A stretch of 64,000 bases of DNA, taken from contig NZ_CP152412.1 in assembly GCF_038957035.1 (NCBI RefSeq), positions 1,043,501-1,107,500 on the forward strand. The letters are read 5' to 3'. Shown in pieces: positions 1 to 64,000 of the stretch (positions are counted from its first letter, which is position 1; each line of letters opens with the position of its first letter). A program made the position numbers and the translations under genes. Origin of the DNA: Bradyrhizobium sp. B097. Lineage in GTDB: Bacteria; Pseudomonadota; Alphaproteobacteria; Rhizobiales; Xanthobacteraceae. The notes below the pieces were generated by a model. It saw nothing but the letters and a program-made list of their open reading frames with translations, was not told the origin of the DNA and made no database searches.

Positions 1-561
1 GGAAAGTTCGCGATTGCTCAGCCAGAACTCCCAGACGTCGGCATAGGTGACGGGGACGCTGACCTGCGCCTTGATCGAACGGATCAGGTCGCGGAGGTCG
101 GACGCCGCCATTTCCTTGCGCAGGAGAACCTCGTTGCCGACCACGAGCGCAATGATCGTGTCGGGATATTGCTTGGCGAGGCGGATCGCCGTTTCGACCT
201 GCGTTGCATTCTTCTTTCGATCCCGATCGAGGAAAATGCCCTGAATGACTTTCAGCCCCGCCTTGGCTGCGAGCCCGGGGATCTGGTCGAGACCGAGATC
301 GGTCGCATAGGTGCGGATGCAGTTGGATATCTTCGCGAGTTGCGCGAGATCTTCCGCGATCTGTTCCGGCGTGACCTGCGTCGCGGGAGCAAGTGATGTC
401 TGATTGTTGCGGAACGGGGCGTAGGAGATGCACTGAACTTTGTCATTTGGATCAATTGGTGCGCGCACCAGGCTGACCGGGATGCCCAGCCACCACCACG
501 CCGCGGCGATAGCCCCGAGGGATATCAGGAGAAGCGTCAGTGGAGTGCGAAGTGAAACCAG
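1..561 (-). CDS. Glycoside hydrolase family 17 protein (3' end cut by window edge)
   Basis: The frame 561 to 1 on the minus strand reads as a membrane-anchored GH17 domain, the family that hydrolyses or rearranges beta-1,3-glucans. A hydrophobic N-terminal segment (about residues 5-30, containing LTLLLISLGAIAAAWWW) is followed by SYAPF, IRTYATDLG and VVGNEV. The Glu of GNE is the expected GH17 acid/base. The nucleophile Glu would lie beyond the edge. No ATG, GTG or TTG occurs in frame between the upstream stop at 646-648 and the first transmembrane residues. A CTG at 559-561 sits 6 nt after a perfect AAGGAGG, so I take CTG as the start; an internal GTG near 469 would cut off the membrane anchor. 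In Bradyrhizobium such enzymes can act on periplasmic or cell-surface glucans; the exact substrate is not shown. Confidence 0.8.
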   Translation of the reverse strand, partial: MVSLRTPLTLLLISLGAIAAAWWWLGIPVSLVRAPIDPNDKVQCISYAPFRNNQTSLAPATQVTPEQIAEDLAQLAKISNCIRTYATDLGLDQIPGLAAKAGLKVIQGIFLDRDRKKNATQVETAIRLAKQYPDTIIALVVGNEVLLRKEMAASDLRDLIRSIKAQVSVPVTYADVWEFWLSNRELS

Positions 562-567
562 GTCCGT

Positions 568-574
568 CCTCCTT
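568..574 (-). promoter_or_regulatory. Shine-Dalgarno site that fixes a CTG start
   Basis: On the minus strand the sequence is AAGGAGG, followed by 6 nt and the CTG at 559-561 that opens the GH17 frame. The match and spacing are ideal, and no ordinary start codon lies in frame nearby, so this site decides the start. Confidence 0.65.
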
Positions 575-682
575 GCAGGAAGGATGTGCTGGGAAAAATG
601 GGCGAGGCCGGCAAATTGAATAAGTATTCGTCTGCTCTTGCTATATCATGCGATCACGTAGTTGGAATGTTTTCTCGACGAC

Positions 683-1336
683 CTACTTCGCGCCGGCGAT
701 CACGCCTTCGCGATTCCTGAGTACGCGATAATAGGCCCACCACAGATGCGCGGCGGCGCCGCGCAGCGGACGCCACGGCTCGGCAAGCGGTGCCATCTGC
801 TTCGGCGTCGGCCGCTCCTTCAGCCCGAGCCCGACCTTGACCGCTTCCTGCACGGCGAGGTCGCCGGCGGGCCACGCATCGCCATGGCCGAGGCAGAACA
901 AGAGATAGACGTCGGCGGTCCACGGGCCGATCCCGGGCAGCGCGGTCAGCGTGTTGTGTGCGGCATCGGCCTCTTCGTTGGCGAGCACGTCGAGATTCAG
1001 CCGCTCCTCCGCGAGCTCGCGCGCGATGTGCTTCAGCGTCTTGATCTTGGCCGCGGAGAGCCCGAGCCGGCCAAGCCGGTCGGCCCGCGCCTTGCGGATC
1101 GTCTCATGGTGGAACGGGTCGAATGCCTTGCTGACGCGGCCCCAGATCGCGGCAGCACTCGCGGTCGACAGCTGCTGGCCGCAGACGATCGCGGCAAGTC
1201 CCGCAAACCCCGGCTCGCGCTGCCGGATCGCCGGCATGCCGGTCAGTTCGAGGATCGGGCGCAGCCGTCGATCCTGGTCGACCAGCTTCTGGATGGCCTC
1301 GTCGAGGTCGGTCTGGGTTTCGAGATGAATCAGCAT
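683..1336 (-). CDS. DNA-3-methyladenine glycosylase II (AlkA-type HhH-GPD)
   Basis: This 217-aa protein is a base-excision DNA glycosylase that removes alkylated purines. The helix-hairpin-helix LPGIGPWTAD lies at residues 133-142, and the catalytic Asp (D159, in AGDL) follows at the usual distance. It has no AlkA N-terminal TBP-like domain and no Ada part, so it is the short bacterial form. It is upstream of the GH17 gene on the same strand with a gap of about 120 bp, and divergent from gluQ. The ATG at 1336 is the first in frame and gives the family's usual length. Confidence 0.88.
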   Translation of the reverse strand: MLIHLETQTDLDEAIQKLVDQDRRLRPILELTGMPAIRQREPGFAGLAAIVCGQQLSTASAAAIWGRVSKAFDPFHHETIRKARADRLGRLGLSAAKIKTLKHIARELAEERLNLDVLANEEADAAHNTLTALPGIGPWTADVYLLFCLGHGDAWPAGDLAVQEAVKVGLGLKERPTPKQMAPLAEPWRPLRGAAAHLWWAYYRVLRNREGVIAGAK

Positions 1337-1356
1337 TGCGGGATCTGCATCGGCTT

Positions 1357-1521
1357 GTCATGCGCGGGCTTGACCCGCGCATCCATCTCCTATCGTAACA
1401 GAGTCTTGTCCAGCCGCATGGTCCGGAAAAGTGGAAACCGGTTTTCGCTTGCGACAAACGCAAGGCGTTTGCGCGAAGATCATGCCCAAACAAGGATCGC
1501 CGGGTCGAGCCCGGCAATGAC
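1357..1521. repeat. Composite palindromic intergenic element
   Basis: The ends are inverted: GTCATGCGCGGGCTTGACCC at the left and a GGGTCGAGCCCGGCAATGAC end at the right. Nested inside (1417-1495) is a second element that begins CATGGTCCGGAAAAGTGG and ends GATCATGCCCAAACAAGG. A near copy of the nested part lies at 28050-28130. It fills the alkA-gluQ gap and has no convincing reading frame. Confidence 0.75.
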
Positions 1522-1536
1522 CCGCGATCGAACGCC

Positions 1537-2406
1537 ATGCCACCCGTTTTCCGTTTTGCCCCGAGTCCGAATGGCTACCTCCATCTCGGTCATGCCTATT
1601 CCGCGCTGCTCAACCATGACCTCGCGAAGCAGTCGGGCGGACGCTTCCTGCTGCGGATCGAGGACATCGACGCGACGCGCTGCCGGGTCGAGTTCGAGCA
1701 GGCGATCTACGAGGATCTGGCCTGGCTCGGCATCGCCTGGGAGACCCCGGTGCGGCGGCAGTCGGAGCATTTCGCCGCCTATCGCGCGGCGATCGACCGC
1801 CTGTCGGCCGAGCGGCTGGTCTATCCGAGCTTCGAGAGCCGCGCCGAGATCGCGCGGCTGGTCGCGGAATGCGAGGCGGGTGGCGCGTGGCCGCGCGATC
1901 CCGATGGCGCGCCGCTCTATCCGGGAACGGCGAAATCGCTGTCGGCCGGGGAGCGCGACCGGCTGATCGGGCAGGGCGCGCCGTTCGCGCTGCGGCTCGA
2001 TATGGCGGCAGCATGCGCGCGCACCGGCGGCCTGCGCTGGCAGGAGGCGGGCGAGGGGCCGGCGGGCGAGACCGGGGACGTGGCGGCCCGGCCGGAGGCG
2101 TGGGGCGACGTGATCCTGGCGCGCAAGGAGACCCCAACCAGTTACCATCTCTCGGTCGTGATCGACGACGCCCTGCAGGGCGTCACCGATGTGGTCAGGG
2201 GCGTTGACCTGTTCTGGTCGACCAGCGTGCATCGGCTGTTGCAGGAGCTGCTTGGCATGCCCGTGCCGGCCTACCGGCACCATGCGCTGATCCGCGACGC
2301 CGCCGGCCAAAAGCTGTCGAAATCGACCCGGGCGACTGGACTGCGCGAGCTGCGGGCGGAGGGCGTAAGCCCAGCCGATATCCGCCGCCTGGTCGGCTTG
2401 CTCTAG
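1537..2406 (+). CDS. gluQ: Glutamyl-Q tRNA(Asp) synthetase
   Basis: GluQRS activates glutamate without tRNA and transfers it to queuosine at the wobble position of tRNA-Asp. The 289-aa length fits a paralogue lacking the GluRS anticodon-binding domains. The class I signatures are HLGH (residues 16-19) in FAPSPNGYLHLGH and KLSKS (259-263). The zinc-binding cysteine cluster of the E. coli enzyme is absent: the matching stretch reads YPSFESRAEIARL, and only an isolated Cys follows. Zinc-free versions are known in this family, so function is probably kept. It is monocistronic, with a repeat upstream and no recognisable gene for 327 bp downstream. Confidence 0.93.
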   Translation: MPPVFRFAPSPNGYLHLGHAYSALLNHDLAKQSGGRFLLRIEDIDATRCRVEFEQAIYEDLAWLGIAWETPVRRQSEHFAAYRAAIDRLSAERLVYPSFESRAEIARLVAECEAGGAWPRDPDGAPLYPGTAKSLSAGERDRLIGQGAPFALRLDMAAACARTGGLRWQEAGEGPAGETGDVAARPEAWGDVILARKETPTSYHLSVVIDDALQGVTDVVRGVDLFWSTSVHRLLQELLGMPVPAYRHHALIRDAAGQKLSKSTRATGLRELRAEGVSPADIRRLVGLL

Positions 2407-2733
2407 CGTTCTGCACATGATTTCGGAATAATGGAAGTCTGCCGCTGATTTGCCCGACGTGTCAAGTTGCCGTGTCGAACGCCGGTAGCCGCCGGCTCCT
2501 TTGCATGGGGTTGTTTTCGATATTTTGGCGGTGCGTCCCTGTGACGGCAGGCTATCGCGTATGGCTGTCAGCCAAGTGCCATGTGCGACAGCCCTGCCCG
2601 CAAGCGGGTGAGGTACCGCGGATGGATGGACTGGTTACCATCATCCTGACTTGCCTTGGCTACACCCAAAGGGCGCCGTGACTCTGCCGCTCCTGGCATG
2701 CCATGCTGCCCGCGGGGCGGGGTCACGGAGATC
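2407..2733. other. Intergenic stretch without a recognised gene
   Basis: This lies between gluQ and the hybrid kinase. A short reading frame (2472-2681) has no signal, motif or convincing start. A small hairpin with stem CCCG/CGGG sits near 2597-2608. It presumably carries the kinase promoter, but I cannot point to clear -35/-10 boxes. Confidence 0.4.
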
Positions 2734-4029
2734 ATGGCGAAAGCATCGCGCGGAGGGCGCAGCAAGCGGCGAGCCAAGGGCGAGCCGTCGAAGACCCGCG
2801 TCGCCAAGGCGGTCACCAAGGCGGTCGCGAAGCCGGGCCGCAAGCGAACTGCGCCGAAGCCCTCCCCGAAGGCCAGTCCCGGCCTGATCGAGACCGCGCT
2901 TGCCGCCTTTGCCCATGAGGTCAGGACCCCGCTGACCGGAATCCTCGCGATCAGCAACCTGCTCGCGACATCGGATCTCGGCGAGCGCGAGCGGCGCTGG
3001 GTCGATACCATCAAGGCTGGCGCCGAACATCTGGCGAGCCTTGCGACCCTGTTCGTCGACGCTGCCCGGAGCGAGGGGCCAGGGCTCGAGATCCGGCAGG
3101 ACTTCTTCGACCTGCGCACGCTGGCGCGCCACGCCGGGGATTCACTGGCCGGCCGCGCCGCAGCCAAGGGATTGCGAGCCTCGGTCGATATCTCCGCGAA
3201 GCTGCCGGCGTTTGCGGTCGGCGATCCCGTCCGGCTGCGCGCGGCGCTGGAAAACCTGATCGACAACGCCGTCAAGTTCACCGAGCAGGGCAGCATCGAG
3301 TTGCATGTCGCGCCGGTGCGCGCGGCCAAGAGGGCGGCCAAGGGAAAGGCGGACGGCAGGATCGGGGTTGCCTTTGCGATCTCCGACAGCGGCATCGGCC
3401 TGACGCTATCGGAGGTCAAGCGCCTGTTCCGGCCGTTCTCGCAGGCCAATGTCTCGATCGCCGCGCGGTTCGGCGGCGCCGGGCTCGGCCTGTCCTCGGT
3501 CAAGCAGCTCGCGCGCGCCATGGGCGGCGACATCGTCGTGGCCCAGCGCAAGGGCGGCGGCACCGTCTTCACGCTCAACGTGGTGCTGGTCTCAGCCGCA
3601 GGACCGGCCGGTGCGTCCTCGAGCGAAGGCGCGCCGGTGCCGTCATCGCAGGGGCTCCGCCTGCTCAGCGTCGAGGACAATCCGTTCGGCCGCGTCGTGC
3701 TCAACACGATCCTGACCGAGCTCGGTCACCATGCCGAATTCATCGGTCAGGGTGAGGGCGCGCCCGATCGGCTCGGACAGGGTGCCTTCGACGCCGTGCT
3801 GATGGACATGGTGCTGCCCGGCATCGGCGGCGTCGAGGCCATCAAGCGCATCCGCGCGCTGCCGCCGCCGCATGGCCGGATATTGATCGTCGGGATTTCC
3901 GGGCGTGCCGAGGACGAAGCCGCGGCGCGCGCCGCCGGCGCCGACGCCTTCCTGGTCAAGCCTGTTTCTCCGCGGGCGCTCGCGACTGCGCTGCTTGAAG
4001 CGAAACGCCGCGCGGCAGCCGCGACTTGA
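2734..4029 (+). CDS. Soluble hybrid histidine kinase with C-terminal receiver
   Basis: This 431-aa cytoplasmic two-component protein has a basic Lys/Arg/Pro-rich N-terminal tail of about 45 residues and no sensor or membrane segment. Next come a HisKA domain with H box FAHEVRTPL (His about 61), an HATPase domain with N box ENLIDNAVKFT and G boxes DSGIGL and GGAGLGLSS, and a receiver with phospho-acceptor Asp about 358 in VLMDMVLPG and the conserved Lys in FLVKP. The start at 2734 (MAKASRGG, after GGAG) is preferred to an upstream ATG at 2656 that adds unlikely sequence. No cognate regulator is adjacent. Its 3' end overlaps the convergent yihY gene by 74 bp. Confidence 0.87.
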   Translation: MAKASRGGRSKRRAKGEPSKTRVAKAVTKAVAKPGRKRTAPKPSPKASPGLIETALAAFAHEVRTPLTGILAISNLLATSDLGERERRWVDTIKAGAEHLASLATLFVDAARSEGPGLEIRQDFFDLRTLARHAGDSLAGRAAAKGLRASVDISAKLPAFAVGDPVRLRAALENLIDNAVKFTEQGSIELHVAPVRAAKRAAKGKADGRIGVAFAISDSGIGLTLSEVKRLFRPFSQANVSIAARFGGAGLGLSSVKQLARAMGGDIVVAQRKGGGTVFTLNVVLVSAAGPAGASSSEGAPVPSSQGLRLLSVEDNPFGRVVLNTILTELGHHAEFIGQGEGAPDRLGQGAFDAVLMDMVLPGIGGVEAIKRIRALPPPHGRILIVGISGRAEDEAAARAAGADAFLVKPVSPRALATALLEAKRRAAAAT

Positions 4030-4900
4030 TGATCGCGGCGTTGAGCTCGCCGCCGAACACGAAGATCGCGGCGATGAAATACAGGAACACCAGCGCGATT
4101 ACCACCGAGGCGAGCCCCGCATACATCGTGACGTAATTGTTGGCGAAGCGCGCCAGATACATGCCGAAGCCGATGCCCGAGATCAGCGACGCGACCACGG
4201 TAAAGATGATGCCGGGCAGGATCTGCGTGAAGCCGCGGCGGCCCGCCGGCAGCCAGGCATGCAGGATGAAGAGCGCGATGACCAGCGCCAGCACCGTGAT
4301 GCCGTAACGGGCGGTGTTGAGCAGGCTCTCGTTCGATTCGACGAAGAACGGAATATAGCGCCGCGCCGCCTCGATGATCAGCGGCCCGAGCACGATCAGG
4401 AACGCCATCGCGAGCGAGGTGAACGCCGCGACCAGCGTGTAGCCGATCGATTCCAGCCGCAGCCAGTACCAGCGCCGCGGCTCGATCACGGCATAGGCGC
4501 GGTTCAGCGCCACCCGCAGCGCCTCGACGCCGTTGGAGGCGAAGTACACCGCGAGCACCGCGCCGATGGTCAGGATATCGCCGCGGGTGTTGGTCAGCAC
4601 GTCGTGGATCTGACCGGACAGCGCCTCGGCGACCTGCTGCGGCCAGACCTGCAGCAACAGTCCGACGGCCTGGTCGGCAAGCTCCTTGGAGCCGAAGAAG
4701 CCGGCCACCGACGTCAGCACGATCAGGAACGGAAACAGCGCCATCAGGGTTGACAGCGCGATGTGGCTCGCGATCGCCCAGCCGTCGTCGGCGAGGAACG
4801 TGTAAAAGGCATCCATCACGACGTCGTAGACGTAACGAAGCTGCTTCACATTCCACCCGGCATTGTCGAAAACCGCTCGGTCCGAGACCGGACCCAGCAT
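3956..4900 (-). CDS. yihY: YihY/BrkB family inner-membrane protein
   Basis: This 314-aa polytopic protein has about six hydrophobic helices. Typical family features are GWAIASHIALSTLMALFPF near residues 40-58, the central ILTIGAVLAVYFASNGVEAL, and the final helix with FGGELNAAI. The family was once called ribonuclease BN/BrkB, but those roles are not supported for it; the true function is unknown. The gene is convergent with the hybrid kinase and both coding regions share 3956-4029. Confidence 0.9.
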   Translation of the reverse strand: MLGPVSDRAVFDNAGWNVKQLRYVYDVVMDAFYTFLADDGWAIASHIALSTLMALFPFLIVLTSVAGFFGSKELADQAVGLLLQVWPQQVAEALSGQIHDVLTNTRGDILTIGAVLAVYFASNGVEALRVALNRAYAVIEPRRWYWLRLESIGYTLVAAFTSLAMAFLIVLGPLIIEAARRYIPFFVESNESLLNTARYGITVLALVIALFILHAWLPAGRRGFTQILPGIIFTVVASLISGIGFGMYLARFANNYVTMYAGLASVVIALVFLYFIAAIFVFGGELNAAIIKSRLPRGVSLQAAQSRAPAEKQA

Positions 4901-4982
4901 CTGATATTACGCGGTGAAAAGCCAGTTGGTTGCATACGCCGCCTGTGTGGAAGTCCGCGTCCTGCGGTGTTATGTACCGCAG

Positions 4983-5177
4983 ATGACATCTGTCCTCAGC
5001 ACGATCATTCTTCCCATCGCCGTCGGCGCCGTCGCATTGGTGCTCCTGCTCGGCCTCGTCAACATGATGAAGGGCGGCTCGCCGAACACATCGCAGAAGC
5101 TGATGCGGCTGCGCGTGCTGCTGCAGTTCGTCGCCATCGTCATCGCGATGCTCGCGGTCTGGGCGATGGGGCGGTAG
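4983..5177 (+). CDS. HIG1-domain twin-transmembrane protein
   Basis: This 64-aa protein has two hydrophobic helices (about residues 7-28 and 44-62) joined by a loop with SQKLMRLRVLLQ, which matches the HIG1 motif. HIG1 proteins associate with respiratory complexes in mitochondria; the bacterial role is less clear. It lies 32 bp before the adenosyltransferase gene and is probably co-transcribed with it. The ATG at 4983 (MTSVLST) is preferred to an upstream ATG at 4914, which would add non-hydrophobic, Cys-containing sequence untypical of the family. Confidence 0.8.
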   Translation: MTSVLSTIILPIAVGAVALVLLLGLVNMMKGGSPNTSQKLMRLRVLLQFVAIVIAMLAVWAMGR

Positions 5178-5209
5178 ACGCGATGCGCAAACCTTAGAGG
5201 ATCACGGCC

Positions 5210-5782
5210 ATGGTCGTACTCAATCGGATCTACACGCGCACCGGCGATGACGGCACCACCGCGCTCGGCTCCGGCGAACGGCGGCCGAAATACGATCTGC
5301 GGGTTACCGCCTATGGCACCGTCGACGAGACCAATGCCGCGATCGGCGTGGTGCGGCTGCATCTGGCCGACAGTCCCGAGGTCGATGCGATGCTCGGCCG
5401 GATCCAGAACGATCTGTTCGATCTCGGCGCCGACCTTGCGGTGCCTGAGCGCGAGGGCAAGACCGAGCGTCTGCGGGTGCTGGCGAGCCAGGTCGAGCGG
5501 CTGGAGCGCGACATCGACAGCCTCAACGACCAGCTCGCGCCGCTGACCTCGTTCGTGCTGCCCGGCGGGACGCCGGCTTCTGCATATCTGCATCTCGCCC
5601 GGACGATATGTCGCCGCGCGGAACGGATCATGGTGGAACTCGCGGCCCGACCGGACGAGACGGTCAATTCCGCTGGCATCCAGTATATGAACCGACTGTC
5701 GGATTTCCTGTTCGTTGCCAGCCGCTTCCTGAATAATAAAGGGGCGGGGGACGTGTTGTGGGTGCCGGGCCAGAACCGCTAA
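5210..5782 (+). CDS. pduO: Cob(I)alamin adenosyltransferase, PduO type
   Basis: This 190-aa ATR transfers the 5'-deoxyadenosyl group of ATP to cob(I)alamin to make coenzyme B12. Family motifs are TRTGDDGTT (residues 9-17, ATP loop), AYGTVDETNAAIG, the basic helix ICRRAERIM, and MNRLSDFLF near the C terminus. It lies downstream of a HIG1 gene and upstream of etfBA. This suits a fatty- and amino-acid oxidation locus, where adenosylcobalamin serves methylmalonyl-CoA mutase. An intrinsic terminator follows at once. Confidence 0.92.
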   Translation: MVVLNRIYTRTGDDGTTALGSGERRPKYDLRVTAYGTVDETNAAIGVVRLHLADSPEVDAMLGRIQNDLFDLGADLAVPEREGKTERLRVLASQVERLERDIDSLNDQLAPLTSFVLPGGTPASAYLHLARTICRRAERIMVELAARPDETVNSAGIQYMNRLSDFLFVASRFLNNKGAGDVLWVPGQNR

Positions 5783-5790
5783 ACTGGTTC

Positions 5791-5811
5791 AAAACCGGGG
5801 GACGGTTTTTT
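5791..5811 (+). terminator. Intrinsic terminator after the adenosyltransferase gene
   Basis: A 7-bp stem AAAACCG/CGGTTTT with a 5-nt loop runs into a T tract (5806-5811). It lies 9 bp after the stop codon and separates this unit from etfBA. Confidence 0.75.
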
Positions 5812-5899
5812 GGCTTTGCCGCGTTGACCGGGGGGTACGGGACCTTTAGGTTCCGCGCCAGCCAACCGAAACCCATAAAATCAAAGCGAAAGAGGATCG

Positions 5900-6649
5900 A
5901 TGAAGGTTCTTGTGCCGGTAAAGCGGGTCGTCGACTACAACGTCAAGGTCCGCGTCAAGAGCGATGGATCGGGCGTGGAGCTCGCCAACGTCAAGATGTC
6001 GATGAACCCGTTCGACGAAATCGCCGTCGAGGAAGCACTGCGGCTGAAGGAAGCCGGCAAGGCGACCGAAGTGGTGGTGGTGTCGATCGGACCGGCGCAG
6101 GCTTCCGAGACCATTCGCACCGGGCTCGCGATGGGCGCCGACCGCGGCATCCTGGTCAAGGCCGAAGGCAATGTCGAACCGCTCGCGGTTGCCAAGATCC
6201 TCAAGGCGGTGGTCGAGGCGGAGCAGCCCGGCCTCGTCATTCTCGGCAAACAGGCAATCGACGACGATAGCAATCAGACCGGCCAGATGCTGGCTGCGCT
6301 GCTCGGCTGGTCGCAGGCGACCTTCGCCTCCAAGCTCGAGGTCGATGGTTCTGATTTCAAGGTCACGCGCGAAGTCGACGGCGGCCTGCAGACCATCAAG
6401 CTCAAGGGCCCGGCGATCGTTACCACCGATCTCCGCCTCAACGAGCCGCGCTATGCGTCGCTGCCCAACATCATGAAGGCGAAGAAGAAGCCGATCGACG
6501 ACAAGAGCGTCGCTGACTACGGCGTCGATGTCACGCCGCGTCTGGAAGTGCTGAAGACCGCGGAACCGGCAGGCCGCAAGGCGGGCGTCAAGGTCAAGGA
6601 CGTCGCCGAACTCGTGAACAAGCTCAAGACCGAAGCCGGGGTTCTCTGA
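5900..6649 (+). CDS. etfB: Electron transfer flavoprotein beta subunit
   Basis: The 249-aa subunit binds AMP and, with EtfA, carries electrons from acyl-CoA dehydrogenases to ETF-ubiquinone oxidoreductase. It opens with [20 protein letters not shown] and contains [19 protein letters not shown] and [16 protein letters not shown], both highly conserved. The start follows AGAGG at a good distance. The stop TGA overlaps the etfA ATG by 1 nt, so the two are translationally coupled. Confidence 0.97.
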
Positions 6650-7599
6650 TGACGACGCTGTTGATTGCTGAACACGACCACGAGACCCTGAAGGACTCGA
6701 CCAACAAGGCGCTGACCGCGGCGAGCCAGCTCGGTGGCGACGTCCATGTGCTGGTTGCCGGTGGCGGCCAGGGCACCAAGGCGGCGGCGGAAGCCGCCGC
6801 CAAGCTTGCCGGCGTCGCCAAGGTGCTGGTGGCCGAAGGCCCCGCCTATGAGCACGACCTTGCCGAGCCGCTGGCTGCGCTGATCGTCGCGCTGGCGCCG
6901 AACTATGACGCCTTCGTCGCGCCCGCGACCTCGCGCTTCAAGAACGTGATGCCGCGCGTTGCAGCGCTGCTCGACGTCATGCAGGTCTCGGAGATCATCA
7001 AGGTCGTCGCGCCCGACACCTATGAGCGGCCGATCTATGCCGGCAACGCGATCCAGACCGTGAAGTCGAAGGACGCCAAGAAGGTGATCACGGTCCGCAC
7101 CTCGACCTTCGCCGCGGCCGGCGAGGGCGGCAGCGCCGCGATCGAGAACGCCGCATCCGCCGCCGATCCGGGCCTGTCCACGTTCGTCGGCGAGGAGGTC
7201 GCCAAGAGCGACCGTCCGGAACTGACCTCGGCCAAGATCATCGTCTCGGGCGGCCGCGCCATGCAGAGCCGCGAGAACTTCGCCAAATACATCGAGCCGC
7301 TCGCCGACAAGCTCGGCGCCGGCGTCGGCGCCTCGCGCGCCGCGGTCGATGCCGGCTATGCGCCGAACGACTGGCAGGTCGGCCAGACCGGCAAGGTGGT
7401 GGCCCCGGAACTCTATGTCGCGGTCGGCATCTCCGGCGCGATCCAGCATCTGGCCGGCATGAAGGACTCCAAGGTGATCGTCGCCATCAACAAGGATGAG
7501 GACGCACCGATCTTCCAGGTCGCCGATTACGGCCTGGTCGCCGACCTCTACCAGGCGGTTCCGGAGCTGACCGAAGCGCTCGGCAAGCTCGGAAAATAA
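6649..7599 (+). CDS. etfA: Electron transfer flavoprotein alpha subunit
   Basis: This 316-aa FAD-binding partner of EtfB has the N-terminal nucleotide-type fold. The C-terminal FAD domain carries [33 protein letters not shown] and [20 protein letters not shown], the classic EtfA signatures. Together with the downstream hydroxyacyl-CoA dehydrogenase this forms a beta-oxidation unit, though a strong terminator separates etfBA from that gene. Confidence 0.97.
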
Positions 7600-7607
7600 G
7601 CGACAAG

Positions 7608-7646
7608 ACACCGGCCGGGTGGCTAAGCTCCGGCCGGTGTTGTTAT
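7608..7646 (+). terminator. Intrinsic terminator after etfBA
   Basis: An 11-bp perfect stem (ACACCGGCCGG/CCGGCCGGTGT, 7608-7618 and 7630-7640) with an 11-nt loop is followed by a T-rich run. It sits 8 bp after the etfA stop. Confidence 0.85.
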
Positions 7647-7657
7647 TTTCGAGGCAA

Positions 7658-7760
7658 TGATCCGGAAACGTTTTTCCGGAAGGATCATGCCCGACAGGGG
7701 AAATGGGATCGGGGTGTGATTGCCTGCAATCACATCATGCTCCCGGGAAACGTTTTCCGG
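7658..7760. repeat. GATCCGGAAA-type palindromic element
   Basis: The hairpin ATGATCCGGAAACG/TTTTTCCGGAAGGATCAT is followed by a second inverted unit with GTGATTGCCTGCAATCAC and GGAAACGTTTTCC. The ATGATCCGGAAA core recurs at 1417, 27268 (reverse) and 28050. It separates etfBA from the dehydrogenase gene. Confidence 0.7.
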
Positions 7761-7846
7761 CGGATTGGGCAACCCGGAAGGCTTCACTTCGGGTATCGTT
7801 GGAATTGGGCAGGCGCGACATGCGCGCCGTTCCGGTGGATGACAAG

Positions 7847-8728
7847 ATGACGGTGGCAATCAAAAAGGTCGGCGTGATCGGTTCGGGCCAGATGGGCAAT
7901 GGTATTGCCCATGTGGCGGCGCTGGCCGGTTTCGACGTGGTGCTCAATGACGTCTCCGCGGACCGGCTGAAGTCGGCGCTGGCGACCATCAACGGCAATC
8001 TGACCCGCCAGGTCGCCAAGAAGGCGATCGGCGAGGGCGAGCGCAAGCAGGCGCTCGACCGCATCGCCTCCGCCGAGACGATCGATGCGCTCGCCGATTG
8101 CGATCTCGTGATCGAGACCGCGGTCGAGAAGGAAGAAACCAAGCGCAAGATCTTCCACGACGTCTGTGCGGTGCTGAAGCCGGAAGCGATCGTCGCGACC
8201 AACTCGTCGTCGATCTCGATCACACGGCTCGCGGCCTCGACCGACCGCCCGGAAAAATTCATCGGCATTCATTTCATGAATCCGGTGCCGGCGATGGAGC
8301 TGGTCGAGCTGATCCGCGGCATCGCCACCGATGACACGACCTTCGACACCGCCAAGGCGTTCGTCGCCAAGCTCGGCAAGCAGGTCGCGGTGTCGGAAGA
8401 TTTCCCCGCCTTCATCGTCAACCGCATTCTGCTGCCGATGATCAACGAGGCGATCTACACGCTGTATGAGGGCGTCGGTAACGTCGAGGCGATCGATGCC
8501 GCGATGAAGCTCGGCGCGCACCACCCGATGGGCCCGCTCGAGCTCGCCGATTTCATCGGCCTCGACACCTGCCTGTCGATCATGCAGGTGCTGCACGAGG
8601 GGCTCGCCGACTCCAAGTACCGGCCGTGCCCGCTGCTGGTGAAATACGTCGAGGCCGGCTGGCTCGGACGCAAGAGCCAGCGCGGCTTCTACGACTACCG
8701 CGGCGACAAGCCGATCCCGACGCGGTAA
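7847..8728 (+). CDS. 3-hydroxybutyryl-CoA (3-hydroxyacyl-CoA) dehydrogenase
   Basis: The 293-aa enzyme reversibly oxidises (S)-3-hydroxyacyl-CoA with NAD. It serves in butyryl-CoA/beta-oxidation metabolism and can feed polyhydroxybutyrate turnover. A Rossmann motif GSGQMGNGIA occupies residues 12-21. The catalytic His-Glu region reads HFMNPVPAMELVE, and the C-terminal domain has HHPMGPLELADFIGLD. The start at 7847 (MTVAIKKVG) gives the family's usual length; in-frame codons upstream (for example 7820) would add untypical sequence. Confidence 0.93.
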   Translation: MTVAIKKVGVIGSGQMGNGIAHVAALAGFDVVLNDVSADRLKSALATINGNLTRQVAKKAIGEGERKQALDRIASAETIDALADCDLVIETAVEKEETKRKIFHDVCAVLKPEAIVATNSSSISITRLAASTDRPEKFIGIHFMNPVPAMELVELIRGIATDDTTFDTAKAFVAKLGKQVAVSEDFPAFIVNRILLPMINEAIYTLYEGVGNVEAIDAAMKLGAHHPMGPLELADFIGLDTCLSIMQVLHEGLADSKYRPCPLLVKYVEAGWLGRKSQRGFYDYRGDKPIPTR

Positions 8729-8742
8729 TCCACGCGCTCTCG

Positions 8743-8868
8743 TCAGATCAGTGTCCGCAGCAGCGCAAGCGTCGCGGGCACGAGACCTGCAATCATCGCC
8801 ACACCCATTCCAAGCCCGAGCAGATGCGCCGTCAGCGCGAGGCGCTGGCTTTGCCCGCGCGCCGTCAT
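8743..8868 (-). CDS. Small 41-aa membrane protein coupled to the aminotransferase gene
   Basis: The frame encodes 41 residues: a short polar start (MTARGQSQRLAL) followed by a single long hydrophobic helix (HLLGLGMGVAMIAGLVPA and onward). Its ATG overlaps the TGA of the aminotransferase gene in an ATGA, the same coupling as the tautomerase-aminotransferase junction. It ends 15 bp from the convergent dehydrogenase gene. I recognise no family. Overlap and hydrophobic pattern argue for a real gene, but length alone gives weak evidence. Confidence 0.55.
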   Translation of the reverse strand: MTARGQSQRLALTAHLLGLGMGVAMIAGLVPATLALLRTLI

Positions 8869-10076
8869 TGCAGCGCCTCGCAGGCGCGCTTCAGTCGCCT
8901 GCCGGCCTCCTCGATGATCGATGACGGGTTGGCGAAGCTGATCCGGATATAGGGCGACAGCCCGAGATCCTCGCCCGGGAACACCACCAGATCGGCTTGC
9001 TCAAGCAAGTAAGCCGCAAAATCGCGGTCGGTCGCGATCACCTTGCCGTTGGCAGCGCGCTTGCCGATCACGCCGGCGCAACTGACCAGCAGATAGAACG
9101 TGCCTTCGGGCGGCGTGCAGGAGAGCCCGCTGCATCCGTTCACGAGCTCGGCAAAGTGGTCACGCCTCGCGCGAAGGATGGCGGCACGCTCGGCCAGCAC
9201 GTCCTGCGCACCATCGAGCGCGGCGACCGCGGCGGCCTGGCTGATCGACGAGGCGCCCGAGGTAGTCTGCGACTGGATCGTGATCATCGCGCGGATCAGC
9301 GCCGATGGGCCGGCGGCATAGCCGATCCGCCATCCCATCATGGCGTAGCTCTTGGCGAGGCCGCTGACGGTCAGCGTCCGCGGCCTCAGGCGCGGTTCGA
9401 TCTGCGCAAGCGTCGGCGCAGCTCGGCCATTGAACACGATGTGCTCGTAGAGCCCGTCGGCAAGCACCCAGATATCGGGATGCTGCAAGAGGATCGCGGC
9501 GATGTCAGCCAAATCCTCCGGGGAATAGACCGCACCGGATGGATTGACCGGATTGTTGATCACGATCCAGCGCGTCCGCGCCGATATCGCCGCCTGCAAA
9601 TCCTCCGCACGCAGCTTGAAGCCGTTGTTCTGCGCGCACGGCACGACCACCGGCGTCGCGCCCGCCAGCCGCACCTGATCGAGATAGGGCGCCCAATACG
9701 GTGCGGGGATGATCACCTCGTCTTCAGGCGCAAGCGTCGCCAGCAGCGCGTCGAACAGAGCCTGGGTCGAGCCGTTGGTGATAACGATCTCGTCCAGCCG
9801 ATAGTCGAGGTGATGGTCGCGCAGCAGCGCGGTCTGTACCGCGCGCTTCAGCTCCGGCGTGCCGTCGACATCGGTGTAACGGGTTTCGCCGCGCAATGCC
9901 GCTTCATGCGCCGCCGCGATCACATGATCCGGCGTCGGGAAGTCGAGATTACCCGACGACAGCTCGATGATGTCGCGCCCGGCGGCGCGCAGTTCGCGGG
10001 CGCGACGGCGCAGCACCGATGCGGGTGAAGGCTTGATGCCTCCCATGCGCGGCGAGAGGATCGGTGTCGCGATCAT
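8865..10076 (-). CDS. Class I/II pyridoxal-phosphate aminotransferase
   Basis: This 403-aa fold-type I aminotransferase of the aspartate-aminotransferase group has the N-terminal SSGNLDFPTPDHV region, ITNGSTQAL (PLP phosphate binding), NNPVNPSGAVYS (Asn contacting the PLP oxygen), the lysine Schiff-base motif SGLAKSYAMMGWRIGY, and a C-terminal PYIRISFA carboxylate-binding Arg. The substrate is not evident. It is the middle gene of a three-gene overlapping unit (tautomerase, aminotransferase, small protein), so it may act in a catabolic route controlled by the divergent LysR protein. Confidence 0.88.
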   Translation of the reverse strand: MIATPILSPRMGGIKPSPASVLRRRARELRAAGRDIIELSSGNLDFPTPDHVIAAAHEAALRGETRYTDVDGTPELKRAVQTALLRDHHLDYRLDEIVITNGSTQALFDALLATLAPEDEVIIPAPYWAPYLDQVRLAGATPVVVPCAQNNGFKLRAEDLQAAISARTRWIVINNPVNPSGAVYSPEDLADIAAILLQHPDIWVLADGLYEHIVFNGRAAPTLAQIEPRLRPRTLTVSGLAKSYAMMGWRIGYAAGPSALIRAMITIQSQTTSGASSISQAAAVAALDGAQDVLAERAAILRARRDHFAELVNGCSGLSCTPPEGTFYLLVSCAGVIGKRAANGKVIATDRDFAAYLLEQADLVVFPGEDLGLSPYIRISFANPSSIIEEAGRRLKRACEALQ

Positions 10077-10459
10077 CGGACGTACTGCGCCTCACCGTTG
10101 CCGAATGACCAGTTTTCCGGAAGCACCTCGACGAGGTTGATGAAAATGTCCTCGGCGCGCAGGCCGGGACTTTCCGTCAGCAGTCCAGCGATGCGTCGGT
10201 AGAGCTTCTGCTTCTGCGCCACCGGGCGGGTGTTGCTGACCGTGATCTGAATGATGACCAGATCGTCGCTGCGCCTGATGCCGAGATAGTCCGGGCCATA
10301 GGCGAAATCGTCGTCGTCGTCGTGCTCGGAGATCGTCATGAAGCGATCGCCGTCCGGCACATCGAAGGTTTCGCGCATGGCGCGATAGAGGCTGTCGAGA
10401 ACGGCCTTGCGGTAGGCGGCGGGCTTGCCCCGCCGCAGGGAGACGCGGGTCAGCGGCAT
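10073..10459 (-). CDS. Tautomerase-superfamily protein, malonate-semialdehyde-decarboxylase-like
   Basis: The 128 residues start MPL, so processing would expose the catalytic N-terminal Pro of the superfamily. Length and the motifs FDVPDGDRFMTISEH and NWSFGNGEAQY resemble the malonate semialdehyde decarboxylase subgroup rather than the 62-aa 4-oxalocrotonate tautomerase. In the stretch TVSNTRPVAQK one of the two active-site Arg of that subgroup appears to be kept and the other replaced by Asn; this alignment is by eye. It is the first gene of the operon and overlaps the aminotransferase ATG by 4 nt. The reaction remains open. Confidence 0.8.
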   Translation of the reverse strand: MPLTRVSLRRGKPAAYRKAVLDSLYRAMRETFDVPDGDRFMTISEHDDDDDFAYGPDYLGIRRSDDLVIIQITVSNTRPVAQKQKLYRRIAGLLTESPGLRAEDIFINLVEVLPENWSFGNGEAQYVR

Positions 10460-10513
10460 GATGATAGCTCCTGGAGGCGATCGTTGCGTTCAGCTAATCC
10501 TAGGGGCTTCTTG

Positions 10514-10550
10514 ATCATTGAAAAACGGTATGATAACGCATTTCAATGAT
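10514..10550. promoter_or_regulatory. Perfect dyad between tautomerase operon and LysR gene
   Basis: ATCATTGAAA (10514-10523) and its exact complement TTTCAATGAT (10541-10550) flank a 17-nt centre. The site lies in the 112-bp divergent gap, where a LysR protein usually binds to control its own gene and the divergent operon. Assignment to this regulator is inference. Confidence 0.6.
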
Positions 10551-10571
10551 TGCCAATTTAAATGTCTGGCC

Positions 10572-11423
10572 ATGAAGGCACTCGATGTCGAGGCGGTACA
10601 GGCCTTTGTCCTGGTGGCCGACCTCAGCAGCTTCACGCGCGCGGCGCAGGCCATGGAGACCACGCAGTCCGCGGTCAGCCTGAAGATCAGGCGGCTTGAA
10701 GATGGGCTCGGCCGCCGGCTGCTGGAGCGAACGCCGCGGCTGGTTCGACTGTCCGCGGAGGGCACCGCCTTCCTCGGCGCGGCGCGCAATCTGGTGGCCG
10801 CGCATCAATCGGCGCTCGGGGCGTTTGCGGTCGAGCATCGTCGGCTTGTCGTCGGCATCAGCCACCACATCGTTGGATCCGAATTGGCCTCGCTGTTGAA
10901 GCGGATGAACACCACCGATCCCGGACTGGTGATCCAGTTGCATGTCGATACGTCACGTTCGGTGCTCAGCGCATTCGACGACGGCAGGCTCGATGCTGCG
11001 ATCGTGCTGCGCCACGACGCCAAGCGCCGCGATGGCGACGTGCTGTTCGAAGAACCCTTCGGCTGGATGGCCGCGCCCGATTTTCACCATCGGCCGGGCG
11101 AGCCGCTGCGCCTGGCGACGCAGGCCGAGCCTTGCAGCGTGCGCGCCATGGCGGTCGAGACTCTCGACGCCGCCGGCATCGACTGGACCGAGGCGTTCGT
11201 CGGTGGCGGGCTTGCGACGATCGGCGCCGCGATTTCCGCGGGGCTGGCCGTCGCCGCGCTGGCGCGCCGGGTGGCGCCGGCCGATACCGTCGACCTCGGG
11301 CCAAAGCTTGGCCTGCCGCCATTGCCGTCGCGCGACGTCATGCTTCACTCAAAGCTGTCGGACGCGCGGACACGGCAGGCGCTGCGCACTTTAGGTGCGG
11401 CTTTCGCGGCGAACGCGGCTTGA
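10572..11423 (+). CDS. LysR-family transcriptional regulator
   Basis: The 283-aa protein has an N-terminal winged HTH (residues about 5-62, with FTRAAQAMETTQSAVSLKI and RRLLERTPRLVRLS). A periplasmic-binding-protein-like effector domain follows, with the usual two lobes (VVGISHHIVGSEL through LAVAALARRV). It is divergent from the tautomerase/aminotransferase operon, its likely target. The ATG at 10572 (MKALDVEAVQ) fits the family N terminus; an in-frame codon at 10518 would lie inside the dyad. Confidence 0.88.
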   Translation: MKALDVEAVQAFVLVADLSSFTRAAQAMETTQSAVSLKIRRLEDGLGRRLLERTPRLVRLSAEGTAFLGAARNLVAAHQSALGAFAVEHRRLVVGISHHIVGSELASLLKRMNTTDPGLVIQLHVDTSRSVLSAFDDGRLDAAIVLRHDAKRRDGDVLFEEPFGWMAAPDFHHRPGEPLRLATQAEPCSVRAMAVETLDAAGIDWTEAFVGGGLATIGAAISAGLAVAALARRVAPADTVDLGPKLGLPPLPSRDVMLHSKLSDARTRQALRTLGAAFAANAA

Positions 11424-11445
11424 CCTCGCAGGCATTGGCCGCTCC

Positions 11446-11814
11446 TCAATCTGTCAGGCGACATCCTGCGCGCTTGAGCATGTCGCGGATGATCAGCGGC
11501 GTGGCCGGTGTCTCGGTCGCGGCGGTGGCAGCCGCGCTTGCGATCGCGTCGCGCGCCTGCTGCGCGTCGAGTGTCAGCCGTCGGGCGCAGGGCGGCAGGC
11601 GGTGCGCGGCATCGAGCATCCAGCCGGCGGTTTCGCCGGTACCGGCCAGATAGGCCGTCAGCGTCTGCCGCGCAGTCGGATTGGTCGCGGCCTGGTCAAG
11701 CATGGCCGTGACCTGTGCGACCGAGATCTGTCCGCGCGATGTCGAGGGCTGCGCATGCGCCGCTGTCGTCAATAGAAGGACGGCGCAGATGGCGTGGGTG
11801 GGACGAACGAGCAT
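11446..11814 (-). CDS. Small exported protein of unknown function
   Basis: This 122-aa protein has a clear Sec signal peptide (ICAVLLLTTAAHAQ, predicted cleavage after AHA about residue 20). The mature part has two Cys (in LPPCARR and RAGCRLTD) that could form a disulfide in the periplasm. I do not recognise the family. It is convergent with the LysR gene and divergent from the DUF2975 gene. Confidence 0.7.
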   Translation of the reverse strand: MLVRPTHAICAVLLLTTAAHAQPSTSRGQISVAQVTAMLDQAATNPTARQTLTAYLAGTGETAGWMLDAAHRLPPCARRLTLDAQQARDAIASAAATAATETPATPLIIRDMLKRAGCRLTD

Positions 11815-11845
11815 ACCTTCATCTCCTGAGACGTGTTGACTTGCA

Positions 11846-11874
11846 GATATTAATTATCGTAAAACAATAATATC
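11846..11874. promoter_or_regulatory. AT-rich dyad in front of the DUF2975/HTH pair
   Basis: GATATTA (11846-11852) and TAATATC (11868-11874) are exact complements around a 15-nt AT-rich centre. They lie in the 85-bp divergent gap, which is strikingly AT-rich for this genome. A TTGACT box at 11836 precedes it. It is a plausible operator for the HTH protein encoded two genes downstream. Confidence 0.45.
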
Positions 11875-11899
11875 AGATCAGCAATCCCGAGGTTGAGCC

Positions 11900-12475
11900 A
11901 TGTCCCTGTCCCTCTCGTCAGAGCTTTCCCCATCCGCGTGGCCGGCCCGCCTCGAACGCATCCGCGCGGTCAGCCGCATGCTCGCCTATGCCTGCACCAG
12001 CATCTCATTCGTGCTTGCGGTCGGCTTGCTGGCCTACTGGCTGGCGAGTCCGGATGAGGCGATCCTGCGCGATGCGGGGCTGACGGGCATCGCGTTCCAT
12101 CCGATCGGCTGGCTCGTCCGCCTGATGGGTCTGCTCGTCTCGGCGTTGCCGCTCGGCTGTCTGATCTGGGGCTTGTCGCGCGTGCGTCGAGCCTTCACCT
12201 CGTTCGCGGCAGGGCGCTTCTTCACGGCGGCAAACGTCGCGGGGTTGCGTGACCTGGCGATCGCGATGCTGCTCTCGACCCTGCTGAAGCCGGTGATCGG
12301 CGCGCTGCTCTCGATCCTGCTGAGCTGGCAAACCTACGCGCAGGGCAAGTCCATCGTCATCGCGCTCGGCTCCGACACGCTGCTGGCGCTGCTGTTCGCG
12401 GGTCTGGTGGCGGTGACGGCCTGGGTGATGGCCGAAGCCAATGCGATCGCCGACGAACACGCCCAATTCGTCTGA
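11900..12475 (+). CDS. DUF2975 membrane protein
   Basis: This 191-aa protein has four predicted helices (about residues 25-50, 70-92, 115-140 and 155-178) and the DUF2975 layout, including the RRAFTSFAAGRFFTAANV loop. DUF2975 genes are often paired with a small Cro/CI-like HTH gene, as in the YoaS/YozG pair of Bacillus, and the same holds here: the HTH gene starts 10 bp downstream. The function is unknown; a membrane sensor coupled to the HTH protein is possible. Confidence 0.82.
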   Translation: MSLSLSSELSPSAWPARLERIRAVSRMLAYACTSISFVLAVGLLAYWLASPDEAILRDAGLTGIAFHPIGWLVRLMGLLVSALPLGCLIWGLSRVRRAFTSFAAGRFFTAANVAGLRDLAIAMLLSTLLKPVIGALLSILLSWQTYAQGKSIVIALGSDTLLALLFAGLVAVTAWVMAEANAIADEHAQFV

Positions 12476-12485
12476 GGCCGCTGCG

Positions 12486-12704
12486 ATGCCGATCCGGGTC
12501 CGGCTCAACGTGATGCTCGCCGAGCGCAACGTGAAATCGAAGGAGCTCGCCGAATATGTCGGAATCACCGAGGCCAATCTGTCCCTGCTCAAGCAGGGCA
12601 AGGTGAAGGGCGTCAGGTTCGATACGCTGGAGCGGATCTGCACCTATCTGAAGTGCCAGCCCGGCGACTTGCTGCGCCATGAGGACGACGATGCGTCAGC
12701 CTGA
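12486..12704 (+). CDS. Small Cro/CI-type HTH regulator (YozG-like)
   Basis: These 72 residues are almost entirely one HTH_XRE domain: MLAERNVKSKELAEYVGI, then ITEANLSLLKQGKVKGVRFD, then LERICTYLKCQPGDLL. It is partner to the DUF2975 gene and probably regulates the pair. The last codons and stop (from 12687) recur at 13206-13233 on the far side of the barstar-like gene, so the 3' end of this gene was duplicated. Confidence 0.85.
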   Translation: MPIRVRLNVMLAERNVKSKELAEYVGITEANLSLLKQGKVKGVRFDTLERICTYLKCQPGDLLRHEDDDASA

Positions 12705-12714
12705 CGCGGCTATC

Positions 12715-12757
12715 GATTCCCGGGCGAGATCGCGACCCGGGTGACGAAGCAAGACCT
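12715..12757 (+). pseudogene. Remnant of the small putative-motility gene
   Basis: The segment reads GEIATRVTKQDL, against GEIATRVTKQNL in the intact gene at 13352-13383, with only a few base differences. About 115 bp of the 5' part is missing here. With the HTH 3' end just before it, it forms the left copy of a duplication that brackets the barstar-like gene. Confidence 0.65.
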
Positions 12758-12849
12758 GCGCGGCGTTCGCGCCCTCAGTGGTAGGATATCATCGATCTAC
12801 ACCGCTGATTTAGGTGCGCTGGGGCGTCAGACTTCGCAAGGAGTGCGGC

Positions 12850-13176
12850 ATGCTCGTTATTGAACTCGATGCCAAGGGCTGGCAGTCATTCCAAGATTTT
12901 AGCAATGCGCTGAAGGCGGCTCTTGGTTCGTGCGATGGCCATGGCAACAGCATAGATGCTTGGATTGATTCAATAATCTACGGTGGCATGAACGAAGTTG
13001 AGGCGCCTTACGTTGTCTGGATCACCGGAACCGCGCGGTGCGACGTAACGCTCAAAGAGGAGCTAGTGACATTCTCTGAGGCGATCAGTGAGGCGCGGGC
13101 ATGGAAGCTGAAGCACCACGGGATCGACGTAGACGTGAGCTTTCGTATTCGAGACGGGTCAAGACCTTCAAATTGA
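12850..13176 (+). CDS. Barstar-family protein (putative RNase inhibitor)
   Basis: The 108-aa protein opens MLVIELDAKGWQSFQDF, then DGHGNSIDAWIDSIIYGGMN, the barstar-family pattern in which the NLDALWD helix contacts the RNase active site. Barstar proteins inhibit barnase-like ribonucleases. No RNase or toxin gene is adjacent, so it is an orphan immunity-type gene. AAGGAG lies 6 nt before the ATG at 12850. Codon use (AAT, TTA, ATA, AGC) is less GC-biased than neighbours, and the gene sits between direct duplications of the HTH 3' end. Recent acquisition is likely. Confidence 0.75.
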   Translation: MLVIELDAKGWQSFQDFSNALKAALGSCDGHGNSIDAWIDSIIYGGMNEVEAPYVVWITGTARCDVTLKEELVTFSEAISEARAWKLKHHGIDVDVSFRIRDGSRPSN

Positions 13177-13205
13177 GACGTCGTCGAGTGGGATCGCGCC
13201 CCGAG

Positions 13206-13233
13206 GACGATGCGTCAGCCTGACGCGGCCATC
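13206..13233 (+). repeat. Second copy of the HTH gene 3' end
   Basis: The 28 bp match 12687-12714 with one mismatch and include the HTH gene's last codons and stop in the same orientation. It is not attached to a reading frame here. The intact putative-motility gene follows. Confidence 0.75.
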
Positions 13234-13291
13234 CGTTACCCAAGCATTAACTTTCGCGCGCTACGCAACAGCAAGTTTAGGAGTGCCGCGT

Positions 13292-13480
13292 ATGGACATG
13301 ATGAGCATGGTGTCGAGCATCTTGTCGATGCAGCAGGGCAATTTGCAGGGTGAGATCGCGACCCGCGTGACCAAGCAGAACCTCGATGCGGAAAAGTTCG
13401 CGGTTCAGACCCTGCTCGGCACGCCGTCGACCGCCAATCTCGGTCCGGGCGTCGGCGGCAACCTCAACGCCGTCGCCTGA
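13292..13480 (+). CDS. Putative motility protein (YjfB-like, PF14070 type)
   Basis: The 62 residues (MDMMSMVSSILSMQQ, then EIATRVTKQNLDAEKFAVQ and LLGTPSTANLGPG) match the short family named putative motility protein, whose function is not established. AGGAG at 13279-13283 lies 8 nt before ATG 13292, favouring that start over an overlapping GTG at 13283. The stop codon abuts the tlpA stop on the other strand, together forming TGATCA. Confidence 0.75.
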   Translation: MDMMSMVSSILSMQQGNLQGEIATRVTKQNLDAEKFAVQTLLGTPSTANLGPGVGGNLNAVA

Positions 13481-14173
13481 TCAGAACCCCGCCGCGGCCG
13501 GGGCTAGCGCCGCCTTCACCAGCTTGATCGCATCGTCGCTCGCCCATTCGGCGGGACCGGCGATATTGGCAATTTCGCAGCCCTTGCCGTCGACCAGCAC
13601 CGAGGTCGGCATGCCGAGTGCCTTGCCGATGTTCTTAAGGTCCTGAAAGACCTTGGCTTTCTGGTCGCTGAAATAGCCGAGATTGTTCAGATTGGCTTCC
13701 TTGAGGAAGTTCTTCGGCTTGTCCGGATCGCGGGTGTCGATGTTGATCGCGACCACCTCGAAATCCTTGCCGCCGAGCTTGGTCTGCAGGCTGTCGAGCG
13801 CCGGCATTTCCTTGCGGCAGGGCACGCACCAGGTCGCCCACAAATTGACCAGCACGGTCTTGCCGCGCCAATCCGACAGTTTCTTCGGCTGGCCGTTGGC
13901 GTCCTCGAAAGTCAGGTCGGGAAGCCTGAGCGGCGTGGTCGCCATGGTCAGCGCCGCGACCTCGCCATGGGCGAGCGGGGCGATCTTCTTCGCCAGATCC
14001 ACCGCGCTGTTGCAGGCGACGTCGCCGCCGGCGGGATGCCGGAGGCCGGAGACCCCGACATAGCCGATCACGGCCCCGGCCAGCACGGCGCCGATCACCA
14101 GCGGGATGCGCCATTTGGCCGTCGGCTTGGCGGTCGGTTCGGATGGGGTCGTCTCGGGCATATCGTTTGTCAT
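13481..14173 (-). CDS. tlpA: Membrane-anchored thioredoxin-like protein TlpA
   Basis: The 230-aa protein has an N-terminal membrane anchor (about residues 23-45) and a periplasmic thioredoxin fold with active site WCVPC in [17 protein letters not shown]. The cis-Pro segment is [11 protein letters not shown]. japonicum TlpA reduces Cu-site proteins needed for cytochrome aa3 assembly. Divergence from argH matches that organism. Extra Cys (VACNSA and KGCEIA) outside the active site are as expected for TlpA, where they form a second disulfide. The codon after MTNDM allows a slightly shorter start. Confidence 0.93.
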
Positions 14174-14289
14174 CCTGGGTCAGATATGGCTATGCAGTGC
14201 CGGGAATACGTCCGGAACCGCCATGCTGTTTCGCCACTACGGCTAAAGAAACAGCACGGCCTGAAATACAAATTCGTGAGCGAGATGTC

Positions 14290-15687
14290 ATGAGCAACAA
14301 GATGTGGGGCGGCCGGTTCTCGGAGCGTCCCGACGCCATCATGGAGGAAATCAACGTCTCCATCGACGTCGACCGTCACCTTTACGCCCAGGACATTGCC
14401 GCGTCCAAGGCCCACGCCGCGATGCTCGCTGCGCAGGGCATCATCACCTCAGCTGATGCGAAAAATATCGGCAAAGGTCTAGACACGATTTTGTCAGAAA
14501 TCGGCAAGGGCGATTTCGACTTCAAGCGCGCGCTCGAGGACATCCATATGAATGTCGAGTCGCGGCTGTCCGAACTGATCGGGCCCGCGGCGGGCCGGCT
14601 GCACACCGCGCGCTCGCGCAACGACCAGGTCGCGACCGATTTCCGGCTCTATGTCCGCGACACCATCGACGAGACAAATGCCGCGCTGGCCGCGTTCCAG
14701 CAGGCGCTGGTTACCCGCGCGCTGGAGCATGCCGGAACCGTGATGCCGGGCTTCACCCATCTGCAGACCGCGCAGCCCGTGACGTTCGGTCATCACTTGC
14801 TGGCCTATGTCGAGATGGCCGGCCGCGACCGCGGCCGCTTTGCCGATGCGCGCAAGCGGCTGAACGAATCGCCGCTGGGCGCCGCCGCGCTCGCCGGCAC
14901 CTCGTTTCCGATCGACCGCACTGCGACCGCCAGGGCGCTCGGCTTCGACCGGCCGATGGCCAATTCGCTCGACGCGGTGTCCGATCGCGATTTCGTGCTG
15001 GAAACGCTGTCGGCGGCCGCGATCTGCGCGGTGCATATGTCCCGCTTCGCCGAGGAGATCGTGATCTGGACCTCGCCCTTGGTCGGTCTCGTCAGGCTCA
15101 GCGACAAGTTCACCACGGGCTCGTCGATCATGCCGCAGAAGCGCAACCCGGACGCGGCCGAGCTCGTGCGCGCCAAGACCGGCCGCGTGATCGGTGCGCT
15201 CACCGCGCTCCTGATCGTGATGAAGGGCCTGCCGCTCGCCTATCAAAAGGACATGCAGGAGGACAAGCAGGGCGCCATGGAGGCGTTCGAGGCGCTGTCG
15301 CTCGCAATCCGCGCCATGACCGGCATGGTCGAGGATCTGGTGCCGGACGAAGCCAAGATGAAGGCCGCGGCCGGCGAGGGCTATGCCACCGCGACTGACC
15401 TGGCCGACTGGCTGGTGCGCACCCTGAAAATGCCGTTCCGCGACGCCCACCACGTGACCGGGCGCATCGTCGGCCTGGCCTCGGCACAGGGCGTGGCGCT
15501 GCACGAACTGCCGCTCAAGGCCATGCAGGAGGTCGAGCCGAAGATTACGGCAGAGGCACTGAAGGTGCTGAGCGTCGAATCCTCGGTCAAGAGCCGCACC
15601 TCGTTCGGTGGTACCGCGCCGAAGAATGTGATGGCGCAGGCCAAAGCCTGGGCCAAGCGGCTGGAAAAAGAGCGAAAATTGGGCTGA
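14290..15687 (+). CDS. argH: Argininosuccinate lyase
   Basis: The last step of arginine synthesis: argininosuccinate is split to arginine and fumarate in the cytoplasm. The 465 residues open [12 protein letters not shown]. They contain [31 protein letters not shown] (catalytic His region) and the mobile loop [13 protein letters not shown] of the fumarase/aspartase superfamily. The start at 14290 gives the family length; an upstream in-frame ATG (14143) would run into tlpA. It is first in argH-lptM-lysA. Confidence 0.97.
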
Positions 15688-15779
15688 TCCGGAAAATTTG
15701 GTCGTGATTTCTCAGGCCTCCGCCTCTCGCCAGAGCATGCCAATGTTTGTATGGTGCCGTCCGAATTGGGGAATTCGTC

Positions 15780-16049
15780 GTGATTAGCAAGAACCGCCTG
15801 ACCCCCTCGGGATGGGCCATCATTGTGCTGAGCGCTGCAACGCTTGCGCTCGGCGGCTGCGGCCGCAAGGGACCGCTCGACCTGCCGCCGACCGCGAACG
15901 CCGCGCCGGCCGCAGCACCGGGCGACACCGAGCGCGAGCGCGCGGAACAGCCCAGCGTGTTCAATCCGACCTATGGCTCGGATGCCGCGCCGGCGGCGTC
16001 GAAAGGCAATAAACGGTCGTTCGTGCTCGATCCGCTGCTCGGTAACTAG
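15780..16049 (+). CDS. lptM: Small lipoprotein, LptM/YifL family
   Basis: The signal has lipobox LGGC (Cys 27), giving mature CGRKGPLDLPP, the hallmark of LptM (YifL), which assists maturation of the LptDE LPS translocon. The remainder is Pro/Ala-rich and disordered. The GTG at 15780 gives the best signal length; an ATG at 15747 adds 11 residues. It sits between argH and lysA, the standard place in alphaproteobacteria. The stop-to-lysA gap is 16 bp. Confidence 0.85.
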   Translation: MISKNRLTPSGWAIIVLSAATLALGGCGRKGPLDLPPTANAAPAAAPGDTERERAEQPSVFNPTYGSDAAPAASKGNKRSFVLDPLLGN

Positions 16050-16065
16050 TATTTAAAAGCCTGTC

Positions 16066-17331
16066 ATGAACCATTTCGACTATCGCAACGGCGTGCTGCA
16101 TGCCGAGGCGGTCAATCTCATTGAGCTGGCGGAGGCCGTCGGCACGCCGTTCTATTGCTATTCGACCGCGACGCTGGAGCGCCACTACCGCGTCTTCACC
16201 GAGGCCTTTGCCGGCGAGAAGGCGCTCGTCTGCTACGCGATGAAGGCCAACTCCAACCAGTCGGTGCTGCGCACGCTGGCCAAGCTCGGCGCCGGCGCCG
16301 ACGTGGTGTCGGGCGGTGAGTTGAAGCGGGCGCTGGCGGCCGGCATCCCGCCGTCGAAGATCCTGTTCTCCGGCGTCGGCAAGACCGAAAGCGAGCTGCG
16401 TGCCGCGCTCGCCGCCGACATTCTCTGCATCAATATCGAGTCCGAGCCCGAGCTCGAGATGCTGTCGCGCCTGGCGGTCGAGATGAAGACGACCGCGCGC
16501 ATCTCGGTGCGGGTCAATCCCGACGTCGATGCCGGCACCCACGCCAAGATCTCGACCGGCAAGTCGGAGAACAAGTTCGGCATTCCGATCGCGCGCGCCC
16601 GCGAGGTCTATGCCCGCGCGGCGAAGCTGCCGGGCATCAAGGTTACCGGCACCGATGTCCATATCGGCAGCCAGATCACGGATCTCGGTCCGCTGGAGGC
16701 GGCGTTCCGGCTGCTCGCCGAATTCGTGCAGACGCTGCGCGCCGACGGCCACAACATCTCGCATGTCGATTTCGGCGGCGGCCTCGGCATTCCCTATTAC
16801 ATGGATCGCGCCGCGCCGCCGGCACCGGCCGCCTACGCCGCGATGGTCAAGCGCGTCACCCATAATCTCGGCTGCACGCTGATGTTCGAGCCGGGCCGCC
16901 TGATCGTCGGCAATGCCGGCATCCTCGTCACCCGCGTGATCCATGTGAAGCCGGGCGATGCCAAGAACTTCGTGATCATCGACGCCGCGATGAACGACCT
17001 GATCCGGCCGACGCTATATGAGGCGCATCACGATATCCTGCCGGTGCGCCGGCCTGCGGAGGGCACGCCGACCATGGTCGCCGACGTGGTCGGCCCGGTC
17101 TGCGAGACCGGCGACTATCTCGCGCTCGACCGTTCGCTGCCGCAGCCGAAGGCCGGCGATCTGCTGGCCGTCATGACCGCCGGCGCCTATGGCGCGGTGC
17201 AGGCCGGCACCTACAACACGCGGCCACTGGTGCCGGAAGTGCTGGTCAAGGACGACCAGTACGCCGTGGTCCGCCCGCGCATCGACGTCGACGCGCTGAT
17301 CGCGATGGACAAGCCCGCGCCGTGGCTGTGA
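16066..17331 (+). CDS. lysA: Diaminopimelate decarboxylase
   Basis: This PLP enzyme (alanine-racemase fold) converts meso-diaminopimelate to lysine. The 421-aa protein has the PLP Lys in VCYAMKANSN, the GVGKTESEL loop, HIGSQITDLGPL, the phosphate-binding FGGGLGIPY and EPGRLIVGNAG, and the C-terminal catalytic CETGDYLA. Its last codons (MDKPAPWL, stop) and about 8 bp beyond are duplicated at 19391-19430, past the tannase gene. Confidence 0.97.
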   Translation: MNHFDYRNGVLHAEAVNLIELAEAVGTPFYCYSTATLERHYRVFTEAFAGEKALVCYAMKANSNQSVLRTLAKLGAGADVVSGGELKRALAAGIPPSKILFSGVGKTESELRAALAADILCINIESEPELEMLSRLAVEMKTTARISVRVNPDVDAGTHAKISTGKSENKFGIPIARAREVYARAAKLPGIKVTGTDVHIGSQITDLGPLEAAFRLLAEFVQTLRADGHNISHVDFGGGLGIPYYMDRAAPPAPAAYAAMVKRVTHNLGCTLMFEPGRLIVGNAGILVTRVIHVKPGDAKNFVIIDAAMNDLIRPTLYEAHHDILPVRRPAEGTPTMVADVVGPVCETGDYLALDRSLPQPKAGDLLAVMTAGAYGAVQAGTYNTRPLVPEVLVKDDQYAVVRPRIDVDALIAMDKPAPWL

Positions 17332-17356
17332 GGCACCGATAGCCCCTCATGCTCGT

Positions 17357-17487
17357 GTCGTCCCTGCGAAAGCAGGGACCCATAACCACCGCTTGTTGTG
17401 TTTGCAGTTAGCTGGGGCCCCAGCCCCTCAAACCACAAACGCCTGTGGTTATGGTTCCCGGGTCGCGCTTCGCTTGCCCGGGACGAC
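17357..17487. repeat. Family A palindromic element, copy 1
   Basis: The 131-bp element begins GTCGTCCCTGCGAAAGCAGG and ends with its rough inverse TTGCCCGGGACGAC. Inside are CCCATAACCAC and GTGGTTATGG arms. Five copies lie in the window (17357, 19449, 20539, 42297, 44900), all intergenic. Only the ends and these inner arms are well kept. Confidence 0.85.
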
Positions 17488-17513
17488 AGCATTTATTTGT
17501 CGACAGGAGATAT

Positions 17514-17546
17514 CAAAAACGCCGGCAAGCCCGGAAGCTTGCCGGC
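17514..17546 (-). terminator. Intrinsic terminator after the tannase-family gene
   Basis: A perfect 10-bp stem GCCGGCAAGC/GCTTGCCGGC (17521-17530 and 17537-17546) with a 6-nt loop is followed, reading on the minus strand, by a short T run (17515-17519). It lies 10 bp after the stop codon. Confidence 0.75.
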
Positions 17547-17556
17547 ATCGCGTGCC

Positions 17557-19290
17557 TCACGGCCCGTATTTCGGGGCCGGCGTCTGGTTGAACTCGTGGT
17601 CGTGTGCGACACAGGTGAAATTCGCTGCAATGCTGCTGCTGCCGCTGCCGTTGTACTGTGCGACTTTCGGGAAGACGCAGAGCGGCCGCGTGAACTGGAC
17701 CGCGGGCGGCGTATCGGCAACGAACTTTGTGGCGAGGATGGTTTCCGGCGCCGTGCCGTTCTCGACCCAGTTGACCAGCGGAGTGAGCGCGTCGAACGTG
17801 TTGGGACCGGGCCCTCCGGAACAGTGGTACATCCCAGGCACCATGAACAGCCGCGCGTAGCTCTGGGTCCGCCGCAGCGCCGGGTTGCCACCCGGGAAGA
17901 AGCCGGCGGGCTGGAAGCCGTGGCCTTCGTTGCCGACCAGGGCATTGAAGTAGTTGATGCTGCTCTGCGACGGGATCAGCGGGTCGGCCCAGCCGTGATA
18001 CATGATGAGCTTGCCGCCATGCTCGCGGAACTCGCCGAGATCGGTGCTGGTTGCGTTCAGCACCTCGGCGAGCTGATCGTCGACCTTGTCGACCGCGCGG
18101 TGAAAGTCGAAATTCGCAAAATTGACCTTGCTTGACGGGTAGCCGAAGCTCGGGCCGAACACCCAGTAGAACAGGCCGTCGAAGGCCGGTTCGGGAAGTT
18201 GCTCCTGGAACGCAAGGCCGAGTGCGAGCACGTCGTCGGTCTCGTTGCCGCGCTCGGAGCCCGGATTGATGATCTGCCCGTTCACCGGGTCGATCGTGCC
18301 CGCGTAGTATTTCTGCATGGTCGTGACCTGATCGGCCGTCAGGCATGCCGGCGGCTGCTTGCCGCCGGTGCACAGCAACGACTTCGGATCGAAACCACAA
18401 TCGCGCGGATCGGTCAGGAACTGGTCGGTGCCGGCGCCGCCGTCGTGGCCGACGCACTGCTTGAGCACCGTCTGGTTGATCAGCGTCATCTGGCCTGGCT
18501 GGATGAACCGGCCGGGGCTCGCATGCGCGTTCTGCCAGCCCGCAAGCCCCGCCATATGCAGGTGGGTGCGGTTGAACGCCGCCGCGCCCGCCAGGATGCC
18601 GTCATAGTCGTCGGGGAAGCGCTGCGCCTCCATCAAGGCATTCTGGCCGCCGGTGGAGCAGCCGGCGAAGTAGGCCGTCTTCGCGCGCTGCCCATAGAAC
18701 GCGTTGGCGATCTCCTTGCCGCGCACGGTCATCAGGTGAATGGCCCGGAAGCCGAAATCCTTGATCCGCTCGGGATGTCCGAACAGGCCGGTCGACGGAG
18801 CGGCCGGATCGCCGAACTCGGTCGCGAGCGGATTGCCCATGTTGCCGTTCGAGCCGCAGAACAGCGGATTGCATCCCGAGGATCCGGTGCCGAGGTCGCT
18901 GTTGGTCGCGGCAAAGCCGGCCTTGATGCCGCTCGCAAGCTCGCTGTAGGTGATGTCGCCCTGGAATCCGCCGCCGCCGGTGCCCAGGAACCTGCCGTTC
19001 CACGTGCCCTCGGGCAGCCAGACCTCGATCTTGATACTGGAATCCGAACTCGGCGTAAGGGTTGCGGTCACCCGGCAGAACGGGGGAAGACCGGTGATCG
19101 TGGTCGGCGGGTTGCCGGGAACGACGAACGTTCCGGTGCCATTGTCGGTCGCCGAATTGATGACGGTGTGCTGCAGTTGCAAGGATTGCAGATTGCTGCA
19201 CGGCGTCGCCATGGCTGGCGAGGCCGCGATCACGATGCCGGCAAACAGGGCCATGCTCGCGCCGACACGATAGGGTCGATGACGCCTCAT
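17557..19290 (-). CDS. Tannase/feruloyl esterase family exported hydrolase
   Basis: This 577-aa alpha/beta hydrolase has a Sec signal peptide (AGIVIAASPAMA, about residues 14-28). The nucleophile motif is GCSTGGQ, with the acid in HGWADPLIP and the His in PGMYHCSGGPG. Paired Cys around the Ser/His are typical of tannases. Members cleave esters of plant phenolic acids such as gallate or ferulate, in the periplasm or outside. The chosen ATG gives the complete signal peptide. It lies between duplicated lysA-3'/family A segments, so it is probably an acquired module; the nearby carboxymuconolactone decarboxylase would fit aromatic use. Confidence 0.88.
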   Translation of the reverse strand: MRRHRPYRVGASMALFAGIVIAASPAMATPCSNLQSLQLQHTVINSATDNGTGTFVVPGNPPTTITGLPPFCRVTATLTPSSDSSIKIEVWLPEGTWNGRFLGTGGGGFQGDITYSELASGIKAGFAATNSDLGTGSSGCNPLFCGSNGNMGNPLATEFGDPAAPSTGLFGHPERIKDFGFRAIHLMTVRGKEIANAFYGQRAKTAYFAGCSTGGQNALMEAQRFPDDYDGILAGAAAFNRTHLHMAGLAGWQNAHASPGRFIQPGQMTLINQTVLKQCVGHDGGAGTDQFLTDPRDCGFDPKSLLCTGGKQPPACLTADQVTTMQKYYAGTIDPVNGQIINPGSERGNETDDVLALGLAFQEQLPEPAFDGLFYWVFGPSFGYPSSKVNFANFDFHRAVDKVDDQLAEVLNATSTDLGEFREHGGKLIMYHGWADPLIPSQSSINYFNALVGNEGHGFQPAGFFPGGNPALRRTQSYARLFMVPGMYHCSGGPGPNTFDALTPLVNWVENGTAPETILATKFVADTPPAVQFTRPLCVFPKVAQYNGSGSSSIAANFTCVAHDHEFNQTPAPKYGP

Positions 19291-19390
19291 TCTATCCTCC
19301 CCGATTTTTGCAGTTTTGTAGGGAAGACAGGATAGCTGGCCGAGATGACAACTTGAGGATGACGGGGAGCGATGGCGTTCGCGCTCCTTG

Positions 19391-19430
19391 TCGCAATGCA
19401 CAAGCCCGCGCCGTGGTTGTGAGGCACTGA
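19391..19430 (+). pseudogene. Remnant of the lysA 3' end
   Basis: These 40 bp match 17300-17339 with four mismatches, covering the last codons of lysA (KPAPWL and stop) and the next few bases. As after real lysA, a 16-18 bp spacer and then a family A element follow. No frame continues upstream of it. Confidence 0.8.
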
Positions 19431-19448
19431 GCGTGCCGCACCAACGGT

Positions 19449-19569
19449 GTCGTCCTGGCGAAGGCCAGGACCCATAGCCACCACTAATGCTTGTCTTGCC
19501 GCGCTGGGGCTCCAGCTTCGCTAGCCGCGAACGCCGGTGGTAATGGGTCCTGGCTTTCGCCAGGACGAC
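19449..19569. repeat. Family A palindromic element, copy 2
   Basis: Ends GTCGTCCTGGCGAAGGCCAG and CTTTCGCCAGGACGAC are inverted, with inner GACCCATAGCCACC and GGTGGTAATGGGTC. It is preceded by the lysA remnant and ends 6 bp before the dehydrogenase stop codon. Confidence 0.85.
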
Positions 19570-19574
19570 GCGGC

Positions 19575-20486
19575 TTATTTGGCGGCGTGACTGCCTTTTC
19601 CACCGCCGCCGACGATCACGCCCGCGGCCTTTTCGATCGGCTTGATCGCCGCGGTGAAATCCGACTCCGGTCCCTCGTCGCGGATGATGACTTCCCAGAG
19701 CCGGCCGACCGCTTCGGCGACTTCCATCGACAGCCCGAGCGAGCGCATCTCCTCGACCGCGAGCCGCACGTCCTTCACCATCAGGCCGGTGGCGAAGCCG
19801 AAGTCGAAGCTGCGCGGCAGCACCGAACGCGGAAACTTGTCGCGACTCGCGGTGTTCAGCCCCGAGCCCGCGTTGATGACGTCGATCATCACGGCCGGAT
19901 CGAGCCCGGACTTCACGCCCATCACCACCGCTTCCGAGGTCGCAACCATCGCGGTCGCCGACAGGAAGTTGTTGGCGAGCTTCATGGTCTGACCGGAGCC
20001 CGGCTTGGTGCCGATGAAGAACACCTTGCCGATGACGTCGAGCGCGGATTTTACCAGCTCGAAATCGGCGCGCGGGCCCGACACCATCACGGCCAGCGTG
20101 CCCTTCTCGGCGCCGGAGACGCCGCCGGAGACCGGGCTGTCGATCTGCACGATGTTCTTCTTCGCCAGCAGATCGTGGATCTTCACCGCCATCTGCGAGC
20201 CGACGGTGGAGAGATCGATGAAGCGCTTGACGCGCTTGCCCTCGATCACGCCGCCAGCGCCGGTCGCAACCTCGAGCGAGGCCTGCAGCGAGGGCAGGCT
20301 CGCCATCACGGTCTCGACGCGGTCGGCGATATCCTTGGGCGACGTCGCAGCCGCGGCGCCGAGCGCAACCAGCTGATCGACGGCGTCCTTGCGCATGTCG
20401 AACACGGTGAGCTTGTGGCCGGCCTCGATCAGCCGGCGCGCCATCGGGAAGCCCATCTTCCCGAGGCCGATGAATCCGATTTCCAT
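19575..20486 (-). CDS. NAD(P)-dependent 3-hydroxyisobutyrate-dehydrogenase-family oxidoreductase
   Basis: The 303-aa beta-hydroxyacid dehydrogenase has MEIGFIGLGKMGFPMARRL (Rossmann GLGKMG at residues 7-12). The substrate loop is DSPVSGGVSGAEKGTL, the catalytic Lys motif GSGQTMKLANNFL, and DVRLAVEEM lies in the helical domain. Possible substrates are 3-hydroxyisobutyrate, tartronate semialdehyde or similar; the motifs do not decide. It lies between family A copies 2 and 3. Confidence 0.88.
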   Translation of the reverse strand: MEIGFIGLGKMGFPMARRLIEAGHKLTVFDMRKDAVDQLVALGAAAATSPKDIADRVETVMASLPSLQASLEVATGAGGVIEGKRVKRFIDLSTVGSQMAVKIHDLLAKKNIVQIDSPVSGGVSGAEKGTLAVMVSGPRADFELVKSALDVIGKVFFIGTKPGSGQTMKLANNFLSATAMVATSEAVVMGVKSGLDPAVMIDVINAGSGLNTASRDKFPRSVLPRSFDFGFATGLMVKDVRLAVEEMRSLGLSMEVAEAVGRLWEVIIRDEGPESDFTAAIKPIEKAAGVIVGGGGKGSHAAK

Positions 20487-20538
20487 TTCTCGTTTCCTCT
20501 ACGTCGTTATGTGCCGAGCCGCGCGCCCCACATTCGAT

Positions 20539-20669
20539 GTCGTCCCTGCGAAGGCAGGGACCCATAACCCCAGGACTAAGTTGTTTGGTTTAGCTGGGGC
20601 CACAGCCGTCGTAACGACAACGAGCTGTGGTTATGGGTCCCGGCTCGCGCTTCGCTTGGCCGGGACGAC
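20539..20669. repeat. Family A palindromic element, copy 3
   Basis: It begins GTCGTCCCTGCGAAGGCAGG and ends TTCGCTTGGCCGGGACGAC, with inner CCCATAACCCC and GTGGTTATGGGTCCC. It fills the gap between the dehydrogenase and the carboxymuconolactone decarboxylase gene. Confidence 0.85.
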
Positions 20670-20685
20670 AACGAGTGGAGTTCGC

Positions 20686-21069
20686 TCACGCCTTGTTGTC
20701 GAGTTCGGCGAACACCTCGCGCGCGATACGGAAACTGTCGACGCCGGCGGGAATGCCGGCATAGATCGAGACCTGCATGAAGATCTCGCGGATCTCGTCG
20801 CGCGACACGCCGTTGGTTAGCGCGCCCTTGATGTGCGCCTTCAGCTCGTGCGGCCGGTTCAGGATCGAGATCATGGCGAGGTTGAGCATGCTGCGCGTCT
20901 TGCGCGGCAATTCCTCGCGGCCCCAGACCGCGCCCCAGCAATATTCCGTGACGAGTTCCTGGAACGGCTTGTTGAAGCTGTCGGAGTTCTTCAGCGCATT
21001 GTTGACATAGGCCTCGCCGAGCACCGCCTTGCGGATTTCGAGCCCCTTGTCGTGTGTTTTTTGGTCCAT
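20686..21069 (-). CDS. Carboxymuconolactone decarboxylase family protein
   Basis: The 127-aa protein resembles gamma-carboxymuconolactone decarboxylase (PcaC), which acts in the protocatechuate branch of the beta-ketoadipate pathway. It has the FQELVTEYCWGAVWGREEL start, LNLAMISILNRPHELKAHIK and IREIFMQVSIYAGIPAGVDS. The family's catalytic region is kept, but the AhpD-type CxxC is absent. No other pca gene is adjacent, so a specific pathway role is not shown. Confidence 0.87.
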   Translation of the reverse strand: MDQKTHDKGLEIRKAVLGEAYVNNALKNSDSFNKPFQELVTEYCWGAVWGREELPRKTRSMLNLAMISILNRPHELKAHIKGALTNGVSRDEIREIFMQVSIYAGIPAGVDSFRIAREVFAELDNKA

Positions 21070-21239
21070 GTCGTTTCCTCATGCGTAAGGCGTTGGTTCG
21101 GCCGGGACGTTACGGGGTCGAACCGCCGCAGTCACGCCTTCGTGTTATGCGTATTTCCCGGTGTGGGTTACGTCCCGGAACGGGTGCCTCAAAGCCGCCG
21201 CTGTGCTAGGCTGACCTGCCGGCTACCCCGGAGATCTTA

Positions 21240-23858
21240 TTGAGCGGAGCCAACATCGACCCGTCCGAGAACCCGTCACGCGCCGCCCGCGACAGCGATG
21301 CGGACGCGCGGCTGAAGCTGACGCAGTTGAAGCTGACCGAGGCTCTGCAGCGGGCGAAATTCGCGATTGCGTGGGAACGGGCGTGGCCGCATCTGGCGCG
21401 GTTCCTGACGGTCGCCGGTCTGTTCCTGGTCGCGTCCTGGGCCGGGCTGTGGCTGGTGCTGCCGTTTGCCGCACGCGTGGCCGGCGCCGCCCTGTTCGGC
21501 ATTGCCGCGCTCGCGGCGCTGTTGCCGCTGGTTCGCTTCCGCTGGCCGAGCCGCGAGGAGGGGTTGAGTCGGCTCGACCGCGGCGCCGGCGTCCGCCATC
21601 GCCCCGCGACCACGCTCTCCGACACGCTCACCAACAAGGATCCGTTCGCACTGGCGCTGTGGCAGGCGCAGCGCGAGCGCACGCTGGCCTCCATCAAGCG
21701 CATCCGCGCCGGCCTGCCGCGGCCGCGGGTCTCGCTGCACGACCCCTGGGCGCTGCGCGCGCTGGTCATCGTGATGCTGGTCGCGACCTATGTCGCCGCC
21801 GGCGACGAGCGCGGCCTGCGGGTCGCCTCCGCGTTCGACTGGAACGGCATCATGGCGCCGGCCAATGTCCGGGTCGACGCCTGGGTGACGCCGCCGAACT
21901 ACACCGGCAAGCCGCCGATCATCCTGTCCAACGCCAACAAGGACGCGGCCGCGGCCGACACCACCCCGCTCGCGGTTCCGGCCGGCAGCACGCTGCTGGT
22001 GCGCTCCAGCGGCGGTACCATCGACGTCGTGGTCGGTGGCGGCGTCGCCGAGGTCGCGCCGGAGGGGCAGGCGCCCAAGGGCACCAATGAGCGGCATTTC
22101 AAGATCACCGGCGACGGCACCGCGCATGTCCGCGCCCCGGCCGGGCAGCCGCAGTGGAAGTTCACCGCGACGCCGGACCGCCCGCCGTCGATCGCGCTCG
22201 CCAAGGATCCGGAGCGGCAGGCGCGCGGCGCCCTGCAGATGTCCTACAGGCTCGAGGACGATTACGGCGTCACCGAAGCGCGCGCGCAGTTCGCGGCGCG
22301 GCCGGCCGATGCGCCGAAAGATGCCGACGGCAAGGCCGCGCAGCCGCGTCCGCTGTTCGAGCCGCCGCAATTTCCGCTGGTGCTGCCGAATGCGCGCACC
22401 CGCAACGGCGTCGGCCAGACCGTCAAGGACCTCAGCGAGGACCCTTACGCCGGCGCCGATGTGACGCTGACGCTGACCGCGAAGGACGAGGCCGGCAATG
22501 AGGGCAAGAGCGAGCCGTTCAACATGCGGCTGCCCGAGCGGCTGTTCACCAAGCCGCTGGCGCGCGCGCTGATCGAGCAGCGCCGCATCCTGGCGCTCGA
22601 TGCCAACCAGAACGGCCAGGTCTACGCCGCGCTTGACGCGCTGATGATCGCGCCGGAAATGTTCATGCCGGAAACCGGCTATTACCTCGGCCTCCACACC
22701 GTGAGCCGCCAGCTCGAGGCGGCGCGCACCGACGACCAGCTGCGTGAGGTCGTCGCCAGCCTGTGGGCGCTCGCCGTCACCATCGAGGACGGCAACATCA
22801 GTGACGTCGACAAGGCGCTGCGCGCGGCGCAGGACGCGCTCAAGCAGGCGCTGGAGCGCGGCGCGAGCGACGAGGAGATCAAGAAGCTCACCGACAATCT
22901 GCGCGCGGCGCTGGACAATTTCCTGCGCCAGATGGTCGAGCAGTTCCGCAACAATCCGCAGCAGCTCGCGCGCCCGCTCGATCCCAATGCCAAGGTCCTG
23001 AGCCAGCAGGATCTCAAGAACATGCTCGATCGCATGGAGCGGCTGTCGCGCTCCGGCGACAAGGATGCGGCGCGGCAGCTGCTGGAGCAGATGCAGCAGA
23101 TGCTGGAAAACCTGCAGATGGCGCAGCCCAACCAGGGCGACGACGACATGCAGCAGTCGCTCAACGAGCTCGGCGACATGATCCGCAAGCAGCAGCAGTT
23201 GCGCGACAAGACCTTCAAGCAGGGCCAGGATTCCCGCCGTGACCGCATGCGCGGCAAGCAGGGCGACCAGTCGATGGGCGATCTGCAGCAGGATCAGCAG
23301 GCGCTGCGCGACCGCCTGAAGAAGCTGCAGGAAGAGCTCGCCAAGCGCGGCATGGGTCCGGAGCAGCGTGGCCAGAAGGGCCAGAAGGGGCAAGGCCAGA
23401 AGGGCGATCAGGCGCAGCAGGGCGACCAGGGCGGCGATCAGGGTGATGACGACGGCGACGGGCTCGACCAGGCGGACTCCGCGATGGGCGATGCCTCCGG
23501 ACGGCTCGGCGAGGGCAATGCCGACGGTGCGGTGGATTCGCAAGGCCGCGCGCTGGATGCGCTGCGCAAGGGCGCGCAGAGCCTCGCCGACGCGATGCAG
23601 CAGGGCGACGGCGACCAGCCGGGCGATGGCCCGGGCAACCGCGCCGGCCGCCAGCAGAGCGGTGGCAACCAGACCGATCCGCTCGGCCGTCCACTGCACG
23701 GCCGCGAATTCGGCGACGACTACACGGTGAAGATTCCCGGCGAGATCGACGTCCAGCGCGTGCGCAGGATTCTCGAAGAGCTGCGCCGCCGCCTCGCCGA
23801 TCCGTCACGCCCGCAGATCGAGCTCGACTACATCGAGCGGCTGCTGAAGGATTATTGA
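21240..23858 (+). CDS. TIGR02302 (DUF4175) family membrane protein
   Basis: This 872-aa protein has two or three N-terminal hydrophobic helices (about residues 50-105, another near 175-190) and a long extracytoplasmic part. A strongly Gln/Asp/Gly-rich, coiled-coil-like C-terminal third follows (MLENLQMAQPNQGDDD; repeated KGQKGQGQKG and GDQGGDQGDDDGDG). It matches the alphaproteobacterial TIGR02302 family of unknown function. TTG at 21240 is used as start, with GGAG 6-7 nt upstream; no ATG lies nearby in frame. Confidence 0.85.
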   Translation: MSGANIDPSENPSRAARDSDADARLKLTQLKLTEALQRAKFAIAWERAWPHLARFLTVAGLFLVASWAGLWLVLPFAARVAGAALFGIAALAALLPLVRFRWPSREEGLSRLDRGAGVRHRPATTLSDTLTNKDPFALALWQAQRERTLASIKRIRAGLPRPRVSLHDPWALRALVIVMLVATYVAAGDERGLRVASAFDWNGIMAPANVRVDAWVTPPNYTGKPPIILSNANKDAAAADTTPLAVPAGSTLLVRSSGGTIDVVVGGGVAEVAPEGQAPKGTNERHFKITGDGTAHVRAPAGQPQWKFTATPDRPPSIALAKDPERQARGALQMSYRLEDDYGVTEARAQFAARPADAPKDADGKAAQPRPLFEPPQFPLVLPNARTRNGVGQTVKDLSEDPYAGADVTLTLTAKDEAGNEGKSEPFNMRLPERLFTKPLARALIEQRRILALDANQNGQVYAALDALMIAPEMFMPETGYYLGLHTVSRQLEAARTDDQLREVVASLWALAVTIEDGNISDVDKALRAAQDALKQALERGASDEEIKKLTDNLRAALDNFLRQMVEQFRNNPQQLARPLDPNAKVLSQQDLKNMLDRMERLSRSGDKDAARQLLEQMQQMLENLQMAQPNQGDDDMQQSLNELGDMIRKQQQLRDKTFKQGQDSRRDRMRGKQGDQSMGDLQQDQQALRDRLKKLQEELAKRGMGPEQRGQKGQKGQGQKGDQAQQGDQGGDQGDDDGDGLDQADSAMGDASGRLGEGNADGAVDSQGRALDALRKGAQSLADAMQQGDGDQPGDGPGNRAGRQQSGGNQTDPLGRPLHGREFGDDYTVKIPGEIDVQRVRRILEELRRRLADPSRPQIELDYIERLLKDY

Positions 23859-23867
23859 GGCTCAATT

Positions 23868-23951
23868 GTCATTGCGAGGAGCGCAGCGACGAAGCAATCC
23901 ATGCTTCCGCCTGCGTTGAACCGTGGATTGCTTCGCTTCGCTCGCAATGAC
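23868..23951. repeat. Family C palindromic element
   Basis: Inverted ends GTCATTGCGAGGAGCGCAGC and TTCGCTCGCAATGAC, with inner GAAGCAATCCA and TGGATTGCTTC. It is a widespread bacterial intergenic palindrome type. Confidence 0.8.
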
Positions 23952-23978
23952 GGAGGCGAAGGTCCCGCGCCCTCCACT

Positions 23979-24081
23979 GTCATCGCCCGGCCTCGACCGG
24001 GCGATCCAGTATTCCAGAGACTCTTGTGATTGAATCGAGGAGCCGCGGCGTACTGGATGCCCCGCCTTCGTGGGGCATGAC
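23979..24081. repeat. Family B palindromic element, copy 1
   Basis: It begins GTCATCGCCCGGCCTCGACC and GGGCGATCCAGTATTCC, and ends GTACTGGATGCCC...GGGGCATGAC in inverse order. A second copy lies at 44756-44858. Confidence 0.8.
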
Positions 24082-24095
24082 ACCCGCAATGACGG

Positions 24096-24473
24096 CTAGC
24101 TCGCCTTCCTTGCCGCCAGCGCATCCGCCACCGCGGTGCGGATATCAGCCACAGAGAACGGCTTGGTCACCACGTCGTGCACGATCGCTTCGAGGCCGGA
24201 GGCGCGCTCGCGCTGGTGGGCGAAGCCGGTCATCAGCAGGATCTTCAATGCGGGGAAGTCGCGGGCCGCGGTCAGGGCCAGCGCGATGCCGTCCATGACA
24301 GGCATCTGGATGTCGGTGAGCAGGAGGTCGAACGCGCCTTCATCGCGCGTCAGCATCTCCAGCGCCTCGGCGCCGTCCTGCGCGGTCACGGTCTCATGGC
24401 CGTCCATGGCGATGGCGCGCGCGACCAGCGAGCGCATCGAGTCTTCGTCGTCGGCGATCAGAACACGCGTCAT
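24096..24473 (-). CDS. Single-domain response regulator (CpdR-like receiver)
   Basis: The 125 residues are one receiver domain: acidic pocket IADDED, phospho-acceptor Asp in LLLTDIQMPVMDG, switch Thr in LLMTGFA, and Lys in VVTKPFSV. No output domain is present. The pattern resembles CpdR, which primes ClpXP adaptors in the alphaproteobacterial cell cycle. However, the sequence differs from CpdR proteins I remember, so it may be a paralogue. It lies downstream of the zinc-ribbon gene on the same strand; the start at 24473 (MTRVLIADD) is clear. Confidence 0.82.
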   Translation of the reverse strand: MTRVLIADDEDSMRSLVARAIAMDGHETVTAQDGAEALEMLTRDEGAFDLLLTDIQMPVMDGIALALTAARDFPALKILLMTGFAHQRERASGLEAIVHDVVTKPFSVADIRTAVADALAARKAS

Positions 24474-24510
24474 GGTGATGGTCGGTTTCCGAAAGTGGTG
24501 GCCGTCAGCC

Positions 24511-25371
24511 TCAGGCGCGGCCGCCGGTGAGATCATGCTTGTTGAAGAAGCGTACGTCGATATTGCGGCCTTCGGGCGGCGGCGAGGCGAGGCGCGATTT
24601 GAAGAAGGCGCGCTCGCCGGGATTGAGCACCGGCTGCTCCAGCACTGCATTCCAGGCATAGATCTCGGCGCCCTGGGCGTCGCGGACCGAGAAACGCAGC
24701 CGCGGCAGTTCGACCGGCTTCCGGGTCTGGCCGACGATCATGCCCTCGATCACCAGCACCGGCTTGCCGTCCACGGTCTCGTTGGTGATCTTGAGGTCCT
24801 TGAAGGCAAGCCCGCGCAAATTCACGTCGAGCCCGACCATCTTGTAGAACAGCGCGGTCTGCGGCAGCAGCCGCACCACGTCGTTGCGCCAGACGAACAG
24901 CGCAATGATCAGCGCGCCCATCGCGGCGCAGGTGGTCGGCAGGGCGCCGATCACGGGCATGAAGGGAATCCGGGGCAGGGAGGGCAGGCGGAACAGGCGG
25001 GGAAGCCGCGGCAGGCGGAAGCGGCGCTTTGCGGCGTCCTGGGTGCCGGCATGGGCCGCGGCATCCGCCTCGGCCACCGCCGGCCATTCCGTGGCGGCGT
25101 CCCCGTCGGCGGGTAAATCGGCCGAAATCGAGGGGCTCTCGACCATCGGGGTCGCGTCGGCCTCCTCGCGGCCCATCGCGTCCCATTCGGCGGCGAGATT
25201 GGAGCCCGCGGCCTCGTAGGCCAAGGTGGGTGCGGTCGCCCCGATCGCGTCCTCCGGCCGGGCCAGCCAGACCTCGCGGCAGCGGGAACAGCGGACCGTG
25301 CGTCCGGCCTCGCCCAGGGTGGCCGGATTGATGGCGTAGGATGTTGTACAATGCGGGCAGACGATATGCAT
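24511..25371 (-). CDS. Zinc-ribbon (MJ0042) and DUF3426 membrane protein
   Basis: The 286-aa protein starts MHIVCPHCTTSYAINPATLG and RCSRCREVW, a four-Cys MJ0042-type zinc ribbon (residues 5-36). A low-complexity acidic linker, a basic RLPRLPRLFRLPSLPRIP stretch and one transmembrane helix (about 150-170) follow. The C-terminal DUF3426 domain reads NETVDGKPVLVIEGMIVGQT. Function is unknown. It is divergent from ftsEX. ATG 25371 is chosen; a GTG at 25389 adds six residues. Confidence 0.85.
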   Translation of the reverse strand: MHIVCPHCTTSYAINPATLGEAGRTVRCSRCREVWLARPEDAIGATAPTLAYEAAGSNLAAEWDAMGREEADATPMVESPSISADLPADGDAATEWPAVAEADAAAHAGTQDAAKRRFRLPRLPRLFRLPSLPRIPFMPVIGALPTTCAAMGALIIALFVWRNDVVRLLPQTALFYKMVGLDVNLRGLAFKDLKITNETVDGKPVLVIEGMIVGQTRKPVELPRLRFSVRDAQGAEIYAWNAVLEQPVLNPGERAFFKSRLASPPPEGRNIDVRFFNKHDLTGGRA

Positions 25372-25548
25372 ATGGAGCCGAATCTCCACCGTGTGGTATG
25401 CCCGGATGCTACCGAGCGACCGTTAACGAATCGGAAACCATAACCGACGCACAAGCTTTCTGTGCGGTTCGCGGCCGCTCGGCGGGTGTTCGGGCCGCCG
25501 TCTTTGTTGGGTATTGGGCCACAGGCCCTCTCGAACGGAGCTAGCGCA

Positions 25549-26208
25549 TTGGTTCGGTTCGAAAATGTCGGTCTGCGCTACGGGCTCGGCCCGGAGATTT
25601 TGCGCGACCTCTCCTTCATGATCCCGGCGCACTCGTTCCAGTTTCTCACCGGGCCGTCCGGCGCGGGCAAGACCTCGCTGCTGCGGCTGTTGTTCCTGTC
25701 GCTGCGGCCGACCCGCGGGCTGGTCAACTTGTTCGGCAAGGACGTCTCCCTGCTGAGCAAGGACCAGGTCGCCGACCTGCGCAAGCGGATCGGCATCGTG
25801 CTGCAGGATTTCCGCCTGCTCGACCACATGACGACCTACGAGAACGTCGCGCTGCCGTTCCGCGTGATGGGCCGCGAGGAATCGACCTACCGCCGCGAGG
25901 TGATCGACCTCTTGAAATGGGTCGGCCTCGGCGAGCGCATGGATGCGCTGCCGCCGATCCTGTCGGGCGGCGAGAAGCAGCGCGCGGCGATCGCGCGCGC
26001 GGTGATCTCGCGGCCGCAATTGCTGCTGGCGGACGAGCCGACCGGCAGCGTCGACCCGACGCTCGGGCGCCGCCTGTTGCGGCTGTTCATCGAGCTCAAC
26101 AAATCGGGCACCGCTGTTATCATCGCGACCCACGACATCACTTTGATGGACCAATACGAGGCGCGGCGGCTGGTGCTGCATCAGGGACGGCTGCACATCT
26201 ATGAGTAG
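25549..26208 (+). CDS. ftsE: Cell-division ATP-binding protein FtsE
   Basis: The ABC ATPase of the FtsEX complex drives activation of peptidoglycan hydrolases at the septum. The 219 residues contain Walker A GPSGAGKT (35-42), signature LSGGEKQRAAIARA and Walker B LLLADEPTG, then the H-loop ATHD. The TTG at 25549 follows GGAG by 8 nt and matches the FtsE N terminus (VRFENVGLRYG); in-frame codons before it would add 29 untypical residues. It overlaps ftsX by 8 nt. Confidence 0.95.
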   Translation: MVRFENVGLRYGLGPEILRDLSFMIPAHSFQFLTGPSGAGKTSLLRLLFLSLRPTRGLVNLFGKDVSLLSKDQVADLRKRIGIVLQDFRLLDHMTTYENVALPFRVMGREESTYRREVIDLLKWVGLGERMDALPPILSGGEKQRAAIARAVISRPQLLLADEPTGSVDPTLGRRLLRLFIELNKSGTAVIIATHDITLMDQYEARRLVLHQGRLHIYE

Positions 26209-27172
26209 GAGCGGCGACGAGAAAGTGTCGTTGGTCGATCTCGGGCGCGAGCGCCCGCAGGTCCCGGCCACCGCGCGCAACATGTCGCCTATCGTGCCGC
26301 GCGCCTCGATCTCCGGCCGCGCGCTGGTCGCGGTGGTCGCCATCATGACCTTCCTCGCCTCGCTGACGACCGGCACCGTGCTGCTGGTCAGCGCGTCGGC
26401 GGCCGAATGGCAGTCGGAAGTGTCGAGCGAGATCACCATCCAGGTGCGCCCCGCGCCGGGCCGCGACCTTGACCGCGATGCGCAGGCCGCCGTAGAGGCG
26501 ATGCGGGCGCAGTCCGGCATTCTCGAAGTCCGTCCGTTCAGCAAGGAGGAATCCGCCAAGCTGCTGGAGCCGTGGCTCGGCAGCGGGCTTTCGATCGACG
26601 AGTTGCCGGTGCCGCGCGTGATCGTGGCGCGGGTGCAGCCGGGCACCACGCTCGACCTCGCCGCGTTGCGCGCGCGGGTGACGCAGGTGGCGCCGACCGC
26701 GAGCGTCGACGATCACCGCGCCTGGATCGAGCGCATGCGCTCGATGACCGGCGCCACGGTGTTTGCCGGGGTCGGCATCCTGATCCTCGTGATCATCGCC
26801 ACCATCATCTCGGTATCGTTCGCGACCCGCGGCGCGATGGCGTCCAACCGTCCGATCGTCGAGGTGCTGCATTTCGTCGGCGCCAGCGACAGCTTCATTG
26901 CCAACCGCTTCCTGCGGCATTTCCTCCGGCTCGGCCTCGAGGGCGGGCTGATCGGCGGCGGCGCGGCGATGCTGGCGTTCGGCTTCTCCGAGTCGATCGC
27001 CAACTGGTTCTCCGGCACGCCGGTGGGCGACCAGTTCGCGGCGCTGCTCGGCACGTTCTCGCTGCGTCCGTCGGGCTACCTCGTCCTGGCGTTGCAGGCG
27101 GTGCTGATCGCGGCGATCACCGCATGGGCGTCGCGGCGCACCCTGTTTGCCACGCTCGACGACATCGACTGA
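26201..27172 (+). CDS. ftsX: Cell-division membrane protein FtsX
   Basis: The 323-aa partner of FtsE has a cytoplasmic N terminus, one helix (about residues 42-65), an extracytoplasmic domain, then three C-terminal helices. The conserved ATIISVSFATRGAMASNRPIVEVLHFVGA loop region is characteristic; only its first residues need be quoted: IISVSFATRGAM. Coupled translation with ftsE is implied by the 8-nt overlap. Confidence 0.94.
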   Translation: MSRSGDEKVSLVDLGRERPQVPATARNMSPIVPRASISGRALVAVVAIMTFLASLTTGTVLLVSASAAEWQSEVSSEITIQVRPAPGRDLDRDAQAAVEAMRAQSGILEVRPFSKEESAKLLEPWLGSGLSIDELPVPRVIVARVQPGTTLDLAALRARVTQVAPTASVDDHRAWIERMRSMTGATVFAGVGILILVIIATIISVSFATRGAMASNRPIVEVLHFVGASDSFIANRFLRHFLRLGLEGGLIGGGAAMLAFGFSESIANWFSGTPVGDQFAALLGTFSLRPSGYLVLALQAVLIAAITAWASRRTLFATLDDID

Positions 27173-27261
27173 CGGCCCGCGGCGTCGCAATCATGGGGCC
27201 GGTTTCGTGATCGCGTTTCGTCGCCAGAGTGTGATTTCGCGCGCATCGGCGTGGCCCGGGC

Positions 27262-27302
27262 CGGGCAAAACCGGTTTCCACTTTTCCGGATCATGCTCTA
27301 AA
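27262..27302. repeat. Short GATCCGGAAAA element, reverse copy
   Basis: It carries AACCGGTTTCCACTTTTCC and GGATCATGCTC, the inverse of the core at 1417-1445. It lies between ftsX and the ydcF-like gene. Confidence 0.65.
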
Positions 27303-27331
27303 ATCCCCGGGGGGAAGGATATCAGCATCAC

Positions 27332-28048
27332 ATGAGTTTGCAGCCCGACGATACGTCGCCGAAAGGCCATGCCGCGCAGCCGCGCGGCTGGCTGCGCGTC
27401 GTCATCGTCGTGCCGCTGGCGCTTGCCTTCGTTGCCGCCGCGGTCGGCTTCATCGGCTTCCTGTCGCAATTGCGCGGCGTCGAGACCGACCCGCCGCACA
27501 ATGCCGACGGCATCGTGGTGCTGACCGGCGGCTCGTCGCGGGTGTCCGACGCGATGGAGCTGTTGGCCGCGGGCTACGGCAAGCGCCTCTTGATCTCCGG
27601 CGTGCATCCGACCAACGACGCCAACGACATTTCGCGCTCGGTTCCGGACAGCCAGGGGCTGATGCGGTGCTGCGTCGATCTCGACCGTTCGGCGGTGAAC
27701 ACCCGCAGCAATGCGGCGGAGACGCGGCGCTGGGCGCACGAGCGCGGCTTCAAGTCGCTGATCGTGGTGACCTCGAATTACCACATGCCGCGCGCGATCG
27801 TGGAACTGTCACATGCGATGCCGGATGTCACGCTGATTCCGTTCGCGGTGGTCGGCGACAAATGGCGCGACGAGCCGTGGTGGACGAGTGGCGGAACGTT
27901 CCGTCTCTTGCTATCGGAATACGCCAAATATGTCGCTGCGGAGATGCGGGTGCGGCTGGCCGATATCGGCCTCGACCTGACCTCCGATCTTGCCGAGCCG
28001 GCAGTCGCGCCACGCCGCCCGGCAACGGCGCAGGCGGACAGGGACTAG
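27332..28048 (+). CDS. YdcF family (DUF218) membrane-anchored protein
   Basis: The 238-aa protein has one N-terminal helix (about residues 22-45) and a DUF218 domain: DGIVVLTGGSSRVSDAMELL, LLISGVHPTN, the ENTxxNA-like SAVNTRSNAAETRRW, and VVTSNYHMPRA. Family members include SanA/YdcF, linked to envelope permeability; the ligand is unknown. It is probably in one unit with the downstream acyltransferase, although a repeat element lies in the 88-bp gap. Confidence 0.87.
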   Translation: MSLQPDDTSPKGHAAQPRGWLRVVIVVPLALAFVAAAVGFIGFLSQLRGVETDPPHNADGIVVLTGGSSRVSDAMELLAAGYGKRLLISGVHPTNDANDISRSVPDSQGLMRCCVDLDRSAVNTRSNAAETRRWAHERGFKSLIVVTSNYHMPRAIVELSHAMPDVTLIPFAVVGDKWRDEPWWTSGGTFRLLLSEYAKYVAAEMRVRLADIGLDLTSDLAEPAVAPRRPATAQADRD

Positions 28049-28049
28049 G

Positions 28050-28130
28050 CATGATCCGGAAAGGTGCGGAGCGGTTTTCCTTCGCGACAAGCGCGGAACG
28101 CGTTTGCGCGGAGATCATGCTCAAACAAGG
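28050..28130. repeat. GATCCGGAAAG element, near copy of 1417-1495
   Basis: It starts CATGATCCGGAAAGGTG and ends GAGATCATGCTCAAACAAGG, with inner GCGACAAGCGC and GCGTTTGCGCG. The whole length aligns with 1417-1495. It sits directly before the plsC-like start and may carry its ribosome-binding context. Confidence 0.75.
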
Positions 28131-28136
28131 ACTGAA

Positions 28137-28898
28137 ATGATTTTCCTGCGCTCGCTGATCTTCAACGTACTGTTCTACCTGGTGCTGGTGCTGCTCTGCA
28201 TCGTCGCGCTGCCGGCGCTGCTGCTGCCGCGCGCCGCGATGATGGCGATCGAGGCCGCGTGGGCCAACGCCAGCCTGTTCCTGATGCGCGTGATCTGCAA
28301 CATCCGGATCGAGTTCCGCGGCGTCGAGAAAATTCCGAGCGGGCCGCTGGTCGTCGCCTCCAAGCACCAGTCATTCTGGGAGACGTTCGCGCTGGTGCGC
28401 TTCTTCGAGCATCCGCTGTTCATCCTCAAGCGCGAGCTGATGATGATCCCGGTGTTCGGCTGGTACCTGAAGAAGGTCGGCATGATCTCGGTCGAGCGCG
28501 GCGGCGGCCCGCGCTCGCTGATCAAGACGCTGAAGCGCGCGGCAGCCGAAGTGAAGCTCGGCCGCCAGCTCGTGATCTTTCCGGAGGGCACCCGCACCGC
28601 GCCCGGCGCTGCGCCGAACTACAAGGCCGGCGTCGCGCAGATCTACGCCGAGAGCGGCGTGCCGTGCCTGCCGATCGCGCTCAATTCCGGGCTGTTCTGG
28701 CCGCGCCGCACCTTCATGCGCTATCCCGGCACGCTGGTGGTCGAATTCCTCGATCCATTGCCGGCCGGCCTGCCACGCGACGAGTTCATGACCCGCCTGC
28801 GCGAGGCGATCGAAACCGCCACCACCCGCATCGTCGATGCCGGCCGCGCCGAGCAGGCGAAATTGTTCGGCGGTGTGCCGAGTGCGGCGAAGGGGTAG
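28137..28898 (+). CDS. plsC: 1-acyl-sn-glycerol-3-phosphate acyltransferase
   Basis: The membrane enzyme acylates lysophosphatidic acid to phosphatidic acid. The 253 residues have an N-terminal helix (8-30), block I KHQSFWE (His 77), block III FPEGTRTAPG near 144-153, and the C-terminal PCLPIALNSG. In block I the acidic residue is Glu rather than the usual Asp of HX4D, which is common in alphaproteobacterial members. The downstream gene is convergent and only 8 bp away. Confidence 0.9.
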   Translation: MIFLRSLIFNVLFYLVLVLLCIVALPALLLPRAAMMAIEAAWANASLFLMRVICNIRIEFRGVEKIPSGPLVVASKHQSFWETFALVRFFEHPLFILKRELMMIPVFGWYLKKVGMISVERGGGPRSLIKTLKRAAAEVKLGRQLVIFPEGTRTAPGAAPNYKAGVAQIYAESGVPCLPIALNSGLFWPRRTFMRYPGTLVVEFLDPLPAGLPRDEFMTRLREAIETATTRIVDAGRAEQAKLFGGVPSAAKG

Positions 28899-28906
28899 GC
28901 GGAGAG

Positions 28907-30388
28907 TTACCGCATCACGAACGGATTCGCCGGCACGTCGGTCGCGGTCGAGATCCAGACGCTCTTGGTTTCCTGATATTCGCGCACCGCGTCGATGCCG
29001 CTTTCGCGGCCGACGCCGGAGAACTTCATGCCGCCGAACGGCATCATGTAGCTGATGGCGCGGTAGGTGTTGACCCACACGGTGCCGGCGCGGAGCTGCT
29101 TCGGCACGCGGATGGCGCGCGCGAGATCCTTGGTCCAGATGCCGGCGGCAAGGCCGTAGATCGTGTCGTTGGCGATGCGGATGGCGTCTTCCTCGGTGTC
29201 GAAGGAGATGATCGACAGCACCGGGCCGAACACCTCCTCGCGGGCGATCCGCATGGTGTTGTCGACATCGGTGAAGATGGTCGGCTCGACGAACTGGCCG
29301 CCCTTGATACCCTCGCCGGAGGCCGGCTTGCCGCCGAGCAGGCAGCGCGCGCCTTCGGCTTTCGCGATATCGATATAGTCGAGCACCTTCTTGTACTGCG
29401 CGGGCGTCGTGATCGGGCCGACATTGGTGTCGGCTTGCATGGGATCGCCGATCTTGGCGGATTTCGCCAGCTCCAGCACGCGCGCGACGAACTTCTCCTT
29501 GATCGAGTTCTGCACCAAGAGGCGCGAACCGGCGATGCAGGTCTGGCCGGTGGCGGCGAAGATGCCGGAGATCGCGCCGGCCGCAGCCGCCGTCAGGTCG
29601 GCATCCTCGAACACGATGTTGGGCGACTTGCCACCGAGCTCGAGCGAGACGCGTTTGAGGCTCTTGGCCGCGGTCTCGTAGACCTTTGCGCCGGTGGTGT
29701 CCGATCCGGTGAAGGTGATCTTGGCGACGCCGGGATGCGAGATCAATGCGGAGCCTGCCTCCGGCCCGAAGCCGGTCACCACGTTGAAGATGCCGTCGGG
29801 AATTCCGGCTTCCTTGGTCAGCGCCGCGAATTCGAGCGTGCTGGCCGAGGTGAATTCCGAGGGCTTGACCACCACCGCGCAACCGGCGGCGAGCGCGGCG
29901 GCGCATTTCCAGGCGACGAACAGCAGCGGCGAATTCCAGGCGGTCAGCGCCGCGACGACGCCGACCGGCTCATGCGTCGTGTAGGCAAACGTATCCGCCT
30001 TGTCGATCGGCACCAGGCCGCCCTCGAGCTTGTCGACGAGGCCGCCGAAATACCACCACCACTCCGGATGGTAGCGGAGCTGGCCCAGCATCTCGGCCAT
30101 CAGCTTGCCGTTGTCGCGCACCTCGATCTCGGCGAGACGCTCCGCGTTGGCCGCGACGAGGTCGCCGAGCTTGCGCATCACCTTGCCGCGCGCGGACGCC
30201 GTCATCTTCGCCCACGGGCCGCGCCACATCGCCTCATTGGCGGCTTTCACCGCCTTGTCGGCATCGGCCGCCGAGCCGCGCGGAATTTTGGCCCAGGCCT
30301 CGCCGCGATAGGGATCGATGCTGTCGAACCACTCGCCATTGGCGGGATCGACATACTGGCCGTTGATGTAGAGCTGATAGGTCTTCAT
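28907..30388 (-). CDS. NAD-dependent aldehyde dehydrogenase
   Basis: This 493-aa ALDH-superfamily enzyme has cofactor-binding TAWNSPLLFVAWK and TGSDTTGAKVYE, the general-base Glu in LELGGKSPN, and the nucleophilic Cys in GQTCIAGSRLLVQ. The C-terminal motif is GAGxxR-like FSGVGRESG. Its substrate is not evident; similar enzymes act on aromatic or hydroxymuconic semialdehydes. ATG 30388 (MKTYQLYING) follows GGGAGGA; an upstream ATG adds 17 untypical residues. Confidence 0.9.
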   Translation of the reverse strand: MKTYQLYINGQYVDPANGEWFDSIDPYRGEAWAKIPRGSAADADKAVKAANEAMWRGPWAKMTASARGKVMRKLGDLVAANAERLAEIEVRDNGKLMAEMLGQLRYHPEWWWYFGGLVDKLEGGLVPIDKADTFAYTTHEPVGVVAALTAWNSPLLFVAWKCAAALAAGCAVVVKPSEFTSASTLEFAALTKEAGIPDGIFNVVTGFGPEAGSALISHPGVAKITFTGSDTTGAKVYETAAKSLKRVSLELGGKSPNIVFEDADLTAAAAGAISGIFAATGQTCIAGSRLLVQNSIKEKFVARVLELAKSAKIGDPMQADTNVGPITTPAQYKKVLDYIDIAKAEGARCLLGGKPASGEGIKGGQFVEPTIFTDVDNTMRIAREEVFGPVLSIISFDTEEDAIRIANDTIYGLAAGIWTKDLARAIRVPKQLRAGTVWVNTYRAISYMMPFGGMKFSGVGRESGIDAVREYQETKSVWISTATDVPANPFVMR

Positions 30389-30497
30389 GACATCCTCCCG
30401 CAAGGCGACGGTTCTGGTTGGCGAGACCGTATCACGCATTGCGCGACGCCGTCATAACGCAGCCGCGGGAATGGGTTGCAGGCAGTGTGGGCCGGCA

Positions 30498-30965
30498 TCA
30501 GCCGTGCGGCGCGGCAAGCTCCGCGGCAATGATCGCGCCGAGCGCCATGTCGCTCTGCTGGCCAAAACCGTGATGCACGATGTTGCCGTCGCGGCCGATC
30601 AGGATGCTGGTCGGGGTTCCCTGCATGCCGTAGCGCTGCATGGTGACGGGGATCGGCGTGCCGTCGCCGGCCTCGTCGACGCCGATCGGGAAGGTCAGCC
30701 GGTATTCGTGGATGAAGGCTTCCAACGATACCGGCGTCATCGCCGCGTGGTGCTCGAACACGGTGTGCAGCCCGATCACCTGCAGGTCCGAATGCTTGAA
30801 TAGCTCGAACGCGCGCTGTGTCTGCGGCGTGCCGTGGCTGACGCAGCCGGGACACAGCATCTGGAAGGCGTGCAGCAGCACCGGGCGGCCGCGCAGCGCG
30901 GCCAGGGTCAGGGGCTCGCCGGCGTTGAACCAGCGCGAGGCGGCGATTTCAGGTGCTGGAGTCAC
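30498..30965 (-). CDS. Redoxin/thioredoxin-fold protein with CPGC motif
   Basis: The 155-aa soluble protein has a peroxiredoxin/TlpA-like fold: HAFQMLCPGCVSHGTPQ carries CPGC at the position of the redox-active CxxC, and the cis-Pro part is GMQGTPTSILIGRDG. No signal peptide is visible, so it should be cytoplasmic. Likely a thiol oxidoreductase of unknown partner. It is just downstream of the RND gene on the same strand (72 bp). Confidence 0.82.
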   Translation of the reverse strand: MTPAPEIAASRWFNAGEPLTLAALRGRPVLLHAFQMLCPGCVSHGTPQTQRAFELFKHSDLQVIGLHTVFEHHAAMTPVSLEAFIHEYRLTFPIGVDEAGDGTPIPVTMQRYGMQGTPTSILIGRDGNIVHHGFGQQSDMALGAIIAAELAAPHG

Positions 30966-31036
30966 GGCTTGGTTCCTTGCGTCCGCCCACCGCGCAAGGT
31001 TGGCAAGATCGCGGTCGGCCTGTCAACGCTTGGCGC

Positions 31037-34000
31037 TCAGGACGCGCGTGCCGTGGCCCGGCGTGCGCGGCGCGCGGCACGGCGGCGCTGGACCCAGAGT
31101 CTCGCGCGGTCGAGATAGAGATAGACTACCGGCGTGGTGTAGAGCGTCAGGATCTGGCTCAGGATCAGGCCGCCGAAGATCGCGATGCCGAGCGGCTGGC
31201 GCAGCTCGCTGCCTTCGCCGAGGCCGATCATCAGCGGCACCGCGCCGAACAGCGCGGCGAGCGTCGTCATCATGATCGGGCGGAACCGCATCAGGCAGGC
31301 CTCGTAGATCGCATCGCGCGACGACAGCCCGCGCTGGCGCTCGGCATCGAGCGCGAAGTCGATCATCATGATGGCGTTTTTCTTGACGATGCCGACGAGG
31401 AGGATCACCCCGATCATGCCGATGATGTCGAAATCGGTGTGCGACAGCATCAGCGCCGCCACCGCGCCGACGCCGGCCGAGGGCAAAGTGGAGAGGATGG
31501 TCAGCGGGTGGACGTAGCTCTCGTAGAGCATGCCGAGCGAGATGTAGATCGTCGCGAGTGCTGCGAGAATCAAAAACAGCTCGTTCGCCAGCGCCTGCTG
31601 GAAGATCTTCGCGGAGCCCGCGAACCCGCCGGAAATGCCCGCCGGCATGCCGAGTGTGCGCATTGCGTTCTCGATCGTGGTGGTCGCGGTGCTGAGCGAG
31701 ACGCCCGGCGGCAGATTGAACGAGATGGTGCTGGCGACCAGCAAATCCTGGTGGTTGACCGCAAGCGGCGTCTCGCCATGCTCGAAGCGGGCGACACTCG
31801 ACAGCGGGATCATCGTCTCGGCGCTGGTCGAGACCGCGGTTCCGGTCGAGGCGACGCCCTTGCCGGTGGCGCCGATCGAGTTGGTGGCCTGATTGCGCAC
31901 CACATTGGCTGCGACCGAGCTGATCGAGTTCTTCTGCGACGACGAGGCCACCGTGCCGGCCACCGCATTGGTGCTCTGCGTGCCGGTCGCCGATCCGCCC
32001 GAGGTCGAGATGTAGACCTCCTTCAGGGTCTGCGGGTCCTGCGAGAAGCGCGGCGCGACCTCCATGATCACGTGATACTGGTTGCGCGCGACGAAGATGG
32101 TCGAGACCTGGCGCTGCCCGAACGCGTCATAGAGCGTGTTGTCGAGCTGGCTGACCGTGATCCCGAGCCGCGAGGCGGCGTCGCGATCGATCACCAGATT
32201 GGCTTGCAGCGCCTTGTTCTGCTGGTCGGTGTTGACGTCGGCGAGCGTCGGTTCCTTCTGCAAGGCGGCGACGAGCTTGGGCGTCCACTCGTTCAGCTCC
32301 TCGAAGGTCGAGCCCTTCAGCGTGTATTGATAGGCCGCATTGCCCGAGCGGCCGCCGGCGCCGAGATCGCCGATCGATTGCAGGAACAGGGTGGCGCCCG
32401 CCACCTTTGCCAAGGGATCGCGCAGCCGCTCGATCACCTTGTCGGCGCGCAGCTTGCGTTCGTCCATCGGCTTCAGCGAGGCGAACACGGTGCCGGTGTT
32501 GGTGCCCCCCGGACCGACGCCGCCGCCGCCGGTGAAGCCGACCGCGGTATCGACCGCCGGATCCGACTTCACGATGTCGATGAACTGGGTCAGCTTCTGC
32601 TGCATCAGCTGGAACGAGGTGCTCTGGTCGGCCTGGATCGAGCCGATCAGCAGGCCGGTATCCTGTTGCGGAACGAAGCCCTTGGGCACCACCGTGTAGA
32701 GATGGACGTTCAGATAGAGCGTGCAGCCCAGGATCAGCATCACCAGCAGCGGATGCCGCAGCGCGAGGCCGAGCGTCGCGCGGTAGCCGCTCAGCATCAG
32801 CTCGAAGGCGCGCTCGTTGATCCGGTAGATCCAGCCATGCGGCTGGCCTTCCTCCTTGCGCAGCAGCACCGCGCACATCATCGGCGTCGTCGTCAGCGAG
32901 ACCACCAGCGAGATCACGATCGCGATGGTGATGGTCATGGCGAATTCGCGGAACAGGCGGCCGACCAGCCCGCCCATCAAGAGGATCGGCACGAACACCG
33001 CGATCAGCGACACGCTCATCGACAGCACGGTGAAGCCGACCTCGCGGGTGCCGACCAGCGTCGCCTCCAGCCGCGACATCCCGGCATCCAAGTGACGGGC
33101 GATGTTCTCCAGCACCACGATGGCGTCGTCGACCACGAAGCCGGTCGCCACCGTCAGGGCCATCAGCGAGAAGATGTCGAGCGTGTAGCCCAGCAAATAC
33201 ATCACGGCAAAGGTGGCGATCAGCGACACGCCGACCGCCACCACAGGCACCAGTGTCGCCCGCGCATTGCGCAGGAAGGCGAACACGACCAGGATTACCA
33301 GGGCGACGGCGATGAGGAGCGTGATCTCGACGTCGTGCAGCGAGGCCCGGATCGTCTTCGAGCGGTCCATCGCCAGCGTGATGTCGATCGCGGGCGAAAC
33401 CGAGGCCCTGAGCTGCGGTATCAGCCCTTTTACGCTGTCGACCATCTTGATGATGTTGGCGCCCGATTGTCGGTACACGATCATCACGACGGCCGGCTTG
33501 CCGTTGGAAAGGCCGAGCGTGCGCACATTCTCCACGGAATCGATGACGTCGCCGACATCGGTCAGGCGCACCGCCGCGCCGTTGCGGTAGGCGACGACGA
33601 GCGGCTTGTAGTCGGCGGCCTTCCGCGCCTGGTCGTTGGCATAGATCTGGTAGCGCTGGTCGCCGACGTCGATGCCGCCCTTCGGGCTGTGCGCGTTGGC
33701 GCTCGACAGCGCGGCGCGGACGTCCTCGAGCCCGATGCCGTATTTGTAGAGCGCCGGCGGGATCAGCTCGACGCGCACCGCGGGCAGCGAGCCGCCGCCG
33801 ACCGAGACTTCGCCGACGCCCTCGACCTGCGACAGCTTCTGGGCCAGCACGGTCGAGGCGGCGTCATAGAGCTCGGCGGGGGTCAGCGTGTCCGAGGTCA
33901 GGGTGTAGATCAGGATCGGCGCCGAGGCCGGGTTGAACTTGCGGTAGGTGGGGTTGGCGCGGAGGTTGGTCGGCAGGTCGGCGCGCGCGGCGTTGATCGC

Positions 34001-34330
34001 CGCCTGCACGTCGCGCGCGGCGCCGTTGATGTCGCGGTCGATGTCGAATTGCAGCGTGATGCGGGCGGAGCCGAGCGAAGACGACGACGTCATCTCGGTG
34101 ACACTCGCGATCTGGCCGAGATGACGTTCCAAGGGGCTCGCCACGGTGGAAGCGACGTCGGCCGGGCTGGCGCCGGGCAGGGTCGCCTGCACCATGATGG
34201 TCGGGATGTCGACGTCGGGCAGCGGCGACACCGGCAACTTGAAGAACGCAATGATGCCCGCCACCACCAGTCCAAGAGACAGCAGCGTGGTGCCGACCGG
34301 CCGGCGGATAAAGGGGGCGGAGAGGTTCAT
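31037..34330 (-). CDS. RND efflux pump inner-membrane permease (MdtC-like)
   Basis: The 1097-aa HAE1-type RND transporter has the N terminus MNLSAPFIRRPVGTTLLSLG, twelve helices and two large periplasmic loops. The TM4 proton-relay DD lies in GFVVDDAIVVLENI and the second half has GVILLVGIVKKNAIMMIDF. Such pumps export drugs or other small molecules. About 65 Ser/Thr/Ala/Asn-rich residues (about 775-840) interrupt the second porter loop before MIPLSS, making it longer than typical members. No membrane-fusion protein or outer-membrane channel gene adjoins, so the partners must be encoded elsewhere. Confidence 0.92.
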   Translation of the reverse strand: MNLSAPFIRRPVGTTLLSLGLVVAGIIAFFKLPVSPLPDVDIPTIMVQATLPGASPADVASTVASPLERHLGQIASVTEMTSSSSLGSARITLQFDIDRDINGAARDVQAAINAARADLPTNLRANPTYRKFNPASAPILIYTLTSDTLTPAELYDAASTVLAQKLSQVEGVGEVSVGGGSLPAVRVELIPPALYKYGIGLEDVRAALSSANAHSPKGGIDVGDQRYQIYANDQARKAADYKPLVVAYRNGAAVRLTDVGDVIDSVENVRTLGLSNGKPAVVMIVYRQSGANIIKMVDSVKGLIPQLRASVSPAIDITLAMDRSKTIRASLHDVEITLLIAVALVILVVFAFLRNARATLVPVVAVGVSLIATFAVMYLLGYTLDIFSLMALTVATGFVVDDAIVVLENIARHLDAGMSRLEATLVGTREVGFTVLSMSVSLIAVFVPILLMGGLVGRLFREFAMTITIAIVISLVVSLTTTPMMCAVLLRKEEGQPHGWIYRINERAFELMLSGYRATLGLALRHPLLVMLILGCTLYLNVHLYTVVPKGFVPQQDTGLLIGSIQADQSTSFQLMQQKLTQFIDIVKSDPAVDTAVGFTGGGGVGPGGTNTGTVFASLKPMDERKLRADKVIERLRDPLAKVAGATLFLQSIGDLGAGGRSGNAAYQYTLKGSTFEELNEWTPKLVAALQKEPTLADVNTDQQNKALQANLVIDRDAASRLGITVSQLDNTLYDAFGQRQVSTIFVARNQYHVIMEVAPRFSQDPQTLKEVYISTSGGSATGTQSTNAVAGTVASSSQKNSISSVAANVVRNQATNSIGATGKGVASTGTAVSTSAETMIPLSSVARFEHGETPLAVNHQDLLVASTISFNLPPGVSLSTATTTIENAMRTLGMPAGISGGFAGSAKIFQQALANELFLILAALATIYISLGMLYESYVHPLTILSTLPSAGVGAVAALMLSHTDFDIIGMIGVILLVGIVKKNAIMMIDFALDAERQRGLSSRDAIYEACLMRFRPIMMTTLAALFGAVPLMIGLGEGSELRQPLGIAIFGGLILSQILTLYTTPVVYLYLDRARLWVQRRRAARRARRATARAS

Positions 34331-34500
34331 TGCATCAGTGTCGATGTTCGCGGATGAGCTTCTATCTGTCGGCGCCGCGATGCAAAAGCCTAAATGTCAC
34401 GGGCCGCGGCCATACAGCCGCCGCGATTGATCGGATCGCAACAGACGCCCGACGACGGCCGTATTCCCGGCCGCATCGTTCTTGACCACGCGGAGGCGGA

Positions 34501-36312
34501 CTACTTGGCCGCATTCTGGCTCGCGCTGACAAAGTAGAAATCCTCAGCTCCCGGCACCGAACCGTAGCTGAAGGGCTGCTGCCGCCGATCCGTCGCGGCC
34601 ATGACGTCGTCCCTCACGAGGTCGAACAGCTTGCGGATCTCGATTCGTGGCGTCTGCATGCGCTTGATCAGGGCCGTCACGAACGGGCTGTGACCGCCGT
34701 CGCCGTCGAGCGCGACCTGGCCGTGCTTGGCGGCGTAGACCACGAGCGTGCCGCTGTCGGGTTCGACCTGGGCCAATCCCCTGCCGATCGAGCGTGACGC
34801 GACGGTGCGCTTGATCTGGTTGGCGAACGGATTGTCGCGACAGGCATCGAGAATGACGAGATGCAGCTTGCGCGCCCCTTCGGTCGCGCCCATCACCTGG
34901 GTCAGGGCGACGGCCTCGAACGACACGTCGCGGTCGGTTGTGAGTTTCGCATCGACCGGCACCAGATAGTTCTCGCCCGCCATCTCCATGCCGTGTCCGG
35001 CATAGTAGATCACGGCCCAGTCGGCGCCGTCAGCCGCGTTGGCGAATGATTTGAGGGCTTCGACCAGGCCATCCCGGCTGGCGTCGGTGACGAGGCGGAC
35101 ATCCTGAAAGCCCACCGCGCGCAGCGTGTCGGCGATCGCCGCGGCGTCCTGGCCGGGGTTCGGCAGCACCGGGACGGAGCGGTATTTCGAGTTGCCCACG
35201 ACGAGGGCGATGCGCCGTTCGGTTGTCGTTGCCTTCGGGCCTGCGCCGATCGGCGGGATCGGAACGGCCGCGGCGAGCGCGGGGACAGGATTGGCCGGGC
35301 CAGGTTTGGCCGCGCCGTGATCGGCGACGACGCTCTTCTCCGTGGCGGCGACCTGATCCAGCCGTTGCAGGCCTTCCCTGGCGACGCGCTGGCCCTGGGT
35401 GCGGTCGAGCTGATCGAGGCCGATGACGTCGAGCGCATGCCGGAAGTCGGCGCGCGCAGCGTCGATATCGCCCTTCTTCTCGTCGGCGAGACCTCGCCGT
35501 GCGTAATTCAGTGCGCCCTGTGCATTCAGTTGCGTGGCGTGGTCGTAGTCGCGCATGGCCTGGTCGAGCTCGCCTCTGCTGGCCAGCGTCAGGCCGCGCA
35601 GCGAGTAGAACTCGGATTGCCCATCCTGGATGCCGATCGCGCGGTCGATATCGCGCGCGGCATTGTCGAGATCGCCGGCGCCGATCTCGATCACGGCCCG
35701 GCAATAATAGGGGCCGGCTGCGCGCGGCGCGAGCTTGATCGCATCCTGGCAATGCAGCGCCGCGAGCCGGTCCTTGCCGCTGAAATCATAGACCAGCGCG
35801 CGATTGACATAGGCGTACCACGAGTTGGGATCGAGCTCGATGGACTTGCCGTAATCGGCCAGCGCGCGATCATAGTCTCCGGTGGCAACGAACAGCTCGG
35901 CGCGATTGTTGAACCAGCCGGCGCTGAACGGACCGGCAGGCTTGAGCCGGATCGCCTGATCGAAGTCGCTCAGCGCGCGGTCATAGGCCTGGTTTTGCAG
36001 ATAGACCTTGGCCCGCTGGCCGTAGGAAGGCGCAAACGACGGATTGATCGCGATCGACTGATCGTAGTCCGATTTGGCTTTCTCCAGCTCGCCCTTGTTA
36101 TGCCAGGCCAGTGCCCGGTTGTAATAGGTGATCGCGAGGTCGCGCCCCCTGGGATTGGCTGCGATCAGGCGGGTGCAGGCGGGGATCGCGAGATCCGGGC
36201 GCGGCTCCTTGGCGTCGCACGCCGCGCCATCCTCTCTCAGAGCCGCATACGACGGTGAGTTCAGCAGCAACAGCAGGCCGATTGCGGCGAGCTTGGGCAA
36301 TGAGGGGCGCAT
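34501..36312 (-). CDS. Exported TPR protein with C-terminal caspase (C14) domain
   Basis: The 603-aa protein has a signal peptide (AAIGLLLLLNSPSYA, residues 8-23) and about seven TPR-like repeats (AYDRALSDFDQAIRLKP, DYDRALADYGKSIELDP and others, about 60-310). After a Pro/Ala linker comes a caspase fold with His in YYAGHGME (about 440) and Cys in LDACRDNP (about 490). Both catalytic residues are present. Bacterial relatives (orthocaspases) cleave after basic residues; here the substrate and any role in death or signalling are unknown. ATG 36312 gives the complete signal. Confidence 0.88.
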   Translation of the reverse strand: MRPSLPKLAAIGLLLLLNSPSYAALREDGAACDAKEPRPDLAIPACTRLIAANPRGRDLAITYYNRALAWHNKGELEKAKSDYDQSIAINPSFAPSYGQRAKVYLQNQAYDRALSDFDQAIRLKPAGPFSAGWFNNRAELFVATGDYDRALADYGKSIELDPNSWYAYVNRALVYDFSGKDRLAALHCQDAIKLAPRAAGPYYCRAVIEIGAGDLDNAARDIDRAIGIQDGQSEFYSLRGLTLASRGELDQAMRDYDHATQLNAQGALNYARRGLADEKKGDIDAARADFRHALDVIGLDQLDRTQGQRVAREGLQRLDQVAATEKSVVADHGAAKPGPANPVPALAAAVPIPPIGAGPKATTTERRIALVVGNSKYRSVPVLPNPGQDAAAIADTLRAVGFQDVRLVTDASRDGLVEALKSFANAADGADWAVIYYAGHGMEMAGENYLVPVDAKLTTDRDVSFEAVALTQVMGATEGARKLHLVILDACRDNPFANQIKRTVASRSIGRGLAQVEPDSGTLVVYAAKHGQVALDGDGGHSPFVTALIKRMQTPRIEIRKLFDLVRDDVMAATDRRQQPFSYGSVPGAEDFYFVSASQNAAK

Positions 36313-36429
36313 TCCAGTCGTTCCATTCCAGCGACCGGAAATTGAAACCACAATATTGTTCGCGCCGTGGCAAAATTCCGCGAACCGGTTCCTCAATGCG
36401 CGAGATCGACGCCAATGGCGCGTCGGCAC

Positions 36430-37035
36430 TCAGGCCTGATCGAGCCCGTCCGCCGCACGTGCATCGCGATGCAGCGGGCCGGAATCATGCAGCATCGTCG
36501 CGAGCTGGTGCAGTTGGGTGTCGCGAAAACCCTGCTTCTCGATCGCCGCGACGGTCGAGAGCACATAGTCGCGGTTGTTGCCGGAGCGGCCGTGGCCCTG
36601 CTGCACCAGGCGCAGTTGCTCGGAGAGCGACAGCCGTCCGGCATATTGCACATGGCCGCGATCGACCACATAGGCCAGCGCGGAGACGCGTTCGCGCGCC
36701 GCATTCTCCAGCCACACCGAGCGCATCACCTCGCGATACACGTTGGTGGTCTGCTCGCGCGCCCGCAAATAGGCGATGGTGTCGTGGCGCAGGCGGGCGG
36801 CGACACGGAACGCGATGCCGCGGCAGGCGCCGCCGCGGTCGAGGCCGAGCACCAGGCCCGGCTTCTCCGGCGTGCCGCGGTGGTCGAACGAATAGACGCA
36901 GAGCGCGCGATGCTCGCCGATCAGCCGCGCCGGCACCTGCTCGAGGAACTCGAAGCCCGGCTTCCACATCAGCGAGCCGTAGCCGAACACCCAGAGGTCG
37001 CCGTCGGTTTCGGAATGGGGAGGATTTGCTGACAT
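36430..37035 (-). CDS. chaC: ChaC-like gamma-glutamylcyclotransferase
   Basis: This 201-aa member of the ChaC branch degrades glutathione to 5-oxoproline and Cys-Gly in the cytoplasm. It has the substrate loop FGYGSLMWKPGF (residues about 17-28), YSFDHRGTPEKPGLVLGL, RGIAFRV and the catalytic Glu in YREVMRS. The start faces the DUF2125 gene across a gap holding the 11-bp tandem array. Confidence 0.9.
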   Translation of the reverse strand: MSANPPHSETDGDLWVFGYGSLMWKPGFEFLEQVPARLIGEHRALCVYSFDHRGTPEKPGLVLGLDRGGACRGIAFRVAARLRHDTIAYLRAREQTTNVYREVMRSVWLENAARERVSALAYVVDRGHVQYAGRLSLSEQLRLVQQGHGRSGNNRDYVLSTVAAIEKQGFRDTQLHQLATMLHDSGPLHRDARAADGLDQA

Positions 37036-37093
37036 CGCGCAGATGGGCTAGCAGAACACGCTGTCGAAGCGAAGCAGATTCCGTGATGTTTCC

Positions 37094-37181
37094 AAGGGTT
37101 ACGCAAGGGTTACGTAAGGGTCACGCAAAGGTTGCGCGAGGATTGCGCAAGAGGTGCGCAAGAGGTGCGTAAGGGTTGCCC
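37094..37181 (+). repeat. Array of eight 11-bp tandem units
   Basis: Eight consecutive 11-mers start at 37094, 37105, 37116, 37127, 37138, 37149, 37160 and 37171. The first three read AAGGGTTACGC, AAGGGTTACGT and AAGGGTCACGC; later ones vary (AAAGGTTGCGC, GAGGATTGCGC, AAGAGGTGCGC, AAGAGGTGCGT, AAGGGTTGCCC). No base is gained or lost across the array. It lies in the divergent gap between chaC and the DUF2125 gene. Confidence 0.9.
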
Positions 37182-37233
37182 GCGGCTTGCTGCCGCTTCG
37201 ATTTTGACAAATTCGCCCGCCAAAGGACGCCGC

Positions 37234-38421
37234 ATGTCCGATTTGAACTCAGCTCCCCGCCGTCGCTCGCGCTTCGGCCTCTATGCCGTCCCTGTCGCGG
37301 TCCTGATCGCCGCGGTGCTGTGGAGCGGCTTCTGGTTCTTCGCCGCCTCGCAGGTCGGCGTGCAGGCGGATGCCTGGCGCGCGCAGGAGGCAAAGGCCGG
37401 CCGGGTCTATGATTGCGACAAGCGCTCGGTGGCGGGTTACCCGTTCCGGCTCGAAATCCGCTGCGAGCAGCCCAGCGTGATGCTGGTGTCGCAGACCGCC
37501 TCGCCGCAAATGTCGTTCGTGGCGCGGCTGGTCGAGATCCTGGTCGTGGCGCAGATCTATGATCCCAAGCTCGTGATCGCGGAGTTCAAGGGCCCCGCCA
37601 CGATCGCCGAGCGCAACGCGCAGCCGACCTTGTCGGTGAACTGGAGCCTCGGACGCTCAAGCGTGGTCGGCCTGCCGGCGGTGCCGCAGCGCGCCTCGCT
37701 GGTGTTCGACAATCTCGCCATCGACCGCACCGGCGGTCCCGCGCCGACACCGCTGATGCGTGTCAATCACATCGAGCTGCACGGCAGGCAGGTCGATGGC
37801 TCGGCGCCGGACAGCCCCGCGATCGAGACCGTGCTGCAGATCGCCGGTGGCACCTTGCAGGACGTGCATCCGCTGCTCACCCAGCCGTTCAACGCCGACA
37901 TCCATGCGCGGCTGAACGGCCTGAAGGATTTCTCGCCCAAGCCGTGGCCGGATCGTTTCCGCGAGATCCAGGCGGCCGGCGGCAGCGTCGAGATCCAGCA
38001 GTCGCGGATCGAGCAGGGCGACGTGCTTTCGGTGGCGGCCGGCACGCTCCGTCTCAACGCGCAAGGCCGCATCGAGGGCGATCTGCAGATGACGGTCGCC
38101 GGCCTCGAGCGCGTCATCCCCGCGCTCGGCATCGACAAGATGCTGGAGGAGGGCGTACCGCAGTCCACGCTCGATCGCGTCGCGCCGGGCGTGAAGAGCC
38201 AGGACCTCAGCAATCTGTTCGGCGCGCTGGACCGCGCCATCCCCGGCCTCGGCAAGGTGATCAAGCAGAACGCCAATGCCGGCATCTCCGCCGGCATCAA
38301 TTCGCTCGGCACCGAGGCGACGCTCGAAGGCAAGAAGGCGCGCAGCTTCCCGCTGCGCTTCACCGATGGTGCGGTGTTTTTGGGCCCGCTGAAAGTCGCG
38401 CAGATTCCGCCGCTGTTCTGA
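37234..38421 (+). CDS. DUF2125 domain-containing exported protein
   Basis: The 395-aa protein has an N-terminal membrane anchor (about residues 14-37, YAVPVAVLIAAVLWSGFWFF) and a periplasmic DUF2125 domain with YDCDKRSVAGYPFRLEIRCE, whose two Cys may pair. Known as an alphaproteobacterial family of unknown function. The ATG at 37234 (MSDLNSAPRRR) gives a clean anchor; frames reading upstream pass through the 11-bp array. Confidence 0.84.
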   Translation: MSDLNSAPRRRSRFGLYAVPVAVLIAAVLWSGFWFFAASQVGVQADAWRAQEAKAGRVYDCDKRSVAGYPFRLEIRCEQPSVMLVSQTASPQMSFVARLVEILVVAQIYDPKLVIAEFKGPATIAERNAQPTLSVNWSLGRSSVVGLPAVPQRASLVFDNLAIDRTGGPAPTPLMRVNHIELHGRQVDGSAPDSPAIETVLQIAGGTLQDVHPLLTQPFNADIHARLNGLKDFSPKPWPDRFREIQAAGGSVEIQQSRIEQGDVLSVAAGTLRLNAQGRIEGDLQMTVAGLERVIPALGIDKMLEEGVPQSTLDRVAPGVKSQDLSNLFGALDRAIPGLGKVIKQNANAGISAGINSLGTEATLEGKKARSFPLRFTDGAVFLGPLKVAQIPPLF

Positions 38422-38532
38422 GCAGCGCATAGCTCGAAGCTCGGTAGGGCGGGTTAGGCGAAGCCGTAACCCGCCATTGTTCACCGCCAGCTGTGCGGCG
38501 GATGACGCTACGCTAAACCACCCCACGCGCCG

Positions 38533-38850
38533 TTACGCATGCTCAAACGGGCCGACTTCGCGGATCACCTTGCAGATCTGCAGGAAACCGCTGGCGTAGA
38601 ATTCGGCATGTCCGCGCTGCATGGTTTCAACATGGTCCGGATGATGGCGCCAGGCTTCGAGCGCTTCTTCCGAGGCAAAGCGAAACAGGGTGAGCTCCTC
38701 GCCATCCGCCGCCTTGAACGATTTCACCGACAGGAATCCCGGAAGGCGGCTGACGATTTCGTACATGCGTTCGCCCAGCCGGTTGTATTCCTCGAGCGAG
38801 GCGCCATCCCGTAACTTCAGGTCACCGACTACAATGACTTCACCGATCAT
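38533..38850 (-). CDS. ABM-superfamily dimeric alpha/beta-barrel protein
   Basis: This 105-aa protein has the fold of antibiotic biosynthesis monooxygenases: a short first strand (MIGEVIVVGDLKLR), helix YNRLGERMYEIVS, strand GFLSVKSFKAADGEELTLF, and FASEEALEAWRHHPDHVETM with the His pair typical of these proteins. AAGGA lies 7 nt before ATG 38850, which is preferred to an in-frame ATG at 38880. Function is unknown; such proteins can bind heme or small quinones. Confidence 0.78.
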   Translation of the reverse strand: MIGEVIVVGDLKLRDGASLEEYNRLGERMYEIVSRLPGFLSVKSFKAADGEELTLFRFASEEALEAWRHHPDHVETMQRGHAEFYASGFLQICKVIREVGPFEHA

Positions 38851-39166
38851 CTTGCTGTCCTTCGTCCATCGCATGTCCATGGCAGCCTGAAACGGGTGCC
38901 GAACGACAATTCGATCTTGTGACCGGTGTTGTTACGCGTGCGCCGCCGCTCACCGCCGGCTGAGAGGCGAATTGTGCTGCGCAAAATCCACCCTCCGCAC
39001 TGCGCGGACTCCTTAATCCCTCGCGCGCGATATCGTCCGTCGCGGCAAAACATTCCCGCGGCCGCGATGAGAAAAACGTGACCGGAATATTGCGGGCCGC
39101 CGCGAATATCAGTCCCCGAATACCGCTCTCTCTCGCCTGAGGAAACAACCTCGTGTGGAGGAAGCG

Positions 39167-40735
39167 ATGCGAATTCTCGGGGGGATTCTGCTCGGCAGCG
39201 TGCTGTTGTCGGCAGGTCCAGCGTTGGCGGACGACGATGCGTCGGAGCTGAAGGCGTTGAAGGCACGCCTCAAGCAGCTCGAACAGAAAATGGAAGTGCA
39301 GGCGCGCAAGGAGGAGGCGCTGGCGGCAAGACAGAGCGCAATGCAGAACACGCACATGGCGGCCAAGGCGCCGGTGCCGTTCGATCCCTGCGCATCGGGC
39401 AAGCTCTGCTACAAGGGCGTCACCTTCACCTTCGGCGGCTGGGTCGATCTCACCGGCATCTACCGGACCCGCAATCTCGCCTCCGACACCGGCTCGGTCT
39501 ACGCCTTCATTCCGTTCCCGCAGAGCAAGAACTTCAACACCGGCGAGTCGCGCTTCTCGGCGCGGCAGACCCGATTCTCGGTGCTTGCGGAAGCCGAAGT
39601 CTTCGCCAACACCCGCGTCGCCGGCTACGGCGAAATGGATTTCGAAGGCGCGGCGCAGACCGCGAACTCGGTCGCTACCAACTCGTTCAACCCGCGGCTG
39701 CGTCAGGCCAGCGTCGAGGTCAGCCGCACCGATCTCGGCCTGCATGTGCTTGCCGGTCAGAGCTGGTCGCTGAATGCGCCGAGCAAGTCCGGCATCGATC
39801 CGCGCGGGGTCGATGCGCCCGGCGTGATCGATTTCGAATCGGTGCCCGGCTTCCTTGCGGCGCGGCAGCCCGGCATTCGCGTCTGGCAGGACATCGGGCC
39901 CGAATTCAAGCTCGCGGTGTCGGCGGAAAATCCGCAGACCTCGTTCTTCGGCGGCAACACGCCGCTGGTCGGCACGCCCGCGGCCGGCCCGCAAGGCGTG
40001 CTCAACCCGAACCTCCTGGTCAACCTCACCGGGCCGGGCGGCAGCTTCTTCAACAACGCCAACAATGTCAGCCTCAATCACGTGCCCGATTTCACCGTGA
40101 AGGGCGCGTGGGATCCGCGGCTTGGGCCCTACAAGCTGCATGTCGAGGGCTGGGCGATGTATCGCGACTTCTACGATCGCTTCAACTTCGCCAATCACGA
40201 CGTCAACACGGTGAGCTTCGGCGGGCACTTCTCGGCGGAGATCGTGCCGCAGCTGCTGGAGCTGCAGGGCTCGGCGTCTCACGGCGCGCTCGGCCGCTTC
40301 ACGGCGACGCCGTTCCCGGACGCGACGGTGCGCCAGGACGGCTCGATCCAGCCGCTGCCGATCACGGCGTTCCTGCTCGGCACGGTCTGGCACACGACGC
40401 CGTCGCTCGATCTCTATGCCTATGCCGGCCTCGAGAAGACCAAGGCGACGTTCTCCAACGTCGGCACGGTGCCGTTCGGTTACGGCAACCCGCTCTACAA
40501 CAATCTCGGCTGCAACGTCGAGAACTCGCCGGCGGCGACCTGCAACGGCAACACCTCGGAGGTCAGGCAATACACGGTCGGTTTCTACGACACGATCTTC
40601 AAGGGCGACTACGGGGCGATCAAGGCCGGCGTGCAGTATTCCTATAACCAGCGCTTCGCCTTCCAAGGTGTCGGCGGCGCGCCGAAGACCGACGACCACA
40701 TCGTCATGACCCAGGTCCGCTACTACCCGTTCTAG
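39167..40735 (+). CDS. Outer-membrane porin-like protein
   Basis: The 522-aa protein has a signal peptide (MRILGGILLGSVLLSAGPALA), then a short coiled coil (SELKALKARLKQLEQKMEVQ) as in trimeric porins. A beta-barrel domain starts at VTFTFGGWVDLTGIY and ends with RYYPF, the terminal Phe recognised by the BAM machinery. It resembles alphaproteobacterial porins with an N-terminal coil; substrate unknown. GGAGGAAG precedes ATG 39167 closely; a GTG at 39155 would lie before the signal peptide. Confidence 0.87.
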   Translation: MRILGGILLGSVLLSAGPALADDDASELKALKARLKQLEQKMEVQARKEEALAARQSAMQNTHMAAKAPVPFDPCASGKLCYKGVTFTFGGWVDLTGIYRTRNLASDTGSVYAFIPFPQSKNFNTGESRFSARQTRFSVLAEAEVFANTRVAGYGEMDFEGAAQTANSVATNSFNPRLRQASVEVSRTDLGLHVLAGQSWSLNAPSKSGIDPRGVDAPGVIDFESVPGFLAARQPGIRVWQDIGPEFKLAVSAENPQTSFFGGNTPLVGTPAAGPQGVLNPNLLVNLTGPGGSFFNNANNVSLNHVPDFTVKGAWDPRLGPYKLHVEGWAMYRDFYDRFNFANHDVNTVSFGGHFSAEIVPQLLELQGSASHGALGRFTATPFPDATVRQDGSIQPLPITAFLLGTVWHTTPSLDLYAYAGLEKTKATFSNVGTVPFGYGNPLYNNLGCNVENSPAATCNGNTSEVRQYTVGFYDTIFKGDYGAIKAGVQYSYNQRFAFQGVGGAPKTDDHIVMTQVRYYPF

Positions 40736-40747
40736 GACTCCGGTTAC

Positions 40748-40942
40748 CTCGCCCCGCGTGCGGGGAGAGGCGTAGGCCGCCTTCGGCGGCCGTCCATGAG
40801 AACGCCGAAGCAGAGCTCCGGCTACGACGCATCGAAGATGCGATCTGGGTGAGGGGAGTCTCCGCGAGTTCGTTAGCCTAGCCAGCATTATTGCGGAGAC
40901 GGCCCCTCACCCCAACCCTCTCCCCGTCAGAACGGGGAGAGG
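40748..40942. repeat. Composite palindromic element (CCTCTCCCCG type)
   Basis: A left hairpin CCTCGCCCCGCG/CGGGGAGAGG (40748-40771) and a right hairpin CCTCTCCCCGT/ACGGGGAGAGG (40917-40942) enclose an inverted pair GAGGGGAGTCTCCGC/GCGGAGACGGCCCCTC. It fills the gap after the porin gene and leads into the next start. Confidence 0.75.
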
Positions 40943-40964
40943 GAGCGTAGAGCTGGAAAGGAAC

Positions 40965-41480
40965 ATGCAGATGAGGATCGTGAGCAGCAAGGAGAGGGCC
41001 GTGATCGCCCGCGAACTGATGATGGTCAGCCGCGCCGCGCATGTGTTGCAGCGAACCGGTCTGGCGATGGCCGGCGCCATGGGCGGCACCTTCGTCGCCG
41101 CCCAGCTCGCGAAGGGGCACATCGCTTTCTTCGGTACGCTTGCCTTCATCGTGACGACGATCGTGATCGGTGCCGTCGGCTTCTATCTCGGCATCGATAT
41201 TCCAAGGCCCGCCTTGCGCGCCACGGGGCGCATCGATGCCGTCGAGCTGATGAGCGCCGGCGGCATCTTCCTCGCCGCGCTGGCTGCGCTGGTGTCGGTC
41301 TACGGCATCGTATTCGACGAGATTCCGCCGCGCGCCTGGGAGTTCGTGATCGGCTCATGGTGGTTCGGCGGCGACGTCATGCTGGCAACCGCCGGCCTCG
41401 TCGGCCGCCAGCGGCTGACCCAGAAGGTTGCGCCGATATCGGCGGCGGGGCCGATCCGGGATCAACGGTTGCGACGGTGA
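40965..41480 (+). CDS. Conserved-looking membrane protein of unknown function
   Basis: The 171-aa protein has about four hydrophobic helices (residues 30-48, 53-77, 92-113, 122-143) and a basic tail (RQRLTQ, RDQRLRR). No family is recognised. An AGGA lies 3 nt before ATG 40965 and 9 nt before a second in-frame ATG at 40971, which may be the real start. Confidence 0.65.
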   Translation: MQMRIVSSKERAVIARELMMVSRAAHVLQRTGLAMAGAMGGTFVAAQLAKGHIAFFGTLAFIVTTIVIGAVGFYLGIDIPRPALRATGRIDAVELMSAGGIFLAALAALVSVYGIVFDEIPPRAWEFVIGSWWFGGDVMLATAGLVGRQRLTQKVAPISAAGPIRDQRLRR

Positions 41481-41520
41481 GCCACGCGGGTAACTGCACT
41501 GCTGGATGTTGGCCCAGTCG

Positions 41521-41723
41521 CTATTTCGGGATGACCTGTGCATGATGAAGGATCATCAGCGGGCGGTCACCGTCCTTTTCAAAAAGATTGGTGACGAAGT
41601 CCTTGATGTTGAGAGGGTCGCCGCCAGCCTTCAAGTGCAGTGTCGCCTTCTCCAGACCTCAGACCCAGGCGAATTTCCCGTCCGTTTGGATCTCCGTCAC
41701 CGAAGTTATTTGAGCCTCAAGCT
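41521..41723 (-). pseudogene. 5'-truncated remnant of an NTF2/SnoaL-like protein
   Basis: Read on the minus strand the frame ending at 41521 gives KLEAQITSVTEIQTDGKFA, then WV, an in-frame TGA at 41659-41661, then GLEKATLHLKAGGDPL, NIKDFVTNLFEKDGDRPL and MILHHAQVIPK. The last strand pair resembles the C terminus of NTF2-like (SnoaL/DUF4440) proteins. The N-terminal half is missing, and the stop looks like a Trp-to-stop change. It follows the DUF1330 gene directly. Family assignment is tentative. Confidence 0.45.
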
Positions 41724-41726
41724 TGG

Positions 41727-42107
41727 CTACTTTTCGGTTTCGACGACGTACCGCCGTATGACCTTGGTTGCCTTGTCCCGCTGGGGTGCAAGGTCCGACC
41801 AGGCCTTCGACTTGTAGAATGCTACCGCGTCATCCATGCTGTCCCATTCGACGATCGCCGCACTCTTGGGAGGCGGTCCCCCCTCGATTTGAACAACCCG
41901 TCCGGCTGCGGTGCGCAAGGCTCGACCATGGGCTGCCTCTATCGCCTTCCGGGCGGCCGGGAGGTAAGCGGCCTGGGCTGAAGGGTCGAGGACTTCAATT
42001 TCGCTGACAGTGTAAGCTTTCAGCTTGGCTCCTTGAGCGTGGAGGCCGTGGACTGCGATGGCTCCGATGGTGACACCTGCGAGCAATGTCATTGCAAAAG
42101 CTTTCAT
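41727..42107 (-). CDS. DUF1330 domain protein with signal peptide
   Basis: The 126-aa protein has an N-terminal signal (MKAFAMTLLAGVTIGAIAV) and a DUF1330 domain: AYTVSEIEVLDPSAQAAYLP, IEGGPPPKSAAIVEWDSM and AVAFYKSKAWSDLAPQRDK. DUF1330 proteins are small ferredoxin-like folds of unknown function; most are cytoplasmic, so the signal peptide is notable but occurs in related genomes. ATG 42107 gives the full signal. Confidence 0.82.
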   Translation of the reverse strand: MKAFAMTLLAGVTIGAIAVHGLHAQGAKLKAYTVSEIEVLDPSAQAAYLPAARKAIEAAHGRALRTAAGRVVQIEGGPPPKSAAIVEWDSMDDAVAFYKSKAWSDLAPQRDKATKVIRRYVVETEK

Positions 42108-42296
42108 GACTGACTCTCCGGTTGCCTTGCCGATCATCCGGCGGTCAATCGTACTGCTATTTGAGACCATGCGGTGGGCAATCTAGGATTAGCCCTGGCA
42201 CCCAACGTCTAGGGGAACGCCACATAATAGCGGCGCCGAAGTCGCGGGTGATGACATCGCGTTGTTTGACATCTTGAATCGAGAACCATCCTCAGC

Positions 42297-42417
42297 GTCG
42301 TCCTGGCGAAGGCCAGGACCCATTACCCCAAATCGCAATTGTTACGCGACGCTGGGGCCGCGATCCCGTTCATCACTCAATGCGGTGGTTATGGGTCCTG
42401 GCTTTCGCCAGGACGAC
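42297..42417. repeat. Family A palindromic element, copy 4
   Basis: Inverted ends GTCGTCCTGGCGAAGGCCAG and GCTTTCGCCAGGACGAC, inner GACCCATTACCCC and GTGGTTATGGGTCC. It belongs to the left copy of a duplication of about 315 bp whose right copy is at 44853-45171. Confidence 0.85.
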
Positions 42418-42444
42418 GAAGTGGAGAATACCGCGCGCCTGATC

Positions 42445-42564
42445 CTACTTCTTCAAATTCGAATGCGGACGGCCGAAGTCGGGTCCGGCGGAATCCCGGC
42501 CGATCTCGACGATGCCGCGGCGGATGGCGCGGGTGAAGTGGTCGAACAGCGCTTCGCCGTCGCC
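42445..42564 (-). pseudogene. Remnant of the tyrC 3' end
   Basis: The 120 bp match the last 126 bp of the tyrC coding region (45046-45171). I count eight substitutions and one 6-bp length difference. Translated, it ends [19 protein letters not shown] and PDFGRPHSNLKK, against [20 protein letters not shown] and [10 protein letters not shown] in the intact protein. There is no start and no frame upstream. A family A element adjoins as at the intact gene. Confidence 0.88.
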
Positions 42565-42610
42565 CAGCGCAGAAGGTCCGGAGACTCGCATTAGAGTGAT
42601 CGAAAATGCT

Positions 42611-43300
42611 CTAGCTACCCCAGCCGAAGCGGTAGTTGAAGCCCACCTTGACGGCATGCTCGTCGTCCCTGAAGCGGACGCCGACGATCGTGGCGGGGCC
42701 GCCGGCGAAGGTGGTGTTGCCGAAGTTGTAATACTGATACTCGGCCTTCGCGGACCAATTCCGCGCGAACATGTATTCGAGACCGCCGCCGAGGGTGAAG
42801 CCGCTCCGGTGACTGCCATTGGTCGCAACGACCACCGGAATTCCGCCGGAGCCAGCGCCGATATTGAGGTTGTCGCGGACGGCGTAACCGCCCTTGGCGT
42901 AGAGAAGCGCGGGGCCCCAGGCGTAGCCGAGCCGGCCGGTGATCGAGCCAAGCTGATTGCTTGTTACCAGGGTGCCTGCCGGAAGAGCCGAGCCTTTGCC
43001 ACCGTTGCCGGTGAGCCCACTAAACTGAACCTCGGTACCGATTACCCAGTTCGATGCGAACTGGTAGTCGAAGCCACCCTGCAAGCCGCCCAGGAATCGG
43101 GCCTTGTCCCCGCCGAGGCTGTTGTTGCCCGCGAAGTCACCACCGATGTGGCCGCCGATGTAGAAGCCGGTCCAGTTATAGACCGCCTCCGGCGCCGTAT
43201 AGGCCGGCGCCTTCGGATAGGTGCGCGCCGGAAGATCGGCCGCGAACGCGGGAGCCGCGCAGGCGATACCAGCGACCGCACCGAGCAGAAGCTTTTTCAT
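42611..43300 (-). CDS. Small outer-membrane beta-barrel protein (Omp25/RopB-like)
   Basis: The 229-aa porin-family protein has a signal peptide (LLLGAVAGIACAAPAFAADL), the YNWTGFYIGGHIGG start of the eight-stranded barrel, GRLGYAWGPALLYAKGGYAV in the middle, and a final VKVGFNYRFGW. Such proteins are abundant rhizobial surface proteins that stabilise the envelope. It is divergent from the MerR-type gene across a dyad, which may control it. Both lie between duplicated tyrC-3' segments. Confidence 0.87.
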   Translation of the reverse strand: MKKLLLGAVAGIACAAPAFAADLPARTYPKAPAYTAPEAVYNWTGFYIGGHIGGDFAGNNSLGGDKARFLGGLQGGFDYQFASNWVIGTEVQFSGLTGNGGKGSALPAGTLVTSNQLGSITGRLGYAWGPALLYAKGGYAVRDNLNIGAGSGGIPVVVATNGSHRSGFTLGGGLEYMFARNWSAKAEYQYYNFGNTTFAGGPATIVGVRFRDDEHAVKVGFNYRFGWGS

Positions 43301-43428
43301 GAGATTGGTGTCCCGTTGTTGTGGTTGTGTGGCCAGGTCCGGAGGACCGTCGTCGATGCGCGTGTATGTTGTGGCGACTTGCGTGTTGAAGGGTCTTCCT
43401 GCCCCGCTTCTGACCTATAACCTTGGGG

Positions 43429-43478
43429 CCGGCTCAAGCGGTTTATCGCCTGCCGCGCCGAAAAAGGCCTTGAGCCGG
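43429..43478. promoter_or_regulatory. Long-spaced dyad between OMP and MerR-type genes
   Basis: CCGGCTCAAG (43429-43438) and its exact complement CTTGAGCCGG (43469-43478) flank 30 nt. ACCTAAGGT, itself palindromic, follows at 43480. The site lies in the 222-bp divergent gap and is a candidate operator for the MerR-type protein. Confidence 0.5.
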
Positions 43479-43522
43479 ACCTAAGGTCACACCGTAAGGT
43501 ACGGACGAAAGGGCCTCCGTCG

Positions 43523-44620
43523 ATGAACCAGCCGAGAGACAAAGCCGGCAAGGACGTGTTGCTGACCGCGGCAGAGTGCGCCGCTCGCATCGGTCTCACG
43601 GTACGCGGACTTCGGCTCTATGAGAGCCGCGGCCTGATTTCGCCGCGCCGCACGGCGAAGAGTTGGCGGCTTTATGGGGCTGCGGAGATCAGCCGGCTGC
43701 ACGAGATCCTCGCGCTAAAGCGAATGGGGCTCAGCCTCGCGCAAATCGCCAAGCTTCTCGAAGGCGGCGCGATCGATCTCGACCGAATCCTGGCCATGCA
43801 ACAATCGTCGATCCTTCAACTGCGCAACCGCGCCGATGAGGGCCTTGCGCTGGTGAATGTGGCGCGTTTGAAGCTTTCCGCCGGCGGATCGCTCTCGATC
43901 GCCGACCTCATTGCGCTGGCCAAAGAAACCAACATGGCCGAAGCATCCTTCGATGCCGTCGCGCAACGGCGCTACGAACAGGCCCGGCCCCGCGCTGCGA
44001 TTCAAATCGATCCCGGCGTGATGGAGCGCTACGTCGGTCATTTTCGGTTTCAGGCCGGCGGGCAGGTGGTGACGATCACGCGGGATGGCGGTCATCTGTT
44101 CGCGAAGCCGCTCGGACAGTTCGCCTCGGAAATATATCCCGAAAGCGAGCACACGTTTTTTCTCAAGACCACGGCGGCGCAGATTACCTTCGCCGTCGAG
44201 CCGGATGGAATCTCGAACGCCCTGACGCTTCATCAGGGCGGGTTGACGCACGACGCGACCCGGATCGACGACCAGCAGGCCCAAGATGCGGCGACCGCGC
44301 TGGCAAAGAAGATCGACAACAAGACGCCGTCGCCGGGAACCGAGGAGGCGATCCGCCGCCTGATCATCCAGCACCAGCAAGGTGCCGTCGACTACGCCGG
44401 CATGAGCGACATCATGGCGGCGGTGGCCCGCGAGCAGGCTCCGGCGATCATCGCCGCGCTGGATCTGGCCGGGCGCATGCAAACGATTCGCTTCAAGGGC
44501 GTCGGGCGAGACGGTTGGGATGTCTATGACGTCAACTTCGCCAATGTCGACATGGAATGGCGGATCATTTTGGCATCCGACGGAAAGATCGATGGCGTGT
44601 TGCTTCGGTCGCTACCTTGA
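43523..44620 (+). CDS. MerR-family regulator fused to a DUF3471-like domain
   Basis: Residues about 12-80 of this 365-aa protein are a MerR HTH (TAAECAARIGLTVRGLRLYE, GLISPRRTAKSWRLYG), followed by a helical dimerisation part. About 160-250 reads like DUF3471, the domain usually found behind serine beta-lactamase-type hydrolases: MERYVGHFRFQAGGQ, ITRDGGHLFAKPLGQ, YPESEHTFFLKTTAAQITF. A last domain (WDVYDVNFANVDMEWRIIL, DGKIDGVLL) resembles small NTF2/DUF3887-like modules. These C-terminal parts probably sense a ligand. It is divergent from the OMP gene. Confidence 0.82.
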   Translation: MNQPRDKAGKDVLLTAAECAARIGLTVRGLRLYESRGLISPRRTAKSWRLYGAAEISRLHEILALKRMGLSLAQIAKLLEGGAIDLDRILAMQQSSILQLRNRADEGLALVNVARLKLSAGGSLSIADLIALAKETNMAEASFDAVAQRRYEQARPRAAIQIDPGVMERYVGHFRFQAGGQVVTITRDGGHLFAKPLGQFASEIYPESEHTFFLKTTAAQITFAVEPDGISNALTLHQGGLTHDATRIDDQQAQDAATALAKKIDNKTPSPGTEEAIRRLIIQHQQGAVDYAGMSDIMAAVAREQAPAIIAALDLAGRMQTIRFKGVGRDGWDVYDVNFANVDMEWRIILASDGKIDGVLLRSLP

Positions 44621-44755
44621 CCAGACGCGGTGAAAGCGGCGCTGCCGATCGGCACCCGGCTTTCCCTGCGCCTCTGATCAAGTGAGGGCGGAACGAAGAG
44701 CAAAGCTCGGGCAAATCACGTCGCGAGAATGCGAAGCCGCGTCCCCACCCACACT

Positions 44756-44858
44756 GTCATCGCGCGGCTCGACCGGGCGATCCAGTACGCCGCGGCCTCT
44801 CGGCTCAAGCGCGGACGTCTCTGGAATACTGGATCGCCCGGTCAAGCCGGGCGATGAC
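44756..44858. repeat. Family B palindromic element, copy 2
   Basis: It begins GTCATCGCGCGGCTCGACCG and ends CAAGCCGGGCGATGAC; inner GGGCGATCCAGTA and TACTGGATCGCCC pair perfectly. Its right end is part of the duplicated segment (copy at 42250). Confidence 0.85.
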
Positions 44859-44899
44859 GCCGCGTGGTGTGACAACTTGAATCGCGATCCATCCTCATC

Positions 44900-45021
44900 G
44901 TCGTCCCGGCGCAGGCCGGGACCCATAACCACAAATGCCGATTGTTATGGATCACTGGAACGGCGAGTCCCTCCAACCACATCTGCCGCGGAGTATGGGT
45001 CCCGGCCTGCGCCGGGACGAC
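44900..45021. repeat. Family A palindromic element, copy 5
   Basis: Inverted ends GTCGTCCCGGCGCAGGCCGG and CCGGCCTGCGCCGGGACGAC form a perfect 20-bp pair. It lies 24 bp after the tyrC stop and is the right-hand counterpart of copy 4. Confidence 0.88.
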
Positions 45022-45045
45022 GGAGAGTATGCGGACCGAGCCCGA

Positions 45046-45990
45046 CTACTTCTTCAAATTCGCATGCGGCCGGCCGAAATCGGGCGCGGCGGAATCCTGG
45101 CCGATCTCGACGATGCCACGGCGGATGGCGCGGGTGCGGGTGAAGTGGTCGAACAGCGCGTCGCCGTCGCCGCGCCGGATCGCGCGGGTCAGCTTCGACA
45201 GGTCCTCGGTGAAGGTGCCGAGCATCTCGAGCACAGCGTCCTTGTTGGCGAGGAACACGTCGCGCCACATCGTCGGGTCCGACGCTGCGATGCGGGTGAA
45301 GTCGCGGAAACCGCCGGCGGAGAACTTGATGACCTCGGATTCCGTCACCTGCGCCAGCTCGTCGGCAGTGCCGACGATGGTGTAGGCGATCAGATGCGGC
45401 AGATGGCTGGTGATCGCGAGCACGAGGTCATGATGATCCGGCGTCATGACCTCGACCTTGGCGCCGAGCGCGGCCCAGAACGCGCGCAGCCGGTCGGTCG
45501 CCGCGGGATCGGTGCCTTCGGGCGGCGTCAGGATGCACCAGCGGTTGATGAAGAGTTCGGCGAAGCCGGAATCCGGGCCCGAGTGTTCCGTGCCGGCCAC
45601 CGGATGCGCCGGCACGAAGTGCACGCCGTCAGGCAGATGCGGCGCCATGTCCTTGACGACGGCGCCCTTCACCGAGCCGACGTCGGAGATGATGGCGCCG
45701 GGCTTGAGATGGCCGGCGATCTCGGCCGCGACCGGGCCGCAGGCGCCGACCGGGATGCAAAGGATGACGAGATCGGCATCCTTCACCGCCTCGATATTGG
45801 TCTCGACGACGCGATCGGCGATGCCGAGCTCGGCGACGCGGGCGCGCGTCTTCTCCGAGCGCGCGGTGGTCACGATCTCGCCTACCAGGCCTTGCGCGCG
45901 CGCGCCGCGCGCGATCGAGCCGCCGATCAGGCCGAAGCCGATCAGCGCGATGCGGTTGAAGAGCGGAGCCGTGGTCACGTCGGTGTTCAC
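45046..45990 (-). CDS. tyrC: Prephenate/arogenate dehydrogenase
   Basis: The 314-aa TyrA-type enzyme makes 4-hydroxyphenylpyruvate or tyrosine with NAD(P). The Rossmann motif is [15 protein letters not shown], then [23 protein letters not shown], the active-site [19 protein letters not shown] and [22 protein letters not shown] at 45990 overlaps the hisC stop (GTGA), giving coupled translation. Cyclohexadienyl specificity is common in alphaproteobacteria, but not shown here. The C-terminal 42 codons are duplicated at 42445-42564. Confidence 0.92.
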
Positions 45991-47084
45991 TTTCCACCTA
46001 AGAAGTCGCGCAGGCCCTCGACCACGAGGCGGTTGGCTTCCTCGGTGCCAATGGTCATGCGCAGCGCATGCGGCAGCTTGTAATTGTTGAGGGCGCGCAG
46101 CACGAGGCCGCGCCGCGTGAGATAGGCGTCGGCTTCCGCGGCGGTCTTGCCCTTGTCGGCCGGGAAGTGGATCAGAACGAAATTGGCGACGCTCGGCGTC
46201 ACCTTGAGCCCGAGCTTGCCGATCTCCTCGGTCAGCCAGTTGCGCCACTGTTCGGTGTGCGTCCGCGACATCTGCACATGGGCAGAGTCCTCGATCGCCG
46301 CCACCGCCGCCAGCATCGCCGGCGTCGTGACGTTGAACGGACCGCGGATGCGGTTGCAGGCATCGACGATATGCGCCGGGCCGAACATCCAGCCGACCCG
46401 CAGCGCGGCAAGGCCGTGGATCTTCGAGAAGGTATGCGTCACCACCGTGTTGTCCGTGGTCGCGACCAGCTCGATGCCGAGCTCGTAGTCGTTGCGCGAG
46501 ACGTAGTCGGCATAGGCGGCGTCGAGCACCAGCAGCACATGCGACGGGAGTTCGGCGCGCAGCCGCTTGACCTCGTCGAACGGGATATAGGTGCCGGTCG
46601 GATTGTTCGGGTTGGCGAGCCAGACCAGTTTCGTGCGGGGCGTCACCACCTTGAGGATGGCGTCGACATCGGCGGTGAAATTGGTCTCGGCCGCGATCAC
46701 GTTCCTGGCGCCGTTCGCCATGGTGGCGATCGGGTAGACCAGGAAGCCGTGGGTGGTCGAGATCGCCTCGTCGCCCGGGGCGAGATAGGTGTGCGCCAGC
46801 AAATTGAGGATCTCGTCGGAGCCGGCGCCGCAGATGATGCGATCGGGATCGAGGCCATAAGCGCGGCCGATCGCCTCGCGCAGCACGCGCGAGGTGCCCT
46901 CCGGATAGTCCTCGAGATGGTCAGCCGCGGCCTTGTAGGCCGCGATCGCCTTCGGAGACGGACCGAACGGCGTCTCGTTGGCGGACAGCTTGAACACCTT
47001 GCGGCCCGGTTCCGGCACCGGGCTCTTGCCGGGCGTGTAGGGCGCAATATCGAGGATGCCGGGATTCGGCACGGGGCGGGACAT
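45987..47084 (-). CDS. hisC: Histidinol-phosphate aminotransferase
   Basis: The 365-aa class II PLP aminotransferase has [43 protein letters not shown], the Schiff-base Lys in [16 protein letters not shown], and a C-terminal [11 protein letters not shown]. HisC paralogues can also transaminate aromatic amino acids. Its position between chorismate mutase and tyrC suggests such a dual role. ATG 47084 (MSRPVPNPG) follows GGAG; a TTG two codons earlier is possible. Confidence 0.92.
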
Positions 47085-47123
47085 TATCAACTCCGGATAT
47101 ACTACGGGCGGCCGGCTCTTACT

Positions 47124-47987
47124 TCAGGTCCTGGCCGATCCGTTAGAGGGCACCGTATAGCGCGTTGCGTGGCTGCCGACGAGGGCCGAAGAGCGCACCG
47201 AGGCGCCGGCCTCGATCAAGGCGAGCTTGATCTTCTCGAAACCCTTGTTCGTCAGGTCTTGCCCGGTGACCGACACCAGCAGGGCTGCGCCGTCGAAGGC
47301 GGTGTCGGGGACCGCGACGATCTCGGCGAGCGGCGCCAGCGCGCGGGCGACATCGGCGTTCCAGCCGGAGACGCGGACGCTCCAGGTCTGCACCTCGGTC
47401 ACCATGGCGTCGTCGGCGACCCGCGAGATCACGAACACCGGCAGCGCGGCGGGATGGTCGGCGCGTTCGAGGAACGGCAGCCGCGCGATGATCTTCGGCG
47501 CGCCATCGGCTTCGAGCGCGTTCCACCACGGCGTGCGGCTCGCGATCGCGGAGACCAGCGCGAGGTCGCCCTTCGACTTCGCCGCCGCCTCGACCGCGGC
47601 CTGGGCGCTGAAATGCGACACGTAAGGTACCACGAAGCCGAAGTGAAACCGCGCCGAGTCGCGCATCGCGGACTCGCCCACGGAAACATCGGCATGCACC
47701 GCGAACGGCGCCTGCACATAGGTGAAGGTCGAGATGATGACGCGCCAGATGCTCTCGATGGTGTCGAGCGGCAGGATGCCGCGATGGCGCCGCACCAGTT
47801 CGCGCATCATGCTGGCCTCGCGCGCCGGGCGGAACGCCGAGCCGACCTCCTGGGTCTTCTTGACCTGGATCAGACGGTCGATGATGTCGCCGCGCGCCAT
47901 CAGCAGGCGGTGAACCTGCTCGTCGATCGCATCGATCTCCTTGCGCAACTCCTGCAGCGAGGGCGGCGACGGGGGTGGGTTGGACAT
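47124..47987 (-). CDS. Chorismate mutase (AroQ) with C-terminal PDT-like region
   Basis: The 287-aa protein has an N-terminal AroQ helix bundle (residues about 12-100: LRKEIDAIDEQVHRLLMARG, VKKTQEVGSAFRPAREASMM) that converts chorismate to prephenate. The remaining 190 residues (HFGFVVPYVSHFSAQAAVEA, LPVFVISRV) look like a degenerate prephenate dehydratase/ACT arrangement rather than an active one, by eye only. It heads the chorismate mutase-hisC-tyrC unit, so it supplies prephenate for tyrosine synthesis. ATG 47987 (MSNPPPSPPS) is chosen over frames reaching upstream. Confidence 0.85.
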   Translation of the reverse strand: MSNPPPSPPSLQELRKEIDAIDEQVHRLLMARGDIIDRLIQVKKTQEVGSAFRPAREASMMRELVRRHRGILPLDTIESIWRVIISTFTYVQAPFAVHADVSVGESAMRDSARFHFGFVVPYVSHFSAQAAVEAAAKSKGDLALVSAIASRTPWWNALEADGAPKIIARLPFLERADHPAALPVFVISRVADDAMVTEVQTWSVRVSGWNADVARALAPLAEIVAVPDTAFDGAALLVSVTGQDLTNKGFEKIKLALIEAGASVRSSALVGSHATRYTVPSNGSART

Positions 47988-48180
47988 GCTCTCAAACCTT
48001 GTCGTCCGGGCGGCCCGATGCCGCGCCAGACAGGGTCCCTGATTAGGAAAGACGGCCAGCGAAAGCAAAGAGAAACGTCGCAAGCGTGCCTTGCGCATTC
48101 GGTTAACCATCGGCGCCCGGCAAGGGGAGGTTCACTGGCCTCCTTGACGACGGGGGGCCTGAGGACTAGGTTCGCTCCAC

Positions 48181-48240
48181 TCCGTGGTCATTTGAGCCGG
48201 CCGGCTTGCAGCCACGTTAAACAACTCGCTAAACAGGCCG
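48181..48240 (+). ncRNA. SAM-II riboswitch
   Basis: The core has the SAM-II consensus: CCGTGGTCATTTGAGCCGG, CTTGCAGCCACGTTAAA and CTCGCTAAACAGG. P1 pairs CGTGG (48183-48187) with CCACG (48212-48216), and the 3' GCTAAA strand forms the pseudoknot with the TTTGAGC loop. SAM-II motifs sit before methionine genes in alphaproteobacteria, as here before metX. SAM should switch the operon off. Confidence 0.92.
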
Positions 48241-48286
48241 GGGACAGATCAGCTCCCGGCCGAACCTTGTTCAGGCCGGGTTTTTT
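48236..48286 (+). terminator. Riboswitch expression platform with alternative hairpins
   Basis: GGCCGGGG (48236-48243) can pair with TCCCGGCC (48254-48261). Alternatively CCCGGCC (48255-48261) pairs with GGCCGGG (48274-48280), followed by six T. The two share the same CCCGGCC strand and exclude each other, giving an antiterminator and an intrinsic terminator. The antiterminator's left arm begins at the riboswitch 3' edge. Confidence 0.85.
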
Positions 48287-48336
48287 ATGGCCTGATTTCT
48301 GTTCGAGCCCTCCCGCGCGAGGGCAGGGTCGCCTAG

Positions 48337-49542
48337 ATGAGCAACGTGCGTCCGATACCGAGCCCGCAAACCCCGAGCGATGATCGCGCCCATGAGGCCG
48401 ATCACCCGTCGTCATTGGTGGCGAAGTTCGGCATGGATCAGCCGCTCAAGCTCGATTGCGGCATCGATCTCGCGCCGTTCCAGATCGCCTATCAGACCTA
48501 TGGCCAGCTCAATGCTGACAGGTCCAACGCGATCCTGATCTGCCACGCACTGACCGGCGATCAGCACGTCAACAACACCCATCCCGTCACCGGCAAGCCC
48601 GGCTGGTGGGACACCATGGTCGGCGCCGGCAAGCCGATCGATCCCGAACAATACTTCATCATCTGCTCCAACGTGATCGGCGGCTGCATGGGCTCGACCG
48701 GGCCGGCGTCGCTGAATCCGGCGACCGGCAAGGTGTGGGGGCTCGATTTCCCGATCATCACGATCCCCGACATGGTGCGCGCGCAGGCGATGCTGATCGA
48801 TCGCCTCGGCATCACGACGCTGTTCTGCGTGGTCGGCGGCTCGATGGGCGGCATGCAGGTGCTGCAATGGACCGCGGCCTATCCCGAGCGCGTGTTCTCG
48901 ACGCTCGCGATCGCCTGCTCGACGCGCCACTCGGCGCAGAACATCGCGTTCCACGAGCTCGGCCGTCAGGCCGTGATGGCCGATCCGGACTGGCGCGGCG
49001 GCCGCTATGTCGACGAGGACACCCATCCGCATCGCGGATTGGCGGTGGCACGGATGGCCGCGCACATCACCTATCTCTCGGACGCCGCGCTGCATCGCAA
49101 GTTCGGACGGCGGATGCAGGACCGCGAGCTGCCGACCTTCTCGTTCGATGCGGATTTCCAGGTCGAGAGCTATCTGCGCTACCAGGGCTCGTCCTTTGTC
49201 GAGCGCTTCGACGCCAACAGCTATCTGTATCTCACGCGCGCGATGGACTATTTCGACATCGCCGCCGATCACAATGGCGCGCTGGCGAATGCGTTCGCCG
49301 GCATCAAGACGCGGTTCTGCGTGGTGTCGTTCACCAGCGACTGGCTGTTTCCGACCTCGGAATCGCGCGCGCTGGTGCACGCACTGAATGCGTCGAGCGC
49401 ACGGGTGTCGTTCGCCGAGATCGAGACCGATCGCGGCCACGACGCGTTCCTGCTCGACGTGCCGGAATTCCTGGAGATTTCCCGCGCCTTCCTGCAGGCC
49501 GCGGGCAAGGCGCGCGGACTGAAGGACAACGGCCAGTCATGA
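48337..49542 (+). CDS. metX: Homoserine O-acetyltransferase
   Basis: The 401-aa alpha/beta hydrolase-fold enzyme transfers an acetyl (in some relatives succinyl) group to homoserine, the first committed step of methionine synthesis. It has [24 protein letters not shown], the nucleophile motif [13 protein letters not shown], the acid in FTSDWLFP and the His in GHDAFLLD. It lies behind the SAM-II riboswitch and overlaps metW by 4 nt. Confidence 0.96.
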
Positions 49543-50204
49543 GCATGCAGCAAACCTTGCCCTTGCCGGGCGTCGCGCCGGAGCGGACCGGCGGCTATCG
49601 CACCGATCACCTGCTGGTCGCCGACATGGTGCGGCCGGGCTCGCGCGTGCTCGACGTCGGCTGCGGCGATGGCGAGCTGCTGCAGCTCTTGGAGAGCCGC
49701 GGCATCGACGGCCGCGGCATCGAGCTGTCGCGCGAAGGCGTCAATGGCTGCGTCGCCAAGGGCCTCGCGGTGGTGCAGGGCGACGCCGACACCGACCTCG
49801 TCAACTATCCCGACGACGCGTTCGACTATGTGATCCTGTCGCAGACCCTGCAGGCGACGCGGCAGCCCAAGGTGGTGCTGGAGAACCTGCTGCGGATCGG
49901 CCAGCGCGCCATCGTCTCGTTCCCGAATTTCGGGTTCTGGAAGATGCGGCTGCAGCTGCTGGTCGGCGGTCACATGCCGCGCACCGAGAATCTGCCGGCG
50001 AGCTGGTACGACACGTCGAACATCCATTTCTGTACCATCAAGGATTTCGTGCAGCTCTGCGAGGAGATCAACGTCAAGATGGAGCGCGCGGTGGCGCTCG
50101 ATCTCTACGGCCGCCCGGTGCCGCTCAACCTGCCCTGGTGGGTGTGGAACATGTTCGGCGAGCAGGGCGTGTTCCTGCTCAGCCGGGGTGAGAAGGCGAA
50201 GTAG
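49539..50204 (+). CDS. metW: Methionine biosynthesis protein MetW
   Basis: This 221-aa methyltransferase-fold protein is always coupled to metX in many proteobacteria and supports its acyltransferase activity. The motifs are [63 protein letters not shown] and the [19 protein letters not shown] block. ATGA overlap with metX shows coupled translation; the riboswitch controls both. Confidence 0.95.
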
Positions 50205-50215
50205 CACCCTTCGGC

Positions 50216-50293
50216 GTCATTCCGGGGCTCGCGAAGCGAGAACCCGGAATCTCGAGATTCCGGGTCTGGTCCTTCGGACCATCCCGGAATGAC
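50216..50293. repeat. Family D palindromic element
   Basis: Inverted ends GTCATTCCGGGGCTCG and CCATCCCGGAATGAC, inner CCCGGAATCTCGAGATTCCG hairpin (CTCGAG at its centre) and GGTCCTTCGGACC. It separates metW from the convergent hydrolase gene and could end both transcripts. Confidence 0.8.
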
Positions 50294-50296
50294 GGC

Positions 50297-51169
50297 TTAC
50301 ACCGGCGCCGCCACCAGCGATCTCGGATCGCGCACCGGCCAGCGGCCGGCCTCGGCCAGTGCGATGAAGCGCTCGACCATCTCGTTGAACAGCGCCGGCT
50401 CCTCGAGGTTGAGCACATGGCCGGACTTCGGGAAGAACGACAGGCCGGCGGCCGGCAGATGCTGCTTCAGGAACATGCTCGGCGCGATGCAATTGTCGTC
50501 CTCGTCGCCGCACAGGATCAGCGCCGGCGTCGCGGCGCGCTTGATGGCGTCGGTCATGGTGTAGATCGAGGGCCTGCCGCCCTGGAAGCTGCGCATCGTG
50601 TTGGCTGAGCCCTTGGCGTCGTGGCGGGCGAGCGCGGCGTAGAAATCGGCATGGCCGCGCGGGTCCTTGACCAGGAATGGGATCCGGCTCGGCGCCTCGC
50701 GGGTCACCTTGGCGACTTCGGCGGAGCCGATCGCCTCGTACTGCTCGGCATTGGCGCGGCACTGCGCGCGGAAGGCAGCGAGATTCTCGAGGCTGGAGCC
50801 CGAGCCGACCGCGGCCAGCGTCATCGACAGCGCGCGCTCCGGCGCGTTGAGCGCGACCTGCAGCGACGAATAGGAGCCCATCGAGAGACCGATGAAATGG
50901 GCTTTCGCGATGCCGAGATGGTCGAGCACCGCGAGCGCATCGGTGTAGAAGTGCGTGTAGGTGTAGACGTCGGCGTTCGCAGGCACGTCCGACGGGGTGT
51001 AGCCGCGCGCGGAATAGGCGATGCAGCGGTGACCGCGCGAGAAGTAACGCATCTGCGGTTCCCAATTGGTGTGATCAGCTGCGAACTCGTGCAGGAAGAC
51101 GATCGGGGTGCCACTGCCTGCCTCTTCGAAATGCAGGCGGACATTATCTTTCGTGATGGCATGGGGCAT
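50297..51169 (-). CDS. Alpha/beta hydrolase
   Basis: The 290-aa protein has the hydrolase fold with oxyanion HEFAADHTNWEPQ, the nucleophile elbow GLSMGSYSS, the acid in LILCGDEDDNC and the His in SGHVLNLEEP. It is close to 3-oxoadipate enol-lactonase/esterase types; the substrate is not determined. Start 51169 (MPHAITKDNV) is preceded by GGAG; an in-frame start at 51253 would add 28 untypical residues. Confidence 0.87.
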   Translation of the reverse strand: MPHAITKDNVRLHFEEAGSGTPIVFLHEFAADHTNWEPQMRYFSRGHRCIAYSARGYTPSDVPANADVYTYTHFYTDALAVLDHLGIAKAHFIGLSMGSYSSLQVALNAPERALSMTLAAVGSGSSLENLAAFRAQCRANAEQYEAIGSAEVAKVTREAPSRIPFLVKDPRGHADFYAALARHDAKGSANTMRSFQGGRPSIYTMTDAIKRAATPALILCGDEDDNCIAPSMFLKQHLPAAGLSFFPKSGHVLNLEEPALFNEMVERFIALAEAGRWPVRDPRSLVAAPV

Positions 51170-51400
51170 TGAAATTCTCCTCTCGTTGGCCGCCCCCAGA
51201 TTTGCAATTAATTTCCGCGGCTGCAATGCGGCAGTTCTGGCTATTTTCGTCATGGAATTTGCGCGGAATGACCCCGAAATCGTTTCCGCAACGCCGCATG
51301 AAATCTTCCTCGCGCCACATCCCGATCTTCAAAACCACCGCCGCATTCCCTTGGGAACGCGACGGGGAGTTGGGGGGCATTTCAGAGGATCTCGTGAAGT

Positions 51401-52060
51401 ATGGTTCAGTTGCTTGCGTATCGCCGGTCGCTTCGAGTTTTGGCGCTGGCTCTGTGTTCGCTCACGCTCGCCGTGATCTCCGCCGCTCCGGCGTCAGCCC
51501 GTCCGCACCATTCGCGTCACGCGCATTCGGCTCATGCCGGCCATCACGCGCGGCATTCCGCCCATCATCACCACCGGCACACCGCGCGGCTGTCGCGCGC
51601 CGAGCGTCGCTCCCAGACACAGGCGGGCGGCTTCGGCGAGGCCAATGCGGCCGTAATGCCCGGCGCTGAGGCCACGTCCAACACCGACGTGAGCGCGACA
51701 GGTGGCTTCGGCTCATCCGGCATCGTCGACACGGCGCGCCGCTATCTCGGCGGCAATCCGACCGGCCGCTCCAGCCTGTGGTGCGCGCGCTTCATGAACA
51801 TGGTGCTGCAGCAGACCGGCCATCGCGGCACCGGCTCCGACATGGCGAGCTCGTTCGCCAAATACGGCACGCGCGTTTCGGGGCCGCAGGTCGGCGCCAT
51901 CGCCGTGATGGGCCGCCGTGGCGGCGGTCATGTCGGGATCATCACCGGCGTCGACGCCAAGGGCAATCCGATCATGATCTCGGGCAACAGCAGCCACCGC
52001 GTCCGCGAGGTGCCGATCTCGCGCGGCCGGATCTACGCCTATGTGATGCCGACGAATTGA
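51401..52060 (+). CDS. Exported TIGR02594-type cysteine-peptidase-like protein with His-rich linker
   Basis: The 219-aa protein has a signal peptide (LALALCSLTLAVISAAPASA), then a His-rich stretch (about residues 35-62, for example HHARHSAHHHHRHTARL). The C-terminal domain has SSLWCARFMNMVL (candidate catalytic Cys), VGAIAVMGRRGGGHVGIITG (candidate His) and ISGNSSHRVREVPI. This resembles CHAP/NlpC-like TIGR02594 domains that cut peptidoglycan peptides. The His-rich part may bind metal. Confidence 0.82.
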   Translation: MVQLLAYRRSLRVLALALCSLTLAVISAAPASARPHHSRHAHSAHAGHHARHSAHHHHRHTARLSRAERRSQTQAGGFGEANAAVMPGAEATSNTDVSATGGFGSSGIVDTARRYLGGNPTGRSSLWCARFMNMVLQQTGHRGTGSDMASSFAKYGTRVSGPQVGAIAVMGRRGGGHVGIITGVDAKGNPIMISGNSSHRVREVPISRGRIYAYVMPTN

Positions 52061-52070
52061 TCAGGGACTG

Positions 52071-52103
52071 GCCACCTCTCCCCTGAGAATGGGGGAGGTG
52101 GTC
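52071..52103. terminator. Weak bidirectional hairpin
   Basis: GGCCACCTCTCCC and GGGGGAGGTGGTC pair with one mismatch around an 8-nt loop, between two convergent genes. No T run follows, so factor-independent termination is uncertain. Confidence 0.45.
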
Positions 52104-52141
52104 ATACGCGGTGCGAGATCAACCGATACTGCCGGCTGGCC

Positions 52142-53074
52142 TCACTTCTCGTGCTCCTTCGCCTCGATCGTGTCGACGTTGGTCGTCTCGAGGTTGCTCA
52201 GGGGGACTTCGACCGCAGCTGGTTGATACCAGGCGAATTGCGAGAAGTAGTTCGCGAGCACCTGATCCTTGAAGAACCGGCCATGCCGCGCGAAAATCTC
52301 GTTTCGCGCGATGCGCAGCTCGATCGCCGACATGTCCTTGAGATCGGCCTCACTCAGAAATCGTCGATCGGAATCAGGAAAGAGAAAGCCGTCATGCGCC
52401 TTGGCGCGCTGCGTGACGGAGGCCGGAACGGCGGGCGGCGTCGCGCGTCCGACGGTGGTCTGATCGTCCTGTCCGCCTGACTTCACCACGGTATGTTCGA
52501 ACGCGGGCCCGACGGTCCAGACGGCCAGCGCCAATGCCGCGGCGGCGAGGCCTGCGCCGTACTTCCAGTAGCGCTTGATCGGCGAAACTTCACGCAGCGG
52601 CGATCGCCCGGCCTCACTCAGGACCTCGTTGATCGTATCGATCAGGCGGGTCATGTGCATGCGAAAATCCTGACCCGAGTCGACCCGGGCGGCGTTGCAG
52701 AAGTGCAGGAAGCGAAGCGATTCCGGCAGCTCGGCGGCCTCCGGCATGGTTGCGCCGTTCACCAGCAGCGGCAGCAGCGTCTTGTTGTGCTTCAGCGCCG
52801 TTTCGATCTCGAAGCGCACGGAATCTGCGGGATCCTCCAGACGCGCAGGTTTCCCATCGTCGGTCTTGCCGATCCAGTGCGGACCGATCACCGCGATGAC
52901 GATGTCGCAGGCGACGATGGCCTTGGCGATCCGGTCGACGAAGTTGGCGCCGGTGCGAATGCTGTTGACGTCGAAGAAGACGGATTTCTCACCGTACTTC
53001 TCGATCAGATGGTCGGCGATGCGGCCCGCTGTGTCCTGATCGACCCGCCGGTACGAAACCATGATCATGCTCAT
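52142..53074 (-). CDS. TIR domain - transmembrane - YARHG domain protein
   Basis: The 310-aa protein has an N-terminal TIR domain (residues about 3-145: MIMVSYRRVDQDTAGRIADH, FFDVNSIRTGANFVDRI, VIAVIGPHWIG). An acidic residue in DSVRFEIE (Glu about 89) is at the place of the catalytic Glu in NADase-type TIRs. One helix follows (about 171-190, GAGLAAAALALAVWTVG). The C-terminal part has LKDMSAIELRIARNEIFARHG, a YARHG domain (FARHG) generally seen on the outside. TIR in the cytoplasm and YARHG in the periplasm is the likely topology. It stands alone; no known TIR-defence partner lies nearby. Confidence 0.85.
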   Translation of the reverse strand: MSMIMVSYRRVDQDTAGRIADHLIEKYGEKSVFFDVNSIRTGANFVDRIAKAIVACDIVIAVIGPHWIGKTDDGKPARLEDPADSVRFEIETALKHNKTLLPLLVNGATMPEAAELPESLRFLHFCNAARVDSGQDFRMHMTRLIDTINEVLSEAGRSPLREVSPIKRYWKYGAGLAAAALALAVWTVGPAFEHTVVKSGGQDDQTTVGRATPPAVPASVTQRAKAHDGFLFPDSDRRFLSEADLKDMSAIELRIARNEIFARHGRFFKDQVLANYFSQFAWYQPAAVEVPLSNLETTNVDTIEAKEHEK

Positions 53075-53208
53075 GGCAACCCCGTGCAATCAATTTCGAC
53101 AAATTTGCTGCAATTCAAAATGTCGAGTGAAGTCTATTGCACGCAACCGAACATTGCAATGCGATGCACGTTTATGCGGTCTTCAAGGAATACGGAACCT
53201 GGCGTGAC

Positions 53209-53991
53209 CTAGTGCGGTTCCGCGGCAATCGTGTCACCGACGGCCGCGCCGCCGTCGCTGATGATTTCGGCGTAGATGCCGCATTCGTTGTTGCCGAAGC
53301 GCTGCATTAGCGTGTTCGGGACCGAGAGGTCGCGCGCGCCGGTGTCGGGATCGACATTCACCGCAGCACAACGTGTGATCCGCTTCACAACTTTTGCCCG
53401 TGCGCTGCCGATCGCAATGGTCTGGTCGAGCAGGCTGGCTTCATGCCAAGCCGGCCAGCCCTCGACATAGAGGTTGGCGCGGAAGCGCAGCGGATGCACC
53501 GGCGCCCGCACCATGTCCTCGATCGCCCGCAGGCTGGCCAGGTTGATGATCGAGACCACCTTGCGCGGCACGTCGGAAAAACTGTGCCCGGGGCTCACCA
53601 GCACCTTGGGCGCTCCCTTGATCTGGCCGGCGTGACGGACAGTGAAATAGCGCTCGATCGCGGCGCGCCCGGCTTCGGTTTCGAGATCGCCCTGCGCCAC
53701 CATCGCGCCGTCCCGGCGCAAGGTCAGCACATGGCTGTCATCGTCGAAATGGGCGCGCAGCGGCGCCAGCCACTCGTCCCGCTGCAGCATCAGGAAATGC
53801 GGCTTCGCCAGCCATTTCGGCGCCGAGGGATCGAAACCGCTCGGGCCGTTCTCGATCGCGTAGCGGCGATCGGAGCGGAGCGTCTCGCCGACCTTGAGCT
53901 CGGCGCGGGGCAGCGGCTCGGGCGTCAGACCCTTGACGGGATAGCGGTAGATGCCGGTGATCCGGGCGGAGGAGGCTTGCGTGGTGTCCAT
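53209..53991 (-). CDS. MOSC domain protein (MOSC_N + MOSC)
   Basis: This 260-aa protein has the N-terminal beta-barrel (ITGIYRYPVKGLTPEPLPRA) and a MOSC core with the conserved Cys in KRITRCAAVNVDPDTG (about residue 218), which ligates molybdenum in mARC/YiiM relatives. Such enzymes reduce N-hydroxylated compounds. A redox partner is not adjacent. The ATG at 53991 is used; a GTG two codons earlier is possible. Confidence 0.87.
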   Translation of the reverse strand: MDTTQASSARITGIYRYPVKGLTPEPLPRAELKVGETLRSDRRYAIENGPSGFDPSAPKWLAKPHFLMLQRDEWLAPLRAHFDDDSHVLTLRRDGAMVAQGDLETEAGRAAIERYFTVRHAGQIKGAPKVLVSPGHSFSDVPRKVVSIINLASLRAIEDMVRAPVHPLRFRANLYVEGWPAWHEASLLDQTIAIGSARAKVVKRITRCAAVNVDPDTGARDLSVPNTLMQRFGNNECGIYAEIISDGGAAVGDTIAAEPH

Positions 53992-54047
53992 CTGCACGCT
54001 CTAGCCTGTTTGGCGCGCGAGGAGAACCGCCGCCGACGGTGAGGCAG

Positions 54048-54563
54048 CTAGTCGGGCCGCGCCGCGCCTGCGGCATCCAGCACGCGCTGCATGAAGACGA
54101 GGTCGAGCCAGCGGCCGAACTTGCGCCCGACCTCCGGCATCCGCGCGACCTCGACAAAGCCGGCCTGCGCGTGCAGCCGCAGCGAGGCGGGATTGCCGCC
54201 GTCGATGCCGGCGATCATGACGTGCTTGCCGAGCGCCGTCGCAGCCGTCACCAACTCGTCGACGATGACGCGGCCAAGGCCGCGGCCGCGATGATCGGCG
54301 TGGATATAGACGCTGTGCTCGACGCTGTAGCGGTAACCCGGGAAGGCGCGGAAATCGCCGAACGTGCCGTACCCGAGAACCGCAGGCCCTTCGGCCGCGA
54401 CCAGCACCGGGTAGCCGAGCGCCAGCCGGGCCTCCATCCAGGCCAACCGCTCGGCGTCGGAATCCTGCTTCTCGGTCCAGATCGCATTCGAGTTGGCGAC
54501 CGCCTCGTTGAAGATTGCGGTGATCGCAGGAATGTCCTGCTCAGTAGCGGGGCGGATCATCAT
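54048..54563 (-). CDS. GNAT N-acetyltransferase, phosphinothricin/methionine-sulfone type
   Basis: The 171-aa GNAT enzyme has IRPATEQDIPAITAIFNEAV, the acetyl-CoA loop HRGRGLGRVIVDEL, GIDGGNPASLRLHAQAGFVE and GRKFGRWLDLVFMQR, characteristic of the Pat/YncA/MddA group that acetylates L-phosphinothricin, methionine sulfone and similar compounds. It is divergent from an XRE-cupin regulator 57 bp away. Confidence 0.9.
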   Translation of the reverse strand: MMIRPATEQDIPAITAIFNEAVANSNAIWTEKQDSDAERLAWMEARLALGYPVLVAAEGPAVLGYGTFGDFRAFPGYRYSVEHSVYIHADHRGRGLGRVIVDELVTAATALGKHVMIAGIDGGNPASLRLHAQAGFVEVARMPEVGRKFGRWLDLVFMQRVLDAAGAARPD

Positions 54564-54585
54564 TGGTCGTTCCTCGAGGGGCCTC

Positions 54586-54625
54586 TTGAACAACCCCGAT
54601 CGTCCACTATATAAGACATCATGTC
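54586..54625 (+). promoter_or_regulatory. Promoter and palindrome overlapping the XRE gene start
   Basis: TTGAAC (54586-54591) and a TATATAAG stretch (54608-54615) are spaced like -35 and -10. GACATCATGTC (54615-54625) is an odd palindrome centred just before the ATG at 54621. Transcription would start at or near the ATG, implying a leaderless message. The palindrome could be an autoregulatory operator. Confidence 0.5.
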
Positions 54626-55184
54626 AATTATAGAAGACAATGCCGATGAGGCTCTCGGGCGGCGGGTTCGCGCCGAACGGGAGGGGCGCGGCTGGTCGCT
54701 GGCGGAACTCGCTGGGCGGGCAGGTGTGTCCAAGGCGATGCTGAGCAAGATCGAGCGGGCGGAGGCCAGCCCGACAGCGGCGACGCTGTCGCGGATTGCC
54801 ACGGCCTATGGCCTGACCATGGCTGCACTGTTCGAGGTTGCCTCACACAGTTCCCGCCTACAGCGGGCCAAGGATCAGCCGGTGTGGCGCGATCCGAAGG
54901 CGGCCTATCTGCGGCGGCAGGTGTTCCTGCATCCGGCCAATCCGCTGGAGCTGGTGGAAGTCGAGCTGCCTGCCGGGCAGGAAGCCGGTTTCCCCGCCAG
55001 CGCCTATCACCTTGTCCGTCAGGTGGTCTGGGTCATCAGCGGCCGCCTCACCTTGATGGAAGGGGCGGAGCGCCACGAGCTCGCTGCGGGTGACCGCGTC
55101 GAGCTCGGGCCGCCCTCGGACATCGTCTTCCGAAACGAAACTGCTCAGCCCTGCCGCTACCTTGTCGCCATCGTGCGGCGCTGA
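54621..55184 (+). CDS. XRE-family regulator with C-terminal cupin domain
   Basis: The 187-aa protein has an N-terminal HTH (residues about 12-68: WSLAELAGRAGVSKAMLSKI) and a cupin C terminus (YHLVRQVVWVISGRLTLMEG, LAAGDRVELGPPSDIVFRN). Such regulators bind a small ligand in the cupin barrel and often control an adjacent catabolic or detoxifying enzyme. Here the divergent GNAT gene is the obvious candidate target. Confidence 0.88.
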   Translation: MSIIEDNADEALGRRVRAEREGRGWSLAELAGRAGVSKAMLSKIERAEASPTAATLSRIATAYGLTMAALFEVASHSSRLQRAKDQPVWRDPKAAYLRRQVFLHPANPLELVEVELPAGQEAGFPASAYHLVRQVVWVISGRLTLMEGAERHELAAGDRVELGPPSDIVFRNETAQPCRYLVAIVRR

Positions 55185-55376
55185 GCTCCATCGGGCGAAA
55201 TCGCAGACTGTGGCTCTTCCGTTTCGGAACCAAGTGCCCACATCTGCGGCAAGCCTGAAAAATGATGGCGACGACCAGAGGCTGGTTGAGGAACGTCAAC
55301 GCGGCCCGCGGAAAACCCAATGAAGATGCCGGAACCATGCCTGAATGGGTGGTGACGGCAGGCCGAGGGAAAACGA

Positions 55377-58022
<2,646 letters not shown>

Positions 58023-58040
58023 ACTGACACGCGCATGCAA

Positions 58041-58070
58041 AAGCCCTCCCCGCGGTCGCGGGGAGGGCTT
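58041..58070. terminator. Strong hairpin after clpB
   Basis: A perfect 13-bp stem AAGCCCTCCCCGC/GCGGGGAGGGCTT closes a GGTC loop. The arms end in AA/TT, so it can act in both directions, serving clpB and the convergent small gene. Confidence 0.85.
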
Positions 58071-58081
58071 CGTTGTCCAGG

Positions 58082-58348
58082 CTAGTCCTGCGGAACGATC
58101 GGTGGACTAAGCTGAGCGGGCTCGTCGTCATCGGCGGGTTCGAGTTCGGACAGAATATCGACCAGCTCGCGGGTGCGGCCGGTGGCCAGCGGCCTGCCGG
58201 CGTTCATCAGCGGCTCGTCATTGGCGAGCCAGGCCTGGGCTTCGGCAAGCTCGGTGATCGTGGCGCCGGATGCGATGATCCTGGCGATGGTGACATCGTC
58301 GGCGTGGCCGACGGCCTTCAGCACATCGTCGCGGGTGAGCTGGGTCAT
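58082..58348 (-). CDS. Small soluble protein of unknown function
   Basis: The 88 residues (MTQLTRDDVLKAVGHADDVT, IARIIASGATITELAEAQAW) form a helical N-terminal part and an acidic tail (ELEPADDDEPAQ). The helical part looks like a small HTH-like or regulator-associated module, but I recognise no family. Coding bias and position 12 bp from the clpB hairpin support a gene. Confidence 0.65.
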   Translation of the reverse strand: MTQLTRDDVLKAVGHADDVTIARIIASGATITELAEAQAWLANDEPLMNAGRPLATGRTRELVDILSELEPADDDEPAQLSPPIVPQD

Positions 58349-58443
58349 GGCGCAGATCCTTGTGCATATCTTCGTTGGGCACGACCAAATCCCCGCCCGC
58401 CGGCGATCCGCGCCAGCGGGTAGGGACGCATCGGTTCAAGGCC

Positions 58444-58806
58444 TCAGCTGTGCGTTGTGAGCCGGGGCGGATGCTGGGACATCGCCCAGAGTTCGATCGC
58501 GGCAAGGGCCGCGACGGCAATGCCGATCACCACGTGCACGGTCGTCGCGGTGGTCATTGCCTGGAACCCGAGGACCCAGGGCGAGACCATTGCCCAAAGC
58601 CCGACGATGAGGTTCAGCCATTCCTCCCAGACCGCAAATGCCGCGAGCGCGGCGATCGCAAGGACCGCCATCACGAGGCCGACGATGTGGGCGTTGGTGG
58701 AAACCGTTCCGGCGTCGAACTTGAACAGCCACGGCGAGAGGAAGAGAATCGCGCCGAGGATCAGGTTTGCGACGTCGCACAGTTTTGCGTTCGTCCAGTT
58801 CTCCAT
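58444..58806 (-). CDS. SPW repeat membrane protein
   Basis: The 120-aa protein has four helices with two SPW repeats: ILFLSPWLFKF and AMVSPWVLGF, each in a pair of helices after a polar start (MENWTNAKLCDVANLI). SPW proteins are small membrane proteins of unknown function. ATG 58806 follows GGAGGGTGTC and gives the typical length. Confidence 0.85.
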   Translation of the reverse strand: MENWTNAKLCDVANLILGAILFLSPWLFKFDAGTVSTNAHIVGLVMAVLAIAALAAFAVWEEWLNLIVGLWAMVSPWVLGFQAMTTATTVHVVIGIAVAALAAIELWAMSQHPPRLTTHS

Positions 58807-58991
58807 GACACCCTCCATTGGAGGTTTTACTGCCGAATCAACTGGTTGACCGCCGTTCGGGTTCCCATCCTGGGGCGCGAAATTTGTTGAAGCTGGCGGC
58901 GTGACGGCCTGCAAACGGCATCGCATCTGATCTGCGTCTGCAGCGTTTCATGGGATCTACGCGGGGCCGGACGGGCCGGCCTTTTGCATCA

Positions 58992-61055
58992 TCAGCGGTT
59001 GCTGATGGACCGGGTCAGCGGCGCGCTGCCGGTGGCATCCGAGACGATGCGCGAGCTGCCGCGGCTGGACATCTGGGCTTCGATCCCGTCGCGCGCCTTC
59101 TCGAAGCCCGCCAGCATCGGGCCCTCGAGCGAGCGGCCACGCGGCAGTTTCACGCGCATCGGATCGACGAATCGGCCGTTGACCAGGATTTCGTAGTGGA
59201 CGTGCGGGCCGGTCGACTGGCCGGTCGAGCCGACGAAGCCGATCACCTGGCCCTGCCGCACCTTCTTGCCGATCTCCATGCCCTTGGCGAAGGCCGACAT
59301 GTGGCCGTAGGCCGTCTCGTAACCGTTGGAGTGCTTGATGCGGATATATTTGCCGTAACCGCCCTCGTACCCGACCTTCTCGAGCATGCCGTTGCCGGAG
59401 GCAAAGATCGGCGTGCCGTAGGCGGTGGCCCAGTCGACGCCGGTGTGCATCTTCACGTAGCCGAGGATCGGATGGCGGCGGCCGCCGAAGCCCGAACGCA
59501 TGATCGCGTTGTTGACCGGCTTGCGGACCAGGAACTTCTTCGCGCTCTTGCCGGTCTCGTCGTAGTAGTCGACGACCCCGTCGTCGGAGCTCTGGAAGCG
59601 GTAGTATTTCTTGGTTTCGCCGCCGACGGTCAGCGCGGCGTAGAGCACTTCGGTCTTTTCGGTGCTGGTGACGCCCTCGTCCTCGCCGGCATAGAACACG
59701 TCGAACGAGTCGCCCGGCTGGACCTTGCGCTGGAAATCGACGTCATAGGAGTAGATCTTGACCATATCGTCGATGACGGTCGGCGGCACCTTGTTGCGCA
59801 AGGCGGTCTCGTAAATGCTCTGATAGAGCCGCACGCCGCTGCCATCATCCTCTTCATCGTCGCTGGAATTATCGGCGGTATCGGTCGTGGTGTTCATGCT
59901 CTGCACGTCGACCGCAACGTATTTGCCGATATCGGACAGCGCGGCGACGGCTTCGACGACGGAGTCGTTGGCGACGATCACCCGATAGGGTTGCAGCCGG
60001 GCGCCCGGTGCTGACGGCGCCATCAGGATCCGCACCTTCTGGCCTTCCTTCAGCCCGCCGTCGCGGCCTCGCGGGCCGAGCGTTGCGGCAATCGCCTTCG
60101 CCTCGTCGGGCGTTGCGCCCTGATCCCGCAGAATCGAGGTGATGCTGTCGCCCTTCTTGACGAGGTGAACCCGTTCACCGACCGGATTGCCGCCGGTGAC
60201 CTGCTCCTTGGTCTTCGGCAGCAGGGTGACGTTCTCCGGCACCACGCGGGTCTCGAAGCCTGCATAGGGGTCGGAGGTGTTGCCCTCGGTGGCGTAGGCC
60301 ATCCTGATATCGGGGCCGGCGCCGGTGGCATCGGCCGCGGCATTGGCGAGCGATGCGTAGCGCACCGAGCCGCCGGAGCCGCGCCAATTGGCGGCGTCGC
60401 GGACCCGCATCAGCACGTCGTCGAGTGCGACAACCGCGGCGAGCTTGGCTTTCGGCAGCACGGATCCGAGATCCTTGGTGACGAAAGAGACCTCGGCGTC
60501 GGGCTCGGCGGCGTCGGCCGCATTCGGATCCTCGGCCGCCGCCGGCGTGTCGGAGCCGACATCGGTCAACAGACGCTGCGCGTTGAACGCCGGAATCTTG
60601 GACGACAGATCGCTCGTGGTCATCGAGAGATTGCCGGAAATCCGGATGAAGGGCCGCACCCGCATCACGTCGCGATTGCCGACGCGGGTCACGGTCGACA
60701 CGCGCACCAGGCTGCGGGAGGCGGAGGATTCGCTCGGCGGCGGCAGACGGTCGCCCTTGTGCAGGCTGACGACGCGATCATTGCCGGTGAAGGCGCCGCG
60801 CAGCGCGCCTTCGACGCGCTCCGGCACCTTGGCAAACGTCATCTCGCCATCAAGCGACGCAAAAACGGCGCCGCCGATCAGGGCCGCGCCACATAAACCA
60901 GTCAGAATGGTGCCGCTGAACCATTGTACGGAGACACGGCGGCGATCGATCACCGCAGCCTCGGTGCCGTCGACTGAAAGCGGCGGTTCGTGACCGAGAT
61001 CGATCATCCCGGTCTCGCGCCCAATGCCGCTTCCGCGTGACGCCCGTTGGCTCAA
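58992..61055 (-). CDS. M23 family metallopeptidase (membrane-anchored)
   Basis: The 687-aa protein has one N-terminal helix (about residues 48-66), a long periplasmic linker, a LysM/OapA-like region (HLVKKGDSITSILRDQGATP, about 310-345) and a C-terminal peptidase M23 domain. Zinc ligands are in HPILGYVKMHTGVDWA and HVHYEIL. It should cut peptidoglycan cross-bridges at the cell surface, or activate amidases as EnvC/NlpD do. A TTG at 61055 follows a G-rich site; an ATG at 61007 (MIDLGHEPP) is an alternative. Confidence 0.9.
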   Translation of the reverse strand: MSQRASRGSGIGRETGMIDLGHEPPLSVDGTEAAVIDRRRVSVQWFSGTILTGLCGAALIGGAVFASLDGEMTFAKVPERVEGALRGAFTGNDRVVSLHKGDRLPPPSESSASRSLVRVSTVTRVGNRDVMRVRPFIRISGNLSMTTSDLSSKIPAFNAQRLLTDVGSDTPAAAEDPNAADAAEPDAEVSFVTKDLGSVLPKAKLAAVVALDDVLMRVRDAANWRGSGGSVRYASLANAAADATGAGPDIRMAYATEGNTSDPYAGFETRVVPENVTLLPKTKEQVTGGNPVGERVHLVKKGDSITSILRDQGATPDEAKAIAATLGPRGRDGGLKEGQKVRILMAPSAPGARLQPYRVIVANDSVVEAVAALSDIGKYVAVDVQSMNTTTDTADNSSDDEEDDGSGVRLYQSIYETALRNKVPPTVIDDMVKIYSYDVDFQRKVQPGDSFDVFYAGEDEGVTSTEKTEVLYAALTVGGETKKYYRFQSSDDGVVDYYDETGKSAKKFLVRKPVNNAIMRSGFGGRRHPILGYVKMHTGVDWATAYGTPIFASGNGMLEKVGYEGGYGKYIRIKHSNGYETAYGHMSAFAKGMEIGKKVRQGQVIGFVGSTGQSTGPHVHYEILVNGRFVDPMRVKLPRGRSLEGPMLAGFEKARDGIEAQMSSRGSSRIVSDATGSAPLTRSISNR

Positions 61056-61436
61056 CCCGATATCCCCCCAAATTCCAGCAACAGCGATCGACCTCTGCTC
61101 GTCCTCGTCCCCACCTCAATCCCCTGAAGAGGAATCTCGGCAGTGTGGCGAGCCACACGCATCGAAGTCGAGAAGACGATGGCCATTAGCTAGCCGCACT
61201 CTCGAACGTCAATGGTGTGCAGATCTCTCGATGTTGCTCGGCCGCGAAGGGAAGAGGCGACGGGTTCTTGGAGAAAATCGCCTGGTCCCCCTGAAGAACC
61301 ACCCGAGCCCCCACAGGTTTCGAGCGGTTCACTGCATGTCATATAGCCAGAACGTCGCAGGATTGTGGCTCAAGTGCGGCATTTAAGGTGGAAAAGTTTC
61401 CTGAAGCAGGTCGATGCCGCCGCCCGGTCTGGGGCG
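61056..61436. other. Gene-free stretch between M23 gene and rrn upstream region
   Basis: This stretch holds the start region of the M23 peptidase gene and no convincing reading frame. No hairpin terminator or known motif was found in it by eye. Confidence 0.4.
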
Positions 61437-61480
61437 CCGGGGAACCCGTTCCGGAGGGCTGGGGAACCCGTTCCGGAGGG
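61437..61480 (+). promoter_or_regulatory. Two tandem 22-bp units, each with a GGAACCCGTTCC palindrome
   Basis: Both units contain GGGGAACCCGTTCCGGAGGG and follow each other without a gap, 22 bp centre to centre, equal to two helical turns. GGAACCCGTTCC is a perfect dyad. They lie about 145 bp upstream of the rrn promoter and may be a protein-binding pair. Confidence 0.55.
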
Positions 61481-61623
61481 TCTCACGAGCCCTTCGGCGA
61501 CAAACTTTTTTTAAAGTTTTTTGCGACGCGCGTTGGGTTGCGAATTTTTACCTCCGACCTAAGCCACGGAAAATACGAGAGCTTTTTCGCACTGCACACA
61601 CGATTTGGGCGTGCGACGATTTG

Positions 61624-61666
61624 TTGACAATGGTCGTTGACAATCCCGAGGGGTGGGGACTATAAA
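61624..61666 (+). promoter_or_regulatory. rRNA operon promoter
   Basis: There are two consensus TTGACA boxes (61624-61629 and 61637-61642), the second 18 nt before TATAAA (61661-61666). The G-rich spacer and upstream A/T tracts (61507-61520 and 61540-61550) are typical of a strong rrn promoter. Confidence 0.8.
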
Positions 61667-62082
61667 CCAACCACTGAGCGCGGCGCCGCCGGGTCACTGA
61701 CCAAGGCGAGCGAACGCGCCACTGATGCTCCTCACTTCGATGAGTGACACAGCAGCCGACATAAATCGGTTGAGGTTCACTGTTCGTCGCTGAAGGGTAG
61801 AACCACCCTCTAAGGGTGTGGGGTCATCGGATCCCGGGCTGTTTGACAAGTGAAGATGAAGAAAGAGAAACGTGGACGGCGGAGTCCTTGCGTCTCTCGG
61901 AATACTTGAAAGCTTCGGCTTTTGACTTTCTGAGGGTGGACGAAAGACTTCGGCGGTACACGTTTAAAGGTTACACCATCGTTGCCAGCGATGTGAATCG
62001 TGGGCAGCTCGCAGACTTTGGTCGGCGAAGAATGGTGGGACCTCGTCAAACGTTGTGATCAGCCGGTTCAAAGTTCAAGTCC
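61667..62082 (+). other. rRNA leader region
   Basis: This is transcribed ahead of 16S. GCTGTTTGACAAG (61838-61850) resembles the antitermination boxA. CGGTTC near 62064 can pair with GAACCG at 63610-63615 behind 16S, giving a processing stem. A short reading frame at 61816-62058 is not considered real. Confidence 0.6.
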
Positions 62083-63782
<1,700 letters not shown>

Positions 63783-63859
63783 GGGCTTGTAGCTCAGTTG
63801 GTTAGAGCGCGCGCTTGATAAGCGTGAGGTCGGAAGTTCAAGTCTTCCCAGGCCCACCA
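63783..63859 (+). tRNA. tRNA-Ile (GAT)
   Basis: A 77-nt cloverleaf starts GGGCTTGTAGCTCAGTTGG and ends GGCCCACCA, with the GAT anticodon at 63817-63819 in TTGATAA. The CCA end is encoded. The 16S-Ile-Ala order is the usual rrn spacer. Confidence 0.98.
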
Positions 63860-63895
63860 TTTTGATCGAGTGCGGAGCATTCGTCTTCTGGTACG

Positions 63896-63971
63896 GGGCC
63901 ATAGCTCAGCTGGGAGAGCGCGTGCTTTGCAAGCATGAGGTCGTCGGTTCGATCCCGTCTGGCTCCACCAG
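63896..63971 (+). tRNA. tRNA-Ala (TGC)
   Basis: A 76-nt cloverleaf starts GGGGCCATAGCTCAGCTGG and ends TGGCTCCACCA, with the TGC anticodon at 63929-63931 in TTTGCAA. The 23S gene should follow beyond the window edge. Confidence 0.98.
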
Positions 63972-64000
63972 ATGGAATTGAAGCTCGACAATGCGCCTTG

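Follow-up and report, generated by a model that had tools for sequence, protein, structure and literature searches.

Duplicated gene 3' ends around small accessory insertions in Bradyrhizobium: possible scars of one-sided, integrase-free capture

Small accessory insertions in bacterial genomes mostly come without a mobility gene, and how they got in is a matter of guesswork. Among described routes, homology-facilitated illegitimate recombination (HFIR) comes close to the arrangement reported here: one end of the incoming DNA is matched to the recipient, the other is joined without homology and about 1–2 kb of foreign DNA is added (PMC3240628). Laboratory products usually replace resident DNA (~1 kb deleted) and are joined mostly at 3–10 bp of microhomology. 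In an E. coli assay 60 clones were expected to be one-sided; 4 were true HFIR events, with microhomology missing in three of them, and 56 were partial gene duplications, of which 14 were sequenced (repeats of 109–950 bp) and which the authors attribute to a molecule that was trimmed, closed into a circle and integrated by a single crossover (PMC3240628). For arrays of T6SS immunity genes in Vibrio cholerae an HFIR-like mechanism is proposed by the authors (PMC5361080), and that layout is similar to the one found here; with a named route thus proposed for such a layout, the original prediction that no named system fits is not supported. In another part of the literature, about 10% of the small variable segments of bacterial genomes are described as flanked by direct repeats, and homology-assisted illegitimate recombination is proposed (PMC2884548).

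In the window, by which we mean the whole stretch of 64,000 nt that was analyzed, we observed three brackets in which an intact gene is followed by cargo and then by a remnant of the 3' end of the same host gene, all in direct orientation. The bracket repeats are host-gene-specific 3' ends of 31–120 nt, and relatives were compared using one genome per species (genus set n = 265). The first bracket lies at an HTH gene (Pfam HTH_26, 12486–12704, plus strand), whose 3' end takes part in a 31-nt repeat spanning the stop (12684–12714, plus strand) that is 94% identical to the second copy, the remnant, at 13203–13233 (plus strand). Behind the first repeat copy stands a 36-nt fragment (12722–12757, plus strand; 86% to 13348–13383) of the next small gene, which is intact behind the remnant (13292–13480, plus strand). 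The cargo is a Barstar-family ORF (4e-10; 12814–13176, plus strand) present in 2 of the 265 genomes. Six relatives have an empty site, where both sides share a single copy of 26–38 nt and join at the 12684–12714 repeat; for a comparison of alleles this site offers only about 30 nt. The common layout that had been proposed for the three sites was confirmed for the repeat brackets, with the correction that the HTH site lacks a palindromic element; at the other two sites such an element lies behind both the intact gene and the remnant.

The second bracket belongs to lysA (16066–17331, plus strand). Its last 32 nt together with 8 nt downstream (17300–17339, plus strand) recur with 90% identity as the remnant at 19391–19430 (plus strand), and the cargo between the copies is a tannase gene (Pfam Tannase, 2e-102; 17557–19290, minus strand, start approximate and placed by eye). 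Palindromic elements were found behind intact lysA (17357–17488, plus strand) and behind the remnant (19449–19570, plus strand), with 129 of 190 positions identical between the two flank copies. The intact-side flank groups with G107 (177/200 identical; 0.974) and the remnant-side flank with G009 (164/192; 0.991). A 3-hydroxyisobutyrate dehydrogenase-family gene (19575–20486, minus strand) is the right neighbour and adjoins the lysA site in the relatives with an empty site as well. The tannase gene is missing from the lysA locus in 23 of 26 loci. G003, G108 and G002 have it at lysA with no remnant detected; in G003 the stretch from the tannase gene to the next gene weakly resembles the lysA end and may contain a decayed remnant. 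The length of the lysA remnant varies among three genomes (about 40, 81 and 440 nt).

At the third bracket the last ~120 nt of tyrC (prephenate dehydrogenase domains, 45046–46248, minus strand) recur at 42445–42564 with 89% identity over 126 alignment columns including one 6-nt gap, within a remnant annotated at 42445–42566 (minus strand); the tyrC 3' end was found in only two places in the genome. Between the copies lies a block with abrupt ends (42599–44644), common to the window, G107 and RD5-C2, that carries an outer-membrane beta-barrel gene (OMP, 42611–43300, minus strand) and a MerR-DUF3471 gene (43523–44620, plus strand). Just 3 of the 265 genomes have the two genes within a single match, each time beside tyrC, and in G107 and RD5-C2 the remnant is missing. 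The downstream copies, each an element with a leader, are identical to each other at 127 of 185 positions. The one behind intact tyrC (44866–45037) pairs with G138 and G048 (158/186 to G138; 0.912), and the one behind the remnant (42262–42440) groups with CER78, macuxiense, altum, G107 and RD5-C2 (162/186 to CER78; placed in the CER78 clade with 0.985). Both allele groups are found within the clade. The OMP-MerR cargo stands behind an A-type element in G107 and RD5-C2 and behind a B-type flank in the window, so that a minimum of one more event has to be assumed. Between the remnant and the next gene lies an accessory DUF1330 ORF (41727–42170, minus strand), the sequence of which is present in 20 of 265 genomes; in the 10 of these, other than the genome of the window, with a known tyrC position it lies away from tyrC. 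The predicted resident haplotype, with DUF1330 behind an A-type element, did not turn up in them.

Thus at lysA and tyrC the two flank copies, 68–69% identical over the compared flanks, are different alleles, which rules out a recent duplication in place; the original prediction had recognized the repeated seams but missed that the copies fall in different allele groups. Its proposal would have failed if relatives had no empty-site form, and empty sites are present in relatives at HTH and lysA. It had also named remnants without cargo as evidence against it, for which there is one clear case: in G000 (8307634–8307695 and 8307890) a 3' end plus element is duplicated without gene cargo, across a gap of only 195 nt. 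In relatives the cargo follows the same gene in line, whether or not a remnant is there, and loci with cargo but no detected remnant exist at tyrC, lysA and TctC.

Our tentative reading, to which we assign a probability of about 0.45, is that each bracket is the scar of a one-sided, integrase-free capture. A related strain's DNA, bearing the host gene with cargo behind it, would pair inside the resident host gene, and the incoming end past the cargo, having no match, would enter the resident copy of that gene by an illegitimate joint, tens to hundreds of nt ahead of its stop. The donor version would complete the gene, and what is cut off from the resident gene, its 3' end and the sequence downstream of it, would stay behind the cargo as the remnant. 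From genome comparison we infer the homologous step, the direction of transfer, the vehicle and the enzyme making the joint. The points for this reading are the two-allele flanks, the empty sites, the cargo loci free of remnants, the differing lysA remnant lengths and two scars at other genes described below; the genome also encodes two Ku genes and one ComEC/Rec2, which we count in its favour. The resident 3' end is retained as a duplication at all three window sites. Best read, such scars would reflect a known, rarely documented route of gene gain and not a new mobile element.

Scars of this kind are also present at other genes of relatives, for instance at TctC in G069 and at a DUF2125 gene in C9. 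At the TctC joint of G069 the cargo alignment to G076, whose TctC locus has the cargo without a remnant, stops 2 nt before the last 34 nt of TctC. By this comparison the cargo end was joined without homology in this one case. The joint, the sole one that is readable, shows no obvious microhomology; lacking the 3–10 bp usual for HFIR, it counts against one-sided capture. Over 34 nt the two repeat copies of G069 are 100% identical, and both carry a T not seen in the compared relatives, so donor and resident are indistinguishable there. In C9 the repeat is 87 nt long and its copies differ at three sites. The remnant is 99% like RD5-C2 over 85 nt and continues into RD5-C2-like sequence, on few informative sites, and the intact end differs from it. 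These observations bear on a tandem duplication of 3' end and cargo within one lineage, followed by loss of one cargo copy and involving no transfer. Direct orientation, the identical G069 copies and the cargo-free G000 duplication agree with such a history; the different allele groups at lysA and tyrC, the three differing sites and RD5-C2-like remnant of C9, and the need for a second event deleting a cargo copy every time make it quite improbable.

Direct repeats flank the insert on both sides, as a Campbell-type single crossover of a circle requires. Here linear DNA would lose part of its homologous end, be end-joined into a circle and cross over once in the gene 3' end, yielding the same product, two-allele flanks included; partial duplications read in this way made up 56 of 60 clones in E. 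coli (PMC3240628). As far as its stop, intact tyrC resembles its clade (119/121 to G107), so no donor tract is visible inside the gene, as expected with a crossover inside the repeat. The crossover would, however, have to land within repeats of 31–120 nt, and in C9 the only room for it would be the first ~42 nt of the 87-nt repeat, ahead of the three sites that differ. In addition, own-clade sequence is no longer the best match of the intact C9 gene over about its last 480 nt, a weak donor-tract signal reaching well upstream of the repeat. We hold a circle to be somewhat unlikely, yet a close rival of one-sided capture. The single crossover originally favoured stands as one of two fitting mechanisms, both non-site-specific recombination at gene 3' ends, but it is not the reading we prefer. 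In the window, donor and resident are not distinguishable, which counts against one-sided capture. The occurrence of both tyrC allele groups within the clade, the resident tyrC haplotype that was looked for in vain, the additional event required by the A-type and B-type flanks of the OMP-MerR cargo, and the indistinguishable donor and resident in G069 weigh against it as well.

The palindromic element belongs to a dispersed family with at least 81 matches in the genome, a count that comes from scoring only 40 of 341 first-look candidates. It looks MITE- or REP-like, but does not form the border of the cargo. In 20 stretches around element copies, most direct repeats proved to be the element itself, with copies often spaced about 290–305 nt apart, and no clear duplication of gene ends was observed. 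Recombination between dispersed elements, bringing in the cargo and making the brackets, would be in keeping with their abundance and with their position around the lysA and tyrC brackets. However, the brackets at the HTH gene, at DUF2125 in C9 and at TctC in G069 have no element, nor is it inside the C9 and G069 repeats; the repeats take in gene ends outside the element, and the element is also present at empty sites without cargo. We regard this explanation as very improbable, and the suggested help of the elements in recombination finds no support. An insertion of a transposon or MITE does not fit either: the repeats are host-specific gene 3' ends and not element ends with a short target duplication.

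An intact gene, cargo and a displaced 3' end in direct orientation are also the usual layout of site-specific islands. Islands at gene 3' ends with att duplication, their integrase lost or acting in trans, would therefore match the brackets in appearance. Against them stand a different host gene at every site, the three lysA remnant lengths in three genomes, and the recombinase searches: the window has no tyrosine recombinase, of the genome's 13 matches the closest lies about 340 kb away, and the scanned ORFs of the three brackets, cargo included, have no recombinase domain. To this extent the absence of a recombinase gene, noted originally, was borne out. Such islands are extremely unlikely here; a fixed att-site island was rejected on the remnant lengths (about 40, 81 and 440 nt) and the lack of a tyrosine integrase in the window.

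For better evaluation we counted direct downstream copies of called genes' 3' ends that lie within 8 kb and reach the stop, and as a control dealt gene ends to the downstream regions of other genes. At ≥45 bits 5 of 901 genes had such a copy compared to 1 of 898 in the control, and at ≥30 bits 9 compared to 5; one of the observed duplicates (1493309–1493830) is a pair of paralogous genes. A general scan, the outcome of which points both ways, covered 2528 called genes of ≥300 nt in 3.26 Mb, with gene starts approximate (own caller) and queries with 3 or more intergenic matches left out. Direct intergenic copies reaching the gene end numbered 11 downstream of 3' ends, 1 upstream of 3' ends and 1 upstream of 5' ends. 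Inverted copies upstream of 3' ends numbered 4, of which 3 share a 22-nt, 1553-nt-gap pattern resembling insertion-sequence ends. When reaching the end was not required, the counts were 17 for 3' downstream versus 7 for 5' upstream, so the 3' bias becomes weaker. At ≥45 bits the scan stood at 10 versus 1 (binomial 0.006), with one 5' downstream copy in addition, and at 7 versus 1 (0.035) once G145 lysA and both cases from the window, on account of which their loci had been included, were set aside; the loci are not independent, 80 being one tyrC neighbourhood across many strains. G000 outside the window gave 2 versus 1; in 0.4 Mb of G107 the counts were 0 versus 0.

When the remnant of a host gene end carries another allele, it directly marks one-sided or circle-type integration, and any collection of genomes can be searched for such remnants. 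Should the 3' bias persist in an unbiased sample, it would need explaining, either by selection, since the promoter stays with the complete gene, or by mechanism. That gene 3' ends are the preferred landings of a genus-wide integrase-free capture route, which builds much of the small accessory content behind core genes and leaves remnants as a dated record of donor and recipient, seems unlikely to us at present.

On the reading preferred here, the brackets would resemble HFIR in having one matched end, one non-homologous end and no recombinase, the event being deduced from genomes. They differ in retaining the resident 3' end as a duplication, and the sole readable joint is without obvious microhomology. 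With the E. coli circle duplications they share a partial duplication of the host gene (109–950 bp there) around inserted DNA; those arose in a plasmid conjugation assay, whereas the brackets stand in natural genomes and have diverged copies and mostly shorter repeats (PMC3240628). In the V. cholerae arrays, as that account describes them, a module likewise enters at a conserved anchor and older pieces, including a shifted effector 3' end, are pushed behind it, but these are toxin-immunity modules at secretion clusters, unlike the core genes lysA and tyrC and the HTH gene with their unrelated cargo (PMC5361080). The small variable segments are comparable as short accessory segments without mobile-element genes, although gene 3'-end scars and two-allele flanks are not among the features described in the relevant part of that study (PMC2884548). 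The transformation merodiploids of Streptococcus pneumoniae are likewise described as partial duplications arising in the course of DNA uptake (PMC3784515).

The three brackets of the original prediction, in each of which an intact host gene is followed by cargo and then by a copy (remnant) of its own 3' end in direct orientation, were borne out when the window sequence was re-examined: an HTH gene with Barstar cargo, lysA with tannase and tyrC with OMP and MerR-DUF3471. They are located at 12687-45171 in the window, which corresponds to G000:C1:1043501-1107500 of a complete genome (G000) of 9.25 Mb; in a comparison of tyrC proteins this genome stands closest to Bradyrhizobium strains, with strain C9 at 98%. 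Three brackets in 64 kb compare with two cases of at least 45 bits in 1.2 Mb sampled elsewhere in the genome, a ratio to be read in light of the window having been picked because of its bracket clustering. The palindromic element forms a dispersed family in the genome and is also present behind lysA and tyrC in relatives without cargo. At the HTH site no such element was found, and behind the first repeat copy stands a 36-nt fragment of the small gene that comes next. Copies of the element, or parts of its surroundings, recur in direct orientation at a spacing of ~287-305 nt (loci L279, L280, L282, L289 and L291), a pattern suggestive of a larger composite unit, and at G000:C1:8307634-8307951 a gene 3' end and the element are duplicated with 195 nt and no gene cargo between the copies.

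At the HTH gene we observed empty sites in six relatives (G118, G107, RD5-C2, G138, B. uaiense and G076), where the counterparts of 12709-12721 and 13203-13206 are directly joined through a single shared copy of 26-38 nt. The two sides are joined without overlap in G003, and C9 carries the same insertion as the window; G009, G069 and G041, whose HTH side did not align, were left out of this comparison. Of 265 genomes, two (G000 and C9) contain the Barstar block. Behind lysA, the tannase was aligned in 3 of the 26 loci compared (10 + 16), and in these three (G003, G108, G002) no lysA remnant was detected, the gap sequence of G003 showing a weak likeness to a lysA end. Remnants of lysA surround different cargo in G145 (alpha/beta hydrolase and LysR genes) and in G097, whose bracket spans ~6.5 kb of cargo. 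The second lysA 3' part in G097 (L212:917-8483), ~440 nt long and ~6.5 kb from lysA, is still an open frame, with SulP-like and other genes (function names assigned by eye) in between. OMP and MerR occurred in one match in 3 of 265 genomes, each time beside tyrC (among the matches listed, by score), and G107 and RD5-C2 carry this cargo without a tyrC remnant. In B. embrapense the site is empty, ~150 bp separating tyrC from the next gene. Among the matches listed for 146 genomes, G000 alone showed a second, strongly matching tyrC 3' end close to tyrC. The stretch 44646-44733, adjoining the OMP-MerR block, has counterparts behind tyrC in G069 (88.6%) and G108 (84.4%), both without this cargo, so that the block border is abrupt on this side too. 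A DUF1330 gene (41727-42170) separates the tyrC remnant from the gene that follows; DUF1330-like sequence occurs in 20 of 265 genomes, and lies away from tyrC in the 10 others of these with known tyrC position.

We aligned both window copies of tyrC with 21 relative sequences (two from the same genome) and those of lysA with 12 relatives. Downstream of the stop the tyrC copies are identical at 127 of 185 positions; the remnant groups with CER78, macuxiense, altum, G107 and RD5-C2 (0.985), the intact copy with G138 and B. uaiense (0.912). The lysA flank copies share 129 of 190 positions, the intact side grouping with G107 (0.974) and the remnant side with G009 (0.991). Since the copies are diverged and group with different relatives, both brackets unite two haplotypes. 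At the HTH site the corresponding evidence is a stretch of ~30 nt within the small-gene fragment, 97% like B. uaiense and 86% like the window's own gene. The foreign side is not assignable in the window because both flanks are clade-like and the intact tyrC agrees with G107 at 119 of 121 positions as far as the stop.

Scanning 40 loci of relatives (508 genes) revealed four intergenic 3'-end copies: one of lysA in G145, one of an antidote-like gene in the same genome (40 nt, 98%; cargo including a Nudix protein), one of TctC in G069 (34 nt, 100%; cargo a 278-aa protein) and one of a DUF2125 gene in C9 (84/87), whose cargo encodes a 184-aa protein and an FRG-domain protein matching the PADLOC candidate PDC-S15. 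The C9 bracket lies at L181:7957-9721, with a repeat of 87 nt. Three further copies were found in 80 tyrC loci, namely of ChaC (L096, the gap holding carbonic anhydrase), MetW (L059) and a weak one of tyrC in B. algeriense (L101). The DUF2125 remnant of C9 is 99% like RD5-C2 and continues into RD5-C2-like sequence, while the intact end is different, which suggests that the remnant is the resident copy. The alignment of the G069 cargo to G076 stops 2 nt short of the TctC 3' end; no TctC remnant was detected in G076, and the cargo was not found at any other fetched locus. This joint, the single readable one, is not homologous.

We tentatively regard a one-sided joining resembling homology-facilitated illegitimate recombination (HFIR) as the likeliest route (probability roughly 0.45): pairing would occur on one side, at the host gene, and the far end of the cargo would be joined illegitimately, yielding in one step a complete gene followed by the cargo and then by the resident gene's 3' end, which keeps the sequence downstream of it. 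The single crossover of circular DNA originally proposed would leave the same end product, has a strong experimental precedent in an E. coli study (PMC3240628) and is, if anything, favoured by tyrC; C9, however, leans toward the one-sided route. We give entry of a circle a lower probability than one-sided joining, as its closest rival. G000 encodes two Ku proteins and one ComEC/Rec2 protein and may therefore be capable of end joining and of taking up DNA.

The excess of 3' over 5' copies is clear among those reaching the gene's end (11 against 1; 10 against 1 at 45 bits or more) and weaker without that demand (17 against 7). In the unbiased part we counted 2 against 1 (G000 outside the window) and 0 against 0 (G107). 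Selection would suffice to account for the excess, because a complete copy retains promoter and start; recombination would again remove repeats that are long or identical, so that short, diverged ones remain.

Both HFIR and end-joined circles are already known processes. Two usual features of HFIR were looked for and not found: deletion of resident DNA at the three brackets, and obvious microhomology at the readable G069 joint. We therefore do not file the brackets as HFIR members, although they would form in an HFIR-like way. In the limited, mostly open-access literature searched we found no description of Bradyrhizobium cargo flanked by such scars of gene 3' ends. The nearest natural cases are the immunity arrays of V. 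cholerae (PMC5361080) and small variable segments (PMC2884548).
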